Assembly: GCF_030546695.1 (NCBI RefSeq)
Contig: NZ_JAUOTP010000006.1
Location: forward strand, 124,001 to 188,000
DNA from: Sphingomonas natans
GTDB lineage: Bacteria > Pseudomonadota > Alphaproteobacteria > Sphingomonadales > Sphingomonadaceae
Direction: 5' to 3'
Length of the DNA stretch: 64,000 bases
Notes under the pieces: model-generated
Database searches by the model: none
Told to the model about the DNA's origin: nothing
Seen by the model: the letters and a program-made list of their open reading frames with translations, nothing else
Made by a program: the position numbers and the translations under genes
In this document: piece after piece, positions 1-64,000 of the stretch
Position numbering within the stretch: position 1 is the stretch's first letter
Layout of the letters: each line of letters starts with the position of its first letter

Positions 1-1
1 G

Positions 2-214
2 ACGATCCCGATGGGCGCCAAGGCGCCGCAGGCGGCCGGCGCGATCCACACCGATTTCGAGCGCGGCTTCATCCGCGCCGAGACGATCGCCTTCGCCGAT
101 TTCGTCGCCTTCAAGGGCGAGGCCGGCGCGCGCGAAGCGGGCAAGCTGCGCTCGGAAGGCAAAGAGTATGTCGTCCACGACGGCGACATCCTGCTGTTCC
201 GCTTCAACGTCTGA
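2..214 (+). CDS. ychF: Redox-regulated ATPase YchF, C-terminal fragment
   Basis: This is the last 70 codons of YchF/OLA1, a ribosome-associated Obg-family ATPase; the 5' part lies outside the window. The frame is open from base 2 to a TGA at 212-214. The fragment is the C-terminal TGS domain: the stretches [32 protein letters not shown] and the terminal ILLFRFNV are near-diagnostic of YchF. An internal ATG at base 11 is not the true start. A palindromic repeat begins 8 bases after the stop. Confidence 0.95.
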
Positions 215-221
215 ACCCTCT

Positions 222-306
222 CCGTTCGCTTCGAGCGGAGATCGAGCTCGTCGAGATCGTAGTCGAGAAGTCGGCTCGGAGTTCTCGACAAGCTCGAACC
301 AAACGG
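222..306. repeat. Palindromic intergenic repeat, family A, copy 1
   Basis: An imperfect palindrome begins CCGTTCGCTTCGAGC and ends CTCGACAAGCTCGAACC. It shares its outer ends and internal GTCGAGAAGTC blocks with the copies at 30577-30675 and 53964-54074. It lies between ychF and the MaoC-like gene and ends about 15 bases before the latter's start. Confidence 0.8.
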
Positions 307-320
307 ATTTAAGCTGTATC

Positions 321-767
321 ATGTGGTTCGAGGATATCGAGGTCGGCCGGATCGATCGCTTCGGCGCCTATCCGGTCACGCGCGAGGAGGTGCTCGCCTT
401 CGCGCGCGCTTACGATCCCCAGCCCTTCCACATCGATGACGAGGCCGCGGCGAAGAGCCCGCTGTTCGGCAGGCTGGCCGCGAGCGGCTGGCATACGGCG
501 GCGATCGGCATGCGGATGACGGTCGATTATTGGGAGCCGCTCGACTTCCACACGCTGGGCGCCGCGGGGATCGACGAGATGCGCTTCCTCGCTCCCGTTT
601 TTCCCGGCGACACGCTGCGCGCCGAGGCCGAGGTGCTGGACACGCGCACCTCCGCCTCGCGCCCCGGCGTCGGCATCGTCCGATCGCGGACGACGATCTT
701 CAACCAAGCCGACAAGCCCGTCCTCAGCCACGTCGCGACCGTCTTCATTCCGATGCGGCCGGCCTGA
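321..767 (+). CDS. MaoC-like (R)-hydratase, hot-dog fold
   Basis: A 148-residue protein of the MaoC dehydratase family, which hydrates or dehydrates enoyl-CoA thioesters in the cytoplasm. The hydratase-2 type motif is visible as ARAYDPQPFHIDDEAA (Asp and His being the usual catalytic pair), followed by FGRLAASGWHTAA, and the C-terminal half carries the usual strand AEVLDTRTSASRPGVGIV. The single hot-dog length is normal for the family. The ATG at 321 is preferred because an in-frame start at 168 would run through the family A repeat. A 7-bp hairpin follows the stop, so the gene looks monocistronic. The substrate is not evident. Confidence 0.85.
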   Translation: MWFEDIEVGRIDRFGAYPVTREEVLAFARAYDPQPFHIDDEAAAKSPLFGRLAASGWHTAAIGMRMTVDYWEPLDFHTLGAAGIDEMRFLAPVFPGDTLRAEAEVLDTRTSASRPGVGIVRSRTTIFNQADKPVLSHVATVFIPMRPA

Positions 768-776
768 ACGCCCGCC

Positions 777-796
777 GATCCGCCGGCGCGCGGATC
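777..796 (+). terminator. Possible terminator hairpin after the MaoC-like gene
   Basis: GATCCGC (777-783) and GCGGATC (790-796) form a perfect 7-bp stem with a 6-base loop, 9 bases after the stop. There is no T-tract, so intrinsic termination is uncertain. Confidence 0.35.
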
Positions 797-1093
797 CGGC
801 CGGAAGTTGACAAAGTTGACACTACGTCAGGGGGGGATGGCCCTCCCCGCGCGTGCGGCGGGGCCTTGGCCGGACCGGCCGGCAGCCGACCGGACACGGC
901 CTGGCATTCGCCCGTCGAGCGGCAGGGTAGGTTCGGCAGAAAATAGGATCATCGGTCCAGCCTCATGCGAGCGAGCGGACAGACCAAGTGTCAGGCCAAA
1001 TCCTACATTGCAAGGCGCCTTTCGAGCGCAGTTCGCCCGATATCGGCACCGATCGCGCTTCCTCCCGTAACGTTGCTCGGGCAGCATCCCGAC
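797..1093. other. Intergenic region without a gene
   Basis: Together with the hairpin before it, this gap between the MaoC-like gene and the pyrophosphatase-like lipoprotein spans 326 bases. It holds two tandem TTGACA hexamers (806-811 and 815-820) that could serve as -35 elements, but no convincing -10 partner was found. An upstream in-frame ATG at 965 would add 43 residues with no signal-peptide character, so it was read as non-coding. Confidence 0.5.
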
Positions 1094-2344
1094 ATGCTCC
1101 TTGCCACCCGAATCGTCGCGCTGGCCGCGCTCCTGTCGCTGGCCGCCTGCACGCCCATGCCCCACCCGGCCGCCCCGTCACCGCCACCCGTGGCAACCGC
1201 CGGGCAACGCGCGCCGATCACGGTCCTCGTCTCGATCGACGCCTTCCGGCCCGATTATCGCGGCCACGGCCTGACCCCGAATCTCGATGCGATCGCGGCG
1301 CAGGGACTGAGCGGGACGATGACGCCGAGCTTCCCGACGCTCACCTTCCCCAATCATTATGCGATGGCGACCGGCCTGCGCCCCGATCGCAACGGCATCG
1401 TCGAGAACAAGATGCGCGATCCCGCGCGCCCAGACGGTCTGTTCGAATCCAAGGAGAAATCGTCGGCCGATCCCTTCTGGTGGGATCAGGCCGAGCCGAT
1501 CTGGGTGACGGCCGAGAAGGCCGGCATCCGCACCGGCATCCTGTTCTATCCCGGCTCCGATCGCGCGATCCGGGGGACGCGGCCGGGCATCTGGCTGCCC
1601 TTCGACGGCGCGATCACGAGCGAGCAGCGGATCGATTTCCTGCTCGACTGGGCCCGCCGGCCCGCGCCTGACCGCCCACGCTTCCTCTCCGTCTATTTCG
1701 ACGCGGTCGACAAGGCCGGCCACGCGCACGGCGCCGGCGCACCCGAGACAGACGCCGCGATCCGCGAGGTGGATTCCGCGATCGGCCGGCTCCGGCGTGA
1801 GTTCGCGGCGATGGGTCAGCCGATCAACCTGCTCGTCGTTTCCGATCACGGACTCGGCACGATCCCGCCCGAGCATGTCCTGCCGCTGGCCAACATCGTC
1901 GATCGCTCGGTCATGGACGTGATGACGGCGGGCGGCCCGGCCATCTCGGTCTGGCCGAAGCCGGGGCAGGAGGCGAAGGTCGCGGCGATGCTGCTCAGGC
2001 CGCATCCGCATCTGCAATGCTGGCGCCGCGAGGACCTGCCCGCGCGCTTCCATTACGGGCACAATCCGCGCGTCCCGCCCTTTTACTGCGTCGTGCAGGA
2101 CCGCGGCTGGATCTATGTCGACAAGGTCGTGACGACGACGGTCGGCGATCACGGTTACGACAATGAAAACCCGGACATGACCGCGCTGTTCCTCGCGACC
2201 GGCCCGGCCTTTCCCAAAAAGGCGACGCTGCCCAAGTTCGACAATGTCGACGTGTATCCGCTGCTGCGGGAGCTGATCGGCCTGCCGCCGCAGCCGGATA
2301 TCGACGGCACCGTCGCGCCGTTCAGGGGGCTGGCGAGGCCCTGA
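1094..2344 (+). CDS. Nucleotide pyrophosphatase/phosphodiesterase-like lipoprotein
   Basis: A 416-residue ectonucleotide pyrophosphatase/phosphodiesterase (NPP) of the alkaline-phosphatase superfamily. The ATG at 1094 is chosen because it opens directly into a lipoprotein signal with lipobox LAAC (Cys19). Metal and catalytic motifs are in order: VLVSIDAFRPDY (Asp49), PTLTFPNHYAMATGL with catalytic Thr84, SVYFDAVDKAGHAHG, VVSDHGLG and VGDHGYDN. The protein should sit in the periplasm or outer membrane and hydrolyse phosphodiester or pyrophosphate bonds of nucleotides or similar substrates. It is convergent with prfC; a family B repeat separates them. The exact substrate cannot be read. Confidence 0.88.
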   Translation: MLLATRIVALAALLSLAACTPMPHPAAPSPPPVATAGQRAPITVLVSIDAFRPDYRGHGLTPNLDAIAAQGLSGTMTPSFPTLTFPNHYAMATGLRPDRNGIVENKMRDPARPDGLFESKEKSSADPFWWDQAEPIWVTAEKAGIRTGILFYPGSDRAIRGTRPGIWLPFDGAITSEQRIDFLLDWARRPAPDRPRFLSVYFDAVDKAGHAHGAGAPETDAAIREVDSAIGRLRREFAAMGQPINLLVVSDHGLGTIPPEHVLPLANIVDRSVMDVMTAGGPAISVWPKPGQEAKVAAMLLRPHPHLQCWRREDLPARFHYGHNPRVPPFYCVVQDRGWIYVDKVVTTTVGDHGYDNENPDMTALFLATGPAFPKKATLPKFDNVDVYPLLRELIGLPPQPDIDGTVAPFRGLARP

Positions 2345-2347
2345 CGG

Positions 2348-2452
2348 CTCCCCTCCCTGCAAGGGAGGGGCTGGGGGTCGGTTGGCCATCCTCGAAGCGC
2401 GGGCCGATGTTGAGCCACCCACCCCTCAATCCCCTCCCTTCCAGGGAGGGGA
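2348..2452. repeat. Paired-hairpin repeat, family B, copy 1
   Basis: Two inverted hairpins of the type CTCCCCTCCCTGCAAGGGAG face each other across about 50 bases, with GGGGT and ACCCC spacers. The same element occurs at 56223-56327. Here it lies between two convergent genes and may act as a bidirectional terminator. Confidence 0.8.
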
Positions 2453-2459
2453 GGAAGGT

Positions 2460-4052
2460 CTAACGCCTATCCTTCGTCGCCGCGAAGCGCACGTCCGGAT
2501 TGCGCTGCTGGACGTAGCTCAGCTCCCACAGATCCTTGGCCATGAACACCGGCGCGCCGTCGCGGTCCTCGGCCATCGCCGAGCGATGATCGGCGAGGAA
2601 GCCCTCGATCACCTTCGCCTCGCCCATCACCCAGCGCGCCGTGTCCCAGGGCGAGGGCTCGAACCCGGCATCCACCTTATATTCGGCCTGCAGGCGGGAG
2701 ATCAGCACCTCCAGCTGCAGCTGCCCGACCACGCCGACGATCCACTGCGATCCGATCGAGGGATGGAAGACCTGCATGATCCCCTCCTCGGCCATGTCGT
2801 TGAGCGCGTTGCGCAACTGCTTGGTCTTGGTCGGATCGGCGAGCCGCACGCGGCGCAGGATTTCCGGCGCGAAATTGGGGAGCCCCGTGAAGCGCAGTTC
2901 CTCGCCCTCGGTGAGCGTATCGCCGACGCGCAAGGTGCCGTGATTGGGGATGCCGATGATGTCGCCGGGATAGGCCTCGTCGGCCAGTTCGCGATCGCGC
3001 GCCATGAACAGCAAAGGCGAATGGACCGCGATCGTCTTGCCCGTGCCGATCTGCGAAAGCTTCATCCCCCGCCGGAAGCGCCCCGCACACAGCCGCATGA
3101 ACGCGATCCGGTCGCGATGCTGCGGGTTCATATTGGCCTGCACCTTGAAGATGAAGCCGGAGACCGCCGTCTCGTCCGGCTTGACCTCCCGCGGCTCGGC
3201 CGGCTGCGCGCGCGGCGGCGGCGCATGTTCGGCGAGCGCCTCGATCAGTTGCTCGACCCCGAAATCCTTCAGCGCGGAGCCGAAATAGACCGGCGTCAGG
3301 TCGCCCGCGCGATACGCTTCCAGGTCGAAGCTCGCATAGCCGCCCTGCGCCAGCTCGGCCTCGTCGCGCAGCTTCGCCAGCGCCTGCTCGGACAGAAGCC
3401 CTTCCAGCTTGGCATCGTCGAGCCCGGAGACGGGCTCCTGTCGCCCCTCATAGGCGCCGGTCGCATCGTCGGCCGGCATGTGGAGCCGGTCGCGGGCAAG
3501 ATCGTAAATTCCTTCGAATTCGCCGCCCATTCCGGCGGGCCAGCTCATCGGGCACACGTCCAATGCCAGCTTGTCGGCGATCTCGTCGAGCAAAGCGAAG
3601 CCGCCCAGCCCTTCGCGATCCACCTTGTTGACGAAGGTGATGATCGGCACGTTGCGCAGCCGGCACACTTCGAACAGCTTCAGCGTCTGCGCCTCGATGC
3701 CACGCGCGGCATCGATCACCATCACCGCCGAATCGACCGCGGTGAGCGTGCGATACGTATCCTCGGAGAAATCCTCGTGCCCCGGCGTATCGAGCAGGTT
3801 GAAGGTGATGCCCTGCCGCTCGAACGTCATCACGCTGGACGTGACCGAGATGCCGCGCTGCTGCTCGATCTTCATCCAGTCGGACCGCGCGCGCCGCGCC
3901 TGCCCGCGCGCGCGGACTTCGCCTGCGGCGTGGATCGCGCCGCCGAACAGCAGCAGCTTCTCGGTGAGCGTGGTCTTGCCGGCGTCCGGATGCGAGATGA
4001 TCGCGAAGGTGCGGCGCGGCGACGATTTGGGAGATGAGGTGGGTGATGCCAT
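2460..4052 (-). CDS. prfC: Peptide chain release factor 3
   Basis: A 530-residue translational GTPase, RF3, that recycles RF1/RF2 from the ribosome after termination. The G1 loop reads AIISHPDAGKTTLTEKLL near residues 16-33, switch II is DTPGHEDFSEDTYR, and the G4 motif is NKVD. The length matches the E. coli enzyme (529), and the segment ARSDWMKIEQQRGISVTSSV is typical of RF3 rather than EF-G. The TAG stop lies 7 bases from the family B repeat. It is a single gene: the upstream minus-strand neighbour ends 74 bases away with a hairpin between. Confidence 0.97.
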   Translation of the reverse strand: MASPTSSPKSSPRRTFAIISHPDAGKTTLTEKLLLFGGAIHAAGEVRARGQARRARSDWMKIEQQRGISVTSSVMTFERQGITFNLLDTPGHEDFSEDTYRTLTAVDSAVMVIDAARGIEAQTLKLFEVCRLRNVPIITFVNKVDREGLGGFALLDEIADKLALDVCPMSWPAGMGGEFEGIYDLARDRLHMPADDATGAYEGRQEPVSGLDDAKLEGLLSEQALAKLRDEAELAQGGYASFDLEAYRAGDLTPVYFGSALKDFGVEQLIEALAEHAPPPRAQPAEPREVKPDETAVSGFIFKVQANMNPQHRDRIAFMRLCAGRFRRGMKLSQIGTGKTIAVHSPLLFMARDRELADEAYPGDIIGIPNHGTLRVGDTLTEGEELRFTGLPNFAPEILRRVRLADPTKTKQLRNALNDMAEEGIMQVFHPSIGSQWIVGVVGQLQLEVLISRLQAEYKVDAGFEPSPWDTARWVMGEAKVIEGFLADHRSAMAEDRDGAPVFMAKDLWELSYVQQRNPDVRFAATKDRR

Positions 4053-4081
4053 GATAGGCCGCGGCGCTTAGCAGCCGCGAT

Positions 4082-4114
4082 GCGGGGCGTCATCCGTCGC
4101 GAACGACGCCCCGC
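4082..4114 (-). terminator. Hairpin downstream of the alanine-rich protein gene
   Basis: GCGGGGCGTC (4082-4091) pairs perfectly with GACGCCCCGC (4105-4114), 12 bases past the minus-strand stop at 4127. It is a strong 10-bp stem without a clear T-tract. Confidence 0.5.
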
Positions 4115-4126
4115 CTGCGGACGAAC

Positions 4127-4780
4127 TCAATTCTGCGAGGTCGTCACCTTGGTCGTCGTCGTCTCGGCGACGCGGGCGGCGGGCCGCGCGGTCGTCTTGC
4201 GGACGACGACGCGCTTCTTGGTCGCGACACTCGGTGCGGCCTTCGTCGTGGTCGTCGTCACCTCGGTCGTCGTCGGCGCGGGCGCCTGCGCGATCACGAC
4301 CGGCGGGGCGGCGCGCGCGGCGGCCGCATCGGCGGAGGCGGCGTTCGCCGCCTGCTCGGCCGAGGCGGCGCGGGCATTGGCGTCGGCCGCGCTCGCCTGA
4401 GCGGACGCGACATCGGCGCTGGCATTGGCCGCGCGCTGCGCACTCACGGTCTTGGCTTCGGCGACGGCGCGATCGGAAAGCTCGCTCCCCTTCATCGCCA
4501 GCGTGATCGCCTCTTCCTTGTGCCCGGACGAGCGCGCCTCACGCGATTCGCGCAGAGCCGCGGAAGCGTCCGCCTGCATCTGCGCGGTCGCGCCGCCGCC
4601 GGGCAGCTTGGCCGCCATATCGACCTTGCCCTGCGCTTCGGCGATCGCCTTGTCGGCGCGGTCGCCCTTGCCCTCGGCATGCGCAGGCGCGGTGAGCGCG
4701 ATCAGGATGCCCGGCGTGGCCGCCAGCGCGATCAGGCCGGCGACGCTCGTGTCCCGGAAGAATCGGTTGATGCGGTTCAT
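4127..4780 (-). CDS. Exported alanine-rich coiled-coil protein of unknown function
   Basis: A 217-residue protein I cannot assign. Residues 1-35 form a signal peptide ending AHA. Residues about 40-155 are Ala-rich and helical (charged residues at regular spacing, long AxxAxxA runs), probably a coiled coil. The tail is low-complexity: a Thr-rich stretch, a basic [16 protein letters not shown] block, then [11 protein letters not shown]. The composition resembles periplasmic DUF4398-like proteins. The basic tail could bind peptidoglycan or envelope polymer, but that is inference. It is divergent from the SBF-like transporter gene and ends at a strong hairpin, so it is likely monocistronic. Confidence 0.7.
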
Positions 4781-4924
4781 GTCATCTACTCCAAACTACT
4801 CTTCGGTGTTGCGGAAAGAACGGACCCCCTTTGCGAAGGTTCCGGTTCGGCCCCTGCGCGGGCGCCTGCCGGGGCGCGCGAACCGGCCTTCCCAAGCGCC
4901 CCCCCGCCTGCCAGACCGCGGCTC

Positions 4925-5905
4925 ATGCTCCGCAAGATTGTCCCCGATCCCTTCCTGCTGATCCTCGTCGGCACCGTCCTCCTCGCCAGCTTCCTGCCCG
5001 CGCGCGGCGCCTTCGCGATCGCCGTCTCGTGGCTGGCGACCGCGACCGTGGTGCTGCTGTTCTTCTTCCACGGCGCGAAGCTCGCCCGCGAGCAGATCCT
5101 CGCCGGCATCACGCACTGGCGCCTCCACCTCGCGATCCTCGGCACCACCTTCGTGCTGTTCCCGCTGATCGGCATCGCCGCGACCAAAGGCCTCGCCGGC
5201 TACCTGCCCGCGCCGCTTCTTACCGGCATCCTGTTCCTCACGGTCCTGCCCAGCACGGTCCAGTCGGCGATCGCGTTCGTCGGGATCGCGCACGGCAATG
5301 TCGGCGCGGCGGTAGCGTCGGCCTCGGCCTCGCAAATGCTCGGCGTCGTGCTGACGCCGCTGCTGATGAGCCTACTCGCGGGCACGCATGGCGGCGCAGG
5401 CGGGCTCGAGGGCATGGGCGAGGTCGCGCTGCAGATCCTCGTGCCGTTCGTCGTCGGCCACCTGTTGCGGCCGTGGCTGAAGGATTGGATCGCGCGCCAC
5501 AAGGCGCACGTGAACCTCACCGATCGCTCGACGATCATCATCGCCGTCTACAGCGCCTTCTCCGCCGCCGTCCTCGGCGGCATCTGGCACCAGCTTCCGC
5601 CCTCGGCGCTGGCGGCGCTGTTCGCGATCGACGCCGTGCTGCTCGCGCTCGGCCTGGCCTTCACCTGGGGGCTCGGCGGGCTCTGCGGGTTCGCGCGCGA
5701 GGATCGCATCGCCTTGCTCTTCTGCGGCACCAAGAAGAGCCTCGTCCAGGGCGTGCCGATGGCGCGCGTGCTGTTCCCCGGCGGCGAAGCGGGCGTGATC
5801 GTGCTGCCGGTGATGATCTTCCACCAGATGCAGCTCATGGCCTGCGCGTTCATCGCGCGCGGCTTCGCGCGCGGCTTCGACGCCGAAATCCGCGACGAGG
5901 CCTGA
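4925..5905 (+). CDS. Bile acid:sodium symporter-family transporter
   Basis: A 326-residue inner-membrane protein of the SBF-like (PSE/BASS, YfeH-type) family with about nine or ten hydrophobic segments. The start [20 protein letters not shown] is typical of YfeH relatives, as are [20 protein letters not shown] and [20 protein letters not shown]. The polar residues in those two segments line the substrate and sodium path in the family. The ATG at 4925 is preferred because a longer in-frame start at 4520 would overlap the divergent gene's coding region. The substrate is unknown. Confidence 0.88.
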
Positions 5906-5982
5906 TCGCGCGGGCTTGTGGGGCACGCGCCGCAGGCGCTAGGCCACGCGCCGCGCCGACGCGGGAGCGGCCGTCCGGAGGG

Positions 5983-7923
<1,941 letters not shown>

Positions 7924-8046
7924 AGTCCGCTCATCCTGAGGAGCCATTGAGCGAAGTCGAAATGGCGTCTCGAAGGACTTCGACCGACATCGCAGGTCCT
8001 TCGAGACGGGCCTTCGCCTTAGCTCAGTCCCTCCTCAGGATGGGCG
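7924..8046. repeat. Palindromic intergenic repeat, family D
   Basis: The element opens with TCATCCTGAGGAGCC, carries GTCTCGAAGGAC against GTCCTTCGAGAC in its centre, and closes with CTCCTCAGGATG. The whole forms a long imperfect palindrome between two convergent genes (acs and the prepilin peptidase). Confidence 0.75.
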
Positions 8047-8047
8047 G

Positions 8048-8785
8048 TCAGAAGACGTGAGTCACAACCCAAAGCCAGCCGCCCCATCCCGCCACCGCGA
8101 GCAACGTCCCTAGCGGGAGCCGATCCAGCGCCTGCTTCCGCGCCGCGAGAGCCCAGACGATCCCGATTGCGCACGCACCCAGCACGACCCAAGGCAGCAT
8201 TTGCCACCCGAGCCACGCGCCTATCGCGCCGAGCAGTTTCGCATCCCCCTGCCCCAGCCCGACCCGTCCACGCGCGCGCCGATAGGCCGCCGCGATCAAT
8301 GCGAGCGCGGCATAGCCCGCCACCGCGCCGGTCAGCCTGTCGGCCAAAGGCGCCGGCCCCGCCAGCAGACCCAGCGCAGCGAGCGGGAAGGTGAGCCGAT
8401 CGGGCAGCCAGAAATGGTCGAAATCGATCAGCGCCAGCGCGGCCAGCAACCACCCGAACAACGCCCCCGCCACGCCGACAGCATCCGGCCGCCACAGCAT
8501 CGCGAACAGGCCGATCAGCCCGCAGGCCAGTTCCATCGCCGGATGGCGCCAGTCGATCACGCCGCCGCAGGCGCCGCATCGCCCGCGCTGCGCGACGAAA
8601 CTCACCAGCGGCACCAGCCGCCAGCCCGGGATCGGCACGTTGCACGCGTCGCACGCCGATCGCCCGCGCGCGATCGATCGCCCTGCCGGCCAGCGGATCG
8701 CCAGCGTCGCCAGAAAACTGCCCGCGATCATGCCCATCAGCAGAGCTGCAACCGGAACCAGCCAAGGATACGTATCGGTAGTCAT
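8048..8785 (-). CDS. Type 4 prepilin peptidase (A24 family)
   Basis: A 245-residue polytopic membrane protease that cleaves type IV pilin-like leaders and N-methylates the new N-terminus. It has the cytoplasmic zinc-finger-like cysteines (C45xxC48 and C70xxC73) of bifunctional PilD/GspO enzymes. The two aspartate motifs of the A24 fold are ALIDFDHFWLPDRL and LGQGDAKLLGAIGAWLG. The ATG at 8785 opens directly into the first membrane segment; a longer frame to 9076 would overlap the divergent CHAT gene. No pilin or secretin gene is nearby, so its substrates lie elsewhere. Confidence 0.92.
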   Translation of the reverse strand: MTTDTYPWLVPVAALLMGMIAGSFLATLAIRWPAGRSIARGRSACDACNVPIPGWRLVPLVSFVAQRGRCGACGGVIDWRHPAMELACGLIGLFAMLWRPDAVGVAGALFGWLLAALALIDFDHFWLPDRLTFPLAALGLLAGPAPLADRLTGAVAGYAALALIAAAYRRARGRVGLGQGDAKLLGAIGAWLGWQMLPWVVLGACAIGIVWALAARKQALDRLPLGTLLAVAGWGGWLWVVTHVF

Positions 8786-8891
8786 GAGCGACAGGCGGGC
8801 CTCGACTTTTGGCGCGGTTGGGGGCAGCAGCAATATTCCAGAGTCGCCGGGGGCAATAGGCGGCACTGAGCACGTACGTTGGGGGGCGGCG

Positions 8892-11800
8892 ATGTTGCGG
8901 AGGCTTATATCGGGCGTGTCTCTGGTTGCGGCCGGACTTGCGTCAACTGCTTCGATCGCGGCGGCGCCGACGCCGATCATCCGCCCCAGCGTCGCCGACA
9001 GTTTCCGCCTGGGCTCGGGCGGCTCCAGCCTCTGCCGCGTCCAGAGCCTCGCGACCAGCCCGGTCTCGCGCGGCATGTTCGATCGCAGCTACGCCATCGC
9101 CTGCCGCGATGCCGCCACGCCCGTCGGCGAGATCCACGTCATCCGCCCCGCAGGCGGGGAAGATCCGCTCGCCCGGCTCCCTGCCGCCAAGTGCGAGCCG
9201 CCCACGACTCAGGCGCTCGACGATGTCGGCGAAGCGAGCGTCGCTCCTTGCGAGGGCAAGCAGGCGGATGTCCCGCTCCGCCGCTACGTCATCCGCCGCC
9301 GCGGCAACGTCTATGTGGCGCAGGGCCTTGCAGGCTATGACAGCGCGCTGACGCTCGCGCTCCGCTCGGTCGTCGCCGATCGCGTGCTGCCGGGCGAGGT
9401 TTCGGTCGCGGTCACCGAGGCCGGCGACGCCGCCGCCTTCGCGCGCGTCCAGGCGGGCAGCCTCGATCTCGATCAGGCGCTGGCCGAGGGCTATCGCCGC
9501 AACAATGGCGGCAATTATGCCGAGGCCGCCGAATTCTTCGACACTTTGCTCCAGCGCCGCTTCTCCTCGGCCGATCCGAACCGGCGCTACGGCGAATATG
9601 TCGTCAACCGCGCGCTCCAGAAATCGAACCTCGGCGAGTTCGCCGAGTCCGACGCGCTCTTCGCCGAGGCGCGCCGCATCCCGACGGCCGACCCGGTCGA
9701 GCTGCGCCTCCGCCGCAATCTCGAGGCGATCAACCATCTGAACCAGGGCCGCCTGCCCCAGGCGCTCGCGATCCTGGCCGCGCCGGTCGCGCCGATCGGC
9801 GGGGTCGAGGTTACCGCCGACCAGATCGACAAGGCGACCTCCGCCGCGATCAACAGCGAAGGGCCGTTCGCGTCCGAGCTTGGCGTCGGCGCGGTCGCCG
9901 CGCTCACGCCCGAGGAAAAGGCCGCGATCCTCGATGCGCAGGCGGTCTCGATCCGCGGCAGCATCTATCGCCTGCAGGGCAAGAATGCGCAGGCGCGCGC
10001 CGCGATGGACGAGATGCTCGGCAAGATCGCGCGCATCCGCGGCGGCAATGTCAGTTCGCTGACCCGCCTGCGCGCGCAGGCGCTCTCCGAAGTCGCACAG
10101 ATTGACGAGAGCGAGGGCAATATTCCCCGCGCCGAAGCGGGACTGCGGCAGTCGCTCGCGATCCTCGATTCCGAATATCCGGGCTCGGCAGCGGTCAATG
10201 CGGCGCGCGCGCGCCTCGGCGCCTTCCTCGCCCGCACCAACCGCACCGCGGAGTCGCTCGCCCTCTACCGCCAGGTGGTCGATGCGATGATCGCCAATGG
10301 CGGCGCGACCGCCGGCTTCGAGGGCCTGCTGGCGCCCTATTTCACGTTGCTCGCGCAGCAGATCCCGACCAATCCCGGCTTGACCGCGGATTTCTTCGGC
10401 GCCGCGCAGACATTGCAGCGCCCCGGCCTCGCCGAGACGCAGGCGATCCTGACGCGCGAGCTTTCGGGCGGTGACGATGCCGCCTCGGCGCTGTTCCGCC
10501 AGTCGGTGACGCTCGGCCGCGAGATCGAGAGGCAGCGCATCACGCTCGCCCGCCTGGCCTCGATCGAGACGCCCACGCCCGAGCAGGCGGCCCTGATCAC
10601 GCAGGGCCGCGATCGCCTCAACCAGCTCCAGGCCGATCAGGTCGGCGTCCAGTCGCGACTCGGCGCCTTCCCGCGCTATCGCGTCGTCTCGGGCCGCATC
10701 TCCTCGCTGCCCGAGCTCCAGCAGACGCTGAAGCCGGGCGAGGCCTATTGGAAACTGCTCGTCGTCGGCGGGCGCGTGTTCGGCTTCTTCGCGGGCCAGA
10801 GCGAGGCGACCGCCTGGGCGGTCCCGCTCGATGCGCCGCAGCTCGAGACGACCGTCGATGCGATCCGCGAGAGCATCGCCGTCACCGTCGACGGCAAGCT
10901 GGAGACGCATCCGTTCGACGTCGCCCGTGCGCGCGCGCTTTACGTGGCGCTCGCCGGACCGCAGGCCGCGGCGCTGCCCAAGGTCAAGCATCTGATCTTC
11001 GAGCCCGACGGCGCGATGCTTCGCCTGCCCGCCAATCTGCTCGTCACCGATCAGGCCGGGGTCGATCGCTATCTGAAACAGGCCGACGATCCCAAGGGCG
11101 ATGCGTTCGATTTCCGCGGTATCGCCTGGCTCGGCCGCGGGATCGAAATCTCAACCTCGGTGAGCCCGCGCTCGTTCGAGGATGTCCGCCGCACCCCGCC
11201 CTCGACCGCCAAGAAGCAGTATCTCGGCCTCGGCCACAATGCGCCGGTGCCGGCGATGGTCCAGCTCACCTCGTTCACGCCGCCCGCCGCGGGCACGCTC
11301 GATTGCTCGTGGCCGCTCGCCGCGTGGAGCAACCCGATCTCGGCCAAGGAGCTGTTCCTCGCGCAGAAGGTGATCGGCACCGACAAGGCCGACGTCATCA
11401 CCGGCGAGCCCTTCAACGACACCGCGATCCGCGACAGCAAGGATCTCGGCCAGTATCGCATCCTCCATTTCGCGACGCACGGACTGGTCGCGGCGCCCCG
11501 CCCGTCCTGCCTCGCGCGGCCCGCTCTGCTCACCTCGTTCGGTCCGACGGCCAGCGACGGCCTGCTGAGTTTCGTCGAAATCTACGATCTGAAGCTCGAC
11601 GCCGATCTCGTCATCCTCTCCGCTTGCGATACCGCCGGCAGCGCCTCTGTCGATGCGACGCGCGAGGCGGGCGTCACTTCGGGCGGCGGTCGCGCACTCG
11701 ACGGCCTCGTCCGCGCCTTCATCGGCGCCGGCAGCCGTTCGGTGCTGGCGACGCACTGGCCCGCGCCCGACGATTATCGCGCCACCGAGCGGCTGATCTC

Positions 11801-11957
11801 CGGCCTGTTCGATGCGCCGCCCGGCACGCCGATCTCGGAGGCGCTGCGCCTGGGACAGGTGAAGCTAATGGACGATGCCGACACGTCGCACCCTTATTAC
11901 TGGTCCGCTTTCGCCCTGATCGGCGACGGCGCGCAGCCCGTGCTGCGGGCGCGCTGA
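8892..11957 (+). CDS. Exported TPR/CHAT-domain protease-like protein
   Basis: A 1021-residue protein. Residues 1-24 are a signal peptide (MLRRLISGVSLVAAGLASTA, cleavage near AAA-AP). Residues about 190-480 are TPR-like helical repeats (for example AEGYRRNNGGNYAEAAEFFDT). The C-terminal third is a CHAT (caspase HetF associated with TPRs) domain with the His/Cys dyad in HFATHG (His863) and LSACDT (Cys912), and the usual terminal YYWSAFALIGDG. CHAT proteases are normally cytoplasmic; this one should be periplasmic or surface-exposed. It is the first gene of a five-gene operon ending in a two-partner secretion pair, with a 10-base gap to the cyclase gene. Proteolysis of the exoprotein or a partner is inference. 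Confidence 0.9.
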   Translation: MLRRLISGVSLVAAGLASTASIAAAPTPIIRPSVADSFRLGSGGSSLCRVQSLATSPVSRGMFDRSYAIACRDAATPVGEIHVIRPAGGEDPLARLPAAKCEPPTTQALDDVGEASVAPCEGKQADVPLRRYVIRRRGNVYVAQGLAGYDSALTLALRSVVADRVLPGEVSVAVTEAGDAAAFARVQAGSLDLDQALAEGYRRNNGGNYAEAAEFFDTLLQRRFSSADPNRRYGEYVVNRALQKSNLGEFAESDALFAEARRIPTADPVELRLRRNLEAINHLNQGRLPQALAILAAPVAPIGGVEVTADQIDKATSAAINSEGPFASELGVGAVAALTPEEKAAILDAQAVSIRGSIYRLQGKNAQARAAMDEMLGKIARIRGGNVSSLTRLRAQALSEVAQIDESEGNIPRAEAGLRQSLAILDSEYPGSAAVNAARARLGAFLARTNRTAESLALYRQVVDAMIANGGATAGFEGLLAPYFTLLAQQIPTNPGLTADFFGAAQTLQRPGLAETQAILTRELSGGDDAASALFRQSVTLGREIERQRITLARLASIETPTPEQAALITQGRDRLNQLQADQVGVQSRLGAFPRYRVVSGRISSLPELQQTLKPGEAYWKLLVVGGRVFGFFAGQSEATAWAVPLDAPQLETTVDAIRESIAVTVDGKLETHPFDVARARALYVALAGPQAAALPKVKHLIFEPDGAMLRLPANLLVTDQAGVDRYLKQADDPKGDAFDFRGIAWLGRGIEISTSVSPRSFEDVRRTPPSTAKKQYLGLGHNAPVPAMVQLTSFTPPAAGTLDCSWPLAAWSNPISAKELFLAQKVIGTDKADVITGEPFNDTAIRDSKDLGQYRILHFATHGLVAAPRPSCLARPALLTSFGPTASDGLLSFVEIYDLKLDADLVILSACDTAGSASVDATREAGVTSGGGRALDGLVRAFIGAGSRSVLATHWPAPDDYRATERLISGLFDAPPGTPISEALRLGQVKLMDDADTSHPYYWSAFALIGDGAQPVLRAR

Positions 11958-11967
11958 GAGGAAATCG

Positions 11968-14001
11968 ATGGCGACCGAAGCACTGCCGGCTCCGGAGCCT
12001 ATCGAAGTTCCGGCGGCGAAGGCGATCGCGCGGATGGTCCGCCGGATCGGCGCGCGCCAGCTGATCGGCACGATCCTCGTCATGAGCGTGGCGTTGCTCT
12101 TCGCGCGCTACAGCTGGTCGCTGCCGCTCGGCGTCGATGCCGAACATGCGCTCTACGACGTCCGCCTGCTGATGACCTCGCAGCGCATTCCCCAGGATCC
12201 GCGCATCGTGATGGTCGTCTATACGGACGAGACGCTCGAGGCGACCGCGCGCCGCTCCCCGCTCGATCGCGGCCTGCTCGCCAAGGCGCTGACCAATCTC
12301 GACAAACTGGGCGCCAAGGCGATCGGCATCGATATCCTGATCGATGAGCCGCAGCCCGAGGACGACCAGCTCGTCGCCGCCTTCCGCGGCATGAAGACGC
12401 CCGTGCATCTCGCCTTCGCGGGCAATGCCACGAACGGCGTGTTCGTGCAGCCGTGGCAGGAAGACTTCATGCGCAAGTTCCAGGCGAGCCTGAAGCCGGG
12501 CAATGTCTGGCCGACCTCGATCCGCGTGGAAGCCGATCCCGATGGCGTGATGCGCAGCTGGCCGACGCGCCCTCCGGGCCTCCCGCCTCTCCTCTCCAAC
12601 GCGATGGCGAAGCACGACAAGCGCTTCGAGGATTATCATGGCAGCCTGCTCTACCGGCTGCCGCAGCGCGCCGACCGGCCGGTGTTTTCGAAGCTGCCGA
12701 TCGATCTGTTCGCCCTGCCCGAAGCGGCGGAGATGCTGCGCAGCCAGATCCAGGGGCGCTATGTGCTGATGGGCGGGGACATTTCGGACGTCGACCAGTT
12801 CGATACGCCCGCGACCCGGCTCAGCAAGGAGGGCGAATCCGGCACCACCACCGGCCTCGAAATCCACGCGACGATGCTCGCGCAACAACTCGACAATCGC
12901 ATCCCGCGCCGGATCCTGCCGACCGCCTTGTGGGGCGCCGCGCTGCTGGTGGTCGTGGCGGCGGCGATGGCGGGCTTCACTGAGCTTTCGGCCGCGCGCA
13001 ACGCGGTCGTCATCGTCGGATCGCTGGCGCTGCTCATCGCCACGCCGCTCATCCTCCAGCGCGCGGGCTTCGATACGCAGCGCCTGCCGATGTTCGGCTG
13101 GCTAGGCGGCTGGGTGCTCGCCTTCATCGCCTCGTCCGCAGCGGGCCGCGCGGTCAGTTCGGACGAGCGGCGCTTCGCCCAATCGGCGCTCGGCAAATAT
13201 CTGCCCCCGGACGTCGCCAAGCAGATCCTGCGCGATCCGGACAAACTGGCCCTGCACGGCGAGCAGCGCGAGATCTTCGCGATGTTCACCGATCTGGAGG
13301 GCTTCACCCAGCTGTCGTCGCAGATCGCGCCGGCGATGGTCGCGCAATTGCTCAACCGCTATCTCGATCTGCTGTCGGATGTCGTGCTCGAACATGGCGG
13401 CACGCTCGACAAGTTCGTTGGCGATGCCGTGATCGCCTTCTGGGGCGCGCCCATCTCCCGGCCCGACGATGCCGATCGCGCGGTCAAGGCATCGATGGCG
13501 ATGTACGCGGCGGGCGAACGCTTCCGCCGCGAGGCGCCCGCCGGCGTCCCGCCGATCGGCCGGACGCGAGTCGGCCTCCACATGGGCGTCGCGATCGTCG
13601 GCAATTTCGGCGGCGAGGGCCGGATCCAATATACCGCGCTCGGCGACAGCATGAACGCCGCCTCCCGGCTCGAGAGTGCGAACAAGAAGCTGCATACGAC
13701 CCTGCTGGTGAGCGGCGATGTCGTCGCCCGCTCGACGCTGAAATGCTTCCGCCCGATGGGCCGCATCACCGTCCGCGGCCGATCCGAGACGCCGATGGCG
13801 ATCTACGAGGCGCTGCCGGATTGCGATCTGGAGCAGGCCGCGGCGCTGACCGACATCCTCGCCCGCTTCGATGCCGGCGACGCGAGTGCGATTTCGTCGC
13901 TCGAGACGCTGATTTCGCAGAACCCGAAGGACTTGGCGCTCGTAAATCTGCTAGAGCGTCTACAAAGACTTGGCCCTGGAGGCAGTTATGCACTCGACTA
14001 A
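11968..14001 (+). CDS. CHASE2-domain class III adenylate cyclase
   Basis: A 677-residue membrane-bound cyclase. Residues about 33-50 form the first membrane helix, 55-310 a periplasmic CHASE2 sensor domain, 320-400 a set of three membrane helices, and 430-625 the catalytic domain. Metal-binding Asp442 (MFTDLEGFT) and Asp486 (KFVGDAVIAFWG) are present. Purine-selecting Lys482 and Asp560 and the transition-state pair Asn563/Arg567 (LGDSMNAASRLE) argue for ATP and an active enzyme. It follows the CHAT gene by 10 bases and overlaps the next gene by 14. It probably reports an envelope signal as cAMP; the signal is unknown. Confidence 0.93.
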   Translation: MATEALPAPEPIEVPAAKAIARMVRRIGARQLIGTILVMSVALLFARYSWSLPLGVDAEHALYDVRLLMTSQRIPQDPRIVMVVYTDETLEATARRSPLDRGLLAKALTNLDKLGAKAIGIDILIDEPQPEDDQLVAAFRGMKTPVHLAFAGNATNGVFVQPWQEDFMRKFQASLKPGNVWPTSIRVEADPDGVMRSWPTRPPGLPPLLSNAMAKHDKRFEDYHGSLLYRLPQRADRPVFSKLPIDLFALPEAAEMLRSQIQGRYVLMGGDISDVDQFDTPATRLSKEGESGTTTGLEIHATMLAQQLDNRIPRRILPTALWGAALLVVVAAAMAGFTELSAARNAVVIVGSLALLIATPLILQRAGFDTQRLPMFGWLGGWVLAFIASSAAGRAVSSDERRFAQSALGKYLPPDVAKQILRDPDKLALHGEQREIFAMFTDLEGFTQLSSQIAPAMVAQLLNRYLDLLSDVVLEHGGTLDKFVGDAVIAFWGAPISRPDDADRAVKASMAMYAAGERFRREAPAGVPPIGRTRVGLHMGVAIVGNFGGEGRIQYTALGDSMNAASRLESANKKLHTTLLVSGDVVARSTLKCFRPMGRITVRGRSETPMAIYEALPDCDLEQAAALTDILARFDAGDASAISSLETLISQNPKDLALVNLLERLQRLGPGGSYALD

Positions 14002-14746
14002 TCTTCGCGCGCCGCATTTTGCGGCAGTGGCTCTTCTCGCGGCGGCCATCGCTGCCCCGCTGTCGGCGGCGACGCTGGTCGTCCGCTCGGCCGGGCCCTC
14101 CGCCGGTGCCTATCCCCCCGGCAAGGTGCTCCAGCCGACCGCCAAGCTGGCGCTGAAGGCCAATGATCTGGTCACCCTGCTCGACGAGCATGGCACGCGC
14201 ACGCTGCGCGGGCCCGGCAGCTTCACCGCGACCGCGACCGCGGCGGCCGATGCCGACGGCGGCAACACCGCGATTGCGGCGCTCGTCTCGCAGCGCGGCG
14301 ATCGCCGCGTCCGCATCGGGGCCGTGCGCGGCGTCGAGAGCGACACGGGCCGCCCGCCCAACATCTGGTTCGTCGATGCCTCGCGCGCGGGCACGGTCTG
14401 CGTCGCCAATCCGGCGGCCGCCAATCTGTGGCGCCCCGGCAGCGAGGCTCCCGCCAAGACGATGATCGCCAGCGTCACGGGCGCGAGCAAGGCGACCGTC
14501 GATTGGTCGCCGGGGCAGGCCGTCCAGGCATGGCCCTCGGCGCTTCCCATCGCGGAGGGCGCCCGATACAGATTGACGACGGGGACGGCAGCGCCGGTCG
14601 AGATTCGCATGACATTGAGCGGCGAACCGAAGCCGGACGTGCAGGGAATGGCGTCCGCCTTGATCGCCAAGGGCTGCACCGCGCAGCTCGATCAGCTGGT
14701 CGAGACGACGGCTGCGGCGACGAAGGCGAGCGGCGGGGCGAATTAG
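13988..14746 (+). CDS. Exported FecR-like protein
   Basis: A 252-residue protein with a signal peptide (cleavage near residue 28, after PLSAA). The following region resembles a FecR-type domain: LVVRSAGPSAGAYPPGKVL, ANDLVTLLDEHGTRTLRGPG, then a Thr/Ala-rich strand. Two cysteines (VCVANP and KGCTAQ) could form a disulfide. The ATG at 13988 is preferred over 13970 because GGAGG lies 7 bases upstream. It overlaps the cyclase stop by 14 bases, which suggests translational coupling. In other CHAT/CHASE2 clusters small FecR or DUF928-like proteins occupy this place. No enzymatic role is visible; ligand sensing or scaffold is inference. Confidence 0.72.
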   Translation: MHSTNLRAPHFAAVALLAAAIAAPLSAATLVVRSAGPSAGAYPPGKVLQPTAKLALKANDLVTLLDEHGTRTLRGPGSFTATATAAADADGGNTAIAALVSQRGDRRVRIGAVRGVESDTGRPPNIWFVDASRAGTVCVANPAAANLWRPGSEAPAKTMIASVTGASKATVDWSPGQAVQAWPSALPIAEGARYRLTTGTAAPVEIRMTLSGEPKPDVQGMASALIAKGCTAQLDQLVETTAAATKASGGAN

Positions 14747-14804
14747 GCGCCGGACGGAATGACGGCGGCATAGCGCGGCTGGGAGGCCGCGTCGGGGGGT
14801 ATGG

Positions 14805-16601
14805 ATGCGGCGTGACGGGGGCGTTTGGCGTAAACGGATCGGATCGGGCGCGGCTGCGCTCGTCGCGTCCGCATCGGTTGCTCCGGTCCAGGCGCAGAGC
14901 ATTCCTACCGCCCCGACCCGCGAGGCGATCCAGCGGGCCGCTCCGATCGAGGAAGGCGCCGCGCCGCCTTCGAAGCTGACCGTCGACGGCGGCATCGAAC
15001 GCGCGCCCTGCCCGCTCGCCGAACCGCGCTTCGCGGGCGTCACGGTCGATTTCAAGGGCGCGGTATTCGATAATCTGAAGGGCCTGACCCCCGAGGATCT
15101 GGCCTCGGCTTATGCCGATTTCGTCGGCAAGAAGGTGCCGATCGCCGCGATCTGCGACGTGCGCGATGCCGCCGCCACGATCCTGCGGCGCGCGGGCTAT
15201 ATCGCCGCCGTCCAGGTGCCGCCGCAGCGCATCGCCGACGGCATCGTCCATTTCGATGTGCTGATGGCGAAGCTCGTGCGCGTGCAGGTGCGCGGCGATG
15301 CCGGCCATTCCGAGAAGCTGCTCGCCGCCTATCTCGACAAGCTCACCGCGCAGCCTTTGTTCAACGAGAAGGAGGCCGAGCGCTATCTGCTGCTCGCGCG
15401 CGATCTGCCGGGCTATGACGTGCGCCTGACCTTGCGCCCCGCCGGCACCGCGCCCGGCGAAGTGGTGGGCGAGGTCATCGCCAGCCGCATTCCCTATGTG
15501 GTGACCGCCAATCTGCAGAATTACGGCAGCCACCAAGTCGGCCGCTGGGGCGGGCTGATCACCGGCCAGGCGAACGACCTGCTCGGCTTCGGCGACCGGC
15601 TCACGCTCGGCCTGTTCCAGAGCCTCCAGACGCGCGAGCAGACCGTGCTCCAGTCGGGCTACGACATCCGCGTCGGCGGCGAGGGCCTCACCATCGGCGG
15701 ACGCTTCACCTATGCGTGGACCCGGCCGAGCGTCGGCCAGGGCGATCCGCTCAAATCGAAGACGCTCGTCGCCTCGCTGGAGGCGAGCTACCCGCTCCGG
15801 CGCTCGCAGGCATCGAACATCCGCCTGAGCGGCGGCGGCGATCTCGTGAATCAGGATCTGCGCTTCAACGACGTGCTGCTGACGCGCGACAATCTGCGCG
15901 CCGCCTATCTGCAGCTCGATATGGACGCGACCGATCCGCACAGCATCACCGGCGGCGGCGGCTATTCGAGCATCCTGCCGCGCTGGCGCGTCTCGGGCAC
16001 GTTCGAAGTGCGGCGCGGGCTCGGCATCTTCGGCGCGAGCGAGGATTGTGGCGCCGCGCCGCTCTACACGTCGTGCGCGGCGGGCGTCTCCCTCAGCCGC
16101 ATCCAGGCCGATCCGACCGCCACGGTCGTGCGCTTCACCGGCTTCGGCGAAGTCCGCCCGCGCCCCAATATCGGCATCGCCTTCTCGCCCCGGCTCCAAT
16201 ACGGCTTCTCGCCGCTGATGAGCTACGAGCAATATTCGGGCGGCGCCTATACGATCGGGCGCGGCTACGATCCGGGCGCGATCATCGGCGACAGCGGCGC
16301 GGGCTTCTCGATCGAGGGCCGCTACGGCACGCTCCTGCCGCGCAGCCGGACGAGCTTCGCCTTCCAGCCTTACGCCTTCTTCGACGCGGCCTGGGTGTGG
16401 AACCGGCGGACCTTGGTGGCGGAGAACGACCCTCTCAAGCTATACTCGATCGGCGGCGGCCTGCGCATCGCTTATGGCGATCGCGGGCGGCTGGACATCA
16501 CCGCCGCGACGCCTCTGAAGAAGGCGCCGAACGATCTCCAGCGCGGCGACACGCGCGTGATGGTGTCGCTCACGACCCGTCTCATTCCGTGGGGTAGGTA
16601 A
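14805..16601 (+). CDS. Two-partner secretion transporter (TpsB, ShlB/FhaC/HecB family)
   Basis: A 598-residue outer-membrane protein that exports its TpsA partner. Residues 1-31 are a signal peptide ending VQAQS. Two POTRA domains cover about residues 70-160 and 163-240. The 16- or so-stranded beta barrel fills the rest, with the Omp85/TpsB loop-6 motif in YTIGRGYDPGAIIGD and barrel strands ending in the final Arg of LIPWGR. Its TAA stop overlaps the TpsA start by one base (TAATG), so the pair is translationally coupled. GGGGGG precedes the start by a few bases. FhaC-like function is well supported by the position next to the exoprotein gene. Confidence 0.92.
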   Translation: MRRDGGVWRKRIGSGAAALVASASVAPVQAQSIPTAPTREAIQRAAPIEEGAAPPSKLTVDGGIERAPCPLAEPRFAGVTVDFKGAVFDNLKGLTPEDLASAYADFVGKKVPIAAICDVRDAAATILRRAGYIAAVQVPPQRIADGIVHFDVLMAKLVRVQVRGDAGHSEKLLAAYLDKLTAQPLFNEKEAERYLLLARDLPGYDVRLTLRPAGTAPGEVVGEVIASRIPYVVTANLQNYGSHQVGRWGGLITGQANDLLGFGDRLTLGLFQSLQTREQTVLQSGYDIRVGGEGLTIGGRFTYAWTRPSVGQGDPLKSKTLVASLEASYPLRRSQASNIRLSGGGDLVNQDLRFNDVLLTRDNLRAAYLQLDMDATDPHSITGGGGYSSILPRWRVSGTFEVRRGLGIFGASEDCGAAPLYTSCAAGVSLSRIQADPTATVVRFTGFGEVRPRPNIGIAFSPRLQYGFSPLMSYEQYSGGAYTIGRGYDPGAIIGDSGAGFSIEGRYGTLLPRSRTSFAFQPYAFFDAAWVWNRRTLVAENDPLKLYSIGGGLRIAYGDRGRLDITAATPLKKAPNDLQRGDTRVMVSLTTRLIPWGR

Positions 16602-19600
16602 TGCGTAGCACCGATCCGAAGACGCCCGCCAAGCTCGGCACCCGCCGCCGCAAGCTGGAACTTTACGCGACCGCCGCGATCGGTGGGCTGAGCGTCTTCT
16701 TCATGGAAACCCCGCCCAGTTGGGCGCAGGCGATCAACGCCACCGGCATCGGCCGCTACAATCTCGCGCAGAACACGACGAGCGCAACCGTCACGCTCAA
16801 TTCTGGCAACGCGACGAACATTCAGGTCAACACCAGCCAGGCGATCATCGACTGGAACATCCCCGGCGGCGCCGGCGACTATCAGTTCCTCAACGCGAAC
16901 ACGACCGCGACCTTCTACAATTCGTCAGGCGCCTACACTGTCCTGAACGTGCTCAACGGCGGCACGCGCGCGATGCGGTTCGACGGCGCGGTCGTCGCAC
17001 GCACCGGCGGCGTCACGGGGGCAATCGGCGGCAATGTCTGGTTCTACAGCCCCGGCGGGATCCTCGTCGGCTCGGGCGCGAGCTTCAACGTCGGCAGCCT
17101 GCTGCTGACGACGCTCAATCCCGATCCGAACAACTTGCCAGGCCAGAACTTCTCCAGCTTCAACGACGGCACGAACGGCAACACGATCGGGCTCCGGACC
17201 GACACGAACATTTTCCCGACGAACAACACCAGCCAGATCCAGATCGCCGCGGGCGCGACGCTTACCGCGCAGAATTATATCGGCATCGTCGCGCCGCGCA
17301 TCGTCCAGGGCGGCACGATCGCGCCAAAGGGTGCACTGGGCCTGATCGCGGGCGAACAGGTCAATCTCGACATTTCGTCGGATGGGGGCCTGTTCGGCAT
17401 CTCGATCCCGGTCGGCAGCAATTTCGCGGGCGATGCGGATGACTCCGCGAACGTCGCCATCCTCCAGAGCGGCACGATCAGCGGGACCTTCTCCGGCAAC
17501 GGCGCGCCCACGAAGCGCAACATTTACATGGTTGCGGTGCCGAAGAACACGGCGATCACCATGCTGCTGACGGCCCAGATGGGCTATGGCTTCGAGTCCA
17601 GCAACGCGGTGGTCACCGCCCAGGGTATCGTGCTGCTCGCGGGCACGGGCGTGGGTACCGCGATCAATACAGCCGCACCGGACGGGCTCGGCTACACCTC
17701 GCCGATCGACAGTGTGAAGACCGGCCAGATTCGGATCAGCGGCGGATCGGACTTCCGATCGCGCGTTACGACGGCCGGTACGCGCACCGAGGCGTTCGCG
17801 CAGACGGGCAACATCAACTTCCGCCTCCCTTCCACCCTTTACGGTACGCAGGTCGCGTCGCTCGACATCGCCTCCGGCCAGACGGTGACGACGGTGGGAA
17901 TGGGCGTTCGCAGCGGCATAACGCGGGCGGACGGCAGTTTCGATGCGCTGGGCTCCAGCGCCACGGTCACCGTGGCCGGCACACTTCGGATCGATCCCAA
18001 CGGCATACTGAGTATCGATGCCTCCAGCACGGGCGTAATCGCCCTCGACGGCGTCACCAATTCCGGCGTCGGCGGCAGCGTGACGGGTGGCACCACGACG
18101 CTGACGATCAACGACGGGACCATCGAAGGCACCACCCCCGGCACGACGGGCGGCCTGATAACGTTGCTCGCCGATGCGAGCGGCGGCGGCGGCACGAGCG
18201 GCGGTGGCACTGCGGTGGGCGGCGCCGCCAACGTCACGATCAATGGCGGTACGTTCGATGGCACAGGCCTGTCGCTGTCGGCCCGCGCCATAGGCGGCGA
18301 CGACGAGACCGTTGCCGCGGGCCTCGCGACGGGCGGCACGGTCAGCGTCACGCTGCAGGCAGGCGCCACCCAGCCGCGCCTGCATACGACGGGCGATCTC
18401 GCTCTGACCGCGACCGCGACGGGTGGCAGCGCATATTGCGGTTTCAACTGCCATGACGGTTCGGGCCTTCTGATCGGTGCGCCCGGCACCCCGGCCGGCA
18501 ACGCAGTCGGCGGCACGGCGACAGTGACGATGGGCGCGGTCGGCGGCGCGATCCAGGTCGTCAATCTCAATCTCGATGTAAGCGCGATCGGCGGCGGTGG
18601 CGGGCTGGCGATCGGCACGGGTCCGGACGGCTATTATAATGCGGCCCCCGGTGGGCAGGGTTCGGGCGGAACCGCCAAGATCGTCCAGAGCGGCGGCGAT
18701 ATCACCGCCTTGGGCATCGCCCTGACCGCGGAAGGCCGTGGCGGGCTCGGCGGCGATGCCAGCTTCGACGATTACGGGCAGTTCGATCAGACGGGCAATG
18801 CGGGCAATGGCGGGATCGGCCAGGGCGGCATCCTGGAAGTCCGCCTTTCCAACGCGGCGCGGATCATCGGCCAGAGCGGCAGCACGCTCTCGCTTAGTGG
18901 CTTCGGATTGGGTGGCGGTGGCGGCACCGCTGCCTATGAAGGCGCCTTCATGGGCGTCGGCGGGATCGGCCGGGGGCCCCTCGCCGGCAATCCCGTCCGC
19001 ATCACCCTCGCCGACACCGCATCGATCACGCGCGATACCGTGACGCTGACGGGCGCGGGCTATGGCGGCAACGGCCGCGACCATTCCGATGCCACGGCCG
19101 GCGACGGCGGCGCCGCCTTCGGCAACGACGTCATCGTCGAGGCGACGTCGGCCGGCGGCGCGCAGTTCATCGCCACCACGCTAGAGCTCGACAGCTCGGC
19201 GCAGGGCGGAACCGGTGGCTTCGGCAGCAACATCAGCACCGGCGGCAACGCGACGGGCGGAACATCGACCATCGCGTTCACCGGCGCGGCGCTCACCACG
19301 ACGACGACGCAGATCTACGCGACCGGGCAGGGCGGCGCCGGCGGCAGCCCGAGCAGCAGCGGCGCCCAGGGAATCAGCGTCTCCGGCGATGCGGTGATCA
19401 CCGCGACGAACGCCCTTCTCGCGCTCGGCACCGCCAATATCTACACCTACGCCAACGGCAATGGGTTCGATGGCGAGTATGGCACGAACGGCTTCGCCGG
19501 CGACATCACGATCTCCACGCTGTCCGGCGCCGGGATCAACGCCGGGTCGGGCTTCAATCTCCAAGCTTATGCTTATGGCGGAGCGGGCTCGCTAGGCGCC

Positions 19601-22600
19601 GGGACCGGCTATGGCGGTTCCATCTCGCTCGTCGCCAATAGCGGCAACATCACAGCCAACGGATCGAGCACGTTCGATACGCGCGGCTATGGCGGCAATC
19701 AGCCCAATGGTGTGGCCGGCTTCGGCTTCGGCGGCGCCCAGTCGATCCAGGCTGTGGGCGGCGGCACGGTCAATCTGGCGGCCACGCAGATCGAGGCGAG
19801 TGGCACGGGCGGGGACGGCGTGACCGGCGGCAACGGCCTCGGCGGGGCCGTGACCCTCTTGGCCGACAATGGCACCTTCAACGCGACCTCCACGCTGCAG
19901 ATCAACAGCAGCGGCTTCGTCGGCAGCTCCCAGTCCGGCATCGCGCAAGGCACGGGCGGGGCAGTGATCGTGCGCGCCAATGCCGGCAGCTTCACGTTCG
20001 CCGACACTCTCGGCATCGATACCACCGCCAACAGCAACGGCGCCGGCGGCGACATCACGATCGAGGCGATCGGCAGCGGTCCGCTGTCGCAGGACTCCGT
20101 TATTCTCGGCGCGACCGATCTCGATGCGTCCGCGGGCTTCAGCCCAGGCGCCGGCGCGGGCGCGGGCACGATCACGATCCGCAACATGTCGAGCACGGCG
20201 CTGAACTTTGCCGATGTCACCGCTAATGCGCTGGGCAGCAGCGCCGACGCGCCCCGGATCGTGCTGGAATCCGGCAGCAATCGGATCAACGGCAGTCGGA
20301 TCGAACTCAACACGGATGCGGGGTTGACGGTGACGGCCGTCACGCCCGGCGGCGGCATCTACGCCAGCGGCAATTTCATCACGTCCGCCGCGGGTTCGAC
20401 GATCATTTCGGGCTATGGCGTCGACCCGACGATCCAGGCCGCGAATATCGACATCGAATATTACGACCTGACCTCGTCCAGCAGTTTCCTCAACGCGATC
20501 GGCGCGGACAGCGATACGGGGTACATCTCGGTTCGCGGCTATGGCGCCATGCAGCTGGGCCAGCTTCGCGCGACCAACGGCATCGAACTGATCGCAGGCA
20601 CCGACATCACCGTCGACGGTGCCTTCGTCACGGCCCCCGCAGTGTTCGACGGCTCGGGCAATCTCGATACCTCGATCGGCTATTTCCGCGCCGAGGCCGG
20701 CTCCTATGAGGGCAATTTAGGAAGCATCACCTCGAACGGTGCGGTGACGGTGCTCAGCGCCTCGGCATCCTCCCGCGTCAGCCTCTATGCGCGCGGCAAC
20801 ATCACCGTAGCGGGCCAGGTCGATTCGCAGAATCTGATCGACATCAGCGTCGGCAACGATCTGGTCGTGACGCAGAACGCGCAGATCAACGCCAACACCG
20901 CGCCGCTCTCGGCCTCCACCGGCGGAATCTCGTTCCAGATCGGCAATGGCTATGGCGACCCCGGCGATCCCTCTAGTTTCATCAGTTCGGGCTCGATCAA
21001 CGCCAACGGCACCCCACTGGCGATCTATGCCGATGCCATTCAGGCGAAGACCGGGACTTTCGCCGGCAGCAGCGTCACCTTCGGGCTCAACGGCAATGCC
21101 GTCTCGGGCGATGACGGCGGGCAGCTGACCGCCGACTGCACCGCGGGCTCGCTGTGCCTGGGCAACATCAATGCGACCGAGTCGATCCTCGTCGATTCGT
21201 CGAACAGCATACCGACGACGGTGACGCTCGCGGGCACGATCTCGGGTGCCGACCTGACCGTCATCGCCGGCGGCGTCATCCTCGGCAACAACGGCGTCGT
21301 CAACGACATGCTGCTGAGCAGCTATGCGTCGCTCGATGTCGATACGGGCGCGATCACCGGGGCGATCGGCGGCAGCGGCACGCTGACCGCCTCCGACATC
21401 TACATCCGGGCATCGTCCGTCTCGGCGACCAATTTTGGTTTTGCCACAAGCAGCGGCGATTTCGCCGCCAACGTCACCGGCGGCATCGAAGTCGGCACGC
21501 TGGATATTGCCGGCCGCCTCGGCAGCCGGCCGGACGGTTTCGCCAACGGCCTGAACCTGGCCGGTCCCTTCGCGGCGATCAATCGGCTCTCGGTCGGCAG
21601 CGACACGATCGACATCACCGCAGCCGGCATCACGATCGGCCAGATGATCGGCAGCGGCGACGCGCGCTTGGCGGCCCCGGGCAACACGATCATCGTGAAC
21701 GACGTGCTCGTACCGGGGGTCGTCTCGGCATCTGGCACCCTGATCAATCTCGGGTCGAGCGGCAATCTGGCCATTGACGACTTGACCGGGGGCAGCGGCG
21801 GCACGACGCTGCTCGCCGCGGGCACCCTGTCTCTCACGAACGTCACGAGCACAGGGCCGCTCATCGTGACCGGCAGCAGCGTCGATGCCAATGTCGGAAC
21901 GCTCACCTTCACCCAGCTGAACACGACCGCGGGCGACGCGAACGTGACGGGCACGGGCAATCTCGTCGTCAACGGCGGCAATGCGATCGGCTCGGTCTTC
22001 TTCAGCGGCTCGGGCGTCACCGCGACCAACTATAGCGCGACGCAGGACATCACGCTGGCCGGCACCACGATCGGCAATTTCTCGAGCCTCACCGGCCGCA
22101 ACATCTCGATCACCGCGCAGAGCGGGAGCTTCGGCGGCACCGCGCTGAACGCGTCGGGCACGACCTTCCTGTCGGCGCCGATCAACGTCTCGGTCTCCGC
22201 GCTGAACTCGACCGGCGGCGTCACCGCCAATGCGCGCGGGCTCCAGCTGATCGCGCCCGCTGCGATGACCGTGACGAGCGCGACCGCCGGCACCGGCGGC
22301 ATGACGCTCAGCGCCGGCGGCCAGCTCATTGTCGCCAGCGCGACGAGCGGCGCGGACATCGTTCTCGAAAGCGCCAACGCCGGCATCGCCGCGCAGACGA
22401 CCTCCTCGACGACCGGAACCGCCATCCGCGCGCCCGGCGCGGTGACGGTCGCGAGCCTGACCTCGGGCGGCAACGTCAGTGCGCAGGCCGGTAGCCTGCA
22501 GATCGTCTCGCCCGGCGCGCTGACCTTCTCGCGCGCGATCGCTACGAACGGCGGCATCAGCGTCACGACGCAAGGCGCACTGACCGTGCTCGCGGGCACC

Positions 22601-25600
22601 CAGAGCATCCCCAACCCGTCGGCAACGGGCGACAGCAGCTTCGTCGCGAGCGGCATCCTGACGCTGCCGACCTTCACGACGCCAGGCAACCTTTCCCTGC
22701 AGGGCAATTTCATCGGGACCTTCACCGCGCTGTCGGGGGCGAACGTCTCGCTCGTCGCCCAATCGGGCAGCATCGGCGGCCAGACGCTCACTGCGAGCGG
22801 CACGACCTTCCTTTCCGCGCCGACCAACGTCTCGGTCTCCGCGCTCAACTCGGCGGGCGGCGTCACCGTGAACGCGCGCGGCGTCTCGCTGTTCGCACCG
22901 GGCGCGTTGACCGTGACCAGCGCGATCGCCGGCCCGGGCGGCATGACGCTCAGCGCCGGCGGCCAGCTCACCGTCGCCAGCGCGACGAGCGCGGCGGACA
23001 TCGTCCTCGAGACCACGAACGGCGGCATCACCGCACAGACCATCTCCTCGACGACCGGCACCGGCATCCGCGCACCTGGCGCGGTGACGATCGCCAGTTT
23101 GACCTCGACCGGCAATGTCGGCGTCCAGGCGGGCAGCATCCAGATCGCGTCGCCCGGCGCGCTGACCTTATCGCGCGCGATCGCCACGAACGGCGGCATC
23201 AACGTCACGACGCAGGGCGCGCTGACCGTCCTGCCGGGCCAGCAGCAGATACCGAACCCGTCGGCGACCGGCGACAGCAGCTTCATCGCCGGCGGCCAAC
23301 TGACGCTCACGACCTTCGCGACGCCGGGCAACCTGACGCTTCAGGGCAATGGCATCGCGGCCTTCAATACGCTGTCGGGCGCCAACGTCTCGCTCGTTGC
23401 CGCCAGCGGCGCGATCTCAGGCCCGTCGCTGACGGCGACCGGCACGACCTTCCTCTCGACCCCCGGCGCGATCAACATCTCGGCGCTGCGCTCGAGCGGC
23501 GCGGTCACCGCCAGCGGCAGCCGCATCACGCTCGTCTCGCCCGACGCGCTCACGATCGCGAACTTCACCACGGCGCAAGGCGATGCGAGCTTCCAGTCCG
23601 CCAACCTGCTCACCGTCGCGGACGGCACCAGCGCCGGCGCGCTGGCGATGACGAGCACCGGTGCCGGCCTGACCGTCGGCACGGTCAACGCGGCAGGGGC
23701 GGTGACTGGCAATGCGGCCGGCGCGATCGGCTTCGGCCAGATCAGCGGCGACACCGTTTCTCTCTCCACGTCCGCGGGCGGCATCACCGGCCAGCGGCTC
23801 GCTGCGACCGGCGCCGCGACGCTCAGTGCGCCAGGTGCGATCGCCGTCTCGGGCGATTTCCGTGCGGCGAGCGCCAGCGTCAGCGGCTCGAGCGTCGCGA
23901 TCGCCTCGACCAGCGACCTGACCTTCGCCACGCTATCGGCAACAAGCGGCGACGCCGTCGTCACCACCTCGGGCGCGCTCACCGTCAACGGCGGCAGCGC
24001 GGCCGGCGCGGCCAATCTTGCGTCGGGCGGCACGCTGACGCTCGCTTCCTATACGAGCGGCACCGACCTCGTCCTGTCCGGCGCGCGCCTGCCGACCTTC
24101 GGCACCCTGTCGGCGCGCAATATCAGCCTGACCGCGCTCGCAAGCGATCTGACCGGCGGCACCTTGATCGCCAGCGGCACGACGACCCTCTCCTCTTCGG
24201 GCGTGCTGACGATCACCGACCTTCGCTCCGCAGGCGCCGCCACGTTAAGCGGCGCCACGATCAATGTCGGTTCGACCGTGGCGCTCAACGTCGCCAATGC
24301 GACCGCAGGCGACGGCGGGCTGCGCCTGCGCTCCACCGGCGCGCTGACCGTCACCAATGCCACAAGCCAGGCCGGCGTCGATCTCGCCAGCACCGGCGGC
24401 AACGTCACGGTCGGCCGGATCGCGATGACCGGCACCCCTGCAATCACGACGCAGGCGGTAGCCGGCACCTCGCCGCTCACGATCGCCTCGGCCGGCACGA
24501 CGACGCTCACCGATGCGATCACCGGCGCGGGCGCGGCGACGATCAGCGGCACGAGCCTCGTCCTCAACGGTCTGATCGACGCGAGCGGGATCAGCCTGGC
24601 CTCGCAGACGATCGCAGTCGGCCCCGCGGCGCTGATCGGCACGCTCCAGCGCACCGGCACCGTCGCCTTCACCAACAGCGGCACCGGCCGCAGCTTCATC
24701 GGCGGCACAGGCAGCCAGAGCGGCTATTCGCTCGACGGCGCCGCACTCTCGCGCGTCCAGGCGAGCTCGGTCTCGCTCACGCTGCCGAGGACCGCGACCA
24801 GCTCCGTCGCCAATCCCGACGTCGTCATCGGCGCGCTCACGCTCTACGGCACGGGCGCGGCCGCCCCTCAGGGTGCACGGCAGAATCTGGGCACGGGCCT
24901 GCTCACGATCACGACGCCCGGGCAGGTCCAGGTCAACGGCGCGGTCCGGCTCGCCAATCTCGCGACCGGCGGCAGCGGCGGCCTCACCGTCCGCGCGGCG
25001 GGCATCGATGTCGTCGCGCCGAACGGATCGATCGTCCAGACCGACGCTGCCGGCACCCCCGCCGGCACGCTGGAGCTCGACGGACGCAGCGTGCGCGTCG
25101 CCAGCAGCAGCGCGCTCGCCGACCTTGCCACGCTCGCCACGCCGACCGAGCGCGAGGCGCGGCTCGCGCAGAATGACGGCAATATGAGCGACACGGGCTG
25201 GCTCAGCGCGAACACGATCCGCTTCGCTTATCCGTCGGGCGTCGCCGCGACGGGCGGGATCGCGGCCATCTACGTCCAGAATAGCGGCGGCTCCGGGTCG
25301 GCGGCGCGGCGCGGCCTGACGACGGGCACGGGCGGCGTCGTCATCGCCAATTTCCCGACGAGCGATATCCCCGAGGTGTTCATCAACGGCCGCCTGCAGA
25401 CGACCCCGACGACCTTCGTCACCGGATCGGCCTTCCTCGCAAGCATCTCGCAGGTCGGCACGGGAACGGCGAGCGACATCCTCGTCAACGGCTGCGTGCT
25501 CTCGAGCGGCCTGTGCGGCGGCGCGCCCACGCCGCTCACCTTGCTCTCGCAACTCGCGCCACCGCAGGATCTGATCGGCGTGATCAGCAACTCGACCGAG

Positions 25601-26425
25601 GATGACGAGGACGAGGATACGAACAAGCCGGGCGATCCGGTCCCGAGCAAGGATCCGCAGGCGATCGTCCAGTTCGCGCCGGCAAACCCCGAGGCCGCCA
25701 GCCAATCGACCGACGATCCCGTCATCGGCTCGGGCAATGAGAGCCTGTGGACCGGTGGCGGAGCGGGCGCGGGCGAAGCGGGCGGCGTGACGCCGTTCGA
25801 CACGACGATCGGCGTCGGCAACGATGCCGGCGCACCCGACAACGGCCAGCCGCGCACCACCGGCGGTGCGACCGGCGGCACGGGCGCACCGCAACAACCC
25901 GGCGAGCGCGCGACGGGCGTGAACCCGGCGACCGAGGGCGGACTCGGCATCGGCAGCGATGCCGCCGCGGGCGGCGAGCAGCGCTCCGGCGCCGGCGGCA
26001 CGAGCGGCAATGCCGGCGCCGCGGGCGCGATCAATACCCCGAACACGCCGGCGACGCCGGGCAGTGTGCCGAACAATGGTGGCGGCGTCGGCGTCGGCGC
26101 GGACACCGGCGGCGGCGCACCGGGCGCGGCCGGTTCCGGCAACGCGGGCACGGCCCTGCCCGGCGCGGCGCAGGGCACGACCGGCGGCAGCACGACCGGC
26201 GACACGACCAACGGCCGTCCGAACACCGGCAACGGCGCCGGCGCGAATGCCGGCCAGGGCGCGCCGACCACCGAGCAGACGACGGGCACCGGCGGAGACG
26301 CGGGCGCGTCGGGTTCGGCCGGCACCGCCGGCACGCCGGGCGGCGCAGCCGGCACGACGGGCCCCTCCGCACCCGGCACGACCAACAACGGCACCCGCCA
26401 GACGACGCCGAACACCCCGCGCTAA
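16601..26425 (+). CDS. Giant filamentous hemagglutinin-like exoprotein (TpsA)
   Basis: A 3274-residue secreted protein. An extended signal (about 43 residues, basic TRRRKLELY then a hydrophobic core, ending AQA) is followed by a TPS domain (about 45-250) with NVWFYSPGGILVGSGASFNV, the counterpart of the NPNG motif region. The body is Gly/Ser/Thr-rich beta-helix repeat sequence. Residues about 1845-2272 are a near-perfect 214-residue tandem duplication. Cysteines come in pairs (YCGFNC, DCTAGSLC, and Cys2965/Cys2972). An acidic EDDEDED linker near residue 3000 leads to a Gly/Asn/Thr low-complexity tail of about 230 residues. Partner of the TpsB before it; adhesin or matrix function is inferred. 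Confidence 0.9.
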   Translation: MRSTDPKTPAKLGTRRRKLELYATAAIGGLSVFFMETPPSWAQAINATGIGRYNLAQNTTSATVTLNSGNATNIQVNTSQAIIDWNIPGGAGDYQFLNANTTATFYNSSGAYTVLNVLNGGTRAMRFDGAVVARTGGVTGAIGGNVWFYSPGGILVGSGASFNVGSLLLTTLNPDPNNLPGQNFSSFNDGTNGNTIGLRTDTNIFPTNNTSQIQIAAGATLTAQNYIGIVAPRIVQGGTIAPKGALGLIAGEQVNLDISSDGGLFGISIPVGSNFAGDADDSANVAILQSGTISGTFSGNGAPTKRNIYMVAVPKNTAITMLLTAQMGYGFESSNAVVTAQGIVLLAGTGVGTAINTAAPDGLGYTSPIDSVKTGQIRISGGSDFRSRVTTAGTRTEAFAQTGNINFRLPSTLYGTQVASLDIASGQTVTTVGMGVRSGITRADGSFDALGSSATVTVAGTLRIDPNGILSIDASSTGVIALDGVTNSGVGGSVTGGTTTLTINDGTIEGTTPGTTGGLITLLADASGGGGTSGGGTAVGGAANVTINGGTFDGTGLSLSARAIGGDDETVAAGLATGGTVSVTLQAGATQPRLHTTGDLALTATATGGSAYCGFNCHDGSGLLIGAPGTPAGNAVGGTATVTMGAVGGAIQVVNLNLDVSAIGGGGGLAIGTGPDGYYNAAPGGQGSGGTAKIVQSGGDITALGIALTAEGRGGLGGDASFDDYGQFDQTGNAGNGGIGQGGILEVRLSNAARIIGQSGSTLSLSGFGLGGGGGTAAYEGAFMGVGGIGRGPLAGNPVRITLADTASITRDTVTLTGAGYGGNGRDHSDATAGDGGAAFGNDVIVEATSAGGAQFIATTLELDSSAQGGTGGFGSNISTGGNATGGTSTIAFTGAALTTTTTQIYATGQGGAGGSPSSSGAQGISVSGDAVITATNALLALGTANIYTYANGNGFDGEYGTNGFAGDITISTLSGAGINAGSGFNLQAYAYGGAGSLGAGTGYGGSISLVANSGNITANGSSTFDTRGYGGNQPNGVAGFGFGGAQSIQAVGGGTVNLAATQIEASGTGGDGVTGGNGLGGAVTLLADNGTFNATSTLQINSSGFVGSSQSGIAQGTGGAVIVRANAGSFTFADTLGIDTTANSNGAGGDITIEAIGSGPLSQDSVILGATDLDASAGFSPGAGAGAGTITIRNMSSTALNFADVTANALGSSADAPRIVLESGSNRINGSRIELNTDAGLTVTAVTPGGGIYASGNFITSAAGSTIISGYGVDPTIQAANIDIEYYDLTSSSSFLNAIGADSDTGYISVRGYGAMQLGQLRATNGIELIAGTDITVDGAFVTAPAVFDGSGNLDTSIGYFRAEAGSYEGNLGSITSNGAVTVLSASASSRVSLYARGNITVAGQVDSQNLIDISVGNDLVVTQNAQINANTAPLSASTGGISFQIGNGYGDPGDPSSFISSGSINANGTPLAIYADAIQAKTGTFAGSSVTFGLNGNAVSGDDGGQLTADCTAGSLCLGNINATESILVDSSNSIPTTVTLAGTISGADLTVIAGGVILGNNGVVNDMLLSSYASLDVDTGAITGAIGGSGTLTASDIYIRASSVSATNFGFATSSGDFAANVTGGIEVGTLDIAGRLGSRPDGFANGLNLAGPFAAINRLSVGSDTIDITAAGITIGQMIGSGDARLAAPGNTIIVNDVLVPGVVSASGTLINLGSSGNLAIDDLTGGSGGTTLLAAGTLSLTNVTSTGPLIVTGSSVDANVGTLTFTQLNTTAGDANVTGTGNLVVNGGNAIGSVFFSGSGVTATNYSATQDITLAGTTIGNFSSLTGRNISITAQSGSFGGTALNASGTTFLSAPINVSVSALNSTGGVTANARGLQLIAPAAMTVTSATAGTGGMTLSAGGQLIVASATSGADIVLESANAGIAAQTTSSTTGTAIRAPGAVTVASLTSGGNVSAQAGSLQIVSPGALTFSRAIATNGGISVTTQGALTVLAGTQSIPNPSATGDSSFVASGILTLPTFTTPGNLSLQGNFIGTFTALSGANVSLVAQSGSIGGQTLTASGTTFLSAPTNVSVSALNSAGGVTVNARGVSLFAPGALTVTSAIAGPGGMTLSAGGQLTVASATSAADIVLETTNGGITAQTISSTTGTGIRAPGAVTIASLTSTGNVGVQAGSIQIASPGALTLSRAIATNGGINVTTQGALTVLPGQQQIPNPSATGDSSFIAGGQLTLTTFATPGNLTLQGNGIAAFNTLSGANVSLVAASGAISGPSLTATGTTFLSTPGAINISALRSSGAVTASGSRITLVSPDALTIANFTTAQGDASFQSANLLTVADGTSAGALAMTSTGAGLTVGTVNAAGAVTGNAAGAIGFGQISGDTVSLSTSAGGITGQRLAATGAATLSAPGAIAVSGDFRAASASVSGSSVAIASTSDLTFATLSATSGDAVVTTSGALTVNGGSAAGAANLASGGTLTLASYTSGTDLVLSGARLPTFGTLSARNISLTALASDLTGGTLIASGTTTLSSSGVLTITDLRSAGAATLSGATINVGSTVALNVANATAGDGGLRLRSTGALTVTNATSQAGVDLASTGGNVTVGRIAMTGTPAITTQAVAGTSPLTIASAGTTTLTDAITGAGAATISGTSLVLNGLIDASGISLASQTIAVGPAALIGTLQRTGTVAFTNSGTGRSFIGGTGSQSGYSLDGAALSRVQASSVSLTLPRTATSSVANPDVVIGALTLYGTGAAAPQGARQNLGTGLLTITTPGQVQVNGAVRLANLATGGSGGLTVRAAGIDVVAPNGSIVQTDAAGTPAGTLELDGRSVRVASSSALADLATLATPTEREARLAQNDGNMSDTGWLSANTIRFAYPSGVAATGGIAAIYVQNSGGSGSAARRGLTTGTGGVVIANFPTSDIPEVFINGRLQTTPTTFVTGSAFLASISQVGTGTASDILVNGCVLSSGLCGGAPTPLTLLSQLAPPQDLIGVISNSTEDDEDEDTNKPGDPVPSKDPQAIVQFAPANPEAASQSTDDPVIGSGNESLWTGGGAGAGEAGGVTPFDTTIGVGNDAGAPDNGQPRTTGGATGGTGAPQQPGERATGVNPATEGGLGIGSDAAAGGEQRSGAGGTSGNAGAAGAINTPNTPATPGSVPNNGGGVGVGADTGGGAPGAAGSGNAGTALPGAAQGTTGGSTTGDTTNGRPNTGNGAGANAGQGAPTTEQTTGTGGDAGASGSAGTAGTPGGAAGTTGPSAPGTTNNGTRQTTPNTPR
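22133..23416 (+). repeat. 642-bp in-frame tandem duplication inside the TpsA gene
   Basis: Unit 1 (22133-22774) and unit 2 (22775-23416) encode two 214-residue blocks that align without gaps, including SAPxNVSVSALNS, GGMTLSAGGQL, GALTFSRAIATNGG against GALTLSRAIATNGG, and IPNPSATGDSSF. A degraded third copy starts after 23416 (ATGTTFLSTPGAINISALRS). The spacing was measured between matching GGCGGC sites. Confidence 0.85.
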
Positions 26426-26455
26426 GCGGGCGCGGCTAGCGGCGCGCGAAGGGGA

Positions 26456-27772
26456 TCAGCGCGCCGTCGTCCCCGGCGTCGGCCGCAGCGGCGCGCCCGC
26501 GAAGGTCGGCAGGCTCTCCTCGCCGCCTGCGGCCAGCGCCGAGACCGCAAAGAAATGGTCGTCGATATTGGTGCGCACCAATATCGTGCTCGTCACGTCC
26601 GCGCCCACGTCGCGGGCGTCGGTCCAGGCGATCCCGTCGGCGCGCCGCCAGCGGATGCGATAGCCCGCCGCGCCCGGCACCGCGGGCCAGCTGACCGCCG
26701 TATCGTCGCTCACCGCACCGGAAATCGCCGCCGAGGCGGGCGCCGCGGGCGCCCCGGCCAGCCGCCGGATCACGGCCATGTTGAGCGCGGTCACCCGCGC
26801 CAGATAGGGGAAATCGACATATTCGATCACGTCGCCGTAGCGCCGCCCGTTTTCGGTCCGGATCGTCTGGTGCTGGCGGTCGTAATTCTCGGTCGCCTCG
26901 GTGAAGCGCACCGCGGGGATCCCCGCCTCCAGGAACGGAGTCTGGTCGCCGCCGCGCCCGAACCGATCGGGCCGGCGCATCGCCAGCGCCTCCAGCCCCA
27001 GCCCTGGATCGCCCGCTGCGGTCGCCACGACGACCTTGGCCAGAGCGCGCGACGGGCTGTCATCCTCCTCGCCGATCTGTCGCTGCAATTTGGGATCGCC
27101 GAGGAAGCGGATCCCTTCGGAGAAGACGCGCACCTTGTCGTCGACATGCTCGCCGCCGATGCCGTGGGTATTGCCGACGATATCGTTGTTGAGCACCGCC
27201 GCCACCTTCCAGCCGCGTGCCTTGGCGGTGTCAGCAAGCAGCTTGCCGCCCCACAGCCCCTGCTCCTCGCCCGACAGCAACGCATAGACGACCGTGCCCG
27301 TGAATTTTTCCTTCGACAGGATCCGCGCCGCCTCCATCACGAGCGCGCTGCCCGAGGCATCGTCGTTCGCGCCCGGCGCATCGGTGGTCACGTCCATCAC
27401 GTCGTTGACGCGGCTGTCGATATGCCCCTGCACGATCACGACCCGATCGGGATCGCCGCTGCCCTTCTGGATCGCGATCACATCCTCGACGCGCACCCCG
27501 TCGGGGGCGCGCGGCCCGGTGAACGTGTCGCCGATCGTCTCGATCGTCAGGCACCCGCCGCACGCCTTCGAATAGCTTTGGAAGCGCCCCGCCGCCCAGC
27601 GACGCGCCGCGCCGATCCCTCGCTTGGAGTCGGTCGTCGTCGACAGCGTATGGCGCGTGCCGAAGCCAACGAGCGAGGTGATCGTGCCCTTCAGCTGGGC
27701 GGGATCGGGCGCAGGCGGCGCCGCGGCGGTCAGGAGCGAGGCGGCGGTGGCGAGGAGCAGGGCTTTTGTCAT
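26456..27772 (-). CDS. M28-family zinc metallopeptidase, exported
   Basis: A 438-residue aminopeptidase-type M28 protein. Residues 1-18 are a signal peptide (MTKALLLATAASLLTAAA). Zinc and catalytic residues are in order: His117 (VQGHIDS), Asp137 (GANDDASG), the Glu pair 169-170 (LLSGEEQGLWGG) and Asp197 (NNDIVGN), with a late His in the YDRQHQT segment. Residues from about 345 form a fibronectin-III-like tail. The ATG at 27772 is chosen because it begins the signal peptide; longer frames run into the GNAT gene on the other strand. It probably removes N-terminal residues from peptides in the periplasm. It is convergent with the TpsA operon, 30 bases away. Confidence 0.9.
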   Translation of the reverse strand: MTKALLLATAASLLTAAAPPAPDPAQLKGTITSLVGFGTRHTLSTTTDSKRGIGAARRWAAGRFQSYSKACGGCLTIETIGDTFTGPRAPDGVRVEDVIAIQKGSGDPDRVVIVQGHIDSRVNDVMDVTTDAPGANDDASGSALVMEAARILSKEKFTGTVVYALLSGEEQGLWGGKLLADTAKARGWKVAAVLNNDIVGNTHGIGGEHVDDKVRVFSEGIRFLGDPKLQRQIGEEDDSPSRALAKVVVATAAGDPGLGLEALAMRRPDRFGRGGDQTPFLEAGIPAVRFTEATENYDRQHQTIRTENGRRYGDVIEYVDFPYLARVTALNMAVIRRLAGAPAAPASAAISGAVSDDTAVSWPAVPGAAGYRIRWRRADGIAWTDARDVGADVTSTILVRTNIDDHFFAVSALAAGGEESLPTFAGAPLRPTPGTTAR

Positions 27773-27832
27773 GGGCCGGAACCTGCTGAGCAAGCCCACG
27801 CGTTGCAACCGGAAATCGCAAGGGAGCGCCAG

Positions 27833-28129
27833 ATGAACGAGACGACCGCCGAGCCGGCAGAGGTGATCGATCATCCGGACCGGAGCCGTTTCGAGATCCT
27901 CGTCGACGGCCATATCGCCTTCGCCGCCTATCGGCTGGACGGCGATGTCATGGCGCTGACCCACACGATCGTGCCGAACGCGCTGGCGGGGCACGGTGTC
28001 GGCACAAGGCTGATCGCCGGCATGCTGAAGCAGGTCCGCGCGCGGCATCTGAAGATCATCCCCGAATGCTCGTTCGTCGTCGCCTATCTGCAGAAGCATC
28101 CCGAAGAGGCCGATCTCGTCGCCAACTGA
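27833..28129 (+). CDS. Small GNAT-like N-acetyltransferase (YjdJ type)
   Basis: A 98-residue one-domain acetyltransferase of the short YjdJ/GTN subfamily. The acetyl-CoA pyrophosphate-binding loop reads VPNALAGHGVGTRLIAG, and the C-terminal signature IPECSFVVAYLQKHPEE is characteristic of this subgroup. The length is normal for it. AGGGAG precedes the ATG by 6 bases. It is divergent from the M28 peptidase gene with a 60-base shared promoter region. The substrate is unknown. Confidence 0.88.
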   Translation: MNETTAEPAEVIDHPDRSRFEILVDGHIAFAAYRLDGDVMALTHTIVPNALAGHGVGTRLIAGMLKQVRARHLKIIPECSFVVAYLQKHPEEADLVAN

Positions 28130-28203
28130 CGGCGCGGCTTGCCGGGGGGCGCCCTGCCCGCTATCAGCCCGCTTCCTTCGAGAGAGGCGCGCTTTCCAAG
28201 CAT

Positions 28204-28277
28204 GGCCCGATGGCGGAGTGGTGACGTAGAGGACTGCAAATCCTCGCACCCGGGTTCGATTCCCGGTCGGGCCTCCA
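28204..28277 (+). tRNA. tRNA-Cys (GCA)
   Basis: A 74-base cloverleaf: acceptor GGCCCGA/TCGGGCC, anticodon stem GAGGA/TCCTC around the loop CTGCAAA giving anticodon GCA, T arm CCGGGTTCGATTCCCGG, discriminator T and an encoded CCA end. Confidence 0.96.
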
Positions 28278-28300
28278 CCTCTCTCGAATGTGAACTCGGA

Positions 28301-28420
28301 TCAGTCCCGCGGGTGCGCCCGGCGCTTGGTGTACATCGCCAAGCCCCAACCGGCTGCTGCAACTGCCAGACCGGCGATCGCCGGGAATAGCTCTGCAACG
28401 ACGGGTGGCAGGACGATCAT
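28301..28420 (-). CDS. 39-residue single-pass membrane peptide
   Basis: A short frame from ATG (28418-28420, minus strand) to TGA (28301-28303). It starts MIVLPPVVAELFPAIAGLAV, runs through a hydrophobic stretch of about 20 residues ending near Trp25, and closes with the basic tail YTKRRAHPRD, which is the positive-inside pattern of a one-helix membrane protein. GGAG stands 8 bases before the start. It occupies the gap between tRNA-Cys and the M14 carboxypeptidase gene. No family was recognised. Confidence 0.55.
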   Translation of the reverse strand: MIVLPPVVAELFPAIAGLAVAAAGWGLAMYTKRRAHPRD

Positions 28421-28486
28421 GTCGCTTCTCCGATCCAAGCGGCTTGATTTAAGTTCTGCTTCAATAGCAAATCCGGCCGCTCCGCG

Positions 28487-29605
28487 TCAGATCTCGCCGA
28501 TGATCTCGTGCAGCGCGCCCAGGCAATCCGCGCCCATGCGCATCGATCGCTCGGCCGACCAGCCAAACTCCGCATCGGGCAGCGAAGCATTGTCCTTGAA
28601 CGGCATTTCCAGCGTTATCGAGACCGCACCGAAGCGGTTGGCGAGCTGGTTGGTCGACATCGTCAGGTTCGCAGCTCCCGGCCCGGCCACGCCATAGCCA
28701 TGCTCGATCTGGAAATCGGGCGAGCGCCGCGCGAGAATCTCGCGATAGCGGCGATAGAGATCGCCCTGCCGCTCGGTCCAGTTCGGAATGCCCTCGAAGC
28801 CCGCGACGAACACGTACGGGATCGCCTCGTCGCCGTGGATATCCATCGCGAAGGCAACGCCGGTCTCGTCCATCCGGTTGCGCACCGCGAGCACTTCCGG
28901 ACTGCGCTCGGGCTTCGGATCGTGCCACTCGCGGTTGAGGTTCACGCCCGCCGCATTGGTGCGCAGATGCCCGCGCCGCGATCCGTCCGGATTCATGTTG
29001 GGCACGACATGGAAGGTCGCCTCGCGCCGCAGCACGCGCGCGGCGGGATCATGCGTATCGGTCAGCTTGGCCAGCGCGCCTTCCATCCACCATTCGGCCA
29101 TGCTCTCGCCCGGGTGCTGGCGCGCGAACAGCCAGACCGGCTTGGCGCCCTCGCCGATCGTCAGGCAGTCCATCTCCTGGCCGTCGAGCGTCTGCCCCAG
29201 CGAGCGATACGCCACGCCCGGCAGCGCCGCCGTGCGCGCGATCAGATCATGATGCCGCTCCATCGGATAAGGCGCGAAATAGGCGAACCACAGATTGTCG
29301 CTCTGTGCCGCATGGCGGATCGTCAGCACGCCGTCGCGATAGTCGGTCTCGGCCAGCCGCCAGTAAACGCGATCGTCCGACACGCGCGCCGAATAGCCCG
29401 GCCAGCCCGCGGGGTAAGCCGATCCGCCGGCGTTGACGATGCGCAGTTCCACATTCCGCCCGGCCGCACCCGTCAGCCGGAACGAGAACCACTGGTAGAA
29501 GTCGCTGCCCGCATCCTTCACAATCTCGAGATCGAACCGGTCACCCTCGCTGGCGAGGACGCGGATATTGCCGGCGTCGAAATCCGCCGAGATGCGCGCG
29601 CTCAT
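28487..29605 (-). CDS. M14-family cytosolic-type zinc carboxypeptidase
   Basis: A 372-residue metallocarboxypeptidase of the Nna1/CCP-like (M14D) branch. Residues 1-120 are the N-terminal beta-sandwich domain typical of this branch ([29 protein letters not shown]). The peptidase domain shows zinc ligands His164 and Glu167 ([12 protein letters not shown]), the substrate-binding [20 protein letters not shown] segment, zinc ligand His257 (DIHGDE) and catalytic Glu333 (TLEMPFKD). No signal peptide is seen. Its ATG overlaps the stop of the upstream lipoprotein gene (ATGA), so the two are co-translated. Bacterial members process cytosolic or peptidoglycan-type peptides; the substrate here is unknown. 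Confidence 0.9.
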
Positions 29606-30192
29606 TTGACCGTGATCGTCCGTCCCGAAACGCCGGGGAAATCGCGGAACAGCGCGGAGGCCAGCATCTTGACCGTGGTCCCCGGCTCCGCGGCAGCCGA
29701 ACCGCCCGCGGCCGAACTCTCGGCGCGGCCTTCCCAGATGACGGTGCCTTCCGAGCGGCGCTTGATCTGCACCGAGAGCCTGGTCATCACGATCTCGTTC
29801 GAGCGCTTCTTGCCGATCGGGAAGCTGATGCCGAGGCCAACGCCGCCCCCGCCATAGCCGCCCGTGCTGCCGCCCACGCCGACCGAGACGGGCGAACGCT
29901 GCGCCAGCGTCTCGCGCGAGCCGCGCTCGACCGAGACGACCGCGACCTGTTCGGATTGCTTGAGGCCCGGCGCCTCGCTGAAGCCGATCTTCGCCAGCTC
30001 GGCGCCGACGATCGAGGCGTAGGTCTGATATTCCAGGCTGTCGCGATCCGCGGGCACCAGCGGCTCGACCGCAATCTCGCCGCGCGCGATCGGCTGGCCG
30101 AGGTGAAAGCGGGTCACGCGGGTGGAGGGGGTGGTGGCGCAACCGGCGAGCGCCAGGACGGCGACGGCGGCGGCAAGCGGCTTCAGGCGCAT
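29602..30192 (-). CDS. DUF4136-like lipoprotein
   Basis: A 196-residue lipoprotein with signal and lipobox (LALAGC, Cys near residue 18). The segment [32 protein letters not shown] resembles the DUF4136 pattern, and a Gly-rich linker ([19 protein letters not shown]) precedes a second strand-rich half ([19 protein letters not shown]). The ATG at 30192 begins the lipoprotein signal. The stop overlaps the M14 gene start. Function unknown; outer-membrane anchoring is expected from the lipobox. Confidence 0.75.
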
Positions 30193-30366
30193 CGAAATAT
30201 CTCCCAAGGCCGCCTCCGTAGGATGGCCATATCGGGGGTGCAACGTTCTATGCGGCGAATAAGCTGCATTGCCCGAAACCGCCCCGATCGCTTGACTCGG
30301 GGAACGGCTTTACCTAACGGGACGCCTCTCTTTTGACCATCCAGACCAGGCAGGCAGTACCGGGCC

Positions 30367-30492
30367 ATGAAGATCCGCAATTCATTGAAGTCGCTCAAGG
30401 ACCGGCACCGGGATAACCGCGTGATTCGCCGCCGTGGTCGCACCTACGTCATCAACAAGACGAATCGTCGCTTCAAGGCCCGCCAGGGCTGA
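30367..30492 (+). CDS. rpmJ: 50S ribosomal protein L36 (zinc-free paralogue type)
   Basis: A 41-residue ribosomal protein from ATG 30367 to TGA 30492. The start [17 protein letters not shown] and the segment [18 protein letters not shown] are diagnostic. The four zinc-binding cysteines of the other L36 form are absent; this is the usual alphaproteobacterial form. It is too short for most gene-length cutoffs. A strong intrinsic terminator follows 20 bases after the stop, so it is monocistronic. Confidence 0.96.
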
Positions 30493-30512
30493 TCCGACCT
30501 TTCGGCTGAACG

Positions 30513-30545
30513 AAACGGCCGCGCGGGCAACTGCGCGGCCGTTTT
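30513..30545 (+). terminator. Intrinsic terminator of rpmJ
   Basis: AAACGGCCGCGC (30513-30524) pairs with GCGCGGCCGTTT (30533-30544), an 8-base loop between, followed by a T-run. This is the clearest rho-independent terminator in the window. Confidence 0.88.
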
Positions 30546-30576
30546 CGTGCGTCCGCGCGGGATGGCGCGCATTCGC

Positions 30577-30675
30577 CGTTCGGTTCGAGCAGCTTCGAGC
30601 TTGTCGAGAAGCGTCCGTCGAGAACTCTTCTCGATTATGAGATCGACAAGCTCGATCTCCACTCGAAGCAAACGG
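30577..30675. repeat. Palindromic intergenic repeat, family A, copy 2
   Basis: It begins CCGTTCGGTTCGAGCAGC and ends CTCGAAGCAAACGG, with GTCGAGAA blocks and GATCGACAAGCTCGATC inside. Same family as 222-306 and 53964-54074. It lies between the rpmJ terminator and the pyk stop. Confidence 0.8.
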
Positions 30676-30697
30676 TAAGAACGGAATCGATCGCGAC

Positions 30698-32155
30698 TCA
30701 ATCGGTATAGCCGTCCAGTTCCTTCCCGGTCAGCCGCTGGACATGGAGCACGTTGGTAGAGCCCGGCGTCCCGAACGGCACGCCGGCCATGATCACGATC
30801 CGGTCGCCCGCCTTCGCCAGTCCGTGGCGCAGCGCCATCCGCTTCGCCTTGCCGACCATCTCCTCGAAGCTCGCCACGTCGCGCGTCTGCACCGCGTGCG
30901 CGCCCCACAGCAGGCCCATCCGCCGCGCGGTCTGCAGCTTGGGCGTCAGCACCAGCATCGGCACGGTCGGGCGATCGCGCGCGATCCGCCGCGCCGAGGA
31001 GCCCGAGAGCGTGAAGCAGATGATCGCGCTGGCCGAGACCGTATCGGCGATGCTGCGCGCGGCGAGGCTCAGCGCGTCGGCGGTCGTCGCATCGGGCAAC
31101 GTCTCGGTGAAGTGCAGGCGCTTCGCATAGCCCGGATCGGCCTCGACCGCCTTGGCGATCGAATCCATCATCGCCACCGATTCGACCGGCCAGGCGCCCG
31201 CGGCGCTCTCGGCCGAGAGCATCACCGCGTCCGCACCGTCATAGATGGCGGTCGCGACGTCGGACACTTCGGCGCGCGTCGGCGTCGGCGAGAGGATCAT
31301 CGATTCCAGCATCTGCGTGGCGACCACGACCGGCCGGCCCATCGCGCGCGCCGCGGCGACGATCTGCTTCTGGACGAGCGGCACCTGCTGCGGCGGGCAT
31401 TCCACGCCGAGATCGCCGCGCGCGACCATCACCGCATCGGCCAGCTCGAGGATCCCCTCGAGCCGCTCGACCGCGGCGGGCTTCTCGATCTTGGCCAGCA
31501 GCGAAGCCTTGCCGCCGATCAATGTCCGCGCCTCGGCGACGTCCTCGGGGCGCTGCACGAAGGAGAGCGCGATCCAATCGGCACCCTCTTCCAGCGCGAA
31601 CACCAGATCGCGGCGATCCTTCTCGGTCAGCGCCGCCATCGGCAGCACCACGTCGGGCACGTTGAGCCCCTTCGAATTGGAGAGGATCCCGCCGACCTCG
31701 ACGCGCGTGACGATCCGGTCCTCGCTCACTGAAAGCGCGCGCAGCACCATCTTGCCGTCGTCGAGCAACAGCCGCGCGCCGACTTCCAGCGCCGCGAAGA
31801 TCTCGGGATGCGGCAGGCTCACGCGCGTCGCGTCGCCGGCCTGATCGAGCCGGTCGAGCACGAACTCGCTGCCCGTCTCCAGCATCACGCGGCCCTCCTC
31901 GAAGCGGCCGACGCGCAGCTTGGGGCCCTGCAGATCGAACAGGATCGTCGTCGCGCGCTTCAGATCCTTCTCGATCGCGCGGATCGCGGCGATGAGCGGC
32001 TTCTTATCCTCGTGCCCGCCGTGGCTCATGTTGATGCGGAACGTGTCCGCGCCCGCGAGCATCAGCTTGCGGATCATATCAGGGCTACTGGAGGCAGGCC
32101 CCAATGTCGCGACGACGCGCACCTTGCGTCCGCGGGGAGCGATCTGGCTCGGCAT
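30698..32155 (-). CDS. pyk: Pyruvate kinase
   Basis: A 485-residue glycolytic enzyme converting phosphoenolpyruvate and ADP to pyruvate and ATP. Motifs: VVATLGPASSSPDMIRKL at the N-terminus, TFRINMSHGG, TILFDLQGPKLRVG with the active-site Lys, and MVARGDLGVECPPQQVP, the pyruvate kinase signature with its metal-binding acids. The C-terminal allosteric domain is present (SSARRIARDRPTVPMLVLTP). The length is normal for bacteria. It stands alone on its strand; about 210 upstream bases before tRNA-Gly hold no other gene. Confidence 0.97.
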   Translation of the reverse strand: MPSQIAPRGRKVRVVATLGPASSSPDMIRKLMLAGADTFRINMSHGGHEDKKPLIAAIRAIEKDLKRATTILFDLQGPKLRVGRFEEGRVMLETGSEFVLDRLDQAGDATRVSLPHPEIFAALEVGARLLLDDGKMVLRALSVSEDRIVTRVEVGGILSNSKGLNVPDVVLPMAALTEKDRRDLVFALEEGADWIALSFVQRPEDVAEARTLIGGKASLLAKIEKPAAVERLEGILELADAVMVARGDLGVECPPQQVPLVQKQIVAAARAMGRPVVVATQMLESMILSPTPTRAEVSDVATAIYDGADAVMLSAESAAGAWPVESVAMMDSIAKAVEADPGYAKRLHFTETLPDATTADALSLAARSIADTVSASAIICFTLSGSSARRIARDRPTVPMLVLTPKLQTARRMGLLWGAHAVQTRDVASFEEMVGKAKRMALRHGLAKAGDRIVIMAGVPFGTPGSTNVLHVQRLTGKELDGYTD

Positions 32156-32365
32156 GGGCTTGGTCTCTTATTGTGGCGGCGGCGGCCTTATGCCCGCGTT
32201 GGGCGACGATGCAACCTCGCTGCGCCCAGCCGCGATCCAGCTTCGGCCCGAAGCACCCTGTCGATGAAATGATCGTCGCGGGCATCAAATGCGGGCTTGC
32301 GATCCGAAAAACATGGGGCTATCAGCCGCGCTCCCCGGGGGGCCTAGCCCTCCCAACAACGCCGA

Positions 32366-32440
<75 letters not shown>

Positions 32441-32515
32441 GCGTTTCCCGTCGATGCCTCCCCCGTGAGGCGCGACATTGCGGGGATCGTCACTTTGCCG
32501 ATAGGGAACGCCGCG

Positions 32516-32986
32516 ATGACCGCGCCCGTGTCCATTCTCGTCGATGCAGACGCCTGCCCGGTCAAGGAAGAGATCTACAAGACCGCCTTCCGTCATGAGG
32601 TGCCGGTCACGATCGTCAGCAACAGCCATTTCCGCGTCCCCGCCCATCCGCTGATCCGCCGCGAGATCGTCAGCGCCGGATTCGATGCCGCCGACGACTG
32701 GATCGCGGAGGCCGCCGGGCCGGGATCGATCGTGATCACCGCCGATATCCTGCTCGCCGATCGCTGTATCAAGGCGGGCGCTACCGTCCTCTCGCCGACG
32801 GGCAAGCCCTTTACCGGCGGCTCGATCGGCAACGCGATCGCGGTGCGCGCGATCATGGCGGATCTGCGCGCGGGTGGCGAGCAGCTGGGCGGGCCGGCGC
32901 CGTTCGCGAAGGCGGATCGCTCGCGCTTCCTCTCCGCGCTCGACGGCGCACTGGTCCGGCTCAAGCGGCAGCCCGTCGCGCGCTAG
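32516..32986 (+). CDS. YaiI/YqxD family (UPF0178) protein
   Basis: A 156-residue protein of the DUF188/UPF0178 family, a PIN-like fold. The family signature is VDADACPVKEEIYK at the N-terminus, followed by SNSHFRVPAHP, VITADILLADRCIKAGA and SPTGKPFTGGSIGNA. The acidic residues of VDADACP and ITADI would form a metal site, so a nuclease role is possible but unproven. The ATG at 32516 gives the usual family start (MTAPVSILVDADACP); an earlier frame begins inside tRNA-Gly. Confidence 0.9.
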   Translation: MTAPVSILVDADACPVKEEIYKTAFRHEVPVTIVSNSHFRVPAHPLIRREIVSAGFDAADDWIAEAAGPGSIVITADILLADRCIKAGATVLSPTGKPFTGGSIGNAIAVRAIMADLRAGGEQLGGPAPFAKADRSRFLSALDGALVRLKRQPVAR

Positions 32987-33108
32987 GCGCCAAGCTCCGG
33001 TTCTCGTGCTGAAAGAGAAGAGCGCAGGCGCGGAGCCGCCCTGCCCGCTAGGCGAAGGCGCGCAGCCGGACGTTCGTCGGGGCTTCGGGGCAAGAACAAG
33101 GGCAACAG

Positions 33109-33876
33109 GTGCACCAACTCCTCTCCTCTTTCGATATTGGGCTCGTCCTGCCGTTCATCGCCGTCGGTTTCGCCGCGCAGCTCGTGGATGGCGCGCTGGG
33201 CATGGCATTCGGCGTGATCTCCAGCACGCTGCTGATCAGCCTCGGCCTGCCCCCCGCCGCCGCCTCGGCGAGCGTCCATGTCGTCGAGACGTTCACGACC
33301 GCCGCTTCGGGGATCAGCCACATCCTCCACCGCAATGTCGACTGGAAATTGTTCGCGCGGCTTGTCATCCCGTCGGTGATCGGCGGCGCGCTCGGCGCCT
33401 ATGTGCTGACGTCGATCGACGCGAGCACCGCGCGGCCGCTGATCCTCGCATATCTGCTGGCGATCGGCGTCTATATCGTCTGGCGCGGGCTCGCTTATCC
33501 CCCGCGCGAGCGCACGCCCAAGATCATCGAGCCTTTGGGCTTCGCCGGCGGTTTCCTCGATGCGGCGGGCGGCGGCGGCTACGGCCCGGTCGTGACGAGC
33601 AATCTGCTCGTCCAGGGCGGCGCACCCCGCAAGGTGATCGGCACGGTCAATACGTCCGAATTCTTCCTGACGATCACCGTGTCGGCGACCTTCATCGTCT
33701 CGATGGGCTTCTCCGCCTTCACGCACGCGACGGTGGGCCTGCTGATCGGCGGGCTTGCCGCCTCGCCGTTCGGCGCGATCCTCGCCAAGCGCGTGCCCAC
33801 CAAACCCTTGATGATCATGGTCGGCACGGTGCTGATCCTGACGAGCGGTTACGGCGTCTATTCCGCCTTGCGCTGA
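33109..33876 (+). CDS. TSUP-family (TauE/SafE) anion permease
   Basis: A 255-residue membrane protein with about eight hydrophobic segments, family TauE/SafE (DUF81). The two internal halves each start with the family's Gly-rich motif: FAAQLVDGALGMAFGVISST and GFAGGFLDAAGGGGYGPVVT. These proteins move sulfite, sulfonates or related small anions across the inner membrane. GTG at 33109 is used as start, with AAGG-type sequence upstream. No sulfur-metabolism gene is adjacent, so the substrate is open. Confidence 0.9.
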   Translation: MHQLLSSFDIGLVLPFIAVGFAAQLVDGALGMAFGVISSTLLISLGLPPAAASASVHVVETFTTAASGISHILHRNVDWKLFARLVIPSVIGGALGAYVLTSIDASTARPLILAYLLAIGVYIVWRGLAYPPRERTPKIIEPLGFAGGFLDAAGGGGYGPVVTSNLLVQGGAPRKVIGTVNTSEFFLTITVSATFIVSMGFSAFTHATVGLLIGGLAASPFGAILAKRVPTKPLMIMVGTVLILTSGYGVYSALR

Positions 33877-33935
33877 CTCGGTTCATCGAATTGACAGGAA
33901 CCGTCCGGCCCGCGCGCGGTTACCTCCTCCACGGG

Positions 33936-35993
33936 ATGGCGATTACAGGGGCAATAAGGAAGCGGCGCGGCCGCGATCATGGGCTGCGCGCGCTGTTGCT
34001 GGCGGGTGGCCTGTGGACCGGTGCGCTCTGCGCGCAACAACCCGCGCCGACGCCCCCCCCGCCCGCACCCGCGCCGGCGCTCGACGAAGCCGAATTCGAT
34101 CGCGCGCTCCCGCCGCTCGAGGACAACGCACCCGGGCCGGTGCCCCCGCCCGAAACCCCCGTGACCGCGCCCGAGCTGGAACAGCCGCTCCCGCCGCTCG
34201 CGACCTTCGATTCCGCGCCGGCCCCCACTCTCGCCGCAGATGCCGGCGAGCAGGCGCGGCAGATCCCCTATACGTTGCAGGTCGAAGGCCTGAAGCCGCT
34301 CGGACTGGAGCCGCGCTTCCGCGAGCTCTCGGCCTTGCTTCACGACGGCAAGAAGGCCGCCAACGCCACGCAGATCAGCGCGCGCGCCGACGAGGATGTC
34401 GCGCTCGCCGGCCGCCTGCTCCGCGCGGAGGGCTATCTCGACGGGACCGCGCTGGCGACGATCCCGCCCTCGTCCGATCCCGCCGCAACCGTGCCCGTCA
34501 CGATCACCGCCACGCCCGGCACGCTCTACAAGCTCGGCACGATCAGCATCACCGGCGCCCCGCCCGAGCCGACCCAGCTCGCGACCGCGGCGCTGAAGCT
34601 CCACACCGGCGATCCGATCGCCGCCGCGCCGATCGAGGAAGCCGAAGCGCGCGTCGCGCTCCATCTGCCCGAGCAGGCCTATCCGTTCGTCAAGGTCGGC
34701 CAGCGCGACATCCTCGTCGACGAGGCGCATGCGACGGGCGACTACACGCTCCCGATCGAGGCCGGTCCCAAGGCGCGCTACGGCACGCTCAGGACCGAAG
34801 GCGATCCGGTTTTCGCGCTCGATCATCTCGCCGTCTTCCCGCGCTTCAAGGCCGGCCAGCTCTATGACAGCCGCCAGGTCGATGATCTGCGCCAGGCGCT
34901 GATCGGCACCAACCTCCTCTCGACCGTCTCGGTCGAGCCCGTCCGCACCGGCGAGACCGCGGCCGACGGCACCGAGGCGGTCGATCTGCTCGTCCGCCAG
35001 ACGCGCGGCCCCGCCCGCGCGCTCGCCGCGAGCGGGGGCTACGGCACGGGCGAGGGCATCAAGCTCACCGGCAGCTGGGAGCATCGCAACCTCTTCCCGC
35101 CCGAAGGCGCCTTGATCCTCGACGCGACCGCGGGCACGCAATTGCAGTCGGTCTCGTCCACCTTCCGCCGCTCGAACGCCGGCAAGCGCGATCGCACGTT
35201 CGAGGCGGGCGCCACTGTCAGCCGCCAACGCTTCGACGCCTACAATGCCGAGACGGTCACGCTCGCCGGCAGCATCGCGCGCCAGTCGACCCCGATCTGG
35301 CAGAAGCGCTGGACCTATTCGATCGGCACCGAGCTGACCGCGACGCGCGAAACGCCGTTCGATCCGGCCTCGCTGACGCGCCCGAAGGACACCTATTTCA
35401 TCGCCGCTCTGCCGCTCCAGGGCGGCTACGACACGTCGGACAGCCTGCTCGATCCGACGCGCGGGTTGCGCGTCAACGGCCGGCTCAGCCCCGAGGCGCA
35501 GAAGCGCAGCGGCGGCGGCTTCGACACCTATCTGCGCGCGCTGGTCGAGACGAGCACCTACCGCCCGATCACGGACAATATCGTGCTGGCCGGCCGCATC
35601 CGCGTCGGCTCGATCCTCGGCGTCAGCCGCGACGATATCGCGCCGTCGCGCCGGCTCTATTCGGGCGGCGGCGGATCAGTGCGCGGCTTCGGCTATCAGC
35701 AGCTCGGCCCCAAGGACGCGAACAATGATCCGGTCGGCGGCCGCTCGCTCACCGAATTCGCGGTCGAGGCGCGATATCGCTTCGGCACGTACGGGATCGT
35801 GCCCTTCTTCGACGGCGGCCGCGTCGGCGACAAGTCGACGCCGTCGATCAGCGGCATGCGCTACGGCGCGGGCATCGGCGCGCGTTATTATACGAATTTT
35901 GGACCCATGCGGATCGATCTGGCGACGCCGATCAACCGCAAGCCCGGCGAATCCAAGCTCGCACTCTACATCTCGATCGGCCAGGCCTTCTGA
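33936..35993 (+). CDS. tamA: TamA-like outer-membrane assembly barrel (BamA superfamily)
   Basis: A 685-residue Omp85-family protein that works with TamB to insert outer-membrane proteins or move lipids. A signal peptide (GLRALLLAGGLWTGALCAQQ) is followed by a Pro-rich stretch of about 80 residues, POTRA-like domains (about 110-370) and a C-terminal beta barrel. The loop-6 signature is GGGGSVRGFGYQQLGP, and the final strand ends in Phe (ISIGQAF), as needed for barrel assembly. The stop overlaps the tamB start by one base (TGATG). The ATG at 33936 is chosen as the only start giving an N-terminal signal. Confidence 0.92.
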   Translation: MAITGAIRKRRGRDHGLRALLLAGGLWTGALCAQQPAPTPPPPAPAPALDEAEFDRALPPLEDNAPGPVPPPETPVTAPELEQPLPPLATFDSAPAPTLAADAGEQARQIPYTLQVEGLKPLGLEPRFRELSALLHDGKKAANATQISARADEDVALAGRLLRAEGYLDGTALATIPPSSDPAATVPVTITATPGTLYKLGTISITGAPPEPTQLATAALKLHTGDPIAAAPIEEAEARVALHLPEQAYPFVKVGQRDILVDEAHATGDYTLPIEAGPKARYGTLRTEGDPVFALDHLAVFPRFKAGQLYDSRQVDDLRQALIGTNLLSTVSVEPVRTGETAADGTEAVDLLVRQTRGPARALAASGGYGTGEGIKLTGSWEHRNLFPPEGALILDATAGTQLQSVSSTFRRSNAGKRDRTFEAGATVSRQRFDAYNAETVTLAGSIARQSTPIWQKRWTYSIGTELTATRETPFDPASLTRPKDTYFIAALPLQGGYDTSDSLLDPTRGLRVNGRLSPEAQKRSGGGFDTYLRALVETSTYRPITDNIVLAGRIRVGSILGVSRDDIAPSRRLYSGGGGSVRGFGYQQLGPKDANNDPVGGRSLTEFAVEARYRFGTYGIVPFFDGGRVGDKSTPSISGMRYGAGIGARYYTNFGPMRIDLATPINRKPGESKLALYISIGQAF

Positions 35994-38900
35994 TGGCGCT
36001 TCGCATCGCCAAATGGATCGGCATCGGGCTGGCGACGCTCGTCGCGCTCATCGGCCTGCTGCTGCTGGCGCTGAACACCGGCCCGGGCAAGCGCCTCATC
36101 GCCAACCAGCTCGCCGGGTTCGAGACCGCCTCGGGCCTCAATTTCCGCGTCTCGCGCATTACCGGATCGATCTACGGGCACATGGTGCTGCGCGGCGTCG
36201 AGGTGCGCGATACGAAGGGTGCGTTCATCACCGTCCCCGAAGTGACGATCGACTGGCGCCCCTTCGCTTACGCCCATTCGAAGATCGACGTCCGCGAGTT
36301 CACTGCGCCGCTGATGATCGTCCAGCGCAATCCGGCGCTGAAGGTCGTGCCGTCGGACCCCAACGCGCCCTTGCTGCCTGATATCGATCTGTCGCTGCGC
36401 AGGCTCCGCATCGATCGCCTGATCATCCAGCCCCCCGTCACCGGCCAGCGCCATATCGTGAAGCTGGCGGGCTCGGCCGAGATCGCCGACGGGCGCGCGC
36501 AGCTCAATGTCGATGCCGGCGCGCTGCGCGGCGCCGGGATTGCGGGCGGGGATCGGCTGCACCTCGTGCTCGACGCGCGACCCGATGCGAACCGCTTCGG
36601 GCTCGACGCCCGGCTGGAGGCGCCGAAGGGCGGCCTCGTCGATAGCTATGCCAAGCTCGGCAAGCCCTTGTCGTTGCTGGCGAAGGGCAATGGCGACTGG
36701 GCCGACTGGAAGGGCCGCCTGACCGGCGCGCTCGGCGGCGAAGCGCTCGCCAAGCTCGACGTGACCGGCCGCAACGGCACCTTCCGTTCCATCGGCGCGA
36801 TCCGGCCCGGCCTGATCCTCACCGGCCCCGCGGCACGCCTGACCGAGCCGGCGATCCAGCTCGATCTCGTCACCGCGCTCGCCGGACGAAAGGTCGATAC
36901 CAAACTCGTCGCGCGCTCGTCGGCCTTCGCGCTCGATGCGGCCGGGCTCATCGATCTCGGCGCAAGCCGTCTCGGCAATCTGCGGATCAACGCGAGCCTG
37001 CTCAAGCCCGGCGCGATCGCGCCCAACGTCAGCGCGAGGGACCTGCGCCTCGCCGCGACGCTCGACGGTGCCTTCGCCACACCGACGATCGACTATCGCC
37101 TGACCGCCGCGACGATCGGCTTCGACGCCACAATCGTCCGGGGCCTCGCCGCGAGCGGCAAGGCCGTGATCAGCACCGAGCGGATCCTCGTCCCCGTCCA
37201 TGCGACCGCGCGCGCCGTGACCGGGCTCAATGCCGCGGCCGGCGGCCTGCTCACCAACATCCGCATCGACGGCGACATCGCCTATCAGGAGGGGAAGGTC
37301 GCCAGCGACAATCTGCGCATCCGCTCCGACCGGATCGACGCGACCGCGCTTATTCTCGCGGATCTCGCCAAGGGCACCTACACCGGCGCGATCAAGGGCC
37401 GCGTCAACGATTATGACGTGAACGGCCTCGGCCGGATCAATCTCGTCACCGATGCGAAGCTGGTCCCCGGCATCGGCGGCGGCTTCGCGATCAGGGGCAA
37501 GGTCCGGATCGTCACGCGCCGGCTGACGAATGAGAGCGTCCGCGATCAGCTCGGCGGCAATGCGCTGATCACCGCCGATGTCGGCTACGATCTCGCCGGC
37601 GGCGCCTCGATCCGCAACCTGCGCCTGACCGCACCCAAGCTGCGCATCACGCGCGGTGACGGCTTCTACCGGCCCAATGGACAGATCGGCTTCAAGGGCG
37701 CGGCGCTGTCGCAGGCTTATGGTCCGGTCACGGTCGAGGTGTCCGGCACCGTCGCCAAGCCGGTCGCGCATCTGCGCGCCGCCCGTCCCGGTCTCGGCGC
37801 CAACATCACGAATCTCGATGCGACCCTCACCGGCACCGGGCGCGGCTATCGCGTCCGCGCCGCCGGCCAGTCCGATTACGGCCCCTTCTCCGCCGACGTC
37901 ATGCTCAACACCGGGCGCGGGCCGATGAGCTTCGACATCGCCTCGGCCGTCTTCGCCGGCATCCGCTTCGGCGGGCATGTCGCGCAGACCCCGGCCGGGC
38001 CGTTTGCGGGCCTGCTGACGATGGAGGGCTCTGGCCTGAACGGCACCGTCCGCCTCGCCGCCGCCGGATCGGTCCAGCGCGCCGACATCGACGTCCGCGC
38101 CAATTCGGCCCGCGTCCCCGGCCCTGCCCCGATCACGATCGGCAGCGGCACCGTCCGCGCGACGGTGCTGATGACGCCGGGCGCGCCCTCGGTCACCGGC
38201 ACTTTCGCGCTCGCCGATCTGCGCAGCGGGCAGATGCAGGTCGCCCGCGCGCAGGGCCGGATCGATTACCGGGGCGGCCAGGGCAAGGTCGCGTTGGTCG
38301 CCAGGGGCGGACAGGCCGGAGCACCCTTCGACATCGCCGCGCAGGCCGCGCTCTCGCCGACGCGCGTCGTCGCCAATCTGCGCGGCACGCTGAACGGCAT
38401 CCCCGTCCACCTCGCGCGCCCCGCTGTCGTCACCAAAGGCCCGGCCGGCTGGACGCTCGCGCCCGCGACTTTGGTCCTGCCGCAGGGACAGGTCGATCTC
38501 ACCGGCGGCTATGGCGCGCGCACCACGCTGCAGGCGCGGTTGCGCTCGCTCGATCTGTCGATCGCCAACGCCTTCGTCCCCGGCCTCGGGCTCGGCGGCA
38601 AGGCGAGCGGCACGGTCGACTATACCGCCGCGGGCACCGTCCCCGATCTGCGCGCGCGCATCGACATCGCCCGCTTCACGCGAACCGCCTCGCTCGTCGT
38701 CTCGCAGCCCGTCGACATCGCTTTGCTCGCGACGCTGAACGGCACCGGCGGCGACGCGCGCGCGCTGATCCGCCGCGGCGGCGCGGTGCTCGGGCGGATG
38801 CAGGCGCGGCTCGCCCCGCTCGGCGCCGGCGCCTCGCTCAGCGAGCGGCTGCTCGCCTCGCCGCTGTCGGGCGGCATCCGCTACAATGGCCCGGCCGAGA

Positions 38901-40141
38901 TCCTTTGGACTCTCACCGGCATCGCCAAGCAGCAGCTGTCGGGCTCGGTCGCGATCGGCGCCGATTTCGGCGGCCGGCTCGATCAGCCGAGCATCACTGG
39001 CATCGTCCGCGCCAATGCGCTTCGCTACGAGAACGAGACCTACGGCACCGTCCTGGCGAACATGGTGGTCGACGGCCGCTTCACGCGCTCCGAATTCCTG
39101 CTCAATCGCCTGACCGCCAAGGCCGGCGACGGCAGCGTATCGGCGAGCGGGCGCGTCGGGCTCGATGCTGCGAGCGGCTTCCCGATCGACATTCAGGCCA
39201 AGCTCGACCGCGCCCGCCTCGCGCGCGGCGACGATATCGACGCGACCGCCACCGGGACGATCGCCATCACCAACAGCAAGGCGGCGGGCGGCCTGGTCAA
39301 GGGCGAGATCAACATCCCCGAGGCGCGCTATGCGATCGTCCGCCAGGGCGCGGCCGCCGTGCCCGAGCTGACCGGCATCCGCCGCAAGGGCGCCCCGCCC
39401 GTCGTGCCGGAGGCGAGCGCGCTGCCGAGCAACTGGAAGCTCGACGTCCATATCCGCGCCGACAACCAGATCTTCGTCAGCGGCATGGGGCTCGAGGCCG
39501 AGTGGAAGACCGACATGCGTGTCGGCGGCACCTCCACCGCGCCCAACGTCGTCGGCAAGCTCGAGGTCGTGCGCGGCACGTACAGCTTCGCCGGACGCCG
39601 CTTCGATATCGATCACGGCATCGTCACCTTCCAGGGCGGCATGCTGAACCCAGCGCTCGACATCGCCGCCAACACGACCGTGGATGGCGTGACCGCGACG
39701 ATCGCGATCGGCGGTTATGCGCAGGCGCCGCGCATCACCTTCACTTCCTCACCCACGCTGCCGCAGGACGAGGTCCTCTCGCGCCTGCTGTTCGGCAGCT
39801 CGGTCACGTCGCTCTCGCCGACGCAGGCGATCCAGCTCGCCGCCGCGCTCAATTCGCTGCGCGGCTCGGGCGGCGGGCTCAATCCGCTCGGCAAGCTGCG
39901 CACGGTCGCGGGCATCGATCGCCTGCGCGTGCTCGGCGCGGACGAAAGCGCCGGACGCGGCACCGCGCTCGCCGCCGGCAAATATATCAGCAACAATATC
40001 TACGTGGAGATCGTCACGGATGCGCGCGGCTTCACCGCGACGCAGCTCGAAGTCTCGCTCTCGAAGGCGCTGAGCGTGCTCAGCCAGACCGGATCGTTCG
40101 GCGGATCGAACGTCAGCCTCCGCTACAAGAAGAGCTATTGA
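35993..40141 (+). CDS. tamB: TamB-like translocation and assembly protein
   Basis: A 1382-residue AsmA-like protein. Residues about 6-28 form an inner-membrane anchor (WIGIGLATLVALIGLLLLAL). The rest is a long periplasmic beta-taco of repeated strands, and the last 370 residues are the DUF490 domain (for example PRITFTSSPTLPQDEVLSRL and LSKALSVLSQTGSFGGSNVS). It bridges the inner membrane to TamA and probably carries phospholipid. It is translationally coupled to tamA. The length is a little above the E. coli protein (1259). Confidence 0.95.
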   Translation: MALRIAKWIGIGLATLVALIGLLLLALNTGPGKRLIANQLAGFETASGLNFRVSRITGSIYGHMVLRGVEVRDTKGAFITVPEVTIDWRPFAYAHSKIDVREFTAPLMIVQRNPALKVVPSDPNAPLLPDIDLSLRRLRIDRLIIQPPVTGQRHIVKLAGSAEIADGRAQLNVDAGALRGAGIAGGDRLHLVLDARPDANRFGLDARLEAPKGGLVDSYAKLGKPLSLLAKGNGDWADWKGRLTGALGGEALAKLDVTGRNGTFRSIGAIRPGLILTGPAARLTEPAIQLDLVTALAGRKVDTKLVARSSAFALDAAGLIDLGASRLGNLRINASLLKPGAIAPNVSARDLRLAATLDGAFATPTIDYRLTAATIGFDATIVRGLAASGKAVISTERILVPVHATARAVTGLNAAAGGLLTNIRIDGDIAYQEGKVASDNLRIRSDRIDATALILADLAKGTYTGAIKGRVNDYDVNGLGRINLVTDAKLVPGIGGGFAIRGKVRIVTRRLTNESVRDQLGGNALITADVGYDLAGGASIRNLRLTAPKLRITRGDGFYRPNGQIGFKGAALSQAYGPVTVEVSGTVAKPVAHLRAARPGLGANITNLDATLTGTGRGYRVRAAGQSDYGPFSADVMLNTGRGPMSFDIASAVFAGIRFGGHVAQTPAGPFAGLLTMEGSGLNGTVRLAAAGSVQRADIDVRANSARVPGPAPITIGSGTVRATVLMTPGAPSVTGTFALADLRSGQMQVARAQGRIDYRGGQGKVALVARGGQAGAPFDIAAQAALSPTRVVANLRGTLNGIPVHLARPAVVTKGPAGWTLAPATLVLPQGQVDLTGGYGARTTLQARLRSLDLSIANAFVPGLGLGGKASGTVDYTAAGTVPDLRARIDIARFTRTASLVVSQPVDIALLATLNGTGGDARALIRRGGAVLGRMQARLAPLGAGASLSERLLASPLSGGIRYNGPAEILWTLTGIAKQQLSGSVAIGADFGGRLDQPSITGIVRANALRYENETYGTVLANMVVDGRFTRSEFLLNRLTAKAGDGSVSASGRVGLDAASGFPIDIQAKLDRARLARGDDIDATATGTIAITNSKAAGGLVKGEINIPEARYAIVRQGAAAVPELTGIRRKGAPPVVPEASALPSNWKLDVHIRADNQIFVSGMGLEAEWKTDMRVGGTSTAPNVVGKLEVVRGTYSFAGRRFDIDHGIVTFQGGMLNPALDIAANTTVDGVTATIAIGGYAQAPRITFTSSPTLPQDEVLSRLLFGSSVTSLSPTQAIQLAAALNSLRGSGGGLNPLGKLRTVAGIDRLRVLGADESAGRGTALAAGKYISNNIYVEIVTDARGFTATQLEVSLSKALSVLSQTGSFGGSNVSLRYKKSY

Positions 40142-40444
40142 GAGCAGTCGCGCCGTGCGTTTTCCGCTGCCTCCGGACGAAATAGCCATTCCGGTCACAG
40201 CACGAACAAGAAACCATCTCTATATACCGGTGAATATAGAGGATAACGATGACCGTCTGTTCCTGCGAATAGCGGGCCAAAACTTGATTTTGCTCATGAG
40301 CAGGGTGCCTTTTTGCGTCGCGGGCGTTAGACACTCCTCGAAGCTGGTGACCGCGGACCCTGCGCGTCCCCGCCGGCTCGAAAGCGCGACCCGCCAGCCT
40401 GGCGGCGCGGAAAGGATCGAGCAATCGTGGAACGACCCGGCGAC
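40142..40444. other. Intergenic region upstream of the aldehyde oxidoreductase operon
   Basis: About 300 bases without a gene between tamB and the paoA-like gene. It is markedly more AT-rich around 40195-40310 than its surroundings and contains one clear inverted repeat (40218-40241). Most likely it carries the promoter and control site of the molybdoenzyme operon. Confidence 0.6.
40218..40241. promoter_or_regulatory. Inverted repeat, possible operator of the paoABC-like operon
   Basis: CTCTATAT (40218-40225) and ATATAGAG (40234-40241) are a perfect 8-bp dyad with an 8-base spacer, in an AT-rich island about 200 bases before the operon. The dyad length and symmetry fit a dimeric regulator; no regulator gene is adjacent. 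Confidence 0.45.
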
Positions 40445-41065
40445 ATGGAAATTTCACGGCGCGGCATCCTTGCCGGCACTGCGGCGACGGCGGCGTTCGC
40501 CGTGGTTCCCGTCAGCGAAGGGAATGCGGCCATGACATCCGGAGCGGCACCCCCGATGATGAAATTGTCCCTGAAGGTGAACGGCAAGGCGCGCGAGCTG
40601 GAGCTCGATACGCGCACCACCCTGCTGGATGCGCTGCGCGAGCATCTCCACCTGACGGGCACCAAGAAAGGCTGCGATCACGGCCAGTGCGGCGCTTGCA
40701 CGGTGATCGTCGATGGCCGCCGGATCAACTCCTGCCTGAGCCTTGCGATCATGCACGAGGGCGACAGCGTGACCACCGTCGAGGGCCTCGGCACTGTTGG
40801 CGATCTGCACCCGATGCAGGCGGCCTTCATCAAGCATGACGGCTATCAGTGCGGCTATTGCACGCCCGGCCAGATTTGCTCGGCCGTGTCCGTGCTGGAC
40901 GAGATCAAGCGCGGCATCCCCAGCCACGTCACCGCTGATCTGACCGCCAAGCCGGCGATCACCAACGACGAGATGCGCGAGCGGATGAGCGGCAACATCT
41001 GCCGCTGCGGCGCTTATTCCAACATCCTGGAAGCGATGACCGAAGTCGCGGAGCAGCGCGCATGA
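40445..41065 (+). CDS. paoA: Aldehyde oxidoreductase 2Fe-2S subunit, Tat-exported (PaoA-like)
   Basis: A 206-residue iron-sulfur subunit of a xanthine-dehydrogenase-family enzyme. The N-terminus has a twin-arginine signal ([18 protein letters not shown]). Two [2Fe-2S] clusters are bound by the Cys sets in [17 protein letters not shown] plus NSCLS, and in [12 protein letters not shown] plus ICRCGAY. It passes electrons from the molybdenum subunit to FAD. The start is uncertain: GTG at 40427, with AAAGGA 10 bases before it, would add six residues. Its stop overlaps the FAD subunit gene by 4 bases. Named after the E. coli periplasmic PaoABC, which shares the Tat signal. Confidence 0.88.
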
Positions 41066-42012
41066 AGCCCTTCACCTACGAACGCGCCGCCTCGCCCGCC
41101 AAGGCCGCCGCCGCCGCGCTCGCCACCCCGAACGCCAAGTTCATCGCCGGCGGCACCAATCTGCTCGATCTGATGAAGCTGCAGATCGAGGCCCCCGCGC
41201 ATCTGATCGACGTCAACGGCCTCGGCCTCGACAGGATCGAGCGTACCGATGCCGGCCTGCGCATCGGCGCGCTCGTCCGCAACACCGATCTTGCCGCGGA
41301 CATGATCGTGCGGCGCGATTATGCGGTGCTCAGCCGCGCATTGCTCGCCGGGGCCTCGGGCCAGCTGCGCAACAAGGCGACGACCGCGGGCAATCTGCTC
41401 CAGCGCACGCGCTGCCCCTATTTCTATGACACGGCGCAAGCCTGCAACAAGCGCCAGCCGGGCTCGGGCTGCGCGGCGATCGGCGGCGTCTCGCGCCAGC
41501 TGGCCGTAATCGGCACGAGCGACGCCTGCATCGCCACCCACCCCAGCGACATGGCGGTCGCGATGCGTCTGCTCGACGCGAGCGTCGAGACGGTGACGGC
41601 CGACGGCAAGACCCGCGCGATCCCGATGGTGGATTTCCACCGCCTTCCCGCCGCCACGCCGCATATCGAGACGGCGCTGGCACCGGGCGAGTTCATCACC
41701 GCCGTCACTTTGCCCAAGCCGCTCGGCGGCAAGCACGGCTACTGGAAGGTGCGCGACCGCAACTCCTATGCGTTCGCGCTGATCTCGGTCGCGACCGTTA
41801 TCCAGCCCGACGGCACGGGCCGCGTCGCCGTCGGCGGCGTCGCGCACAAGCCGTGGCGGATCGAGGCCGCCGAGGCCGAGCTGCCCAAGGGCGCGAAGGC
41901 CGTCACCGCGCATCTGCTCGCCGGCGCCAAGCCGTCGCGCGACAATGCGTTCAAGATCCCACTCGTCGAGCGCACGCTCGCCGGCGTGCTGGCCGAAGCG
42001 AGGACCGCATGA
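41062..42012 (+). CDS. paoB: Aldehyde oxidoreductase FAD subunit (PaoB-like)
   Basis: A 316-residue FAD-binding subunit. FAD-binding sequence [19 protein letters not shown] lies near residues 27-45, followed by [16 protein letters not shown]. The insert [17 protein letters not shown] plus GSGC holds the cysteines of an extra [4Fe-4S] cluster, a feature of the PaoB and 4-hydroxybenzoyl-CoA reductase type that ordinary xanthine dehydrogenase FAD domains lack. It has no signal of its own, so it would be co-exported with the Tat-bearing small subunit. Both ends overlap neighbours by 4 bases (ATGA), giving tight coupling. Confidence 0.88.
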
Positions 42013-44219
42013 AGTTCGATACGCCCGCCACGACCAATCCGATCGATCAGCTCAAGATCATCGGCCATCCGACCGACCGGATCGACGGCCCGCTGAAGAC
42101 CACCGGCAGCGCGCCTTATGCCTATGAGCGGCACGATGTCGTCGCCAACCAGGCCTATGGCGTGATCCTCGGCAGCGCGATCGCCAAGGGGCGGATCGCG
42201 GCGATGGACCTCGCCGCCGCCAAGGCCGCGCCCGGCGTGCTCGCGATCGTCACCGCCGCCAATGCCGGACCGATCGCCAAGGCGAAGTCGCATACCGCCA
42301 AGATGCTCGCCGGCCCTGACATCCAGCATTATGATCAGGCGATAGCGATCGTCGTCGCCGAGACGTTCGAGCAGGCGCGCGACGGCGCCAAGCTGATCCG
42401 CGTCGATTACGAGCGCGCCAAGGGCCGCTTCGATCTCGACGCCGAGATGAAAGCCGCACCCCCCAAGGGCGACGAGGAGAGCGGCAGCAAGCCGATCGAG
42501 CGCATCGGCGATTTCGACGGCGCTTTCCACGCCGCTCCCGTGAAACTCGACGCGACCTATTCGACGCCCGCGCACAGCCACGCGATGATGGAGCCGCACG
42601 CGACGATCGCGGCGTGGGAGGGCGACACGCTCACCTTGTGGACGTCGAACCAGATGATCGCCTGGGCGGTCCGCGACGTCAGCCAGACGCTGATGATCCC
42701 CAAGGAAAAGATCCGAATCGTCTCGCCCTATATCGGCGGCGGCTTCGGATCGAAATTGTGGATCCGCAGCGACGCGATCATGGCCGCGCTCGCCGCGAAG
42801 GCGGCAGGCCGACCGGTCAAGGTCGCGCTCGCCCGCCCGCAGATCGCCAACAACACGACGCACCGCCCCGCGACGATCCAGCGCATCCGCCTGGGCGCCG
42901 CCAAGGACGGGAAGCTCACCGCGATCGGCCACGAAAGCTGGTCCGGCAATCTGCCGCAGGGCGGGCCCGAGACCGCGACCGCGCAGACCAAATTGCTCTA
43001 TGCGGGCGCCAACCGCCTGACCGCGACGCGCCTCGCCGTGCTCGATCTGCCCGAGGGCAATGCGATGCGCGCGCCGGGCGAAGCCTCCGGGCTAATGGCG
43101 CTGGAGATCGCGATGGACGAGATGGCCGAGAAGCTCGGCATGGATCCGATCGCCTTTCGCATCGCCAACGATACGCAGGAAGACCCCAACAAGCCCGGCC
43201 GCACATTCTCGTACCGCAACCTGATCGGTTGCCTGCAGACCGGCGCCGAGAAGTTCGGCTGGGACAAGAGGCAGGCCAAGCCCGCCTCGGTGCGCGACGG
43301 CCGCTGGCTCGTCGGCATGGGCGTCGCCGCCGCCTTCCGCAACAATATGCTGACCAAGTCCGCTGCGCGCGTCCGGCTCAGCGCCAAGGGCATCGTCACG
43401 GTCGAGACCGACATGACCGATATCGGCACCGGCACCTACACGATCATCGCCCAGACCGCCGCCGAGACGATGGGCATCCCGCTCGATCATGTCGTCGTCA
43501 GCCTCGGCGATTCCCGCTTCCCCGTCTCGGCGGGCTCTGGAGGCCAGTGGGGCGCGAACAACAGCACGGCGGGCGTCTATGCCGCCTGCATGAAGCTGCG
43601 CGAGACGGTCGCGGTGAAGCTCGGCTTCAATTCGGCCGATGCGGTGTTCAGCGATGGCAAGGTTGGCACGGGCAACCGCCACGTCTCGCTGGCGTCGGCG
43701 GCGAAGGATGGCGAGATCGTCGCCGAGGATGCGATCGAATATGGCAGCCTCGACAAGACCTATCAGCAATCCACCTTCGGCGGCCATTTCGTCGAGGTCG
43801 GCGTCGATGCCTATACCGGCCAGATCCGCATCCGGCGGATGCTCGCGGTCTGCTCGGCGGGGCGCATCCTCAATCCGAAATCGGCACGCAGCCAGGTGAT
43901 CGGCGCGATGACGATGGGCGCGGGCGCGGCGCTGATGGAGGAGCTCGCGGTCGACACGCGCTTCGGCTTCTTCGTCAATCACGATCTCGCCGGCTACGAA
44001 GTCCCCGTTCATGGCGACATCCCGCACCAGGAGGTCATCTTCCTCGACGAGACCGATCCGATCTCGTCGCCGATGAAGGCCAAGGGCGTCGGCGAGCTCG
44101 GCATCTGCGGCGTCGCCGCGGCGGTCGCCAACGCGATCTACAACGCGACCGGCGTGCGCGTGCGCGATTATCCGATCACGCTGGACAAGCATCTGGAAAA
44201 GCTGCCCGCCGTCGCCTGA
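42009..44219 (+). CDS. paoC: Aldehyde oxidoreductase molybdopterin subunit (PaoC-like)
   Basis: A 736-residue catalytic subunit of the xanthine-oxidase family, binding molybdopterin cytosine dinucleotide and oxidising aldehydes to acids. It has the N-terminal start TGSAPYAYE, the Moco motif [25 protein letters not shown], and the catalytic-Glu motif [15 protein letters not shown] near the C-terminus. The start at 42009 overlaps the FAD-subunit stop. A XdhC/PaoD-type chaperone gene, usually the fourth gene, does not follow; instead a 15-bp hairpin ends the operon. Aromatic aldehydes are a plausible substrate given the catabolic island 2 kb away, but this is inference. Confidence 0.9.
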
Positions 44220-44232
44220 TCCCCACCATGGA

Positions 44233-44268
44233 AACGGGATGGCGGCCGCTCGTGGCCGCCATCCCGTT
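44233..44268 (+). terminator. Long hairpin after paoC
   Basis: AACGGGATGGCGGCC (44233-44247) and GGCCGCCATCCCGTT (44254-44268) form a perfect 15-bp stem with a 6-base loop, 13 bases after the stop. Only a short T-run follows, but the stem strength makes a terminator or mRNA-stability element likely. Confidence 0.65.
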
Positions 44269-44476
44269 CCCGGATACCCGTGCCGCACGGGGCCGTTCGC
44301 GGCCGGACCATTGCGAATAGCCTGCAATCCGTCCCTTCCGACGACCTGCCCGCCCCTCCCCGACCGGACACGCTTTGCGCCCGCGCCGTCGATGGCTTAC
44401 GGCGGTATCGGCTTACGATATGTTAGGCCGTATCATGAGGCGGTGCGTGACGACGGAGACGGCGACAGGAGGGTCG

Positions 44477-45874
44477 ATGGTGCGCGCCGAACCCGGCCGC
44501 CGCATCGCTATGCCCGCACTGGTCTCGCCTTTGGGGGTCCACATGGCGTGGGTAATCGCCAGCGCGCTCGGCGCCGCGATCCTGATCCTCGGCCTCTATG
44601 TCACCTTCGCGACGCGCTACACGGCGACCGCGCAGATCGCGTTCGACGCGCGACGCTCCGCCGTCCAGGCAGCCCAGATCGACGATTATCTGTTCGCGCC
44701 CGATCGCATCGCGACGATCGCGGATCGCCTGCACCTCGTGGCGCCGGGCGGTGACGATTGGCTGCCCGCGCGCGTCGGGGCGCTGGCGCGGCAGCGCGCG
44801 GTCGAGCGTCTCCGCAAGGGATTCCGGGTCGAGCAGACCGATCTGACCAACGTCTTCCTGCTCCGCTATTCGGACGGCGCGCGCCGGCGTGTCGCGCCGA
44901 TCGCCGATGCGTTCGCCGCCGCGATCGTCCGGGCGGACGCTTTGCCCCCGGGCGGTCATGCCCGTCTCATTGCGCGAGCGACCGACCCCACCGCCCCCGA
45001 CGGCTCGCTCATCCTCCCGATTGCGCTGGTCGCGCTCGGCGCGGCAGCTGCGGCCGGGACTGCTCTGACATTGTGCGAAACGCTGCAGAAAGGGCCCCGG
45101 TCGCCCGCCGCGGCCGAAAAGGCGCTGGGCCTGCCCGTCGTCGCGATGATCCCCGCCGTCCGGGACGTCGCGGCCGGCGCGCGCGCCGCGCTGACCGAAA
45201 TGCCGGTGACCGCACCGCAATCCGATTATGCGCGCGGCTTCCGCCGCCTCCTCGCGGCCCATCCGTCGGGTCGCATCATCGCCGTCTGTTCGGCGCTCGC
45301 CGGCGAGGGCAAATCGACCTTCGCCATCTCGCTGGCGCGCACCGCGGCGCTTGCCGGACGACGCGTCGCGCTCATCGACTGCGACGGGCGGATCCGCGCC
45401 GCCAGCGCCGCGCTCGATGTCGTCGGTCGCCCCGGACTGGTCCAGGTGATGGACGAGGCGCTGCCGCTCGACGACGCGCTGATCGCGGACCCGCGCTCGC
45501 CGCTGATGATCCTCGCGCACAGCCGCGACGCCGCGGTGAAGAGCTTCTGGTCGCGCGAGGCGATGGCCGGCCTGCGCGAGGTCACCCAGGCGCTGGCCCG
45601 CTCCTTCGATCTCGTCGTGATCGACACGCCACCCCTCCTCGCTCTGGTCGAGGCGCGCGATATCGCAAGCGTCGCCGACGAAGCGCTCCTCATCGCGCGC
45701 TGGCGCAGGACGCCGTTCGGCGCGCTGCGGCACGCCAGGGATATCCTTGCCGCCAAAAGCGTGCGGGCCTCGCTCGTGCTGAGCTTCGTCCGGCTGGCCG
45801 CACCGGATCGCGAACCGATCGTCCCCTCCGCCCAACGCCGTCGCCGCCCGGGCCATCAACTCGTCCTGTCCTGA
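44477..45874 (+). CDS. Wzz/BY-kinase-like protein without a tyrosine tail
   Basis: A 465-residue inner-membrane protein. Helices at about 24-43 and 178-202 enclose a short periplasmic loop. The cytoplasmic part is a CpsD/Wzc-like P-loop domain: Walker A ALAGEGKSTF (Lys279), Walker A' VALIDCDGRIR and Walker B LVVIDTPPLL, preceded by the activation-type helix YARGFRRLL. The C-terminus is basic (RRRRPGHQLVLS) and lacks the tyrosine cluster that BY-kinases phosphorylate. No exopolysaccharide genes are adjacent. AGGAGG precedes the start closely; a GTG at 44480 is an alternative. Either a degenerate chain-length regulator or a non-phosphorylated ATPase. Confidence 0.78.
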   Translation: MVRAEPGRRIAMPALVSPLGVHMAWVIASALGAAILILGLYVTFATRYTATAQIAFDARRSAVQAAQIDDYLFAPDRIATIADRLHLVAPGGDDWLPARVGALARQRAVERLRKGFRVEQTDLTNVFLLRYSDGARRRVAPIADAFAAAIVRADALPPGGHARLIARATDPTAPDGSLILPIALVALGAAAAAGTALTLCETLQKGPRSPAAAEKALGLPVVAMIPAVRDVAAGARAALTEMPVTAPQSDYARGFRRLLAAHPSGRIIAVCSALAGEGKSTFAISLARTAALAGRRVALIDCDGRIRAASAALDVVGRPGLVQVMDEALPLDDALIADPRSPLMILAHSRDAAVKSFWSREAMAGLREVTQALARSFDLVVIDTPPLLALVEARDIASVADEALLIARWRRTPFGALRHARDILAAKSVRASLVLSFVRLAAPDREPIVPSAQRRRRPGHQLVLS

Positions 45875-45891
45875 TATTTCGCACCGGCATT

Positions 45892-45906
45892 GTTGCGTGA
45901 CATAAC
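45892..45906. promoter_or_regulatory. Candidate MarR operator upstream of the MFS gene
   Basis: GTTGCGTGACATAAC lies about 40 bases before the transporter start. It shares the flanks GTT and CATAAC and the 15-base span with the site at 47829-47843, in front of the aldehyde dehydrogenase operon. The MarR gene lies between the two. Confidence 0.5.
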
Positions 45907-45946
45907 GATCGCTACACAAGCGCCATAAAAGCGGGAGGAGGACGGG

Positions 45947-47266
45947 ATGCAGGATCCGAGGGACGTGATCGACAGGGAGCCGATGTCGCGCTTCCAGTGG
46001 ATCGTGGTGGCGATCATGATCGGGCTGAACGCGCTCGACGGGTTCGACGTCCTCTCCATCAGTTTCGCCTCGCCCGGCATCTCCAAAGCCTGGGGCGTCG
46101 ATCGCGCCGCGCTCGGCTTCGTCCTCTCGATGGAGCTGATCGGCATGGCCGGCGGCTCGTTCCTGCTGGGCGGCCTCGCCGACCTGATCGGCCGCCGCAA
46201 GACGATCCTCGGCTGCCTTGTCGTCATGGCAATCGGCATGTTCGGCGCTTCCACCGCAAGCGGCGTCGTCATCCTGTCGATCTGGCGCGTCGTCACCGGC
46301 TTCGGCATCGGCGGGATGCTGGCCGCGACCAACGCCGCCGTCGCCGAGGCCTCGAACGCCAAGCACCGCAACCTCGCCGTCGTGCTGATGGCGGGCGGCT
46401 ATCCGGTCGGCGCGATCATCGGCGGTTCGATCTCGGCGGCGCTGCTCCAGCGCTACGACTGGCCCGCCGTCTTCGAGTTCGGCGCGATCGCCACGCTCTG
46501 CTTCATCCCGCTCGTCCTGTGGCGCGCGCCCGAATCGATCGCCTTCCTGCTCCAGCGCCCGGGCGGCGACGCGCTCGCGAAGGTGAATACGACGCTCGTC
46601 CGCATGGGCCACGCCTCCGTCGCCGAACTGCCGCCCGCCCCTCCCGCGCGCCCCCGCGTCCCGCTCGTGCAGCTGTTCGAGGGCGCGCTCGCGCGGCCGA
46701 CCATTCTGCTCACCCTCGCCTATCTGGCGCACATCATGACCTTCTACTTCACGCTCAAGTGGATCCCCAAGATCGTCGTCGACATGGGCTTCGCGCCGTC
46801 GGCGGCGGCGGGCGTGCTCGTCTGGGCCAATGTCGGCGGCGCGGCGGGCTCGATCCTGCTCGGCCTCATGACCGCGCGCGTCCGCCTGACCCGGCTCGCG
46901 ATCGTGGCGATGCTCGCCTCGGTCGTGCTCGTGACCCTGTTCGGGCGGATGACGAGCGGGATCGGCGAACTCTCGGGCATCGCCGCGGTCGCGGGCTTCT
47001 GCACGAATGCCGGCGTCGTCGCGCTCTACGCCTTGATCGCGCGCACCTTTCCCGCCGGCGTGCGGGCGAGCGCGACGGGGCTCATCATCGGCGTCGGCCG
47101 CGGCGGATCGGCGCTGGCGCCCGCGCTCGCCGGTTTGCTGTTCGCCGCTGGGCAGACGCTACCGGCGGTGGCGATGCTGATGGCGATGGGCTCGCTCGTC
47201 GCCGCCGGCGCGATCCTGTTGCTCGCGCGCGGCGGGACGGTAGAGCGGGCCGGCGCGGCGCGCTAA
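45947..47266 (+). CDS. MFS transporter, aromatic acid:H+ symporter type
   Basis: A 439-residue permease with 12 predicted helices, AAHS family (PcaK/VanK relatives). The family signatures are LNALDGFDVLSISFASP in helix 1, LADLIGRRKTILG in loop 2-3, RVVTGFGIGGMLAATNAAV in helix 4 and AEASNAKHRN. The Asp in DGFD is required for 4-hydroxybenzoate uptake in PcaK. It is followed by the MarR gene 28 bases later and then by ferulate catabolic genes, so uptake of ferulate or a related hydroxyaromatic acid is the likely role. Confidence 0.88.
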   Translation: MQDPRDVIDREPMSRFQWIVVAIMIGLNALDGFDVLSISFASPGISKAWGVDRAALGFVLSMELIGMAGGSFLLGGLADLIGRRKTILGCLVVMAIGMFGASTASGVVILSIWRVVTGFGIGGMLAATNAAVAEASNAKHRNLAVVLMAGGYPVGAIIGGSISAALLQRYDWPAVFEFGAIATLCFIPLVLWRAPESIAFLLQRPGGDALAKVNTTLVRMGHASVAELPPAPPARPRVPLVQLFEGALARPTILLTLAYLAHIMTFYFTLKWIPKIVVDMGFAPSAAAGVLVWANVGGAAGSILLGLMTARVRLTRLAIVAMLASVVLVTLFGRMTSGIGELSGIAAVAGFCTNAGVVALYALIARTFPAGVRASATGLIIGVGRGGSALAPALAGLLFAAGQTLPAVAMLMAMGSLVAAGAILLLARGGTVERAGAAR

Positions 47267-47294
47267 TTTGCCGCTATTTTCCGAAGGGAACGCC

Positions 47295-47768
47295 ATGCAA
47301 GATGCCGAAGTTGAGCCTGGACGCCATGACGCGCTCGGCGTGCTGGACGGGCTGGTCGGCTATCATCTGCGCCGCGCCTCTTCGGTCTTCGCGAGCGATT
47401 TCGGCCGCGCGGTCGGCGGCGACGGGCTGCGCCAAGTGCCGTTCGCGATCCTCTCAGTGATCGCCGCCAGCCCCGGCATCCGCCAGGGCGCGGCCGGCGA
47501 GGCGCTCGGCATCAAGCGCGCCAACATGGTCGTGCTGATCAACGAGCTGGTCGAGGCCGGCCATGTCGATCGCCGTGCCGCCGAGGATGATCGCCGGGCC
47601 ATCGCCTTGGTCCTGACGCCGAAGGGCCGGACGACGCTTGAAAACGCGACCGCGCGCCTAACCGAGCATGAGGACGAGCTCCTCGCCGATTTCACCGCCG
47701 GCGAACGCGATATGCTGATCGGCCTGATCCGCCGGATCGAAGCGCGCGAGCAGCCGCCGGCCGACTGA
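47295..47768 (+). CDS. MarR-family regulator (FerR-like)
   Basis: A 157-residue winged-helix repressor. The recognition region reads QGAAGEALGIKRANMVVLI and the wing VDRRAAEDDRRAIALVLTPKG, both in MarR consensus form. The ATG at 47295 follows GAAGGGA; an earlier in-frame TTG would remove the normal N-terminus. It sits between the permease gene and the ferulate genes, as the hydroxycinnamoyl-CoA-responsive repressors FerR, CouR and HcaR do. Two matching 15-base dyads (45892, 47829) are candidate operators, so it probably represses both units until feruloyl- or coumaroyl-CoA appears. Confidence 0.87.
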   Translation: MQDAEVEPGRHDALGVLDGLVGYHLRRASSVFASDFGRAVGGDGLRQVPFAILSVIAASPGIRQGAAGEALGIKRANMVVLINELVEAGHVDRRAAEDDRRAIALVLTPKGRTTLENATARLTEHEDELLADFTAGERDMLIGLIRRIEAREQPPAD

Positions 47769-47828
47769 CGCCCTCCCATTTCGCGGCCCCCAGGTCAGCA
47801 ATAGCGCTTGCGCTGCCGCGCCTATTTC

Positions 47829-47843
47829 GTTATCTCTCATAAC
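47829..47843. promoter_or_regulatory. Candidate MarR operator upstream of the aldehyde dehydrogenase
   Basis: GTTATCTCTCATAAC is a perfect GTTAT/ATAAC dyad with a 5-base spacer, 20 bases before the GTG start, and overlaps where a promoter would be expected. Confidence 0.55.
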
Positions 47844-47863
47844 AATATCGAGGAGAGAGAGCC

Positions 47864-49306
47864 GTGGCAACGATCACCGAGGCTGCACCGACACAGGCCG
47901 CGCACGGCGCGACGTTCGACCGGATCAATCCGGTCACGGGCGAGGTTGCGACGACCGCGTCAGCCGCCACCATTGCCAACGCGGAAGCCGCCGCCGATGC
48001 CGCCGCCGCCGCCTTCCCCGCCTGGTCGGCGCTAGGCCCCAATGCCCGCCGCGCGATCCTGACGAAGGCCGCCGATGCGCTCGCCGCCAAGGCCGAAGCC
48101 TTCGTCGAGGCGATGATGGGCGAGATCGGCGCGACCGAGGGCTGGGTGCGCTTCAACCTGATGCTGGCGGTCGGCATGGTCCGCGAAGCCGCCGCGCTCA
48201 CCACGCAGATTTCGGGCGAGGTCATCCCGTCCGACAAGCCGGGCTGCATCGCGATGGCGCTGCGCGAGCCGGTCGGCGTGATCCTCGGCATCGCGCCGTG
48301 GAACGCGCCGATCATCCTCGGCGTCCGCGCGATCGTCGTCCCACTCGCCTGCGGCAATACGGTGGTGCTGAAGGCCTCCGAGCAATGCCCGCGCACGCAC
48401 AGCCTGATCATCGAGGCGTTCGCGGAGGCGGGTTTCCCGGAAGGCGCGGTCAACATCGTCACCAATGCGCCCGCCGACGCCGCCGACGTCGTCGGCGCGC
48501 TGATCGATCACCCGGAGGTGAAGCGCATCAACTTCACCGGCTCGACGCATGTGGGGAGGATCATCGCCAAGCGCGCCGCCGAGCATCTCAAGCCGGTGCT
48601 GCTCGAGCTGGGCGGCAAGGCCCCGCTGATCGTGCTCGACGATGCCGATCTCGATGAGGCGGTGAAGGCCGCCGCATTCGGCGCTTTCATGAATTCGGGC
48701 CAGATCTGCATGTCGACCGAGCGGATCATCGTCGTCGACAGCGTCGCCGACGCCTTCGCCGAGAAGTTCAGGGCGAAGGTCTCGGCGATGCCCGTCGGCG
48801 ATCCGCGCGAGGGCAAGACCCCGCTCGGCGCGGTGGTCGACCGGAAGACGGTCGATCATGTGCAGGGCCTGATCGACGATGCGGTCGCGTCGGGCGCGAA
48901 TATGCTCGTCGGCGGCGCAGCGAACGGCGTGCTGATGCCCGCGCACGTCATCGACAACGTCACGTCCGCGATGAAGCTGTTTCGCGACGAGAGCTTCGGG
49001 CCGGTCGTGGGCATCATCCGCGCGAAGGACGAGGCCGAGGCGATCACGCTCGCCAACGATACCGAATATGGCCTGTCGGCGGCGGTCTTCACGAAGGACA
49101 CGGCACGCGGGCTGCGCGTGGCGCGACAGATCAAGTCGGGCATCTGCCACGTCAACGGCCCGACCGTGCATGACGAGGCGCAGATGCCGTTCGGCGGGGT
49201 GAAGTCCTCCGGCTATGGCCGCTTCGGCGGCAAGGCCGGGATCGACAGCTTCACCGAACTGCGCTGGATCACGATCGAGACGCAGCCCGGCCACTTTCCG
49301 ATCTGA
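47864..49306 (+). CDS. vdh: Aldehyde dehydrogenase, vanillin dehydrogenase type
   Basis: A 480-residue NAD(P)-dependent aldehyde dehydrogenase. Motifs: GIAPWNAPIILGVRA in the Rossmann part, FTGSTHVGRII for nucleotide binding, catalytic Glu in LELGGKAPL, catalytic Cys in NSGQICMSTERIIV, and the C-terminal MPFGGVKSSGYGRFGGK. The sequence class and the position in front of ferB-ferA point to vanillin (and 4-hydroxybenzaldehyde) oxidation, the step after FerB. GTG is the start, with GGAG 8 bases upstream. It is the first gene of a four-gene operon. Salicylaldehyde dehydrogenase-like activity cannot be excluded from sequence. Confidence 0.85.
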   Translation: MATITEAAPTQAAHGATFDRINPVTGEVATTASAATIANAEAAADAAAAAFPAWSALGPNARRAILTKAADALAAKAEAFVEAMMGEIGATEGWVRFNLMLAVGMVREAAALTTQISGEVIPSDKPGCIAMALREPVGVILGIAPWNAPIILGVRAIVVPLACGNTVVLKASEQCPRTHSLIIEAFAEAGFPEGAVNIVTNAPADAADVVGALIDHPEVKRINFTGSTHVGRIIAKRAAEHLKPVLLELGGKAPLIVLDDADLDEAVKAAAFGAFMNSGQICMSTERIIVVDSVADAFAEKFRAKVSAMPVGDPREGKTPLGAVVDRKTVDHVQGLIDDAVASGANMLVGGAANGVLMPAHVIDNVTSAMKLFRDESFGPVVGIIRAKDEAEAITLANDTEYGLSAAVFTKDTARGLRVARQIKSGICHVNGPTVHDEAQMPFGGVKSSGYGRFGGKAGIDSFTELRWITIETQPGHFPI

Positions 49307-49318
49307 TCGGCCGGATCG

Positions 49319-49831
49319 ATGCTGCTGACGCTCGCGATGCTCGCCGCCGCCGCGACGGGCGTGACCCCCGCGCCCGCCCCGCCCGGGCTGCATTACGCCT
49401 TTTCCATCTACGTCACGCTTGCCGCGCCGATCGAGCAAGGCACGGTCGACGGGCGGCGCAAGCGCTTCGTGCCGATCACCGGCGGCACCGTGCACGGCCC
49501 GAAACTGGACGCCACGGTGCTGCCCGGCGGCGGCGACTGGCAGACGATCGGCGCGGACGGCCTGACGATCGTCGACACGCGCTACACGCTGAAGGCCAGC
49601 GACGGCACGGTGATCGACATCGTCAATCCCGGCGTCCGCTTCGCCTCGCCCGAGATCACCGCGCGGATGGCGCGCCGCGAGCCAGTCGGCCCAGAAACCT
49701 ATTATTTCCGGACCGCGCCGCGCTTCAGCGTCGCCGCCGGCCCGCATGACTGGCTGCGCAAGGCCGTCTTCGTCGGCCGCGGCATCCGCAATCCAGACAA
49801 TGTCCAGATCGACGTCTTCGCCGTCGACTGA
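49319..49831 (+). CDS. DUF3237 protein with an N-terminal signal
   Basis: A 170-residue protein with a hydrophobic export-like N-terminus (MLLTLAMLAAAATGVTPAPA) followed by one DUF3237 domain: HYAFSIYVTLAAPIEQGTVDGRRK, PITGGTVHGPKLDATVLPGGGDW, DTRYTLKASDGTVIDIVNPG and YYFRTAPRF. DUF3237 proteins form small beta barrels and turn up beside aromatic and ring-cleavage genes, but no activity is established. Most members lack a signal. It lies 12 bases after vdh and 22 before ferB, so it is co-transcribed with the ferulate enzymes. Role unknown. Confidence 0.78.
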   Translation: MLLTLAMLAAAATGVTPAPAPPGLHYAFSIYVTLAAPIEQGTVDGRRKRFVPITGGTVHGPKLDATVLPGGGDWQTIGADGLTIVDTRYTLKASDGTVIDIVNPGVRFASPEITARMARREPVGPETYYFRTAPRFSVAAGPHDWLRKAVFVGRGIRNPDNVQIDVFAVD

Positions 49832-49853
49832 CCCGCCTTTCAAGGAGCACAAC

Positions 49854-50690
49854 ATGACCGATCGTGCAGAAGCCGACACCGTAGCCTTCGAGATCGTCGA
49901 CGGCGTCGCGTGGGTGAGGTTCAACCGCCCCGAGAAGCGCAACTGCATGAGCCCCAAGCTCAACCGGCGGATGATGGAGGTGCTCGACGCGCTCGAATTC
50001 GATCCAGCGGTCGGCGTGCTGGTCCTGACCGGCGAGGGCACGTCGTGGACGGCGGGCATGGATCTCAAGGAATATTTCCGCGACACCGAGGCGCTCGGCC
50101 TCAAGGGATCGCGCGGCGCGCAGCGGGAAAGCTATGGCTGGTGGCGGCGGCTGCGCTGGTATCAGAAGCCGACGATCGCGATGGTCAATGGCTGGTGCTT
50201 CGGCGGCGGCTATGGCCCGCTCTTCGCCTGCGATCTCGCCTTCGCGGCCGAGGACGCGCAGTTCGGCCTGTCCGAGATCAACTGGGGCATCCTCCCCGGC
50301 GGCGGCGCCGCGAAGGTCGCGACCGAGCTGACCTCGTTCCGCCGCGCCATGTACCACGCGATGATGGGCGAGAATATCGACGGCAAGACCGCGGTGGAAT
50401 GGGGCTTCGTCAACGAGGCGCTGCCGCTCGACCAGCTCAAGACGCGCGTCAACGAGGTGGCGCAGGTCCTGCTCAAGAAGAACCCCGTCGCGCTGAAGGC
50501 GACCAAGGATTCGATCCGCCGCGTCCGCGAGATGACCTATGACAATGCCGAGGATTATCTGATCCGCGCGCAGGAAGCCGCCAACAGCTACGACAATGAA
50601 GGCCGCAAGGAAGGCATCAAGCAGTTCATCGACGACAAGAGCTACAAGCCGGGCCTCGGTGCCTACGACACGTCGAAGCAGAAGGGCTGA
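49854..50690 (+). CDS. ferB: Feruloyl-CoA hydratase/lyase
   Basis: A 278-residue crotonase-fold enzyme that hydrates feruloyl-CoA (or p-coumaroyl-CoA) and splits it to vanillin (or 4-hydroxybenzaldehyde) and acetyl-CoA. Oxyanion-hole and catalytic features of hydroxycinnamoyl-CoA hydratase-lyases are present: GMDLKEYFRDTEAL (Tyr74), NGWCFGGGYGPLFACDLAFA, and FGLSEINWGILPGGG with Glu141. The C-terminal NSYDNEGRKEGIKQFIDD is typical of this subgroup. AAGGAG precedes the ATG by 6 bases. It is followed 4 bases later by ferA, the order seen in SYK-6 ferBA. Confidence 0.93.
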   Translation: MTDRAEADTVAFEIVDGVAWVRFNRPEKRNCMSPKLNRRMMEVLDALEFDPAVGVLVLTGEGTSWTAGMDLKEYFRDTEALGLKGSRGAQRESYGWWRRLRWYQKPTIAMVNGWCFGGGYGPLFACDLAFAAEDAQFGLSEINWGILPGGGAAKVATELTSFRRAMYHAMMGENIDGKTAVEWGFVNEALPLDQLKTRVNEVAQVLLKKNPVALKATKDSIRRVREMTYDNAEDYLIRAQEAANSYDNEGRKEGIKQFIDDKSYKPGLGAYDTSKQKG

Positions 50691-50694
50691 GGCA

Positions 50695-52809
50695 ATGGCC
50701 GCTGCCGACACGCTCGCGCCGCCGCAGGCGCGTTCGCTCGATCGCCTGCTGAGGGCGCGCTCCGTCGTCATCGTCGGCGCGTCGGAGAAGCCGGGCGCGC
50801 TCGGCAATTCGGTGCTCCGCAATCTGGAGCGGCACGGCTTTGCCGGCGACATTCACCTGATCAACCCCAAGCGCCCCGTCATCGGCGGGCGGCAGGCGCT
50901 GGGCGCGATCGCGGAATTGCCCGAGGGCGTCGATGCGGCGGTGCTCGCCATTCCCGGCGCGGCCGTGTTGGGCGCGATCCGCGAGCTGGCCGCACGCGGC
51001 GTGGGGTCGGCGGTGATCTTCTCGGCGGGCTTCGCCGAGGGCGGCGAGGAGGGACTCGCGGCGCAGGCCGAAGTCGCCCGCATCGCCGCCGCGCATAAGA
51101 TGGTCGTCCTCGGCCCGAATTGCCTGGGGCTGGTCAATTATGTCGATGGCGTCCCGCTGACCTTCGTCGAGACGCCTGCGCTACGGTTCGCAGGCCGCGG
51201 CGTCGGCATCGTCTCGCAATCGGGCGCGATGGCGGTCGTGCTCGGCACGGTACTGATGGCCAAGGAACTCGGCATCTCGATCTCGGTCTCCACGGGCAAC
51301 GAGGCGGCGAGCGGGGTCGAGGACTATCTCGACTATCTGCTCGACGAGCCGAACACGCATGCGATCGGCATGATCGTCGAGCAATTCCGCAAGCCGAAGC
51401 GCTTCCTCGCACTCGCCGAGAAAGCGCGCGCGGCGGGCAAGCCGATCATCCTGCTCCATCCCGGCAAGTCCAGCGCCGCGCGCGAATCCGCCGCGACGCA
51501 CACCGGCGCGATGGCGGGCGACTGGCAGGTGATGAAGACGCTGGTCAGCCGCGCGGGCGTGGTGCTGGTCGACAGCATCGAGGAACTCGGCGACGTGCTG
51601 GATCTGGCGATCCGCGCCAGGTCGGTCGGCCATGGCACAGCAGTCCTGTGCGAATCCGGCGCGTTCAAGGCACTGACGCTCGATCTGTGCGAAAGCATCG
51701 GCCTCGATCTCCCCGCGCCCGCCGATGCGACGGCGGCGGCGTTGCGCGCGGCCGTTCCCGATTTCATCGGCGTCAGCAATCCGATGGACCTGACCGCGCA
51801 ATCGCTCGTCGATCCCGATCTCTACCGCCGCACGCTCGCGCCTCTGCTGGCCGACGACAGCTACGGCAGCGTCGTGCTTGCGATCATCCAGACCGACGAG
51901 ACGACCGCGCGCCTGAAGTTCGGGCCGATCATCGCGACGCTGGAAGCGCTCGCTCCAAACAAGCCGATCATCTTCGCCGGGCTCGACGATGGCGCGCCGG
52001 TGCCCGCCGCGTATCTGACCGCGCTGCGCGATCTGGGCGTGGCTTACTTCCCTTCACCCGATCGCGCCTTCCGCGCGATCGCCAGGCTCGCGAGCGCGAA
52101 GCCGGCATCCGCGGCCGGCAGTGCCGAGCCGATCGCGGCGGCATTGCCGCACGGCGGCGTCATCCCCGAATATCGCGCCAAGGACGTACTCGCACCCGTA
52201 GGCATCCCCTTCCCGCGCGGCGGCTTCGCAGCGGATGTCGAGGCGGCGAAACGCGTCGCCGGCGAGATCGGCTATCCGGTCGTCCTCAAGGCGCAGGCGC
52301 AGGCGCTCAGCCACAAGAGCGATGCGGGCGGCGTGATCCTCAACATCGCCGACGAGGCCGCACTGGCGGCCGCCTGGGACAGGCTCTTCGCCAACGTGAA
52401 GGCCTTTGATGCGAGCGTCGTGCTCGACGGCGGCCTGATCGAGGCGATGGGCGCGCGCGGTCTCGAACTGATCGTCGGCGCGCGCAACGATCCCGATTGG
52501 GGGCCGGTCATCCTCGTCGGCTTCGGCGGCGTCCAGGCCGAGATCCTGCAGGACGTTCGCCTGCTCCCGCCGGGCCTGTCGAAGGCCGAAATCGTCGCCG
52601 AACTGCGCGCGCTCAAGAGCGGCGCCTTGCTCGACGGCTGGCGCGGTTCGCCGGCGCTCGACGTGGACGCCGTCGCCGATCTCATCGCCGCGCTCGGCCG
52701 CCTGCTGGAGGGCACGCCCGCGATCCGCGAGATCGATCTCAACCCGGTCGTCGTCTATCCCAAGGGCCAGGGCGCGATCGCGCTCGACGCGCTGATCCTT
52801 GCGGACTGA
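50695..52809 (+). CDS. ferA: Feruloyl-CoA synthetase, NDP-forming acyl-CoA ligase type
   Basis: A 704-residue fused acyl-CoA ligase. Domains: CoA-binding Rossmann fold (about 20-150, SVVIVGASEKPGALGNSVLR), ligase CoA domain with the phosphohistidine-type motif THTGAMAG (His269), and a C-terminal ATP-grasp (about 480-704, PVVLKAQAQALSHKSDAGGV and GARNDPDWGPVILVGFGG). This is the succinyl-CoA-synthetase-like family, unrelated to AMP-forming feruloyl-CoA synthetases; SYK-6 FerA is of this kind. It activates ferulate, p-coumarate or similar acids to CoA thioesters for FerB. It starts 4 bases after ferB and ends the operon, before a repeat. Confidence 0.9.
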   Translation: MAAADTLAPPQARSLDRLLRARSVVIVGASEKPGALGNSVLRNLERHGFAGDIHLINPKRPVIGGRQALGAIAELPEGVDAAVLAIPGAAVLGAIRELAARGVGSAVIFSAGFAEGGEEGLAAQAEVARIAAAHKMVVLGPNCLGLVNYVDGVPLTFVETPALRFAGRGVGIVSQSGAMAVVLGTVLMAKELGISISVSTGNEAASGVEDYLDYLLDEPNTHAIGMIVEQFRKPKRFLALAEKARAAGKPIILLHPGKSSAARESAATHTGAMAGDWQVMKTLVSRAGVVLVDSIEELGDVLDLAIRARSVGHGTAVLCESGAFKALTLDLCESIGLDLPAPADATAAALRAAVPDFIGVSNPMDLTAQSLVDPDLYRRTLAPLLADDSYGSVVLAIIQTDETTARLKFGPIIATLEALAPNKPIIFAGLDDGAPVPAAYLTALRDLGVAYFPSPDRAFRAIARLASAKPASAAGSAEPIAAALPHGGVIPEYRAKDVLAPVGIPFPRGGFAADVEAAKRVAGEIGYPVVLKAQAQALSHKSDAGGVILNIADEAALAAAWDRLFANVKAFDASVVLDGGLIEAMGARGLELIVGARNDPDWGPVILVGFGGVQAEILQDVRLLPPGLSKAEIVAELRALKSGALLDGWRGSPALDVDAVADLIAALGRLLEGTPAIREIDLNPVVVYPKGQGAIALDALILAD

Positions 52810-52818
52810 CCCCCCTCC

Positions 52819-52905
52819 CCGTTCGTGCTGAGCGTGTCGAAGCATCGTCCTTCTTCTGTCGTTGGAAGAACAAGGACGGCCCTTCGACAAGCTCAGGGCG
52901 AACGG
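52819..52905. repeat. Palindromic intergenic repeat, family A variant
   Basis: It begins CCGTTCGTGCTGAGCGTGTC and ends CTTCGACAAGCTCAGGGCGA ACGG, an imperfect palindrome of about 87 bases with GTCCTT/AAGGAC in the centre. It separates the convergent ferA and aldo/keto reductase genes and is the form most often met in sphingomonads. Confidence 0.85.
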
Positions 52906-52916
52906 ATCGCGGGGGG

Positions 52917-53924
52917 CTAAGCCAGCTCTTCGTCCGGCAGCGTTTCCGTATCCACCTGCGCCTGCGCGAACGCCGCATAACGCGGGCCGCTCATCGCGTT
53001 GAACGGGAAGAGCGCGGTCACCGCGTCGATCGCCTCCTGCGGCACCGGCGTCGTCAGCGTGGCCACATCCTCCTCCAGATGCGCGATGCTCTTGGTGCCG
53101 GGCAGCGCCACGATCGTCGCGTCCTGCGCGAGCACCCAGCCGATCGCGAGCTGCGCCGGCGCGAGCCCCGCCTCCGCCGCAATCCGGTCGAACGCATCGA
53201 CCAGCTTCAGATTCTCGCTCAGCTGCGGCTCGACGAAGCGCGGCATGATGTGGCGGACATCGCCTTCGGCATAGGCCGCCGTCCGGATCGCGCCGGCAAG
53301 CAACCCGCGCACCACCGGCGAGAAGGCGACCAAAGTCGTCCCCAGTTCGCGGCACGCCGCCAGTACCCCGATCTCGACATTGCGCACCGCAGGCGAATAT
53401 TCGTTCTGGATCGCCGCGATCGGGTGGACCGCATGCGCCCGCCGCAGCGTCGCCGCCGACATCTCGCTGATCCCGATCGCGCCGATCTTGCCCGCTTCCT
53501 TCGCGCGCACGAGCGCCCCGATCGAGTCCTCGATCGGCACCTTCGCATCGAGCCGGTGCAGATAATAGAGATCGATATGGTCGGTGCCGAGCCGCTGGAG
53601 CGCGCCCTCCAGCGTTCCCGTGATCGCCTCTGGCCGGCCGTCCAGCCCGCGCTTGCCGTCGAACAGGCCGAGCACGCACTTGCTTGCCAGCGTGAATTCG
53701 GAACGGCGGTGCATCACCGCCTTGCCGACGAGCCTCTCATTCTCGCCGTCGCCATAGAGCGCGGCGGTGTCGAGCATCGTCACCCCCAGATCCAGCGCGC
53801 GATTGAGCAGCCGGATCGCCTCGTCCTCGGGCGGGAAGGCGCCATAAGCGTGGTTCAGGTTCATGCAGCCGAGGCTGACGGCGGAGACCTGGAAAGGTCC
53901 GATTGCGCGGGTGGGGAGGGTCAT
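52917..53924 (-). CDS. Aldo/keto reductase
   Basis: A 335-residue NADPH-dependent oxidoreductase with the TIM-barrel AKR pattern. The catalytic Asp and Tyr are in MLDTAALYGDGENERLVG, the Lys in FTLASKCVLGLF, the His in LYYLHRLDAKVPIEDSIG. The cofactor pocket GTKSIAHLEED is near the C-terminus. It belongs to the YghZ/AKR12-13-like branch. It lies after the pobA end of the lig operon on the same strand, separated by 161 bases and a family A repeat, so it is probably a separate unit. Substrate unknown. Confidence 0.9.
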   Translation of the reverse strand: MTLPTRAIGPFQVSAVSLGCMNLNHAYGAFPPEDEAIRLLNRALDLGVTMLDTAALYGDGENERLVGKAVMHRRSEFTLASKCVLGLFDGKRGLDGRPEAITGTLEGALQRLGTDHIDLYYLHRLDAKVPIEDSIGALVRAKEAGKIGAIGISEMSAATLRRAHAVHPIAAIQNEYSPAVRNVEIGVLAACRELGTTLVAFSPVVRGLLAGAIRTAAYAEGDVRHIMPRFVEPQLSENLKLVDAFDRIAAEAGLAPAQLAIGWVLAQDATIVALPGTKSIAHLEEDVATLTTPVPQEAIDAVTALFPFNAMSGPRYAAFAQAQVDTETLPDEELA

Positions 53925-53963
53925 GGGGTCGCTTTAGAGCAGCGGTTCACCGGATCAAACCGC

Positions 53964-54074
53964 CCGTTCGCTTCGAGCGAAGATCGAGCCTGTCGAGATC
54001 GAAGTCGAGAAGTCGGCGCGAGAGTTCTCGACAGACGCTTCTCGACTTCGCTCGAAGCTGCTCGAACCGAACGG
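53964..54074. repeat. Palindromic intergenic repeat, family A, copy 3
   Basis: It begins CCGTTCGCTTCGAGCGAAG and ends GCTGCTCGAACCGAACGG, with two GTCGAGAAG-type blocks between. It lies 11 bases beyond the pobA stop and may end that operon. Confidence 0.82.
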
Positions 54075-54085
54075 GATGGAATATC

Positions 54086-55255
54086 CTACAGTGGCAATCC
54101 GACGTAGTTTTCCGCGATCGCCGTCTGCATCGCCTGCGAGCCCGCCACATAATCGAGCTCGGCCGCCTGCATGCGGTGCTCGAAAGCGCCGTCCTCGGGA
54201 AAGCGGTGCATGAGCTTGGTCAGATACCAGCTGAACCGCTCTGCCTTCCAGATCCGGGCAAGGGCCTTGCCCTGATAGGCCTCCAGCGGGGCGTCGTCGC
54301 CCGACGCATAATGGGCGATGAGCGCATCGGACAGATAGGCCACGTCGGACGCGGCGAGGTTGAGCCCCTTCGCGCCGGTGGGCGGTACGATGTGCGCGGA
54401 ATCGCCGGCCAGGAACAGGCGGCCGTGCCGCATCGTCTCGAACACATAAGAGCGCAAAGGCGCGATCGACATTTCCAGCGCCGGCCCGCGCGTGACGCCG
54501 TGGCGGCTCAGCGGATCGAAGCGCGCGGACAATTGGTCCCACAGGCGATCCTCGCTCCAATCCTCGATGCGGTCGGTCAGAGGCACCTGGATATAATAGC
54601 GGCTCCGCGCCCTCGAGCGCATCGAGGCGAGCGCGAAGCCGGCGTCGGTGTTGGCGTAGATCAATTCGTCATGGCAGGGCGGCACGTCGGCGAGGATACC
54701 AAGCCAGCCGAACGGATATTCCCGCTCATATTCGCGCACCGCCGCCGCCGGAATCGCCTTGCGCGAGGGTCCGTGGAAGCCGTCGCAGCCGGCGATGAAG
54801 TCGGCCTCGATCCGCTGCGCCGCTCCATCCTTGACGAAGGTCACGAACGGCGCGGCTCCTTCGATATCGTGGATCGCAAGGTCCTTCGCTTCGTACACGA
54901 CCGGCAGGTCGCGCGCCTCCGCCGCCTCCATCAAGTCGCGGGTCAGCTCGGTCTGGCCATAGACCGTCACATGCTTGCCGGTCAGAGCAGTGATATCGAT
55001 CCGAATGAGCCGATCGTTGCTGGCGAGGTTGAAGGCCGCCTCGATCAGCCCTTCGGCGTTCATCCGGCCATCGATGCCGAGCTTGGTCATCAGCCCGGTC
55101 GTGACCGTCTCCAGCACGCCCGCGCGGATCCGGCCGAGCACATAATCGGGCGACTGCCGCTCGATCACGATCGCCTCGATGCCATCTGCGCGCAGGAGGT
55201 GGCCGAGCAGCAGCCCGGCCGGCCCGGCGCCGATAATGGCGACCTGCGTCTTCAT
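54086..55255 (-). CDS. pobA: 4-Hydroxybenzoate 3-monooxygenase
   Basis: A 389-residue flavoprotein that hydroxylates 4-hydroxybenzoate to protocatechuate using NAD(P)H and O2. The FAD fingerprint GAGPAGLLLG is at residues 9-18, the diagnostic PobA segment is YVLGRIRAGVLE, the second FAD site is GRLFLAGDSAHIVPP, and the substrate-pocket strand is SRYYIQVPLTD. The length is normal (about 394). It begins 2 bases after the ligC stop and is the last gene of the minus-strand lig operon, feeding p-coumarate-derived 4-hydroxybenzoate into ring cleavage. Confidence 0.96.
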   Translation of the reverse strand: MKTQVAIIGAGPAGLLLGHLLRADGIEAIVIERQSPDYVLGRIRAGVLETVTTGLMTKLGIDGRMNAEGLIEAAFNLASNDRLIRIDITALTGKHVTVYGQTELTRDLMEAAEARDLPVVYEAKDLAIHDIEGAAPFVTFVKDGAAQRIEADFIAGCDGFHGPSRKAIPAAAVREYEREYPFGWLGILADVPPCHDELIYANTDAGFALASMRSRARSRYYIQVPLTDRIEDWSEDRLWDQLSARFDPLSRHGVTRGPALEMSIAPLRSYVFETMRHGRLFLAGDSAHIVPPTGAKGLNLAASDVAYLSDALIAHYASGDDAPLEAYQGKALARIWKAERFSWYLTKLMHRFPEDGAFEHRMQAAELDYVAGSQAMQTAIAENYVGLPL

Positions 55256-55257
55256 GG

Positions 55258-56205
55258 TCAGCGGTCGCCTTGAAGCTGCCTCTCCAGATCAGCGAGCACG
55301 CGATAGCAGGGCATGACCTTGGCAACGCTCGAATTGGGCTCGCGCCCCTCGCGGATCGCCGACACGAACTCGCGATCCTGCAGCTCGATGCCGTTGTTCG
55401 AGACGGTCACGCCAGTCAGGTCGATCGGTTCTTCCTTGCCCGTCACCAGATCGTCGTAGCGCGCGATATAGGTGCCGTTGTCGCAGATGTAGCGGAAGAA
55501 GGTGCCGAGCGGGCCATCGTTGTTAAAAGACAGCGAGAGCGTGCAGATCGCGCCGCTCTCGGCCTTCAGCTGGATCGACATGTCCATCGCGATGCCGAGC
55601 GTGGGGTGGATCGGCCCCTGCAAGGCGTGCGCGGAGACGATCGGGCCGGCCTGATAGGCAAACAGATCGACCGTATGCGCGGCGTGGTGCCACAGCAGAT
55701 GATCGGTCCAGCTGCGTGCCTCGCCCTTGGCGTTGATATTCTTGCGGCGGAAGAAATAGGTCTGCACGTCCATCTGCTGGACGGCGATCTCGCCCGCGAC
55801 GATCTTGTCGTGAACGTACTGGTGGCTCGGATTGAAGCGGCGCGTGTGGCCGACCATGCAGACGAGCCCGGTCTCTTCCTGCAGCGCCAGCACCCGCTCG
55901 CCATCTTCGAGATTGTCGCACAGCGGGATCTCGACCTCGACATGCTTGCCGGCTTCCATGCACTGGATGGCTTGCGCGGCGTGCATCTGCGTCGGCGTGG
56001 CGAGGATCACCGCGTCGAGCCCAGGCTGCGCCAGCGCCTCGGCGAGATCGGTGCAGGCGTGGCCGATCCCATATTTGGCGGCGACCGCCTTGGTCGGGTC
56101 CAGTTCGCGACCGACGACCGAGATCACCTCGACATCGTCGATCAGCTTCAGCGCATCGAGATGCTTTTCACCAAAGGCGCCGGCACCGGCGAGAGCAATT
56201 TTCAT
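55258..56205 (-). CDS. ligC: 4-Carboxy-2-hydroxymuconate-6-semialdehyde dehydrogenase
   Basis: A 315-residue Gfo/Idh/MocA-type dehydrogenase that oxidises the hemiacetal of the LigAB ring-cleavage product to 2-pyrone-4,6-dicarboxylate with NAD(P)+. The Rossmann start is MKIALAGAGAFGEKHLDALK, and long blocks match LigC, for example VGHTRRFNPSHQYVHDKI, QQMDVQTYFFRRKNINAKGE and WTDHLLWHHAAHTVDLFAYQ. It follows ligB after a 126-base gap that holds a family B repeat; AAGGA stands 10 bases before the start. It abuts pobA. Confidence 0.96.
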   Translation of the reverse strand: MKIALAGAGAFGEKHLDALKLIDDVEVISVVGRELDPTKAVAAKYGIGHACTDLAEALAQPGLDAVILATPTQMHAAQAIQCMEAGKHVEVEIPLCDNLEDGERVLALQEETGLVCMVGHTRRFNPSHQYVHDKIVAGEIAVQQMDVQTYFFRRKNINAKGEARSWTDHLLWHHAAHTVDLFAYQAGPIVSAHALQGPIHPTLGIAMDMSIQLKAESGAICTLSLSFNNDGPLGTFFRYICDNGTYIARYDDLVTGKEEPIDLTGVTVSNNGIELQDREFVSAIREGREPNSSVAKVMPCYRVLADLERQLQGDR

Positions 56206-56222
56206 GGTTCTTCGTCCTTCAT

Positions 56223-56327
56223 TCCCCTCCCTGGAAGGGAGGGGTTAGGGGTGGGTTGGTATGAGGATGGGTGTTCCGCTCCTCACGAGCGAACCCACCC
56301 CCGGCCCCTCCCTTCCAGGGAGGGGAG
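56223..56327. repeat. Paired-hairpin repeat, family B, copy 2
   Basis: TTCCCCTCCCTGGAAGGGAG and its mirrored copy near 56307-56327 face each other with GGGGTGGG and CCCACCCC spacers. The element matches 2348-2452. It lies inside the lig operon, between ligB and ligC, rather than between two units. Confidence 0.8.
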
Positions 56328-56331
56328 AAGG

Positions 56332-58702
<2,371 letters not shown>

Positions 58703-58710
58703 GGCGCCGC

Positions 58711-59736
58711 CTACAGCCCCCGCGCCACGAGCTTGGCGTCGAGCCGCGGGAAGACGCGCCGGGCATTGCCCTCGAAGATGGCATGCTTCTCGGCATCGCC
58801 GATCGCCAGCGCATCGATATAGCGCTTGGTGTCGTCGAAATAGAAGCCGGTCGTCGGATCGATGCCGCGCACCGCACCGACCATCTCGGAGCCGAACAGG
58901 ATATTCTTGGTCTCGATGACGTCGGCGAGCAGGTTGATTCCCGGCTGGTGATAGACGCAGGTGTCGAAGAACACGTTGTTCATGAGATGCGTCGCGAGAT
59001 CGGGCTGCTTGAGCATGTCCGCGAGGCCCCGATAGCGGCCCCAATGATAGGGCACCGCGCCGCCGCCATGCGGGATGATGAACCGCAGCGTCGGGAAATC
59101 CCTGAACAGATCGCCCTGCAGCAATTGCATGAAGGCGATCGTGTCGGCGGCGATGTAATAGGCTCCCGTCGCGTGCATCGCCGGATTGCAGCTGCCCGAG
59201 ACGTGGATCATCGCCGGCACGTCCAGCTCGACCATCTTCTCGTAAAAGGGATACCAGGAGCGATCGGTCAGCGGCGGATGCGCGAAATGGCCGCCGCCCG
59301 GATCGGGATTGAGATTGCAGCCAATGAAGTCGCGCTCGGTGACGCAGCGCTCCAGCTCCTCGATCGAGCCCTGCAGATCGGCCTTCGGCGATTGCGGCAG
59401 CATGCAGACGCCAACGAAGATCTCGGGATAGAGATCGACGACGCGCGCGATCAGGTCGTTCGAATGGCGCGCCCACGTCTTGGCGACGCTTTCATCGCCG
59501 ATATGCGGCCCCATCGTCGACGCGCGGGGTGAGAAAATCGTCATGTCCGCGCCGCGCTCCTTCAGGAGCTTCAGCTGGTTGGTCTCGATTGTCTCGCGGA
59601 TCTCGTCGTCCGAGATGGGAGGGTAAGCCGGCGCGGGCTGCTGCGCCTTGAACGAGGCCACCTGCGCCTCGCGCCACGCATCGTGCTGCGGCGGTGCGGT
59701 CGTGTAATGGCCGTGGCAATCGATGATCAAGGTCAT
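58711..59736 (-). CDS. ligJ: 4-Oxalomesaconate hydratase
   Basis: A 341-residue amidohydrolase-fold enzyme that hydrates 4-oxalomesaconate to 4-carboxy-4-hydroxy-2-oxoadipate. The N-terminal metal site is IIDCHGHYT (His8, His10). Long diagnostic blocks are FSPRASTMGPHIGDESV, CNLNPDPGGGHFAHPPLTD, MIHVSGSCNPAMHATGAYY and EMVGAVRGIDPTTG. It matches SYK-6 LigJ closely, with length 341 against 341. Its start overlaps the stop of the DUF1932-type dehydrogenase gene (ATGA) and vanA begins 8 bases after its stop. Confidence 0.96.
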   Translation of the reverse strand: MTLIIDCHGHYTTAPPQHDAWREAQVASFKAQQPAPAYPPISDDEIRETIETNQLKLLKERGADMTIFSPRASTMGPHIGDESVAKTWARHSNDLIARVVDLYPEIFVGVCMLPQSPKADLQGSIEELERCVTERDFIGCNLNPDPGGGHFAHPPLTDRSWYPFYEKMVELDVPAMIHVSGSCNPAMHATGAYYIAADTIAFMQLLQGDLFRDFPTLRFIIPHGGGAVPYHWGRYRGLADMLKQPDLATHLMNNVFFDTCVYHQPGINLLADVIETKNILFGSEMVGAVRGIDPTTGFYFDDTKRYIDALAIGDAEKHAIFEGNARRVFPRLDAKLVARGL

Positions 59737-60608
59737 GCGGCTTCGTCCCGTCGTTCCTGCAGGATCGCCGCGATCTTCGCGTCGAGCGATCCCTCTCCCG
59801 TCAAACCCAGAAGGCCGATCGCGCGCTGGCGCTCGACCGTGCCGCGCGTCATCGCAGAGCCCGTGCCGAGCCCGTCGAGCGTCTTGACGACCTCCTCCAT
59901 CTCCTCGGCGCGGCGAATCCCGTGGACCATCATCCGCTCGAGATTGTAATCTGCCTTCTCCAGCCAGTCGGTGCCCGGCCAGCTCGCGTTGAGCGCGCCG
60001 AACACCTCGTCGCGAAGTCCGGCTTGGGTCGCCGCCAGCACACATTCGGCGGTCAACGCCTCAAGCCCCTTCACCATCACCGAGCGGATCATCTTGGTCG
60101 CCGAGGCCGCGCCCACGCCGCCGGGCAGAACCCGCAGCCGCGTGAACCCCGCCGCGCGCAGTGCCGCCGCGCCTGCTTCGGCATGAGTCCCGCTCAGCAG
60201 CAAGGGCACGTCGCGGCGTGCCGGATGGACCGGCGCCATCACCGCCACATCGACATAGCGCCCGCCCGCCGCCTCGATCAGCCCCGCCGCCGCGCGCTTG
60301 GTATCGGGCGCGACCGAATTCATGTCGCAATAGAGCGCCCCGGTCTGGATCTCGGACGCGCTCTCGCGGGCGGCGGGCAGCGCTTGGTCGGCCGTCACCA
60401 GAGACAGGATCAGGTCAACCGAGCCAACCGCGTCAGCATTATCGGAGAAGGGCACCGCGCCGAGGCGGCGATAGTCGGCGAGCTTAGCCCCGCGCGTCGC
60501 ACCCGGCGCAGTCTTGCGGTCATAGGCGCCGAACGGAATCGTCATGCCCTCGGCAAAGGCCAAAGCGGCCTCGCCGAAGCCGATGAAATTCAGGTCCGTT
60601 CTTTCCAT
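59733..60608 (-). CDS. NAD(P)-dependent dehydrogenase of the beta-hydroxyacid/DUF1932 type
   Basis: A 291-residue protein with an N-terminal Rossmann fold (NFIGFGEAALAFAEGM, residues about 6-21) and a C-terminal helical DUF1932 domain (AASATKMIRSVMVKGLEAL, with the Lys typical of the 3-hydroxyisobutyrate dehydrogenase family; PHIP-like NLERMMVHGIRRAEEM). It sits between ligR and ligJ, with 54 bases before its start and a 4-base overlap with ligJ, so it is co-transcribed with ring-cleavage genes. No step of the known pathway needs it. A role in a side reaction is possible but not shown. Confidence 0.85.
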   Translation of the reverse strand: MERTDLNFIGFGEAALAFAEGMTIPFGAYDRKTAPGATRGAKLADYRRLGAVPFSDNADAVGSVDLILSLVTADQALPAARESASEIQTGALYCDMNSVAPDTKRAAAGLIEAAGGRYVDVAVMAPVHPARRDVPLLLSGTHAEAGAAALRAAGFTRLRVLPGGVGAASATKMIRSVMVKGLEALTAECVLAATQAGLRDEVFGALNASWPGTDWLEKADYNLERMMVHGIRRAEEMEEVVKTLDGLGTGSAMTRGTVERQRAIGLLGLTGEGSLDAKIAAILQERRDEAA

Positions 60609-60642
60609 GGAGCCGATGGCTAACCAGCCGCCTGAAGCCCGG

Positions 60643-60655
60643 CCAATCGGAATGG
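60643..60655. promoter_or_regulatory. Possible second LigR site before the DUF1932/ligJ operon
   Basis: CCAATCGGAATGG resembles the dyad at 61911-61924 (CCAAT, a 4-base spacer region, then an ATTGG-like half). It lies in the 54-base gap between the ligR stop and the next gene's start. The match is imperfect. Confidence 0.3.
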
Positions 60656-60662
60656 CGTCGAG

Positions 60663-61877
60663 CTATTCTTTTTCCTGAAGTCTGGTTGCCTCTGCCGCCT
60701 CGCGCAACAAGCCGAGGAAGCGTTGCTGAACCCCGGTCGGCCGCCAGCCCTCGCGCGTCGTCACCCCGATCGCCCGGCCACCTTCGGGCAGCGGCGGACC
60801 GATCTGGCGCAACACGCCGCCCGCAATCTCCATCGCCACCTGCTCGGGCGAAAGCAGGGTCAGCAGGTCGCTTTCGCGCAGCACTCCGCGGATGACCATC
60901 ACTGATCCGCATTCGATCGGCGCCGAAGGCGGCGGAGCGTCCGCAAACAGATCGTTCCAATGCTGGCGCAGCGGCGTCTCGGCATGGCCGATGATCCAGC
61001 CATAGCGCGCATAATCGATCAGCGTGGGGTTCTGCACCGTGCCGAGCGGATGCTCCGCACGGCCGACGACGACGAGGCGATCCTCGAACAGATAATCCTG
61101 GTGAAGGCCCGGCGGCGGCGGATCGCGCAAAGCGCCGACCATCAGATCGATCGTCCCGTCGCGCAGCGGATCAGTCAGCTCGCGCCACGATCCCTCGCGT
61201 ATGTCGATCGCCGCCCGCGGCTCGGCGCGGACAAGCGAGGCGATCGCGGTCGGCAACAGCAAAGCGCGCGACAGCGGCATCGCGCCGATCGTGATCCGGC
61301 TGCCGACGCCCGGATCGGGCGACACCTCTCCGATCGCCGCCGCAATCTCGGTCGCGGCCAGGCGCACGCCGCGCGCGAGCTTACGCCCCGCCGTCGTCAC
61401 GACCAGCCCCCGCCCCGATCGCTCGGCGAGCGGCACGCCGCACAATTGCTCCAGATCGCGCACCGCGCGGTGCAGCGCCGGCTGGGTGATCCCGGTGCGC
61501 ACGGCCGCGGCGGCGAAGCTGCCCGCCTCGACGAGGCTGAGAAAGGCATGGAGCTGCGTGCCCGTCATCAGCAGATCCGGCCGCGCGAAGCCCCGGCCGC
61601 CGCCGCGCAACCCGCTGCGGGTTGCTTCCGCGAGATGATCCAGCGCGGCACCCGCCCGCTCGGCCATGAGCAGGCCCGCCTCGGTCGGGCGGACGCCGTC
61701 GGCGCGACGATCGAACAGCGTCGTACCCAGCTGCCGCTCGATCTTGGCGAGGCCCTGCGTCAGCGCCGGTTGCGACAGGCTGACCGCCTGCGCGGCGGCG
61801 CTCATGCTGCCCTGCGCGACGATCGCGGCGAGCGCGCGCAGGTGGCGCAGGTTGAGATCGAACGGCTTCAGCGACAC
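60663..61877 (-). CDS. ligR: LysR-family regulator with two HTH domains (LigR-like)
   Basis: A 404-residue regulator, about 100 residues longer than usual. Two winged helix-turn-helix units are seen: residues 8-67 (HLRALAAIVAQGSMSAAAQA, LSQPALTQGLAKIERQLG) and residues 107-166 (HAFLSLVEAGSFAAAAVRTG, ITQPALHRAVRDLEQLCG), each with the LysR consensus SQPAL/TQPAL recognition helix. A periplasmic-binding-protein-like effector domain follows (about 190-395). It is divergent from ligK (98 bases) and read in the same direction as ligJ-ligC. By position it is the counterpart of LigR, activating the lig operons in response to a pathway intermediate. LigR identity is inferred from context. Confidence 0.85.
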   Translation of the reverse strand: MSLKPFDLNLRHLRALAAIVAQGSMSAAAQAVSLSQPALTQGLAKIERQLGTTLFDRRADGVRPTEAGLLMAERAGAALDHLAEATRSGLRGGGRGFARPDLLMTGTQLHAFLSLVEAGSFAAAAVRTGITQPALHRAVRDLEQLCGVPLAERSGRGLVVTTAGRKLARGVRLAATEIAAAIGEVSPDPGVGSRITIGAMPLSRALLLPTAIASLVRAEPRAAIDIREGSWRELTDPLRDGTIDLMVGALRDPPPPGLHQDYLFEDRLVVVGRAEHPLGTVQNPTLIDYARYGWIIGHAETPLRQHWNDLFADAPPPSAPIECGSVMVIRGVLRESDLLTLLSPEQVAMEIAGGVLRQIGPPLPEGGRAIGVTTREGWRPTGVQQRFLGLLREAAEATRLQEKE

Positions 61878-61910
61878 GACATGGACTTAGCAAAATCTTA
61901 TAGGGCGGGT

Positions 61911-61924
61911 CCAATTGTGATTGG
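61911..61924. promoter_or_regulatory. Dyad in the ligR-ligK intergenic region
   Basis: CCAATTGTGATTGG (CCAAT, 4 bases, ATTGG) is a perfect 5-bp dyad in the 98-base gap between the divergent ligR and ligK starts. It is a natural candidate for the LigR binding site, though it does not fit T-N11-A exactly. Confidence 0.5.
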
Positions 61925-61975
61925 AGCGCGTCCGGCCCACGCGCCAAGCGTCCGCACAGACCGAGGAGAGTGAGC

Positions 61976-62650
61976 ATGGCGGGACGCGTCGTCCAGAACA
62001 TCCAGCGCGCCGATGCCAGCGTGATCGACGGGCTGGCGCATGCCGGCGTCGCGACGGTGCACGAAGCGCAGGGACGCATTGGTCTGCTCGCCCCCTATAT
62101 GCGCCCGATCTATCCCGGCGCGCGCATCGCGGGTTCCGCCGTCACCATCTCGTCGCCCCCGGGCGACAATTGGATGGTCCATGTGGCGATCGAGCAATTG
62201 CAGGCCGGCGACATCCTCGTCCTCGCGCCCACTTCGCCCTGCTTCGACGGCTATTTCGGCGATCTGCTCGCGACGTCGGCGCAGGCGCGGGGCTGCCGCG
62301 GCCTCGTCATCGATGCCGGCTGTCGCGACGTGCGCGATCTGACCCAGATGAACTTCCCCGTCTGGTCGCGCGCCGTCTATGCGCAGGGCACGATCAAGGG
62401 GACCCTGGGCTCGGTCAACGTCCCGATCGTCTGCGCCAATGCCGCGATCGAGGCGGGCGACGTGATCGTCGCCGACGATGACGGCGTCTGCGTCGTTAAG
62501 CGCGCCGATGCCGCGGACGTGCTGAAGAAGTCGCAGGCGCGCGAGGCGCTCGAGGAGACCAAGCGCCAGCGCCTCGCCGCGGGCGAACTCGGCCTCGACA
62601 TTTACGACATGCGGGGGCGTCTCACCGAAATGGGGCTGACGTATGAATAA
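61976..62650 (+). CDS. ligK: 4-Carboxy-4-hydroxy-2-oxoadipate aldolase / oxaloacetate decarboxylase
   Basis: A 224-residue RraA/ProA-fold aldolase that splits 4-carboxy-4-hydroxy-2-oxoadipate into pyruvate and oxaloacetate, the last step of the pathway. The metal and substrate residues Arg117-Asp118 are in [12 protein letters not shown], with [15 protein letters not shown] before and [17 protein letters not shown] after. The ATG at 61976 has GAGGAG 7 bases upstream, better placed than a GTG at 61970. It is transcribed divergently from ligR and heads the ligK-ligU-ligI unit. Confidence 0.95.
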
Positions 62651-62779
62651 TATCCTCCCCGGCACGGGGAGGGGGACCATGCGTAGCATGGTAGAGGGGG
62701 CTCACTACGACCGCTGCGCTCAGCCGAACGCCCCCTCCGTCATCGCTTCGCGATGCCACCTCCCCGTACCGGGGAGGAT
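62651..62779. repeat. Palindromic intergenic repeat, family C
   Basis: It opens with TATCCTCCCCGGCACGGGG, carries a CATGCGTAGCATG hairpin, an AGGGGGCTC/GCCCCCT pair and a TCGCTTCGCGA hairpin, and closes with ACCTCCCCGTACCGGGGAGG. It lies between ligK and ligU, and its last arm supplies the GGGGAGG that stands 5 bases before the ligU start. Confidence 0.85.
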
Positions 62780-62782
62780 GAG

Positions 62783-64000
<1,218 letters not shown>

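Follow-up and report, generated by a model that had tools for sequence, protein, structure and literature searches.

The window, a stretch of 64,000 nucleotides of Sphingomonas natans DNA, carries five same-strand genes at 8892-26425, spaced by +10, -14, +58 and -1 bases, just as the original prediction described. These genes and their main features are as follows.

8892..11957, + strand: 1021-aa CHAT protein, probably exported; hydrophobic start, TPR-like repeats, CHAT domain
11478..11480, + strand: catalytic His863 of the CHAT domain, placed by alignment
11625..11627, + strand: catalytic Cys912 of the CHAT domain, placed by alignment
11968..14001, + strand: CHASE2 adenylate cyclase, 677 aa; CHASE2 between two hydrophobic stretches (N-terminal and 315-366), then a class III cyclase domain
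13291..13425, + strand: cyclase segment from metal-binding Asp442 (13291) to Asp486 (13423), with Lys482 between; placed by conservation, roles presumed
13988..14746, + strand: small protein of 252 aa with a hydrophobic start; predicted to have two domains, in no Pfam family
14399..14401, + strand: Cys138 of the small protein, which may form a disulfide with Cys230
14675..14677, + strand: Cys230 of the small protein, invariant together with Cys138
14805..16601, + strand: TpsB outer-membrane transporter, 598 aa; POTRA_2 and ShlB
16601..26425, + strand: TpsA giant exoprotein, 3274 aa
16892..17293, + strand: residues 98-231 of TpsA, its TPS secretion domain (NF012204, TIGR01901)
25493..25516, + strand: Cys2965 and Cys2972 of TpsA (NGC-VLSSGLC), a C-terminal pair similar to the HMW1/HxuA anchor
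25718..25750, + strand: tail motif of TpsA, residues 3040-3050 (PVIGSGNESLW), conserved in relatives

The five genes are presumably co-transcribed; simple scans of 8600-16700 gave no promoter-like sites above shuffles and no excess of terminator-like sites over shuffles.

The first protein matches the CHAT family over residues 679-1012 (PF12770, 1.2e-49, Pfam). Its description as an exported TPR-CHAT protein stands for the CHAT domain and for the hydrophobic start, located at residues 5-24 by a simple hydropathy scan; the tetratricopeptide repeats fall below Pfam cut-offs, yet over positions 274-468 the CHAT family profile matches kinesin light chain repeats of solved structure. The His863/Cys912 dyad, predicted to be intact, is found at these positions and is invariant in 29/29 aligned CHATs, and in an alignment of 150 rows it is kept in all 112 that cover both columns, the other 38 being gapped there. 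Six further cysteines (48, 71, 101, 120, 805 and 873), also invariant in 29/29 aligned CHATs, would suit an oxidising periplasm and, together with the hydrophobic start, suggest that the protein is probably exported. By domain and dyad it is a clan CD protease, of predicted activity. For most of the CHAT and caspase homologues that bacteria export, we know of no assigned substrate.

The second protein combines a CHASE2 domain (3.9e-27) with a Guanylate_cyc domain (1.2e-16, both Pfam). Residues D442, K482, D486, T556, D560, N563 and R567, which we take to be the catalytic residues, show conservation of 97% or more across 79 sequences, in agreement with the claim that the active site is complete; a preference for ATP is assumed. 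The third protein was announced as small, exported and FecR-like. Export is suggested by a hydrophobic start, seen in a simple hydropathy scan, and by Cys138 and Cys230, invariant in three alignments (22, 67 and 29 rows); its AlphaFold2 model has a pLDDT of 83.8. The FecR label, in contrast, fails, and by sequence the protein is not FecR: at E <= 1, PF04773 matches neither the window's small protein nor 67 close members nor the 29-row class-wide set, and in the same genome it matches six other places, the small-protein locus not being among them. DUF928 as a remote relative found no backing in one weak comparison, which gave an hhalign probability of 0.13%, for a 5-row mixed alignment in which only two rows are shown to be DUF928.

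The claimed secretion pair is borne out by ShlB (PF03865, 8e-16) and POTRA_2 (PF08479, 4.3e-7) matches in TpsB (Pfam) and by a TPS-domain match in TpsA. In the NCBIfam protein scan, the filamentous-haemagglutinin N-terminal domain models NF012204 (3.4e-6) and TIGR01901 (1.2e-4) both stay below cut-off, while TIGR01901 is just over it in the genome scan (29.4 vs 29.1 bits). By these domains and by adjacency (the two genes overlap by 1 base), TpsB and TpsA are a two-partner secretion pair, with export predicted.

The C-terminal module of TpsA, a Cys pair followed by a conserved tail motif, looks new. In relatives the tail mostly reads PVTGAGN[DE]D[LF]W, typically DDPVTGAGNDDLW; in the window it is followed by 224 mostly low-complexity residues. 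Among 33 complete named TpsA, the motif is recovered by pattern in 30, with two more variants read by eye, and the Cys pair in 31; one sequence, L232, has an unlike tail at its end, perhaps through a frameshift. Motif and Cys pair are both absent from 16 frames of other secretion loci (17 control regions, 16 of which gave a frame, L262 and L266 at least probably not being TpsA frames). A first set of 22 CHAT-linked TpsA, some of them C-terminal parts only, has the strict motif in 13 and the Cys pair in 18. Searched as DNA, the strict motif occurs once in each of 9 of the 98 related genomes, against 0 for the reversed control. Its restriction to CHAT-linked TpsA points to a contact between TpsA and CHAT.

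The module recalls HMW1/HxuA, in which TpsB and TpsA likewise occur together, a Cys pair lies near the TpsA C-terminus and, in the part of the source available, the disulfide-locked C-terminus is left in the periplasm (PMC5422565), where that of the window's TpsA would also be expected. The likeness is one of Cys pattern. Unlike HMW1/HxuA, the window has a caspase-fold protease and a cyclase alongside, and a motif-bearing tail after the Cys pair. By analogy, the tail motif should lie in the periplasm, alongside the protease.

These features suggest that the surface protein is controlled by CHAT acting on the anchored TpsA tail, the CHASE2 cyclase turning the state of that protein into cAMP; we give this reading a probability of roughly 0.45. 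In such a scheme, whose disulfide, tail location, cleavage, contacts, signalling direction and regulator we infer, TpsB would export the giant TpsA until a disulfide loop formed by the Cys pair stalls it in TpsB, leaving the exoprotein on the surface and the tail PVTGAGNxxLW in the periplasm. The exported TPR-CHAT protein would bind this tail and, when triggered, cut at or near it, so that the exoprotein would be released or remodelled. The small exported protein may sense the tail or the protease and report to the periplasmic CHASE2 domain; the cytoplasmic cyclase domain would then make cAMP, and a cAMP-binding regulator would set expression.

In the Lap system, the LapA adhesin is served by LapG, a periplasmic cysteine protease, and LapD, a c-di-GMP receptor. 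The proposed logic is alike: a giant anchored surface protein, a periplasmic cysteine protease and an inner-membrane second-messenger protein. The locus is nevertheless not a Lap system, the parts being unrelated: the exporter is TpsB, of a two-partner and not a type I secretion system, the protease is a CHAT and not of LapG type, and a cAMP cyclase stands in place of the c-di-GMP receptor. The five-gene set seems to control a cell-surface protein in a manner not yet described; in line with the original prediction, no description of the arrangement was found in the open PMC library, covered mostly below full-text level. Here one such CHAT, probably exported, has one candidate substrate, marked by a short conserved tag, so that its target can be put to a direct test. 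To our knowledge, ligands of CHASE2 domains are mostly not established; if the proposed control is real, CHASE2 gains a defined protein partner, and two-partner secretion would seem able to come under second-messenger control.

The five genes recur in the same order at 55 of the 80 named loci, which are almost all sphingomonad; the 80 loci are the best of 105 from one peptide pattern, lean to sphingomonads and share some contigs with the 98 relatives, so that the two sets are not independent. Gene divergence is correlated over the 55 loci (rank correlations 0.73-0.85), which species history gives likewise and which is not counted as evidence. Three more genomes hold the same five genes in permuted order at ~24-33% identity. 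The cyclase and the small protein travel as a pair. Several observations count against control of TpsA by CHAT and the cyclase: in 22 of the 80 named loci the cyclase pair stands without CHAT or TPS in the available stretch, the strict tail pattern is missed in 9 of the 22 CHAT-linked TpsA, all with CHAT, and tail pattern and Cys pair are absent from the permuted five-gene loci L054-L056 and from L101, though CHAT is present.

The 98 relatives hold 46 CHAT places (one in two pieces), 42 of which were examined. All 26 closer ones adjoin a TpsB and a TpsA-type frame, as against 0 of 16 weaker ones for a two-partner secretion pair (Fisher 6e-12); several of the 16 have short flanks or contig ends, and the four weakest places (G046:C1:130552, G007:C4:1100987, G090 and G058) are left out of the count. 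No closer CHAT was thus found apart from the secretion pair, in keeping with the predicted bond between them. As a side observation, G007:C4:1100987 lies ~200 bases from a TPS-domain match. The loci annotated with the small profile models had also served to build these models and, as 7 or 8 first-look candidates were scored in most genomes, CHAT and small-protein counts are possibly too low.

The cyclase is tied to CHAT at the level of whole genomes, also where the two are unlinked. The cyclase pair is unlinked from CHAT in 9 of 18 genomes, which counts against the proposed control; 8 of these 9 hold a CHAT-secretion locus elsewhere, and the ninth has at least a tailed TpsA. CHAT and the cyclase pair are both present in 17 of the 98 genomes, either one only in 1 each and neither in 79 (Fisher p 7e-17, shared ancestry ignored; p 1.1e-12 in a family table with 40 'neither' genomes). 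G043, a CHAT genome without the small protein, is a further point against. A three-gene CHAT-TpsB-TpsA clade is nested inside the five-gene clade, which implies that the cyclase pair left the operon there, and all four of its genomes still keep the pair.

The five genes are therefore a real unit. That unrelated genes merely lie side by side is extremely improbable: conserved flanking genes (nitroreductase, CysRS, cytochrome c554-HbpS) do show that the site itself is kept in synteny, but the permuted gene orders at low identity, the retention of the cyclase pair after relocation and the contrast between closer and weaker CHAT places argue against it. Of these flanks, nitroreductase and CysRS were named by eye; the multiheme cytochromes and HbpS near the cyclase pair may reflect synteny of the site rather than a direct link. 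In Sphingobium herbicidovorans MH, where pMSHV carries the same five genes, annotation places a Crp/Fnr gene immediately upstream, in favour of a cAMP-binding regulator. Near some loci cNMP-binding-like genes were named by eye; none was noticed beside the window's operon, a point against the model. The name prepilin peptidase was likewise given by eye.

The same counts bear on another reading, in which CHAT serves as a housekeeping protease of the periplasm and clears TpsA that has stalled, while the cyclase pair senses envelope stress only and is kept for expression control, with no regulated release. The constancy of the CHAT-secretion bond, set against a cyclase pair that can be unlinked, fits this quality control, as does a second TpsB-TpsA-CHAT locus in the same genome with no cyclase or small protein beside it. 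A housekeeping protease, however, has no obvious need of a near-invariant short tail motif, and the 17/1/1/79 pattern ties the cyclase pair to CHAT even where unlinked; we regard this alternative as unlikely.

Elsewhere in Alphaproteobacteria, outside the window's family, 24 of 43 small-protein places have a caspase-fold domain, either CHAT or Peptidase_C14, no more than 6 kb away, vs 0.5 expected, an association that looks new. Against the model, no such domain is found within 6 kb at the other 19 of the 43, and no cyclase is near at 7 of 39 small-protein places, several of the places being on short contigs. What is kept more widely in the class is a core of the small exported protein and the CHASE2 cyclase, which a caspase-fold protease often accompanies, whereas the secretion pair as partner is confined to sphingomonads and a few other bacteria. 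The tail could be a docking or sorting tag only, CHAT being a binding and assembly factor that cuts another substrate, such as the small protein or CHASE2, and thereby switches the cyclase, with the exoprotein as sensor arm. This is doubtful but finds some backing in the 24 places above, in clan-CD domains near the small protein also where no secretion pair is seen, and in fusions of CHASE2 to CHAT in Anabaena and, in the accessible portion of a published account, to a metacaspase (PMC3501461). Against it, the motif was found only in CHAT-linked TpsA, which points to contact between the two.

The proposed action of CHAT on TpsA can also be set in a broader frame, which we hold tentatively and with the odds leaning against it: an undescribed alphaproteobacterial envelope module of exported caspase-fold protease, Cys-bridged small protein and CHASE2 cyclase, tied in sphingomonads to a TPS giant, whose cutting would lead to cAMP, through the periplasmic C-terminal tag PVTGAGNxDLW. 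If true, bacteria would have an equivalent of regulated ectodomain shedding, carried out by a caspase-like protease. Because the small protein, the CHASE2 cyclase and the caspase-fold protease associate across the class, a wider envelope-signalling role is suggested for such proteases.

CHAT is a known effector fold, and an outside attack on the exoprotein might trigger CHAT and cAMP so that the cell is killed or arrested. The cyclase domain does score with Pycsar models (PycC 6.1e-32, PADLOC), and some CHAT-secretion loci lie beside type VI secretion genes (in part by annotation, in L051/L053 by eye). Such a defence role is nonetheless very unlikely: CHAT is probably exported and not cytoplasmic, no defence genes were noticed by eye around the locus, and the PADLOC match, from a scan of four proteins, concerns the cyclase catalytic domain only, with none for CHAT, the small protein or TpsB.

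Parts of the set, rather than its whole, are encountered in other systems. In the available text on Sinorhizobium, the CHASE2 cyclases CyaK/CyaD1/D2 act with the outer-membrane protein NsrA (PMC7529298, PMC13001267) and drive a CRP-type regulator, Clr, with a FecR-domain protein among its targets (PMC7529298, PMC13001267, PMC5498481). Unlike the window, that system has no TPS named in these portions, and 'CHAT' and 'caspase' are absent from PMC5498481. The Burkholderia BiofilmReg operon also sets an exported FecR-domain protein beside a CHASE2 sensor, but this is a true FecR with LysM, accompanied by a histidine kinase and a response regulator, and no protease or TPS is named in the accessible part of the source (PMC5192318). 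Craspase Csx29 is a protease that carries both TPR and CHAT and has its own dedicated partner; as far as the source extracts go, it is CRISPR-associated and RNA-guided (PMC10028731), whereas the window's CHAT is probably exported and secretion-linked.

The predicted parallel in cyanobacteria is also encountered, with CHAT, CHASE2, haemagglutinin, DUF928 and ShlB gathered on Anabaena cylindrica and Nostoc plasmids, among six hand-picked plasmid matches, two of which were chosen for their ShlB match. TpsA, CHAT and CHASE2 come together as in the window, but DUF928 replaces the small protein and CHASE2 is fused to CHAT, no cyclase domain being found in the Anabaena CHAT-CHASE2 protein. On the A. 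cylindrica plasmid a haemagglutinin-CHAT arrangement faces DUF928 and the CHAT-CHASE2 fusion, and two Nostoc plasmids carry the order haemagglutinin-ShlB-CHAT.

The operon lies at 8892-26425 on the forward strand, and the positions and spacings of its genes (10, -14, 58 and -1 bases) are confirmed as originally predicted:

8892-11957, +, CHAT protein
11968-14001, +, CHASE2 cyclase
13988-14746, +, small exported protein
14805-16601, +, TpsB
16601-26425, +, TpsA

Pfam supports CHAT in the first protein, CHASE2 together with a class III cyclase domain in the second, and POTRA and ShlB in TpsB; His863 and Cys912 are both found in the CHAT protein, and TpsA displays a weak TPS domain match. The name "FecR-like" proposed for the third protein fails the sequence test (PF04773), and no Pfam family matches this protein. 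Its model (pLDDT 83.8, pTM 0.76) comprises a predicted β domain at about residues 29-80, a second at about 135-210, which aligns to Ig/FN3-like folds, and C-terminal helices. No convincing match was found among solved structures. Across three alignments, no variation is seen at Cys138 or Cys230. A divergent gene immediately upstream of the operon (8048-8784) appears by eye to be prepilin peptidase-like.

The Sphingomonas natans genome contains two CHAT genes, two TPS-domain matches and three CHASE2 genes. Both CHAT genes are located at the TPS matches, one in the window and one on contig C7, where the order is TpsB-TpsA-CHAT and no cyclase pair adjoins. Besides that of the operon, one CHASE2 gene (contig C6) lies about half a kilobase from a same-strand PF04773 FecR (neighbouring frame identified by eye), and another (contig C11) adjoins a Peptidase_C14 caspase (E 6.8e-35). 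This second CHASE2 cyclase, next to the caspase gene at L097:9179-12691, is 48% identical to that of the window.

CHAT matches occur in 24 of 98 related genomes (18 with E < 1e-40). The analysis covered 42 of 46 CHAT places: the window, C7 and 40 regions, far sides included. At 26/26 places with E < 1e-36, CHAT is accompanied by a TpsB recognised by its profile and by a large frame of TpsA type. The TpsA profile is silent at several of these, which are assigned from TIGR01901 matches and from the giant frame adjoining TpsB. L052 has its secretion genes on the strand opposite to CHAT, and at L056 TpsA extends past the contig end. Neither TpsB nor TpsA was detected by profile at the 16 weaker places covered (0/16). 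Of the four places weaker still, one (G007:C4:1100987-1101675) is a weak match about 200 bases from a TPS-domain match and may be another CHAT-TPS locus type or a fusion. The order CHAT-cyclase-small protein-TpsB-TpsA is found in six genomes; CHAT-TpsB-TpsA and TpsB-TpsA-CHAT also occur, as do permuted five-gene sets at L054, L055 and L056 (identity about 24-33%). To note, TpsB-TpsA-CHAT sets are found within or next to type VI secretion clusters, annotated on an S. parapaucimobilis plasmid (L103) and judged by eye at L051 and L053.

The small protein yields 20 matches in 18/98 genomes, and a CHASE2 cyclase neighbours it at 19. The exception, L063, adjoins CHAT. This minimal form (L063:7157-11207) places CHAT directly next to the small exported protein, with no cyclase or secretion pair found within the stretch. 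CHAT (E < 1e-40) and the small protein occur together in 17 genomes, CHAT only in one (G043), the small protein only in one (G024) and neither in 79 (Fisher 7e-17; 1.1e-12 within the family; both uncorrected for shared ancestry). The G024 genome is 85% complete and still carries a TpsA frame, cut short by the end of a contig, that has the conserved tail motif. The pair of small protein and cyclase lies inside the CHAT-TPS locus in nine genomes and exclusively elsewhere in nine. On the tree of CHAT proteins, the four loci of CHAT-TpsB-TpsA type group as a single clade nested in the five-gene clade, which indicates that the pair was lost from the operon and kept in the genome. Loci share nitroreductase and CysRS flanks (named by eye and afterwards serving as queries), which shows them to occupy one and the same place on the chromosome.

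In the species-genome collection, where the best 80 of 105 relatives were retained (judged by title, mostly Sphingobium, Sphingopyxis, Novosphingobium, Sphingomonas and Blastomonas), the check for conserved order suggested in the original prediction finds the complete five-gene set, arranged as in the window, at 55/80 loci, a count obtained again in two further analyses. The cyclase adjoins the small protein in 79/80. Among the other 25, 22 have the pair without CHAT or TPS in the stretch covered, L208 and L212 are cut off on one side by a contig border, and at L223 the small protein stands alone. Plasmid pMSHV of S. herbicidovorans bears the five genes, annotated, in the same order, with a Crp/Fnr gene directly upstream. 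Tandem small-protein duplicates downstream of the cyclase are seen at L192, L196, L201, L203, L211 and L225, mostly Novosphingobium judging by title.

TpsA bodies are highly variable and the C-terminus is conserved: an NGC...C pair is followed by PVTGAGN[DE]D[LF]W, which in most cases lies 15-50 residues before the C-terminus. Of the 33 named TpsA that are complete, 30 match the motif pattern and 31 have the Cys pair; two more (L191, L204) have the variant PVIG[IV]GNEDVW. The window TpsA has Cys2965/2972 and PVIGSGNESLW at 3040-3050, a variant outside the strict motif, with 224 residues beyond it. At the DNA level, 9/98 genomes contain the strict motif, each a single time (reversed control, 0); seven of these matches were read in a long frame, while G029 fits by position and G017 via L202. 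The 22 CHAT-linked TpsA (window, C7, 17 relatives and three plasmid records) display the motif in 13 and the Cys pair in 18; the 16 frames read from other secretion loci display neither. In HMW1 and HxuA, as described in PMC5422565, a C-terminal disulfide loop locks the end in TpsB and the terminus is periplasmic. By this precedent, the tail motif should be periplasmic, in the compartment that an exported CHAT would occupy.

Across the class, the small protein is found in 41/385 Alphaproteobacteria, including 39 that do not belong to the family of the window. In 40 regions fetched, the profile finds it in 39, with a CHASE2 cyclase within 4.5 kb in 32/39. A Pfam CHAT or Peptidase_C14 domain lies less than 6 kb away at 24/43 places (0.5 expected from domain density), the nearer domain being CHAT at 12 and Peptidase_C14 at 12; none lies within that distance at 19/43. 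These counts identify the small protein and CHASE2 cyclase as the more widely kept core, often accompanied by a caspase-fold protease, with secretion as one partner. In Niveispirillum cyanobacteriorum, the row comprises TpsB, a 2937-residue frame, CHAT, the small protein, the cyclase and a cNMP-binding-like gene. Such cNMP-binding-like genes stand near the small protein at 9/39 (by eye; two queries were taken from these loci); those beside the cyclase at L101:20350-20796, L144:4721-5215 and L157:8828-9502 are, by appearance, candidate cAMP receptors. In L160:7321-9222 and L161:2407-4404 the small-protein domain is embedded in a longer protein, the former also harboring DUF4384. Cytochrome c554, HbpS-like and multiheme cytochrome genes downstream of the pair or five-gene set (L100:30121-33458, L091:1-8428, L092, L093) perhaps reflect site synteny, or could form an electron-transfer conduit.

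Control of the Lap adhesin follows the same logic as the mechanism proposed here, although the parts are unrelated. Sinorhizobium offers a precedent, its CHASE2 cyclases acting together with an outer-membrane protein. PMC3501461 reports a Trichodesmium metacaspase-CHASE2 fusion whose protease is thought to face the cytoplasm, whereas that of the window is probably exported. In the open PMC library, CHASE2 and FecR are mentioned together in three papers, and CHASE2 and caspase in seven. The seven include PMC3501461, PMC8195603 and two reviews or surveys of cyanobacterial caspases (PMC2853523, PMC7475262) that may hold related remarks. No full text in that library joins "CHAT domain" with "two-partner secretion", CHASE2 or FecR. 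The parts themselves are known. Within the scope of that library, their combination, the tag at the TpsA tail and the association seen across the class seem not to have been described.

The cyanobacterial gatherings cited in the original prediction are borne out among the six plasmid matches examined. One weak profile comparison saw no relation between the sphingomonad and cyanobacterial small proteins. Calothrix has DUF928, CHASE2 and TIR opposite CHAT; two Nostoc plasmids carry haemagglutinin-ShlB-CHAT, one other plasmid haemagglutinin-CHAT, and the sixth two CHAT genes only. On Anabaena pANACY.04, haemagglutinin-CHAT faces DUF928 and a CHAT-CHASE2 fusion, a single protein joining both domains (L273:10360-12777).
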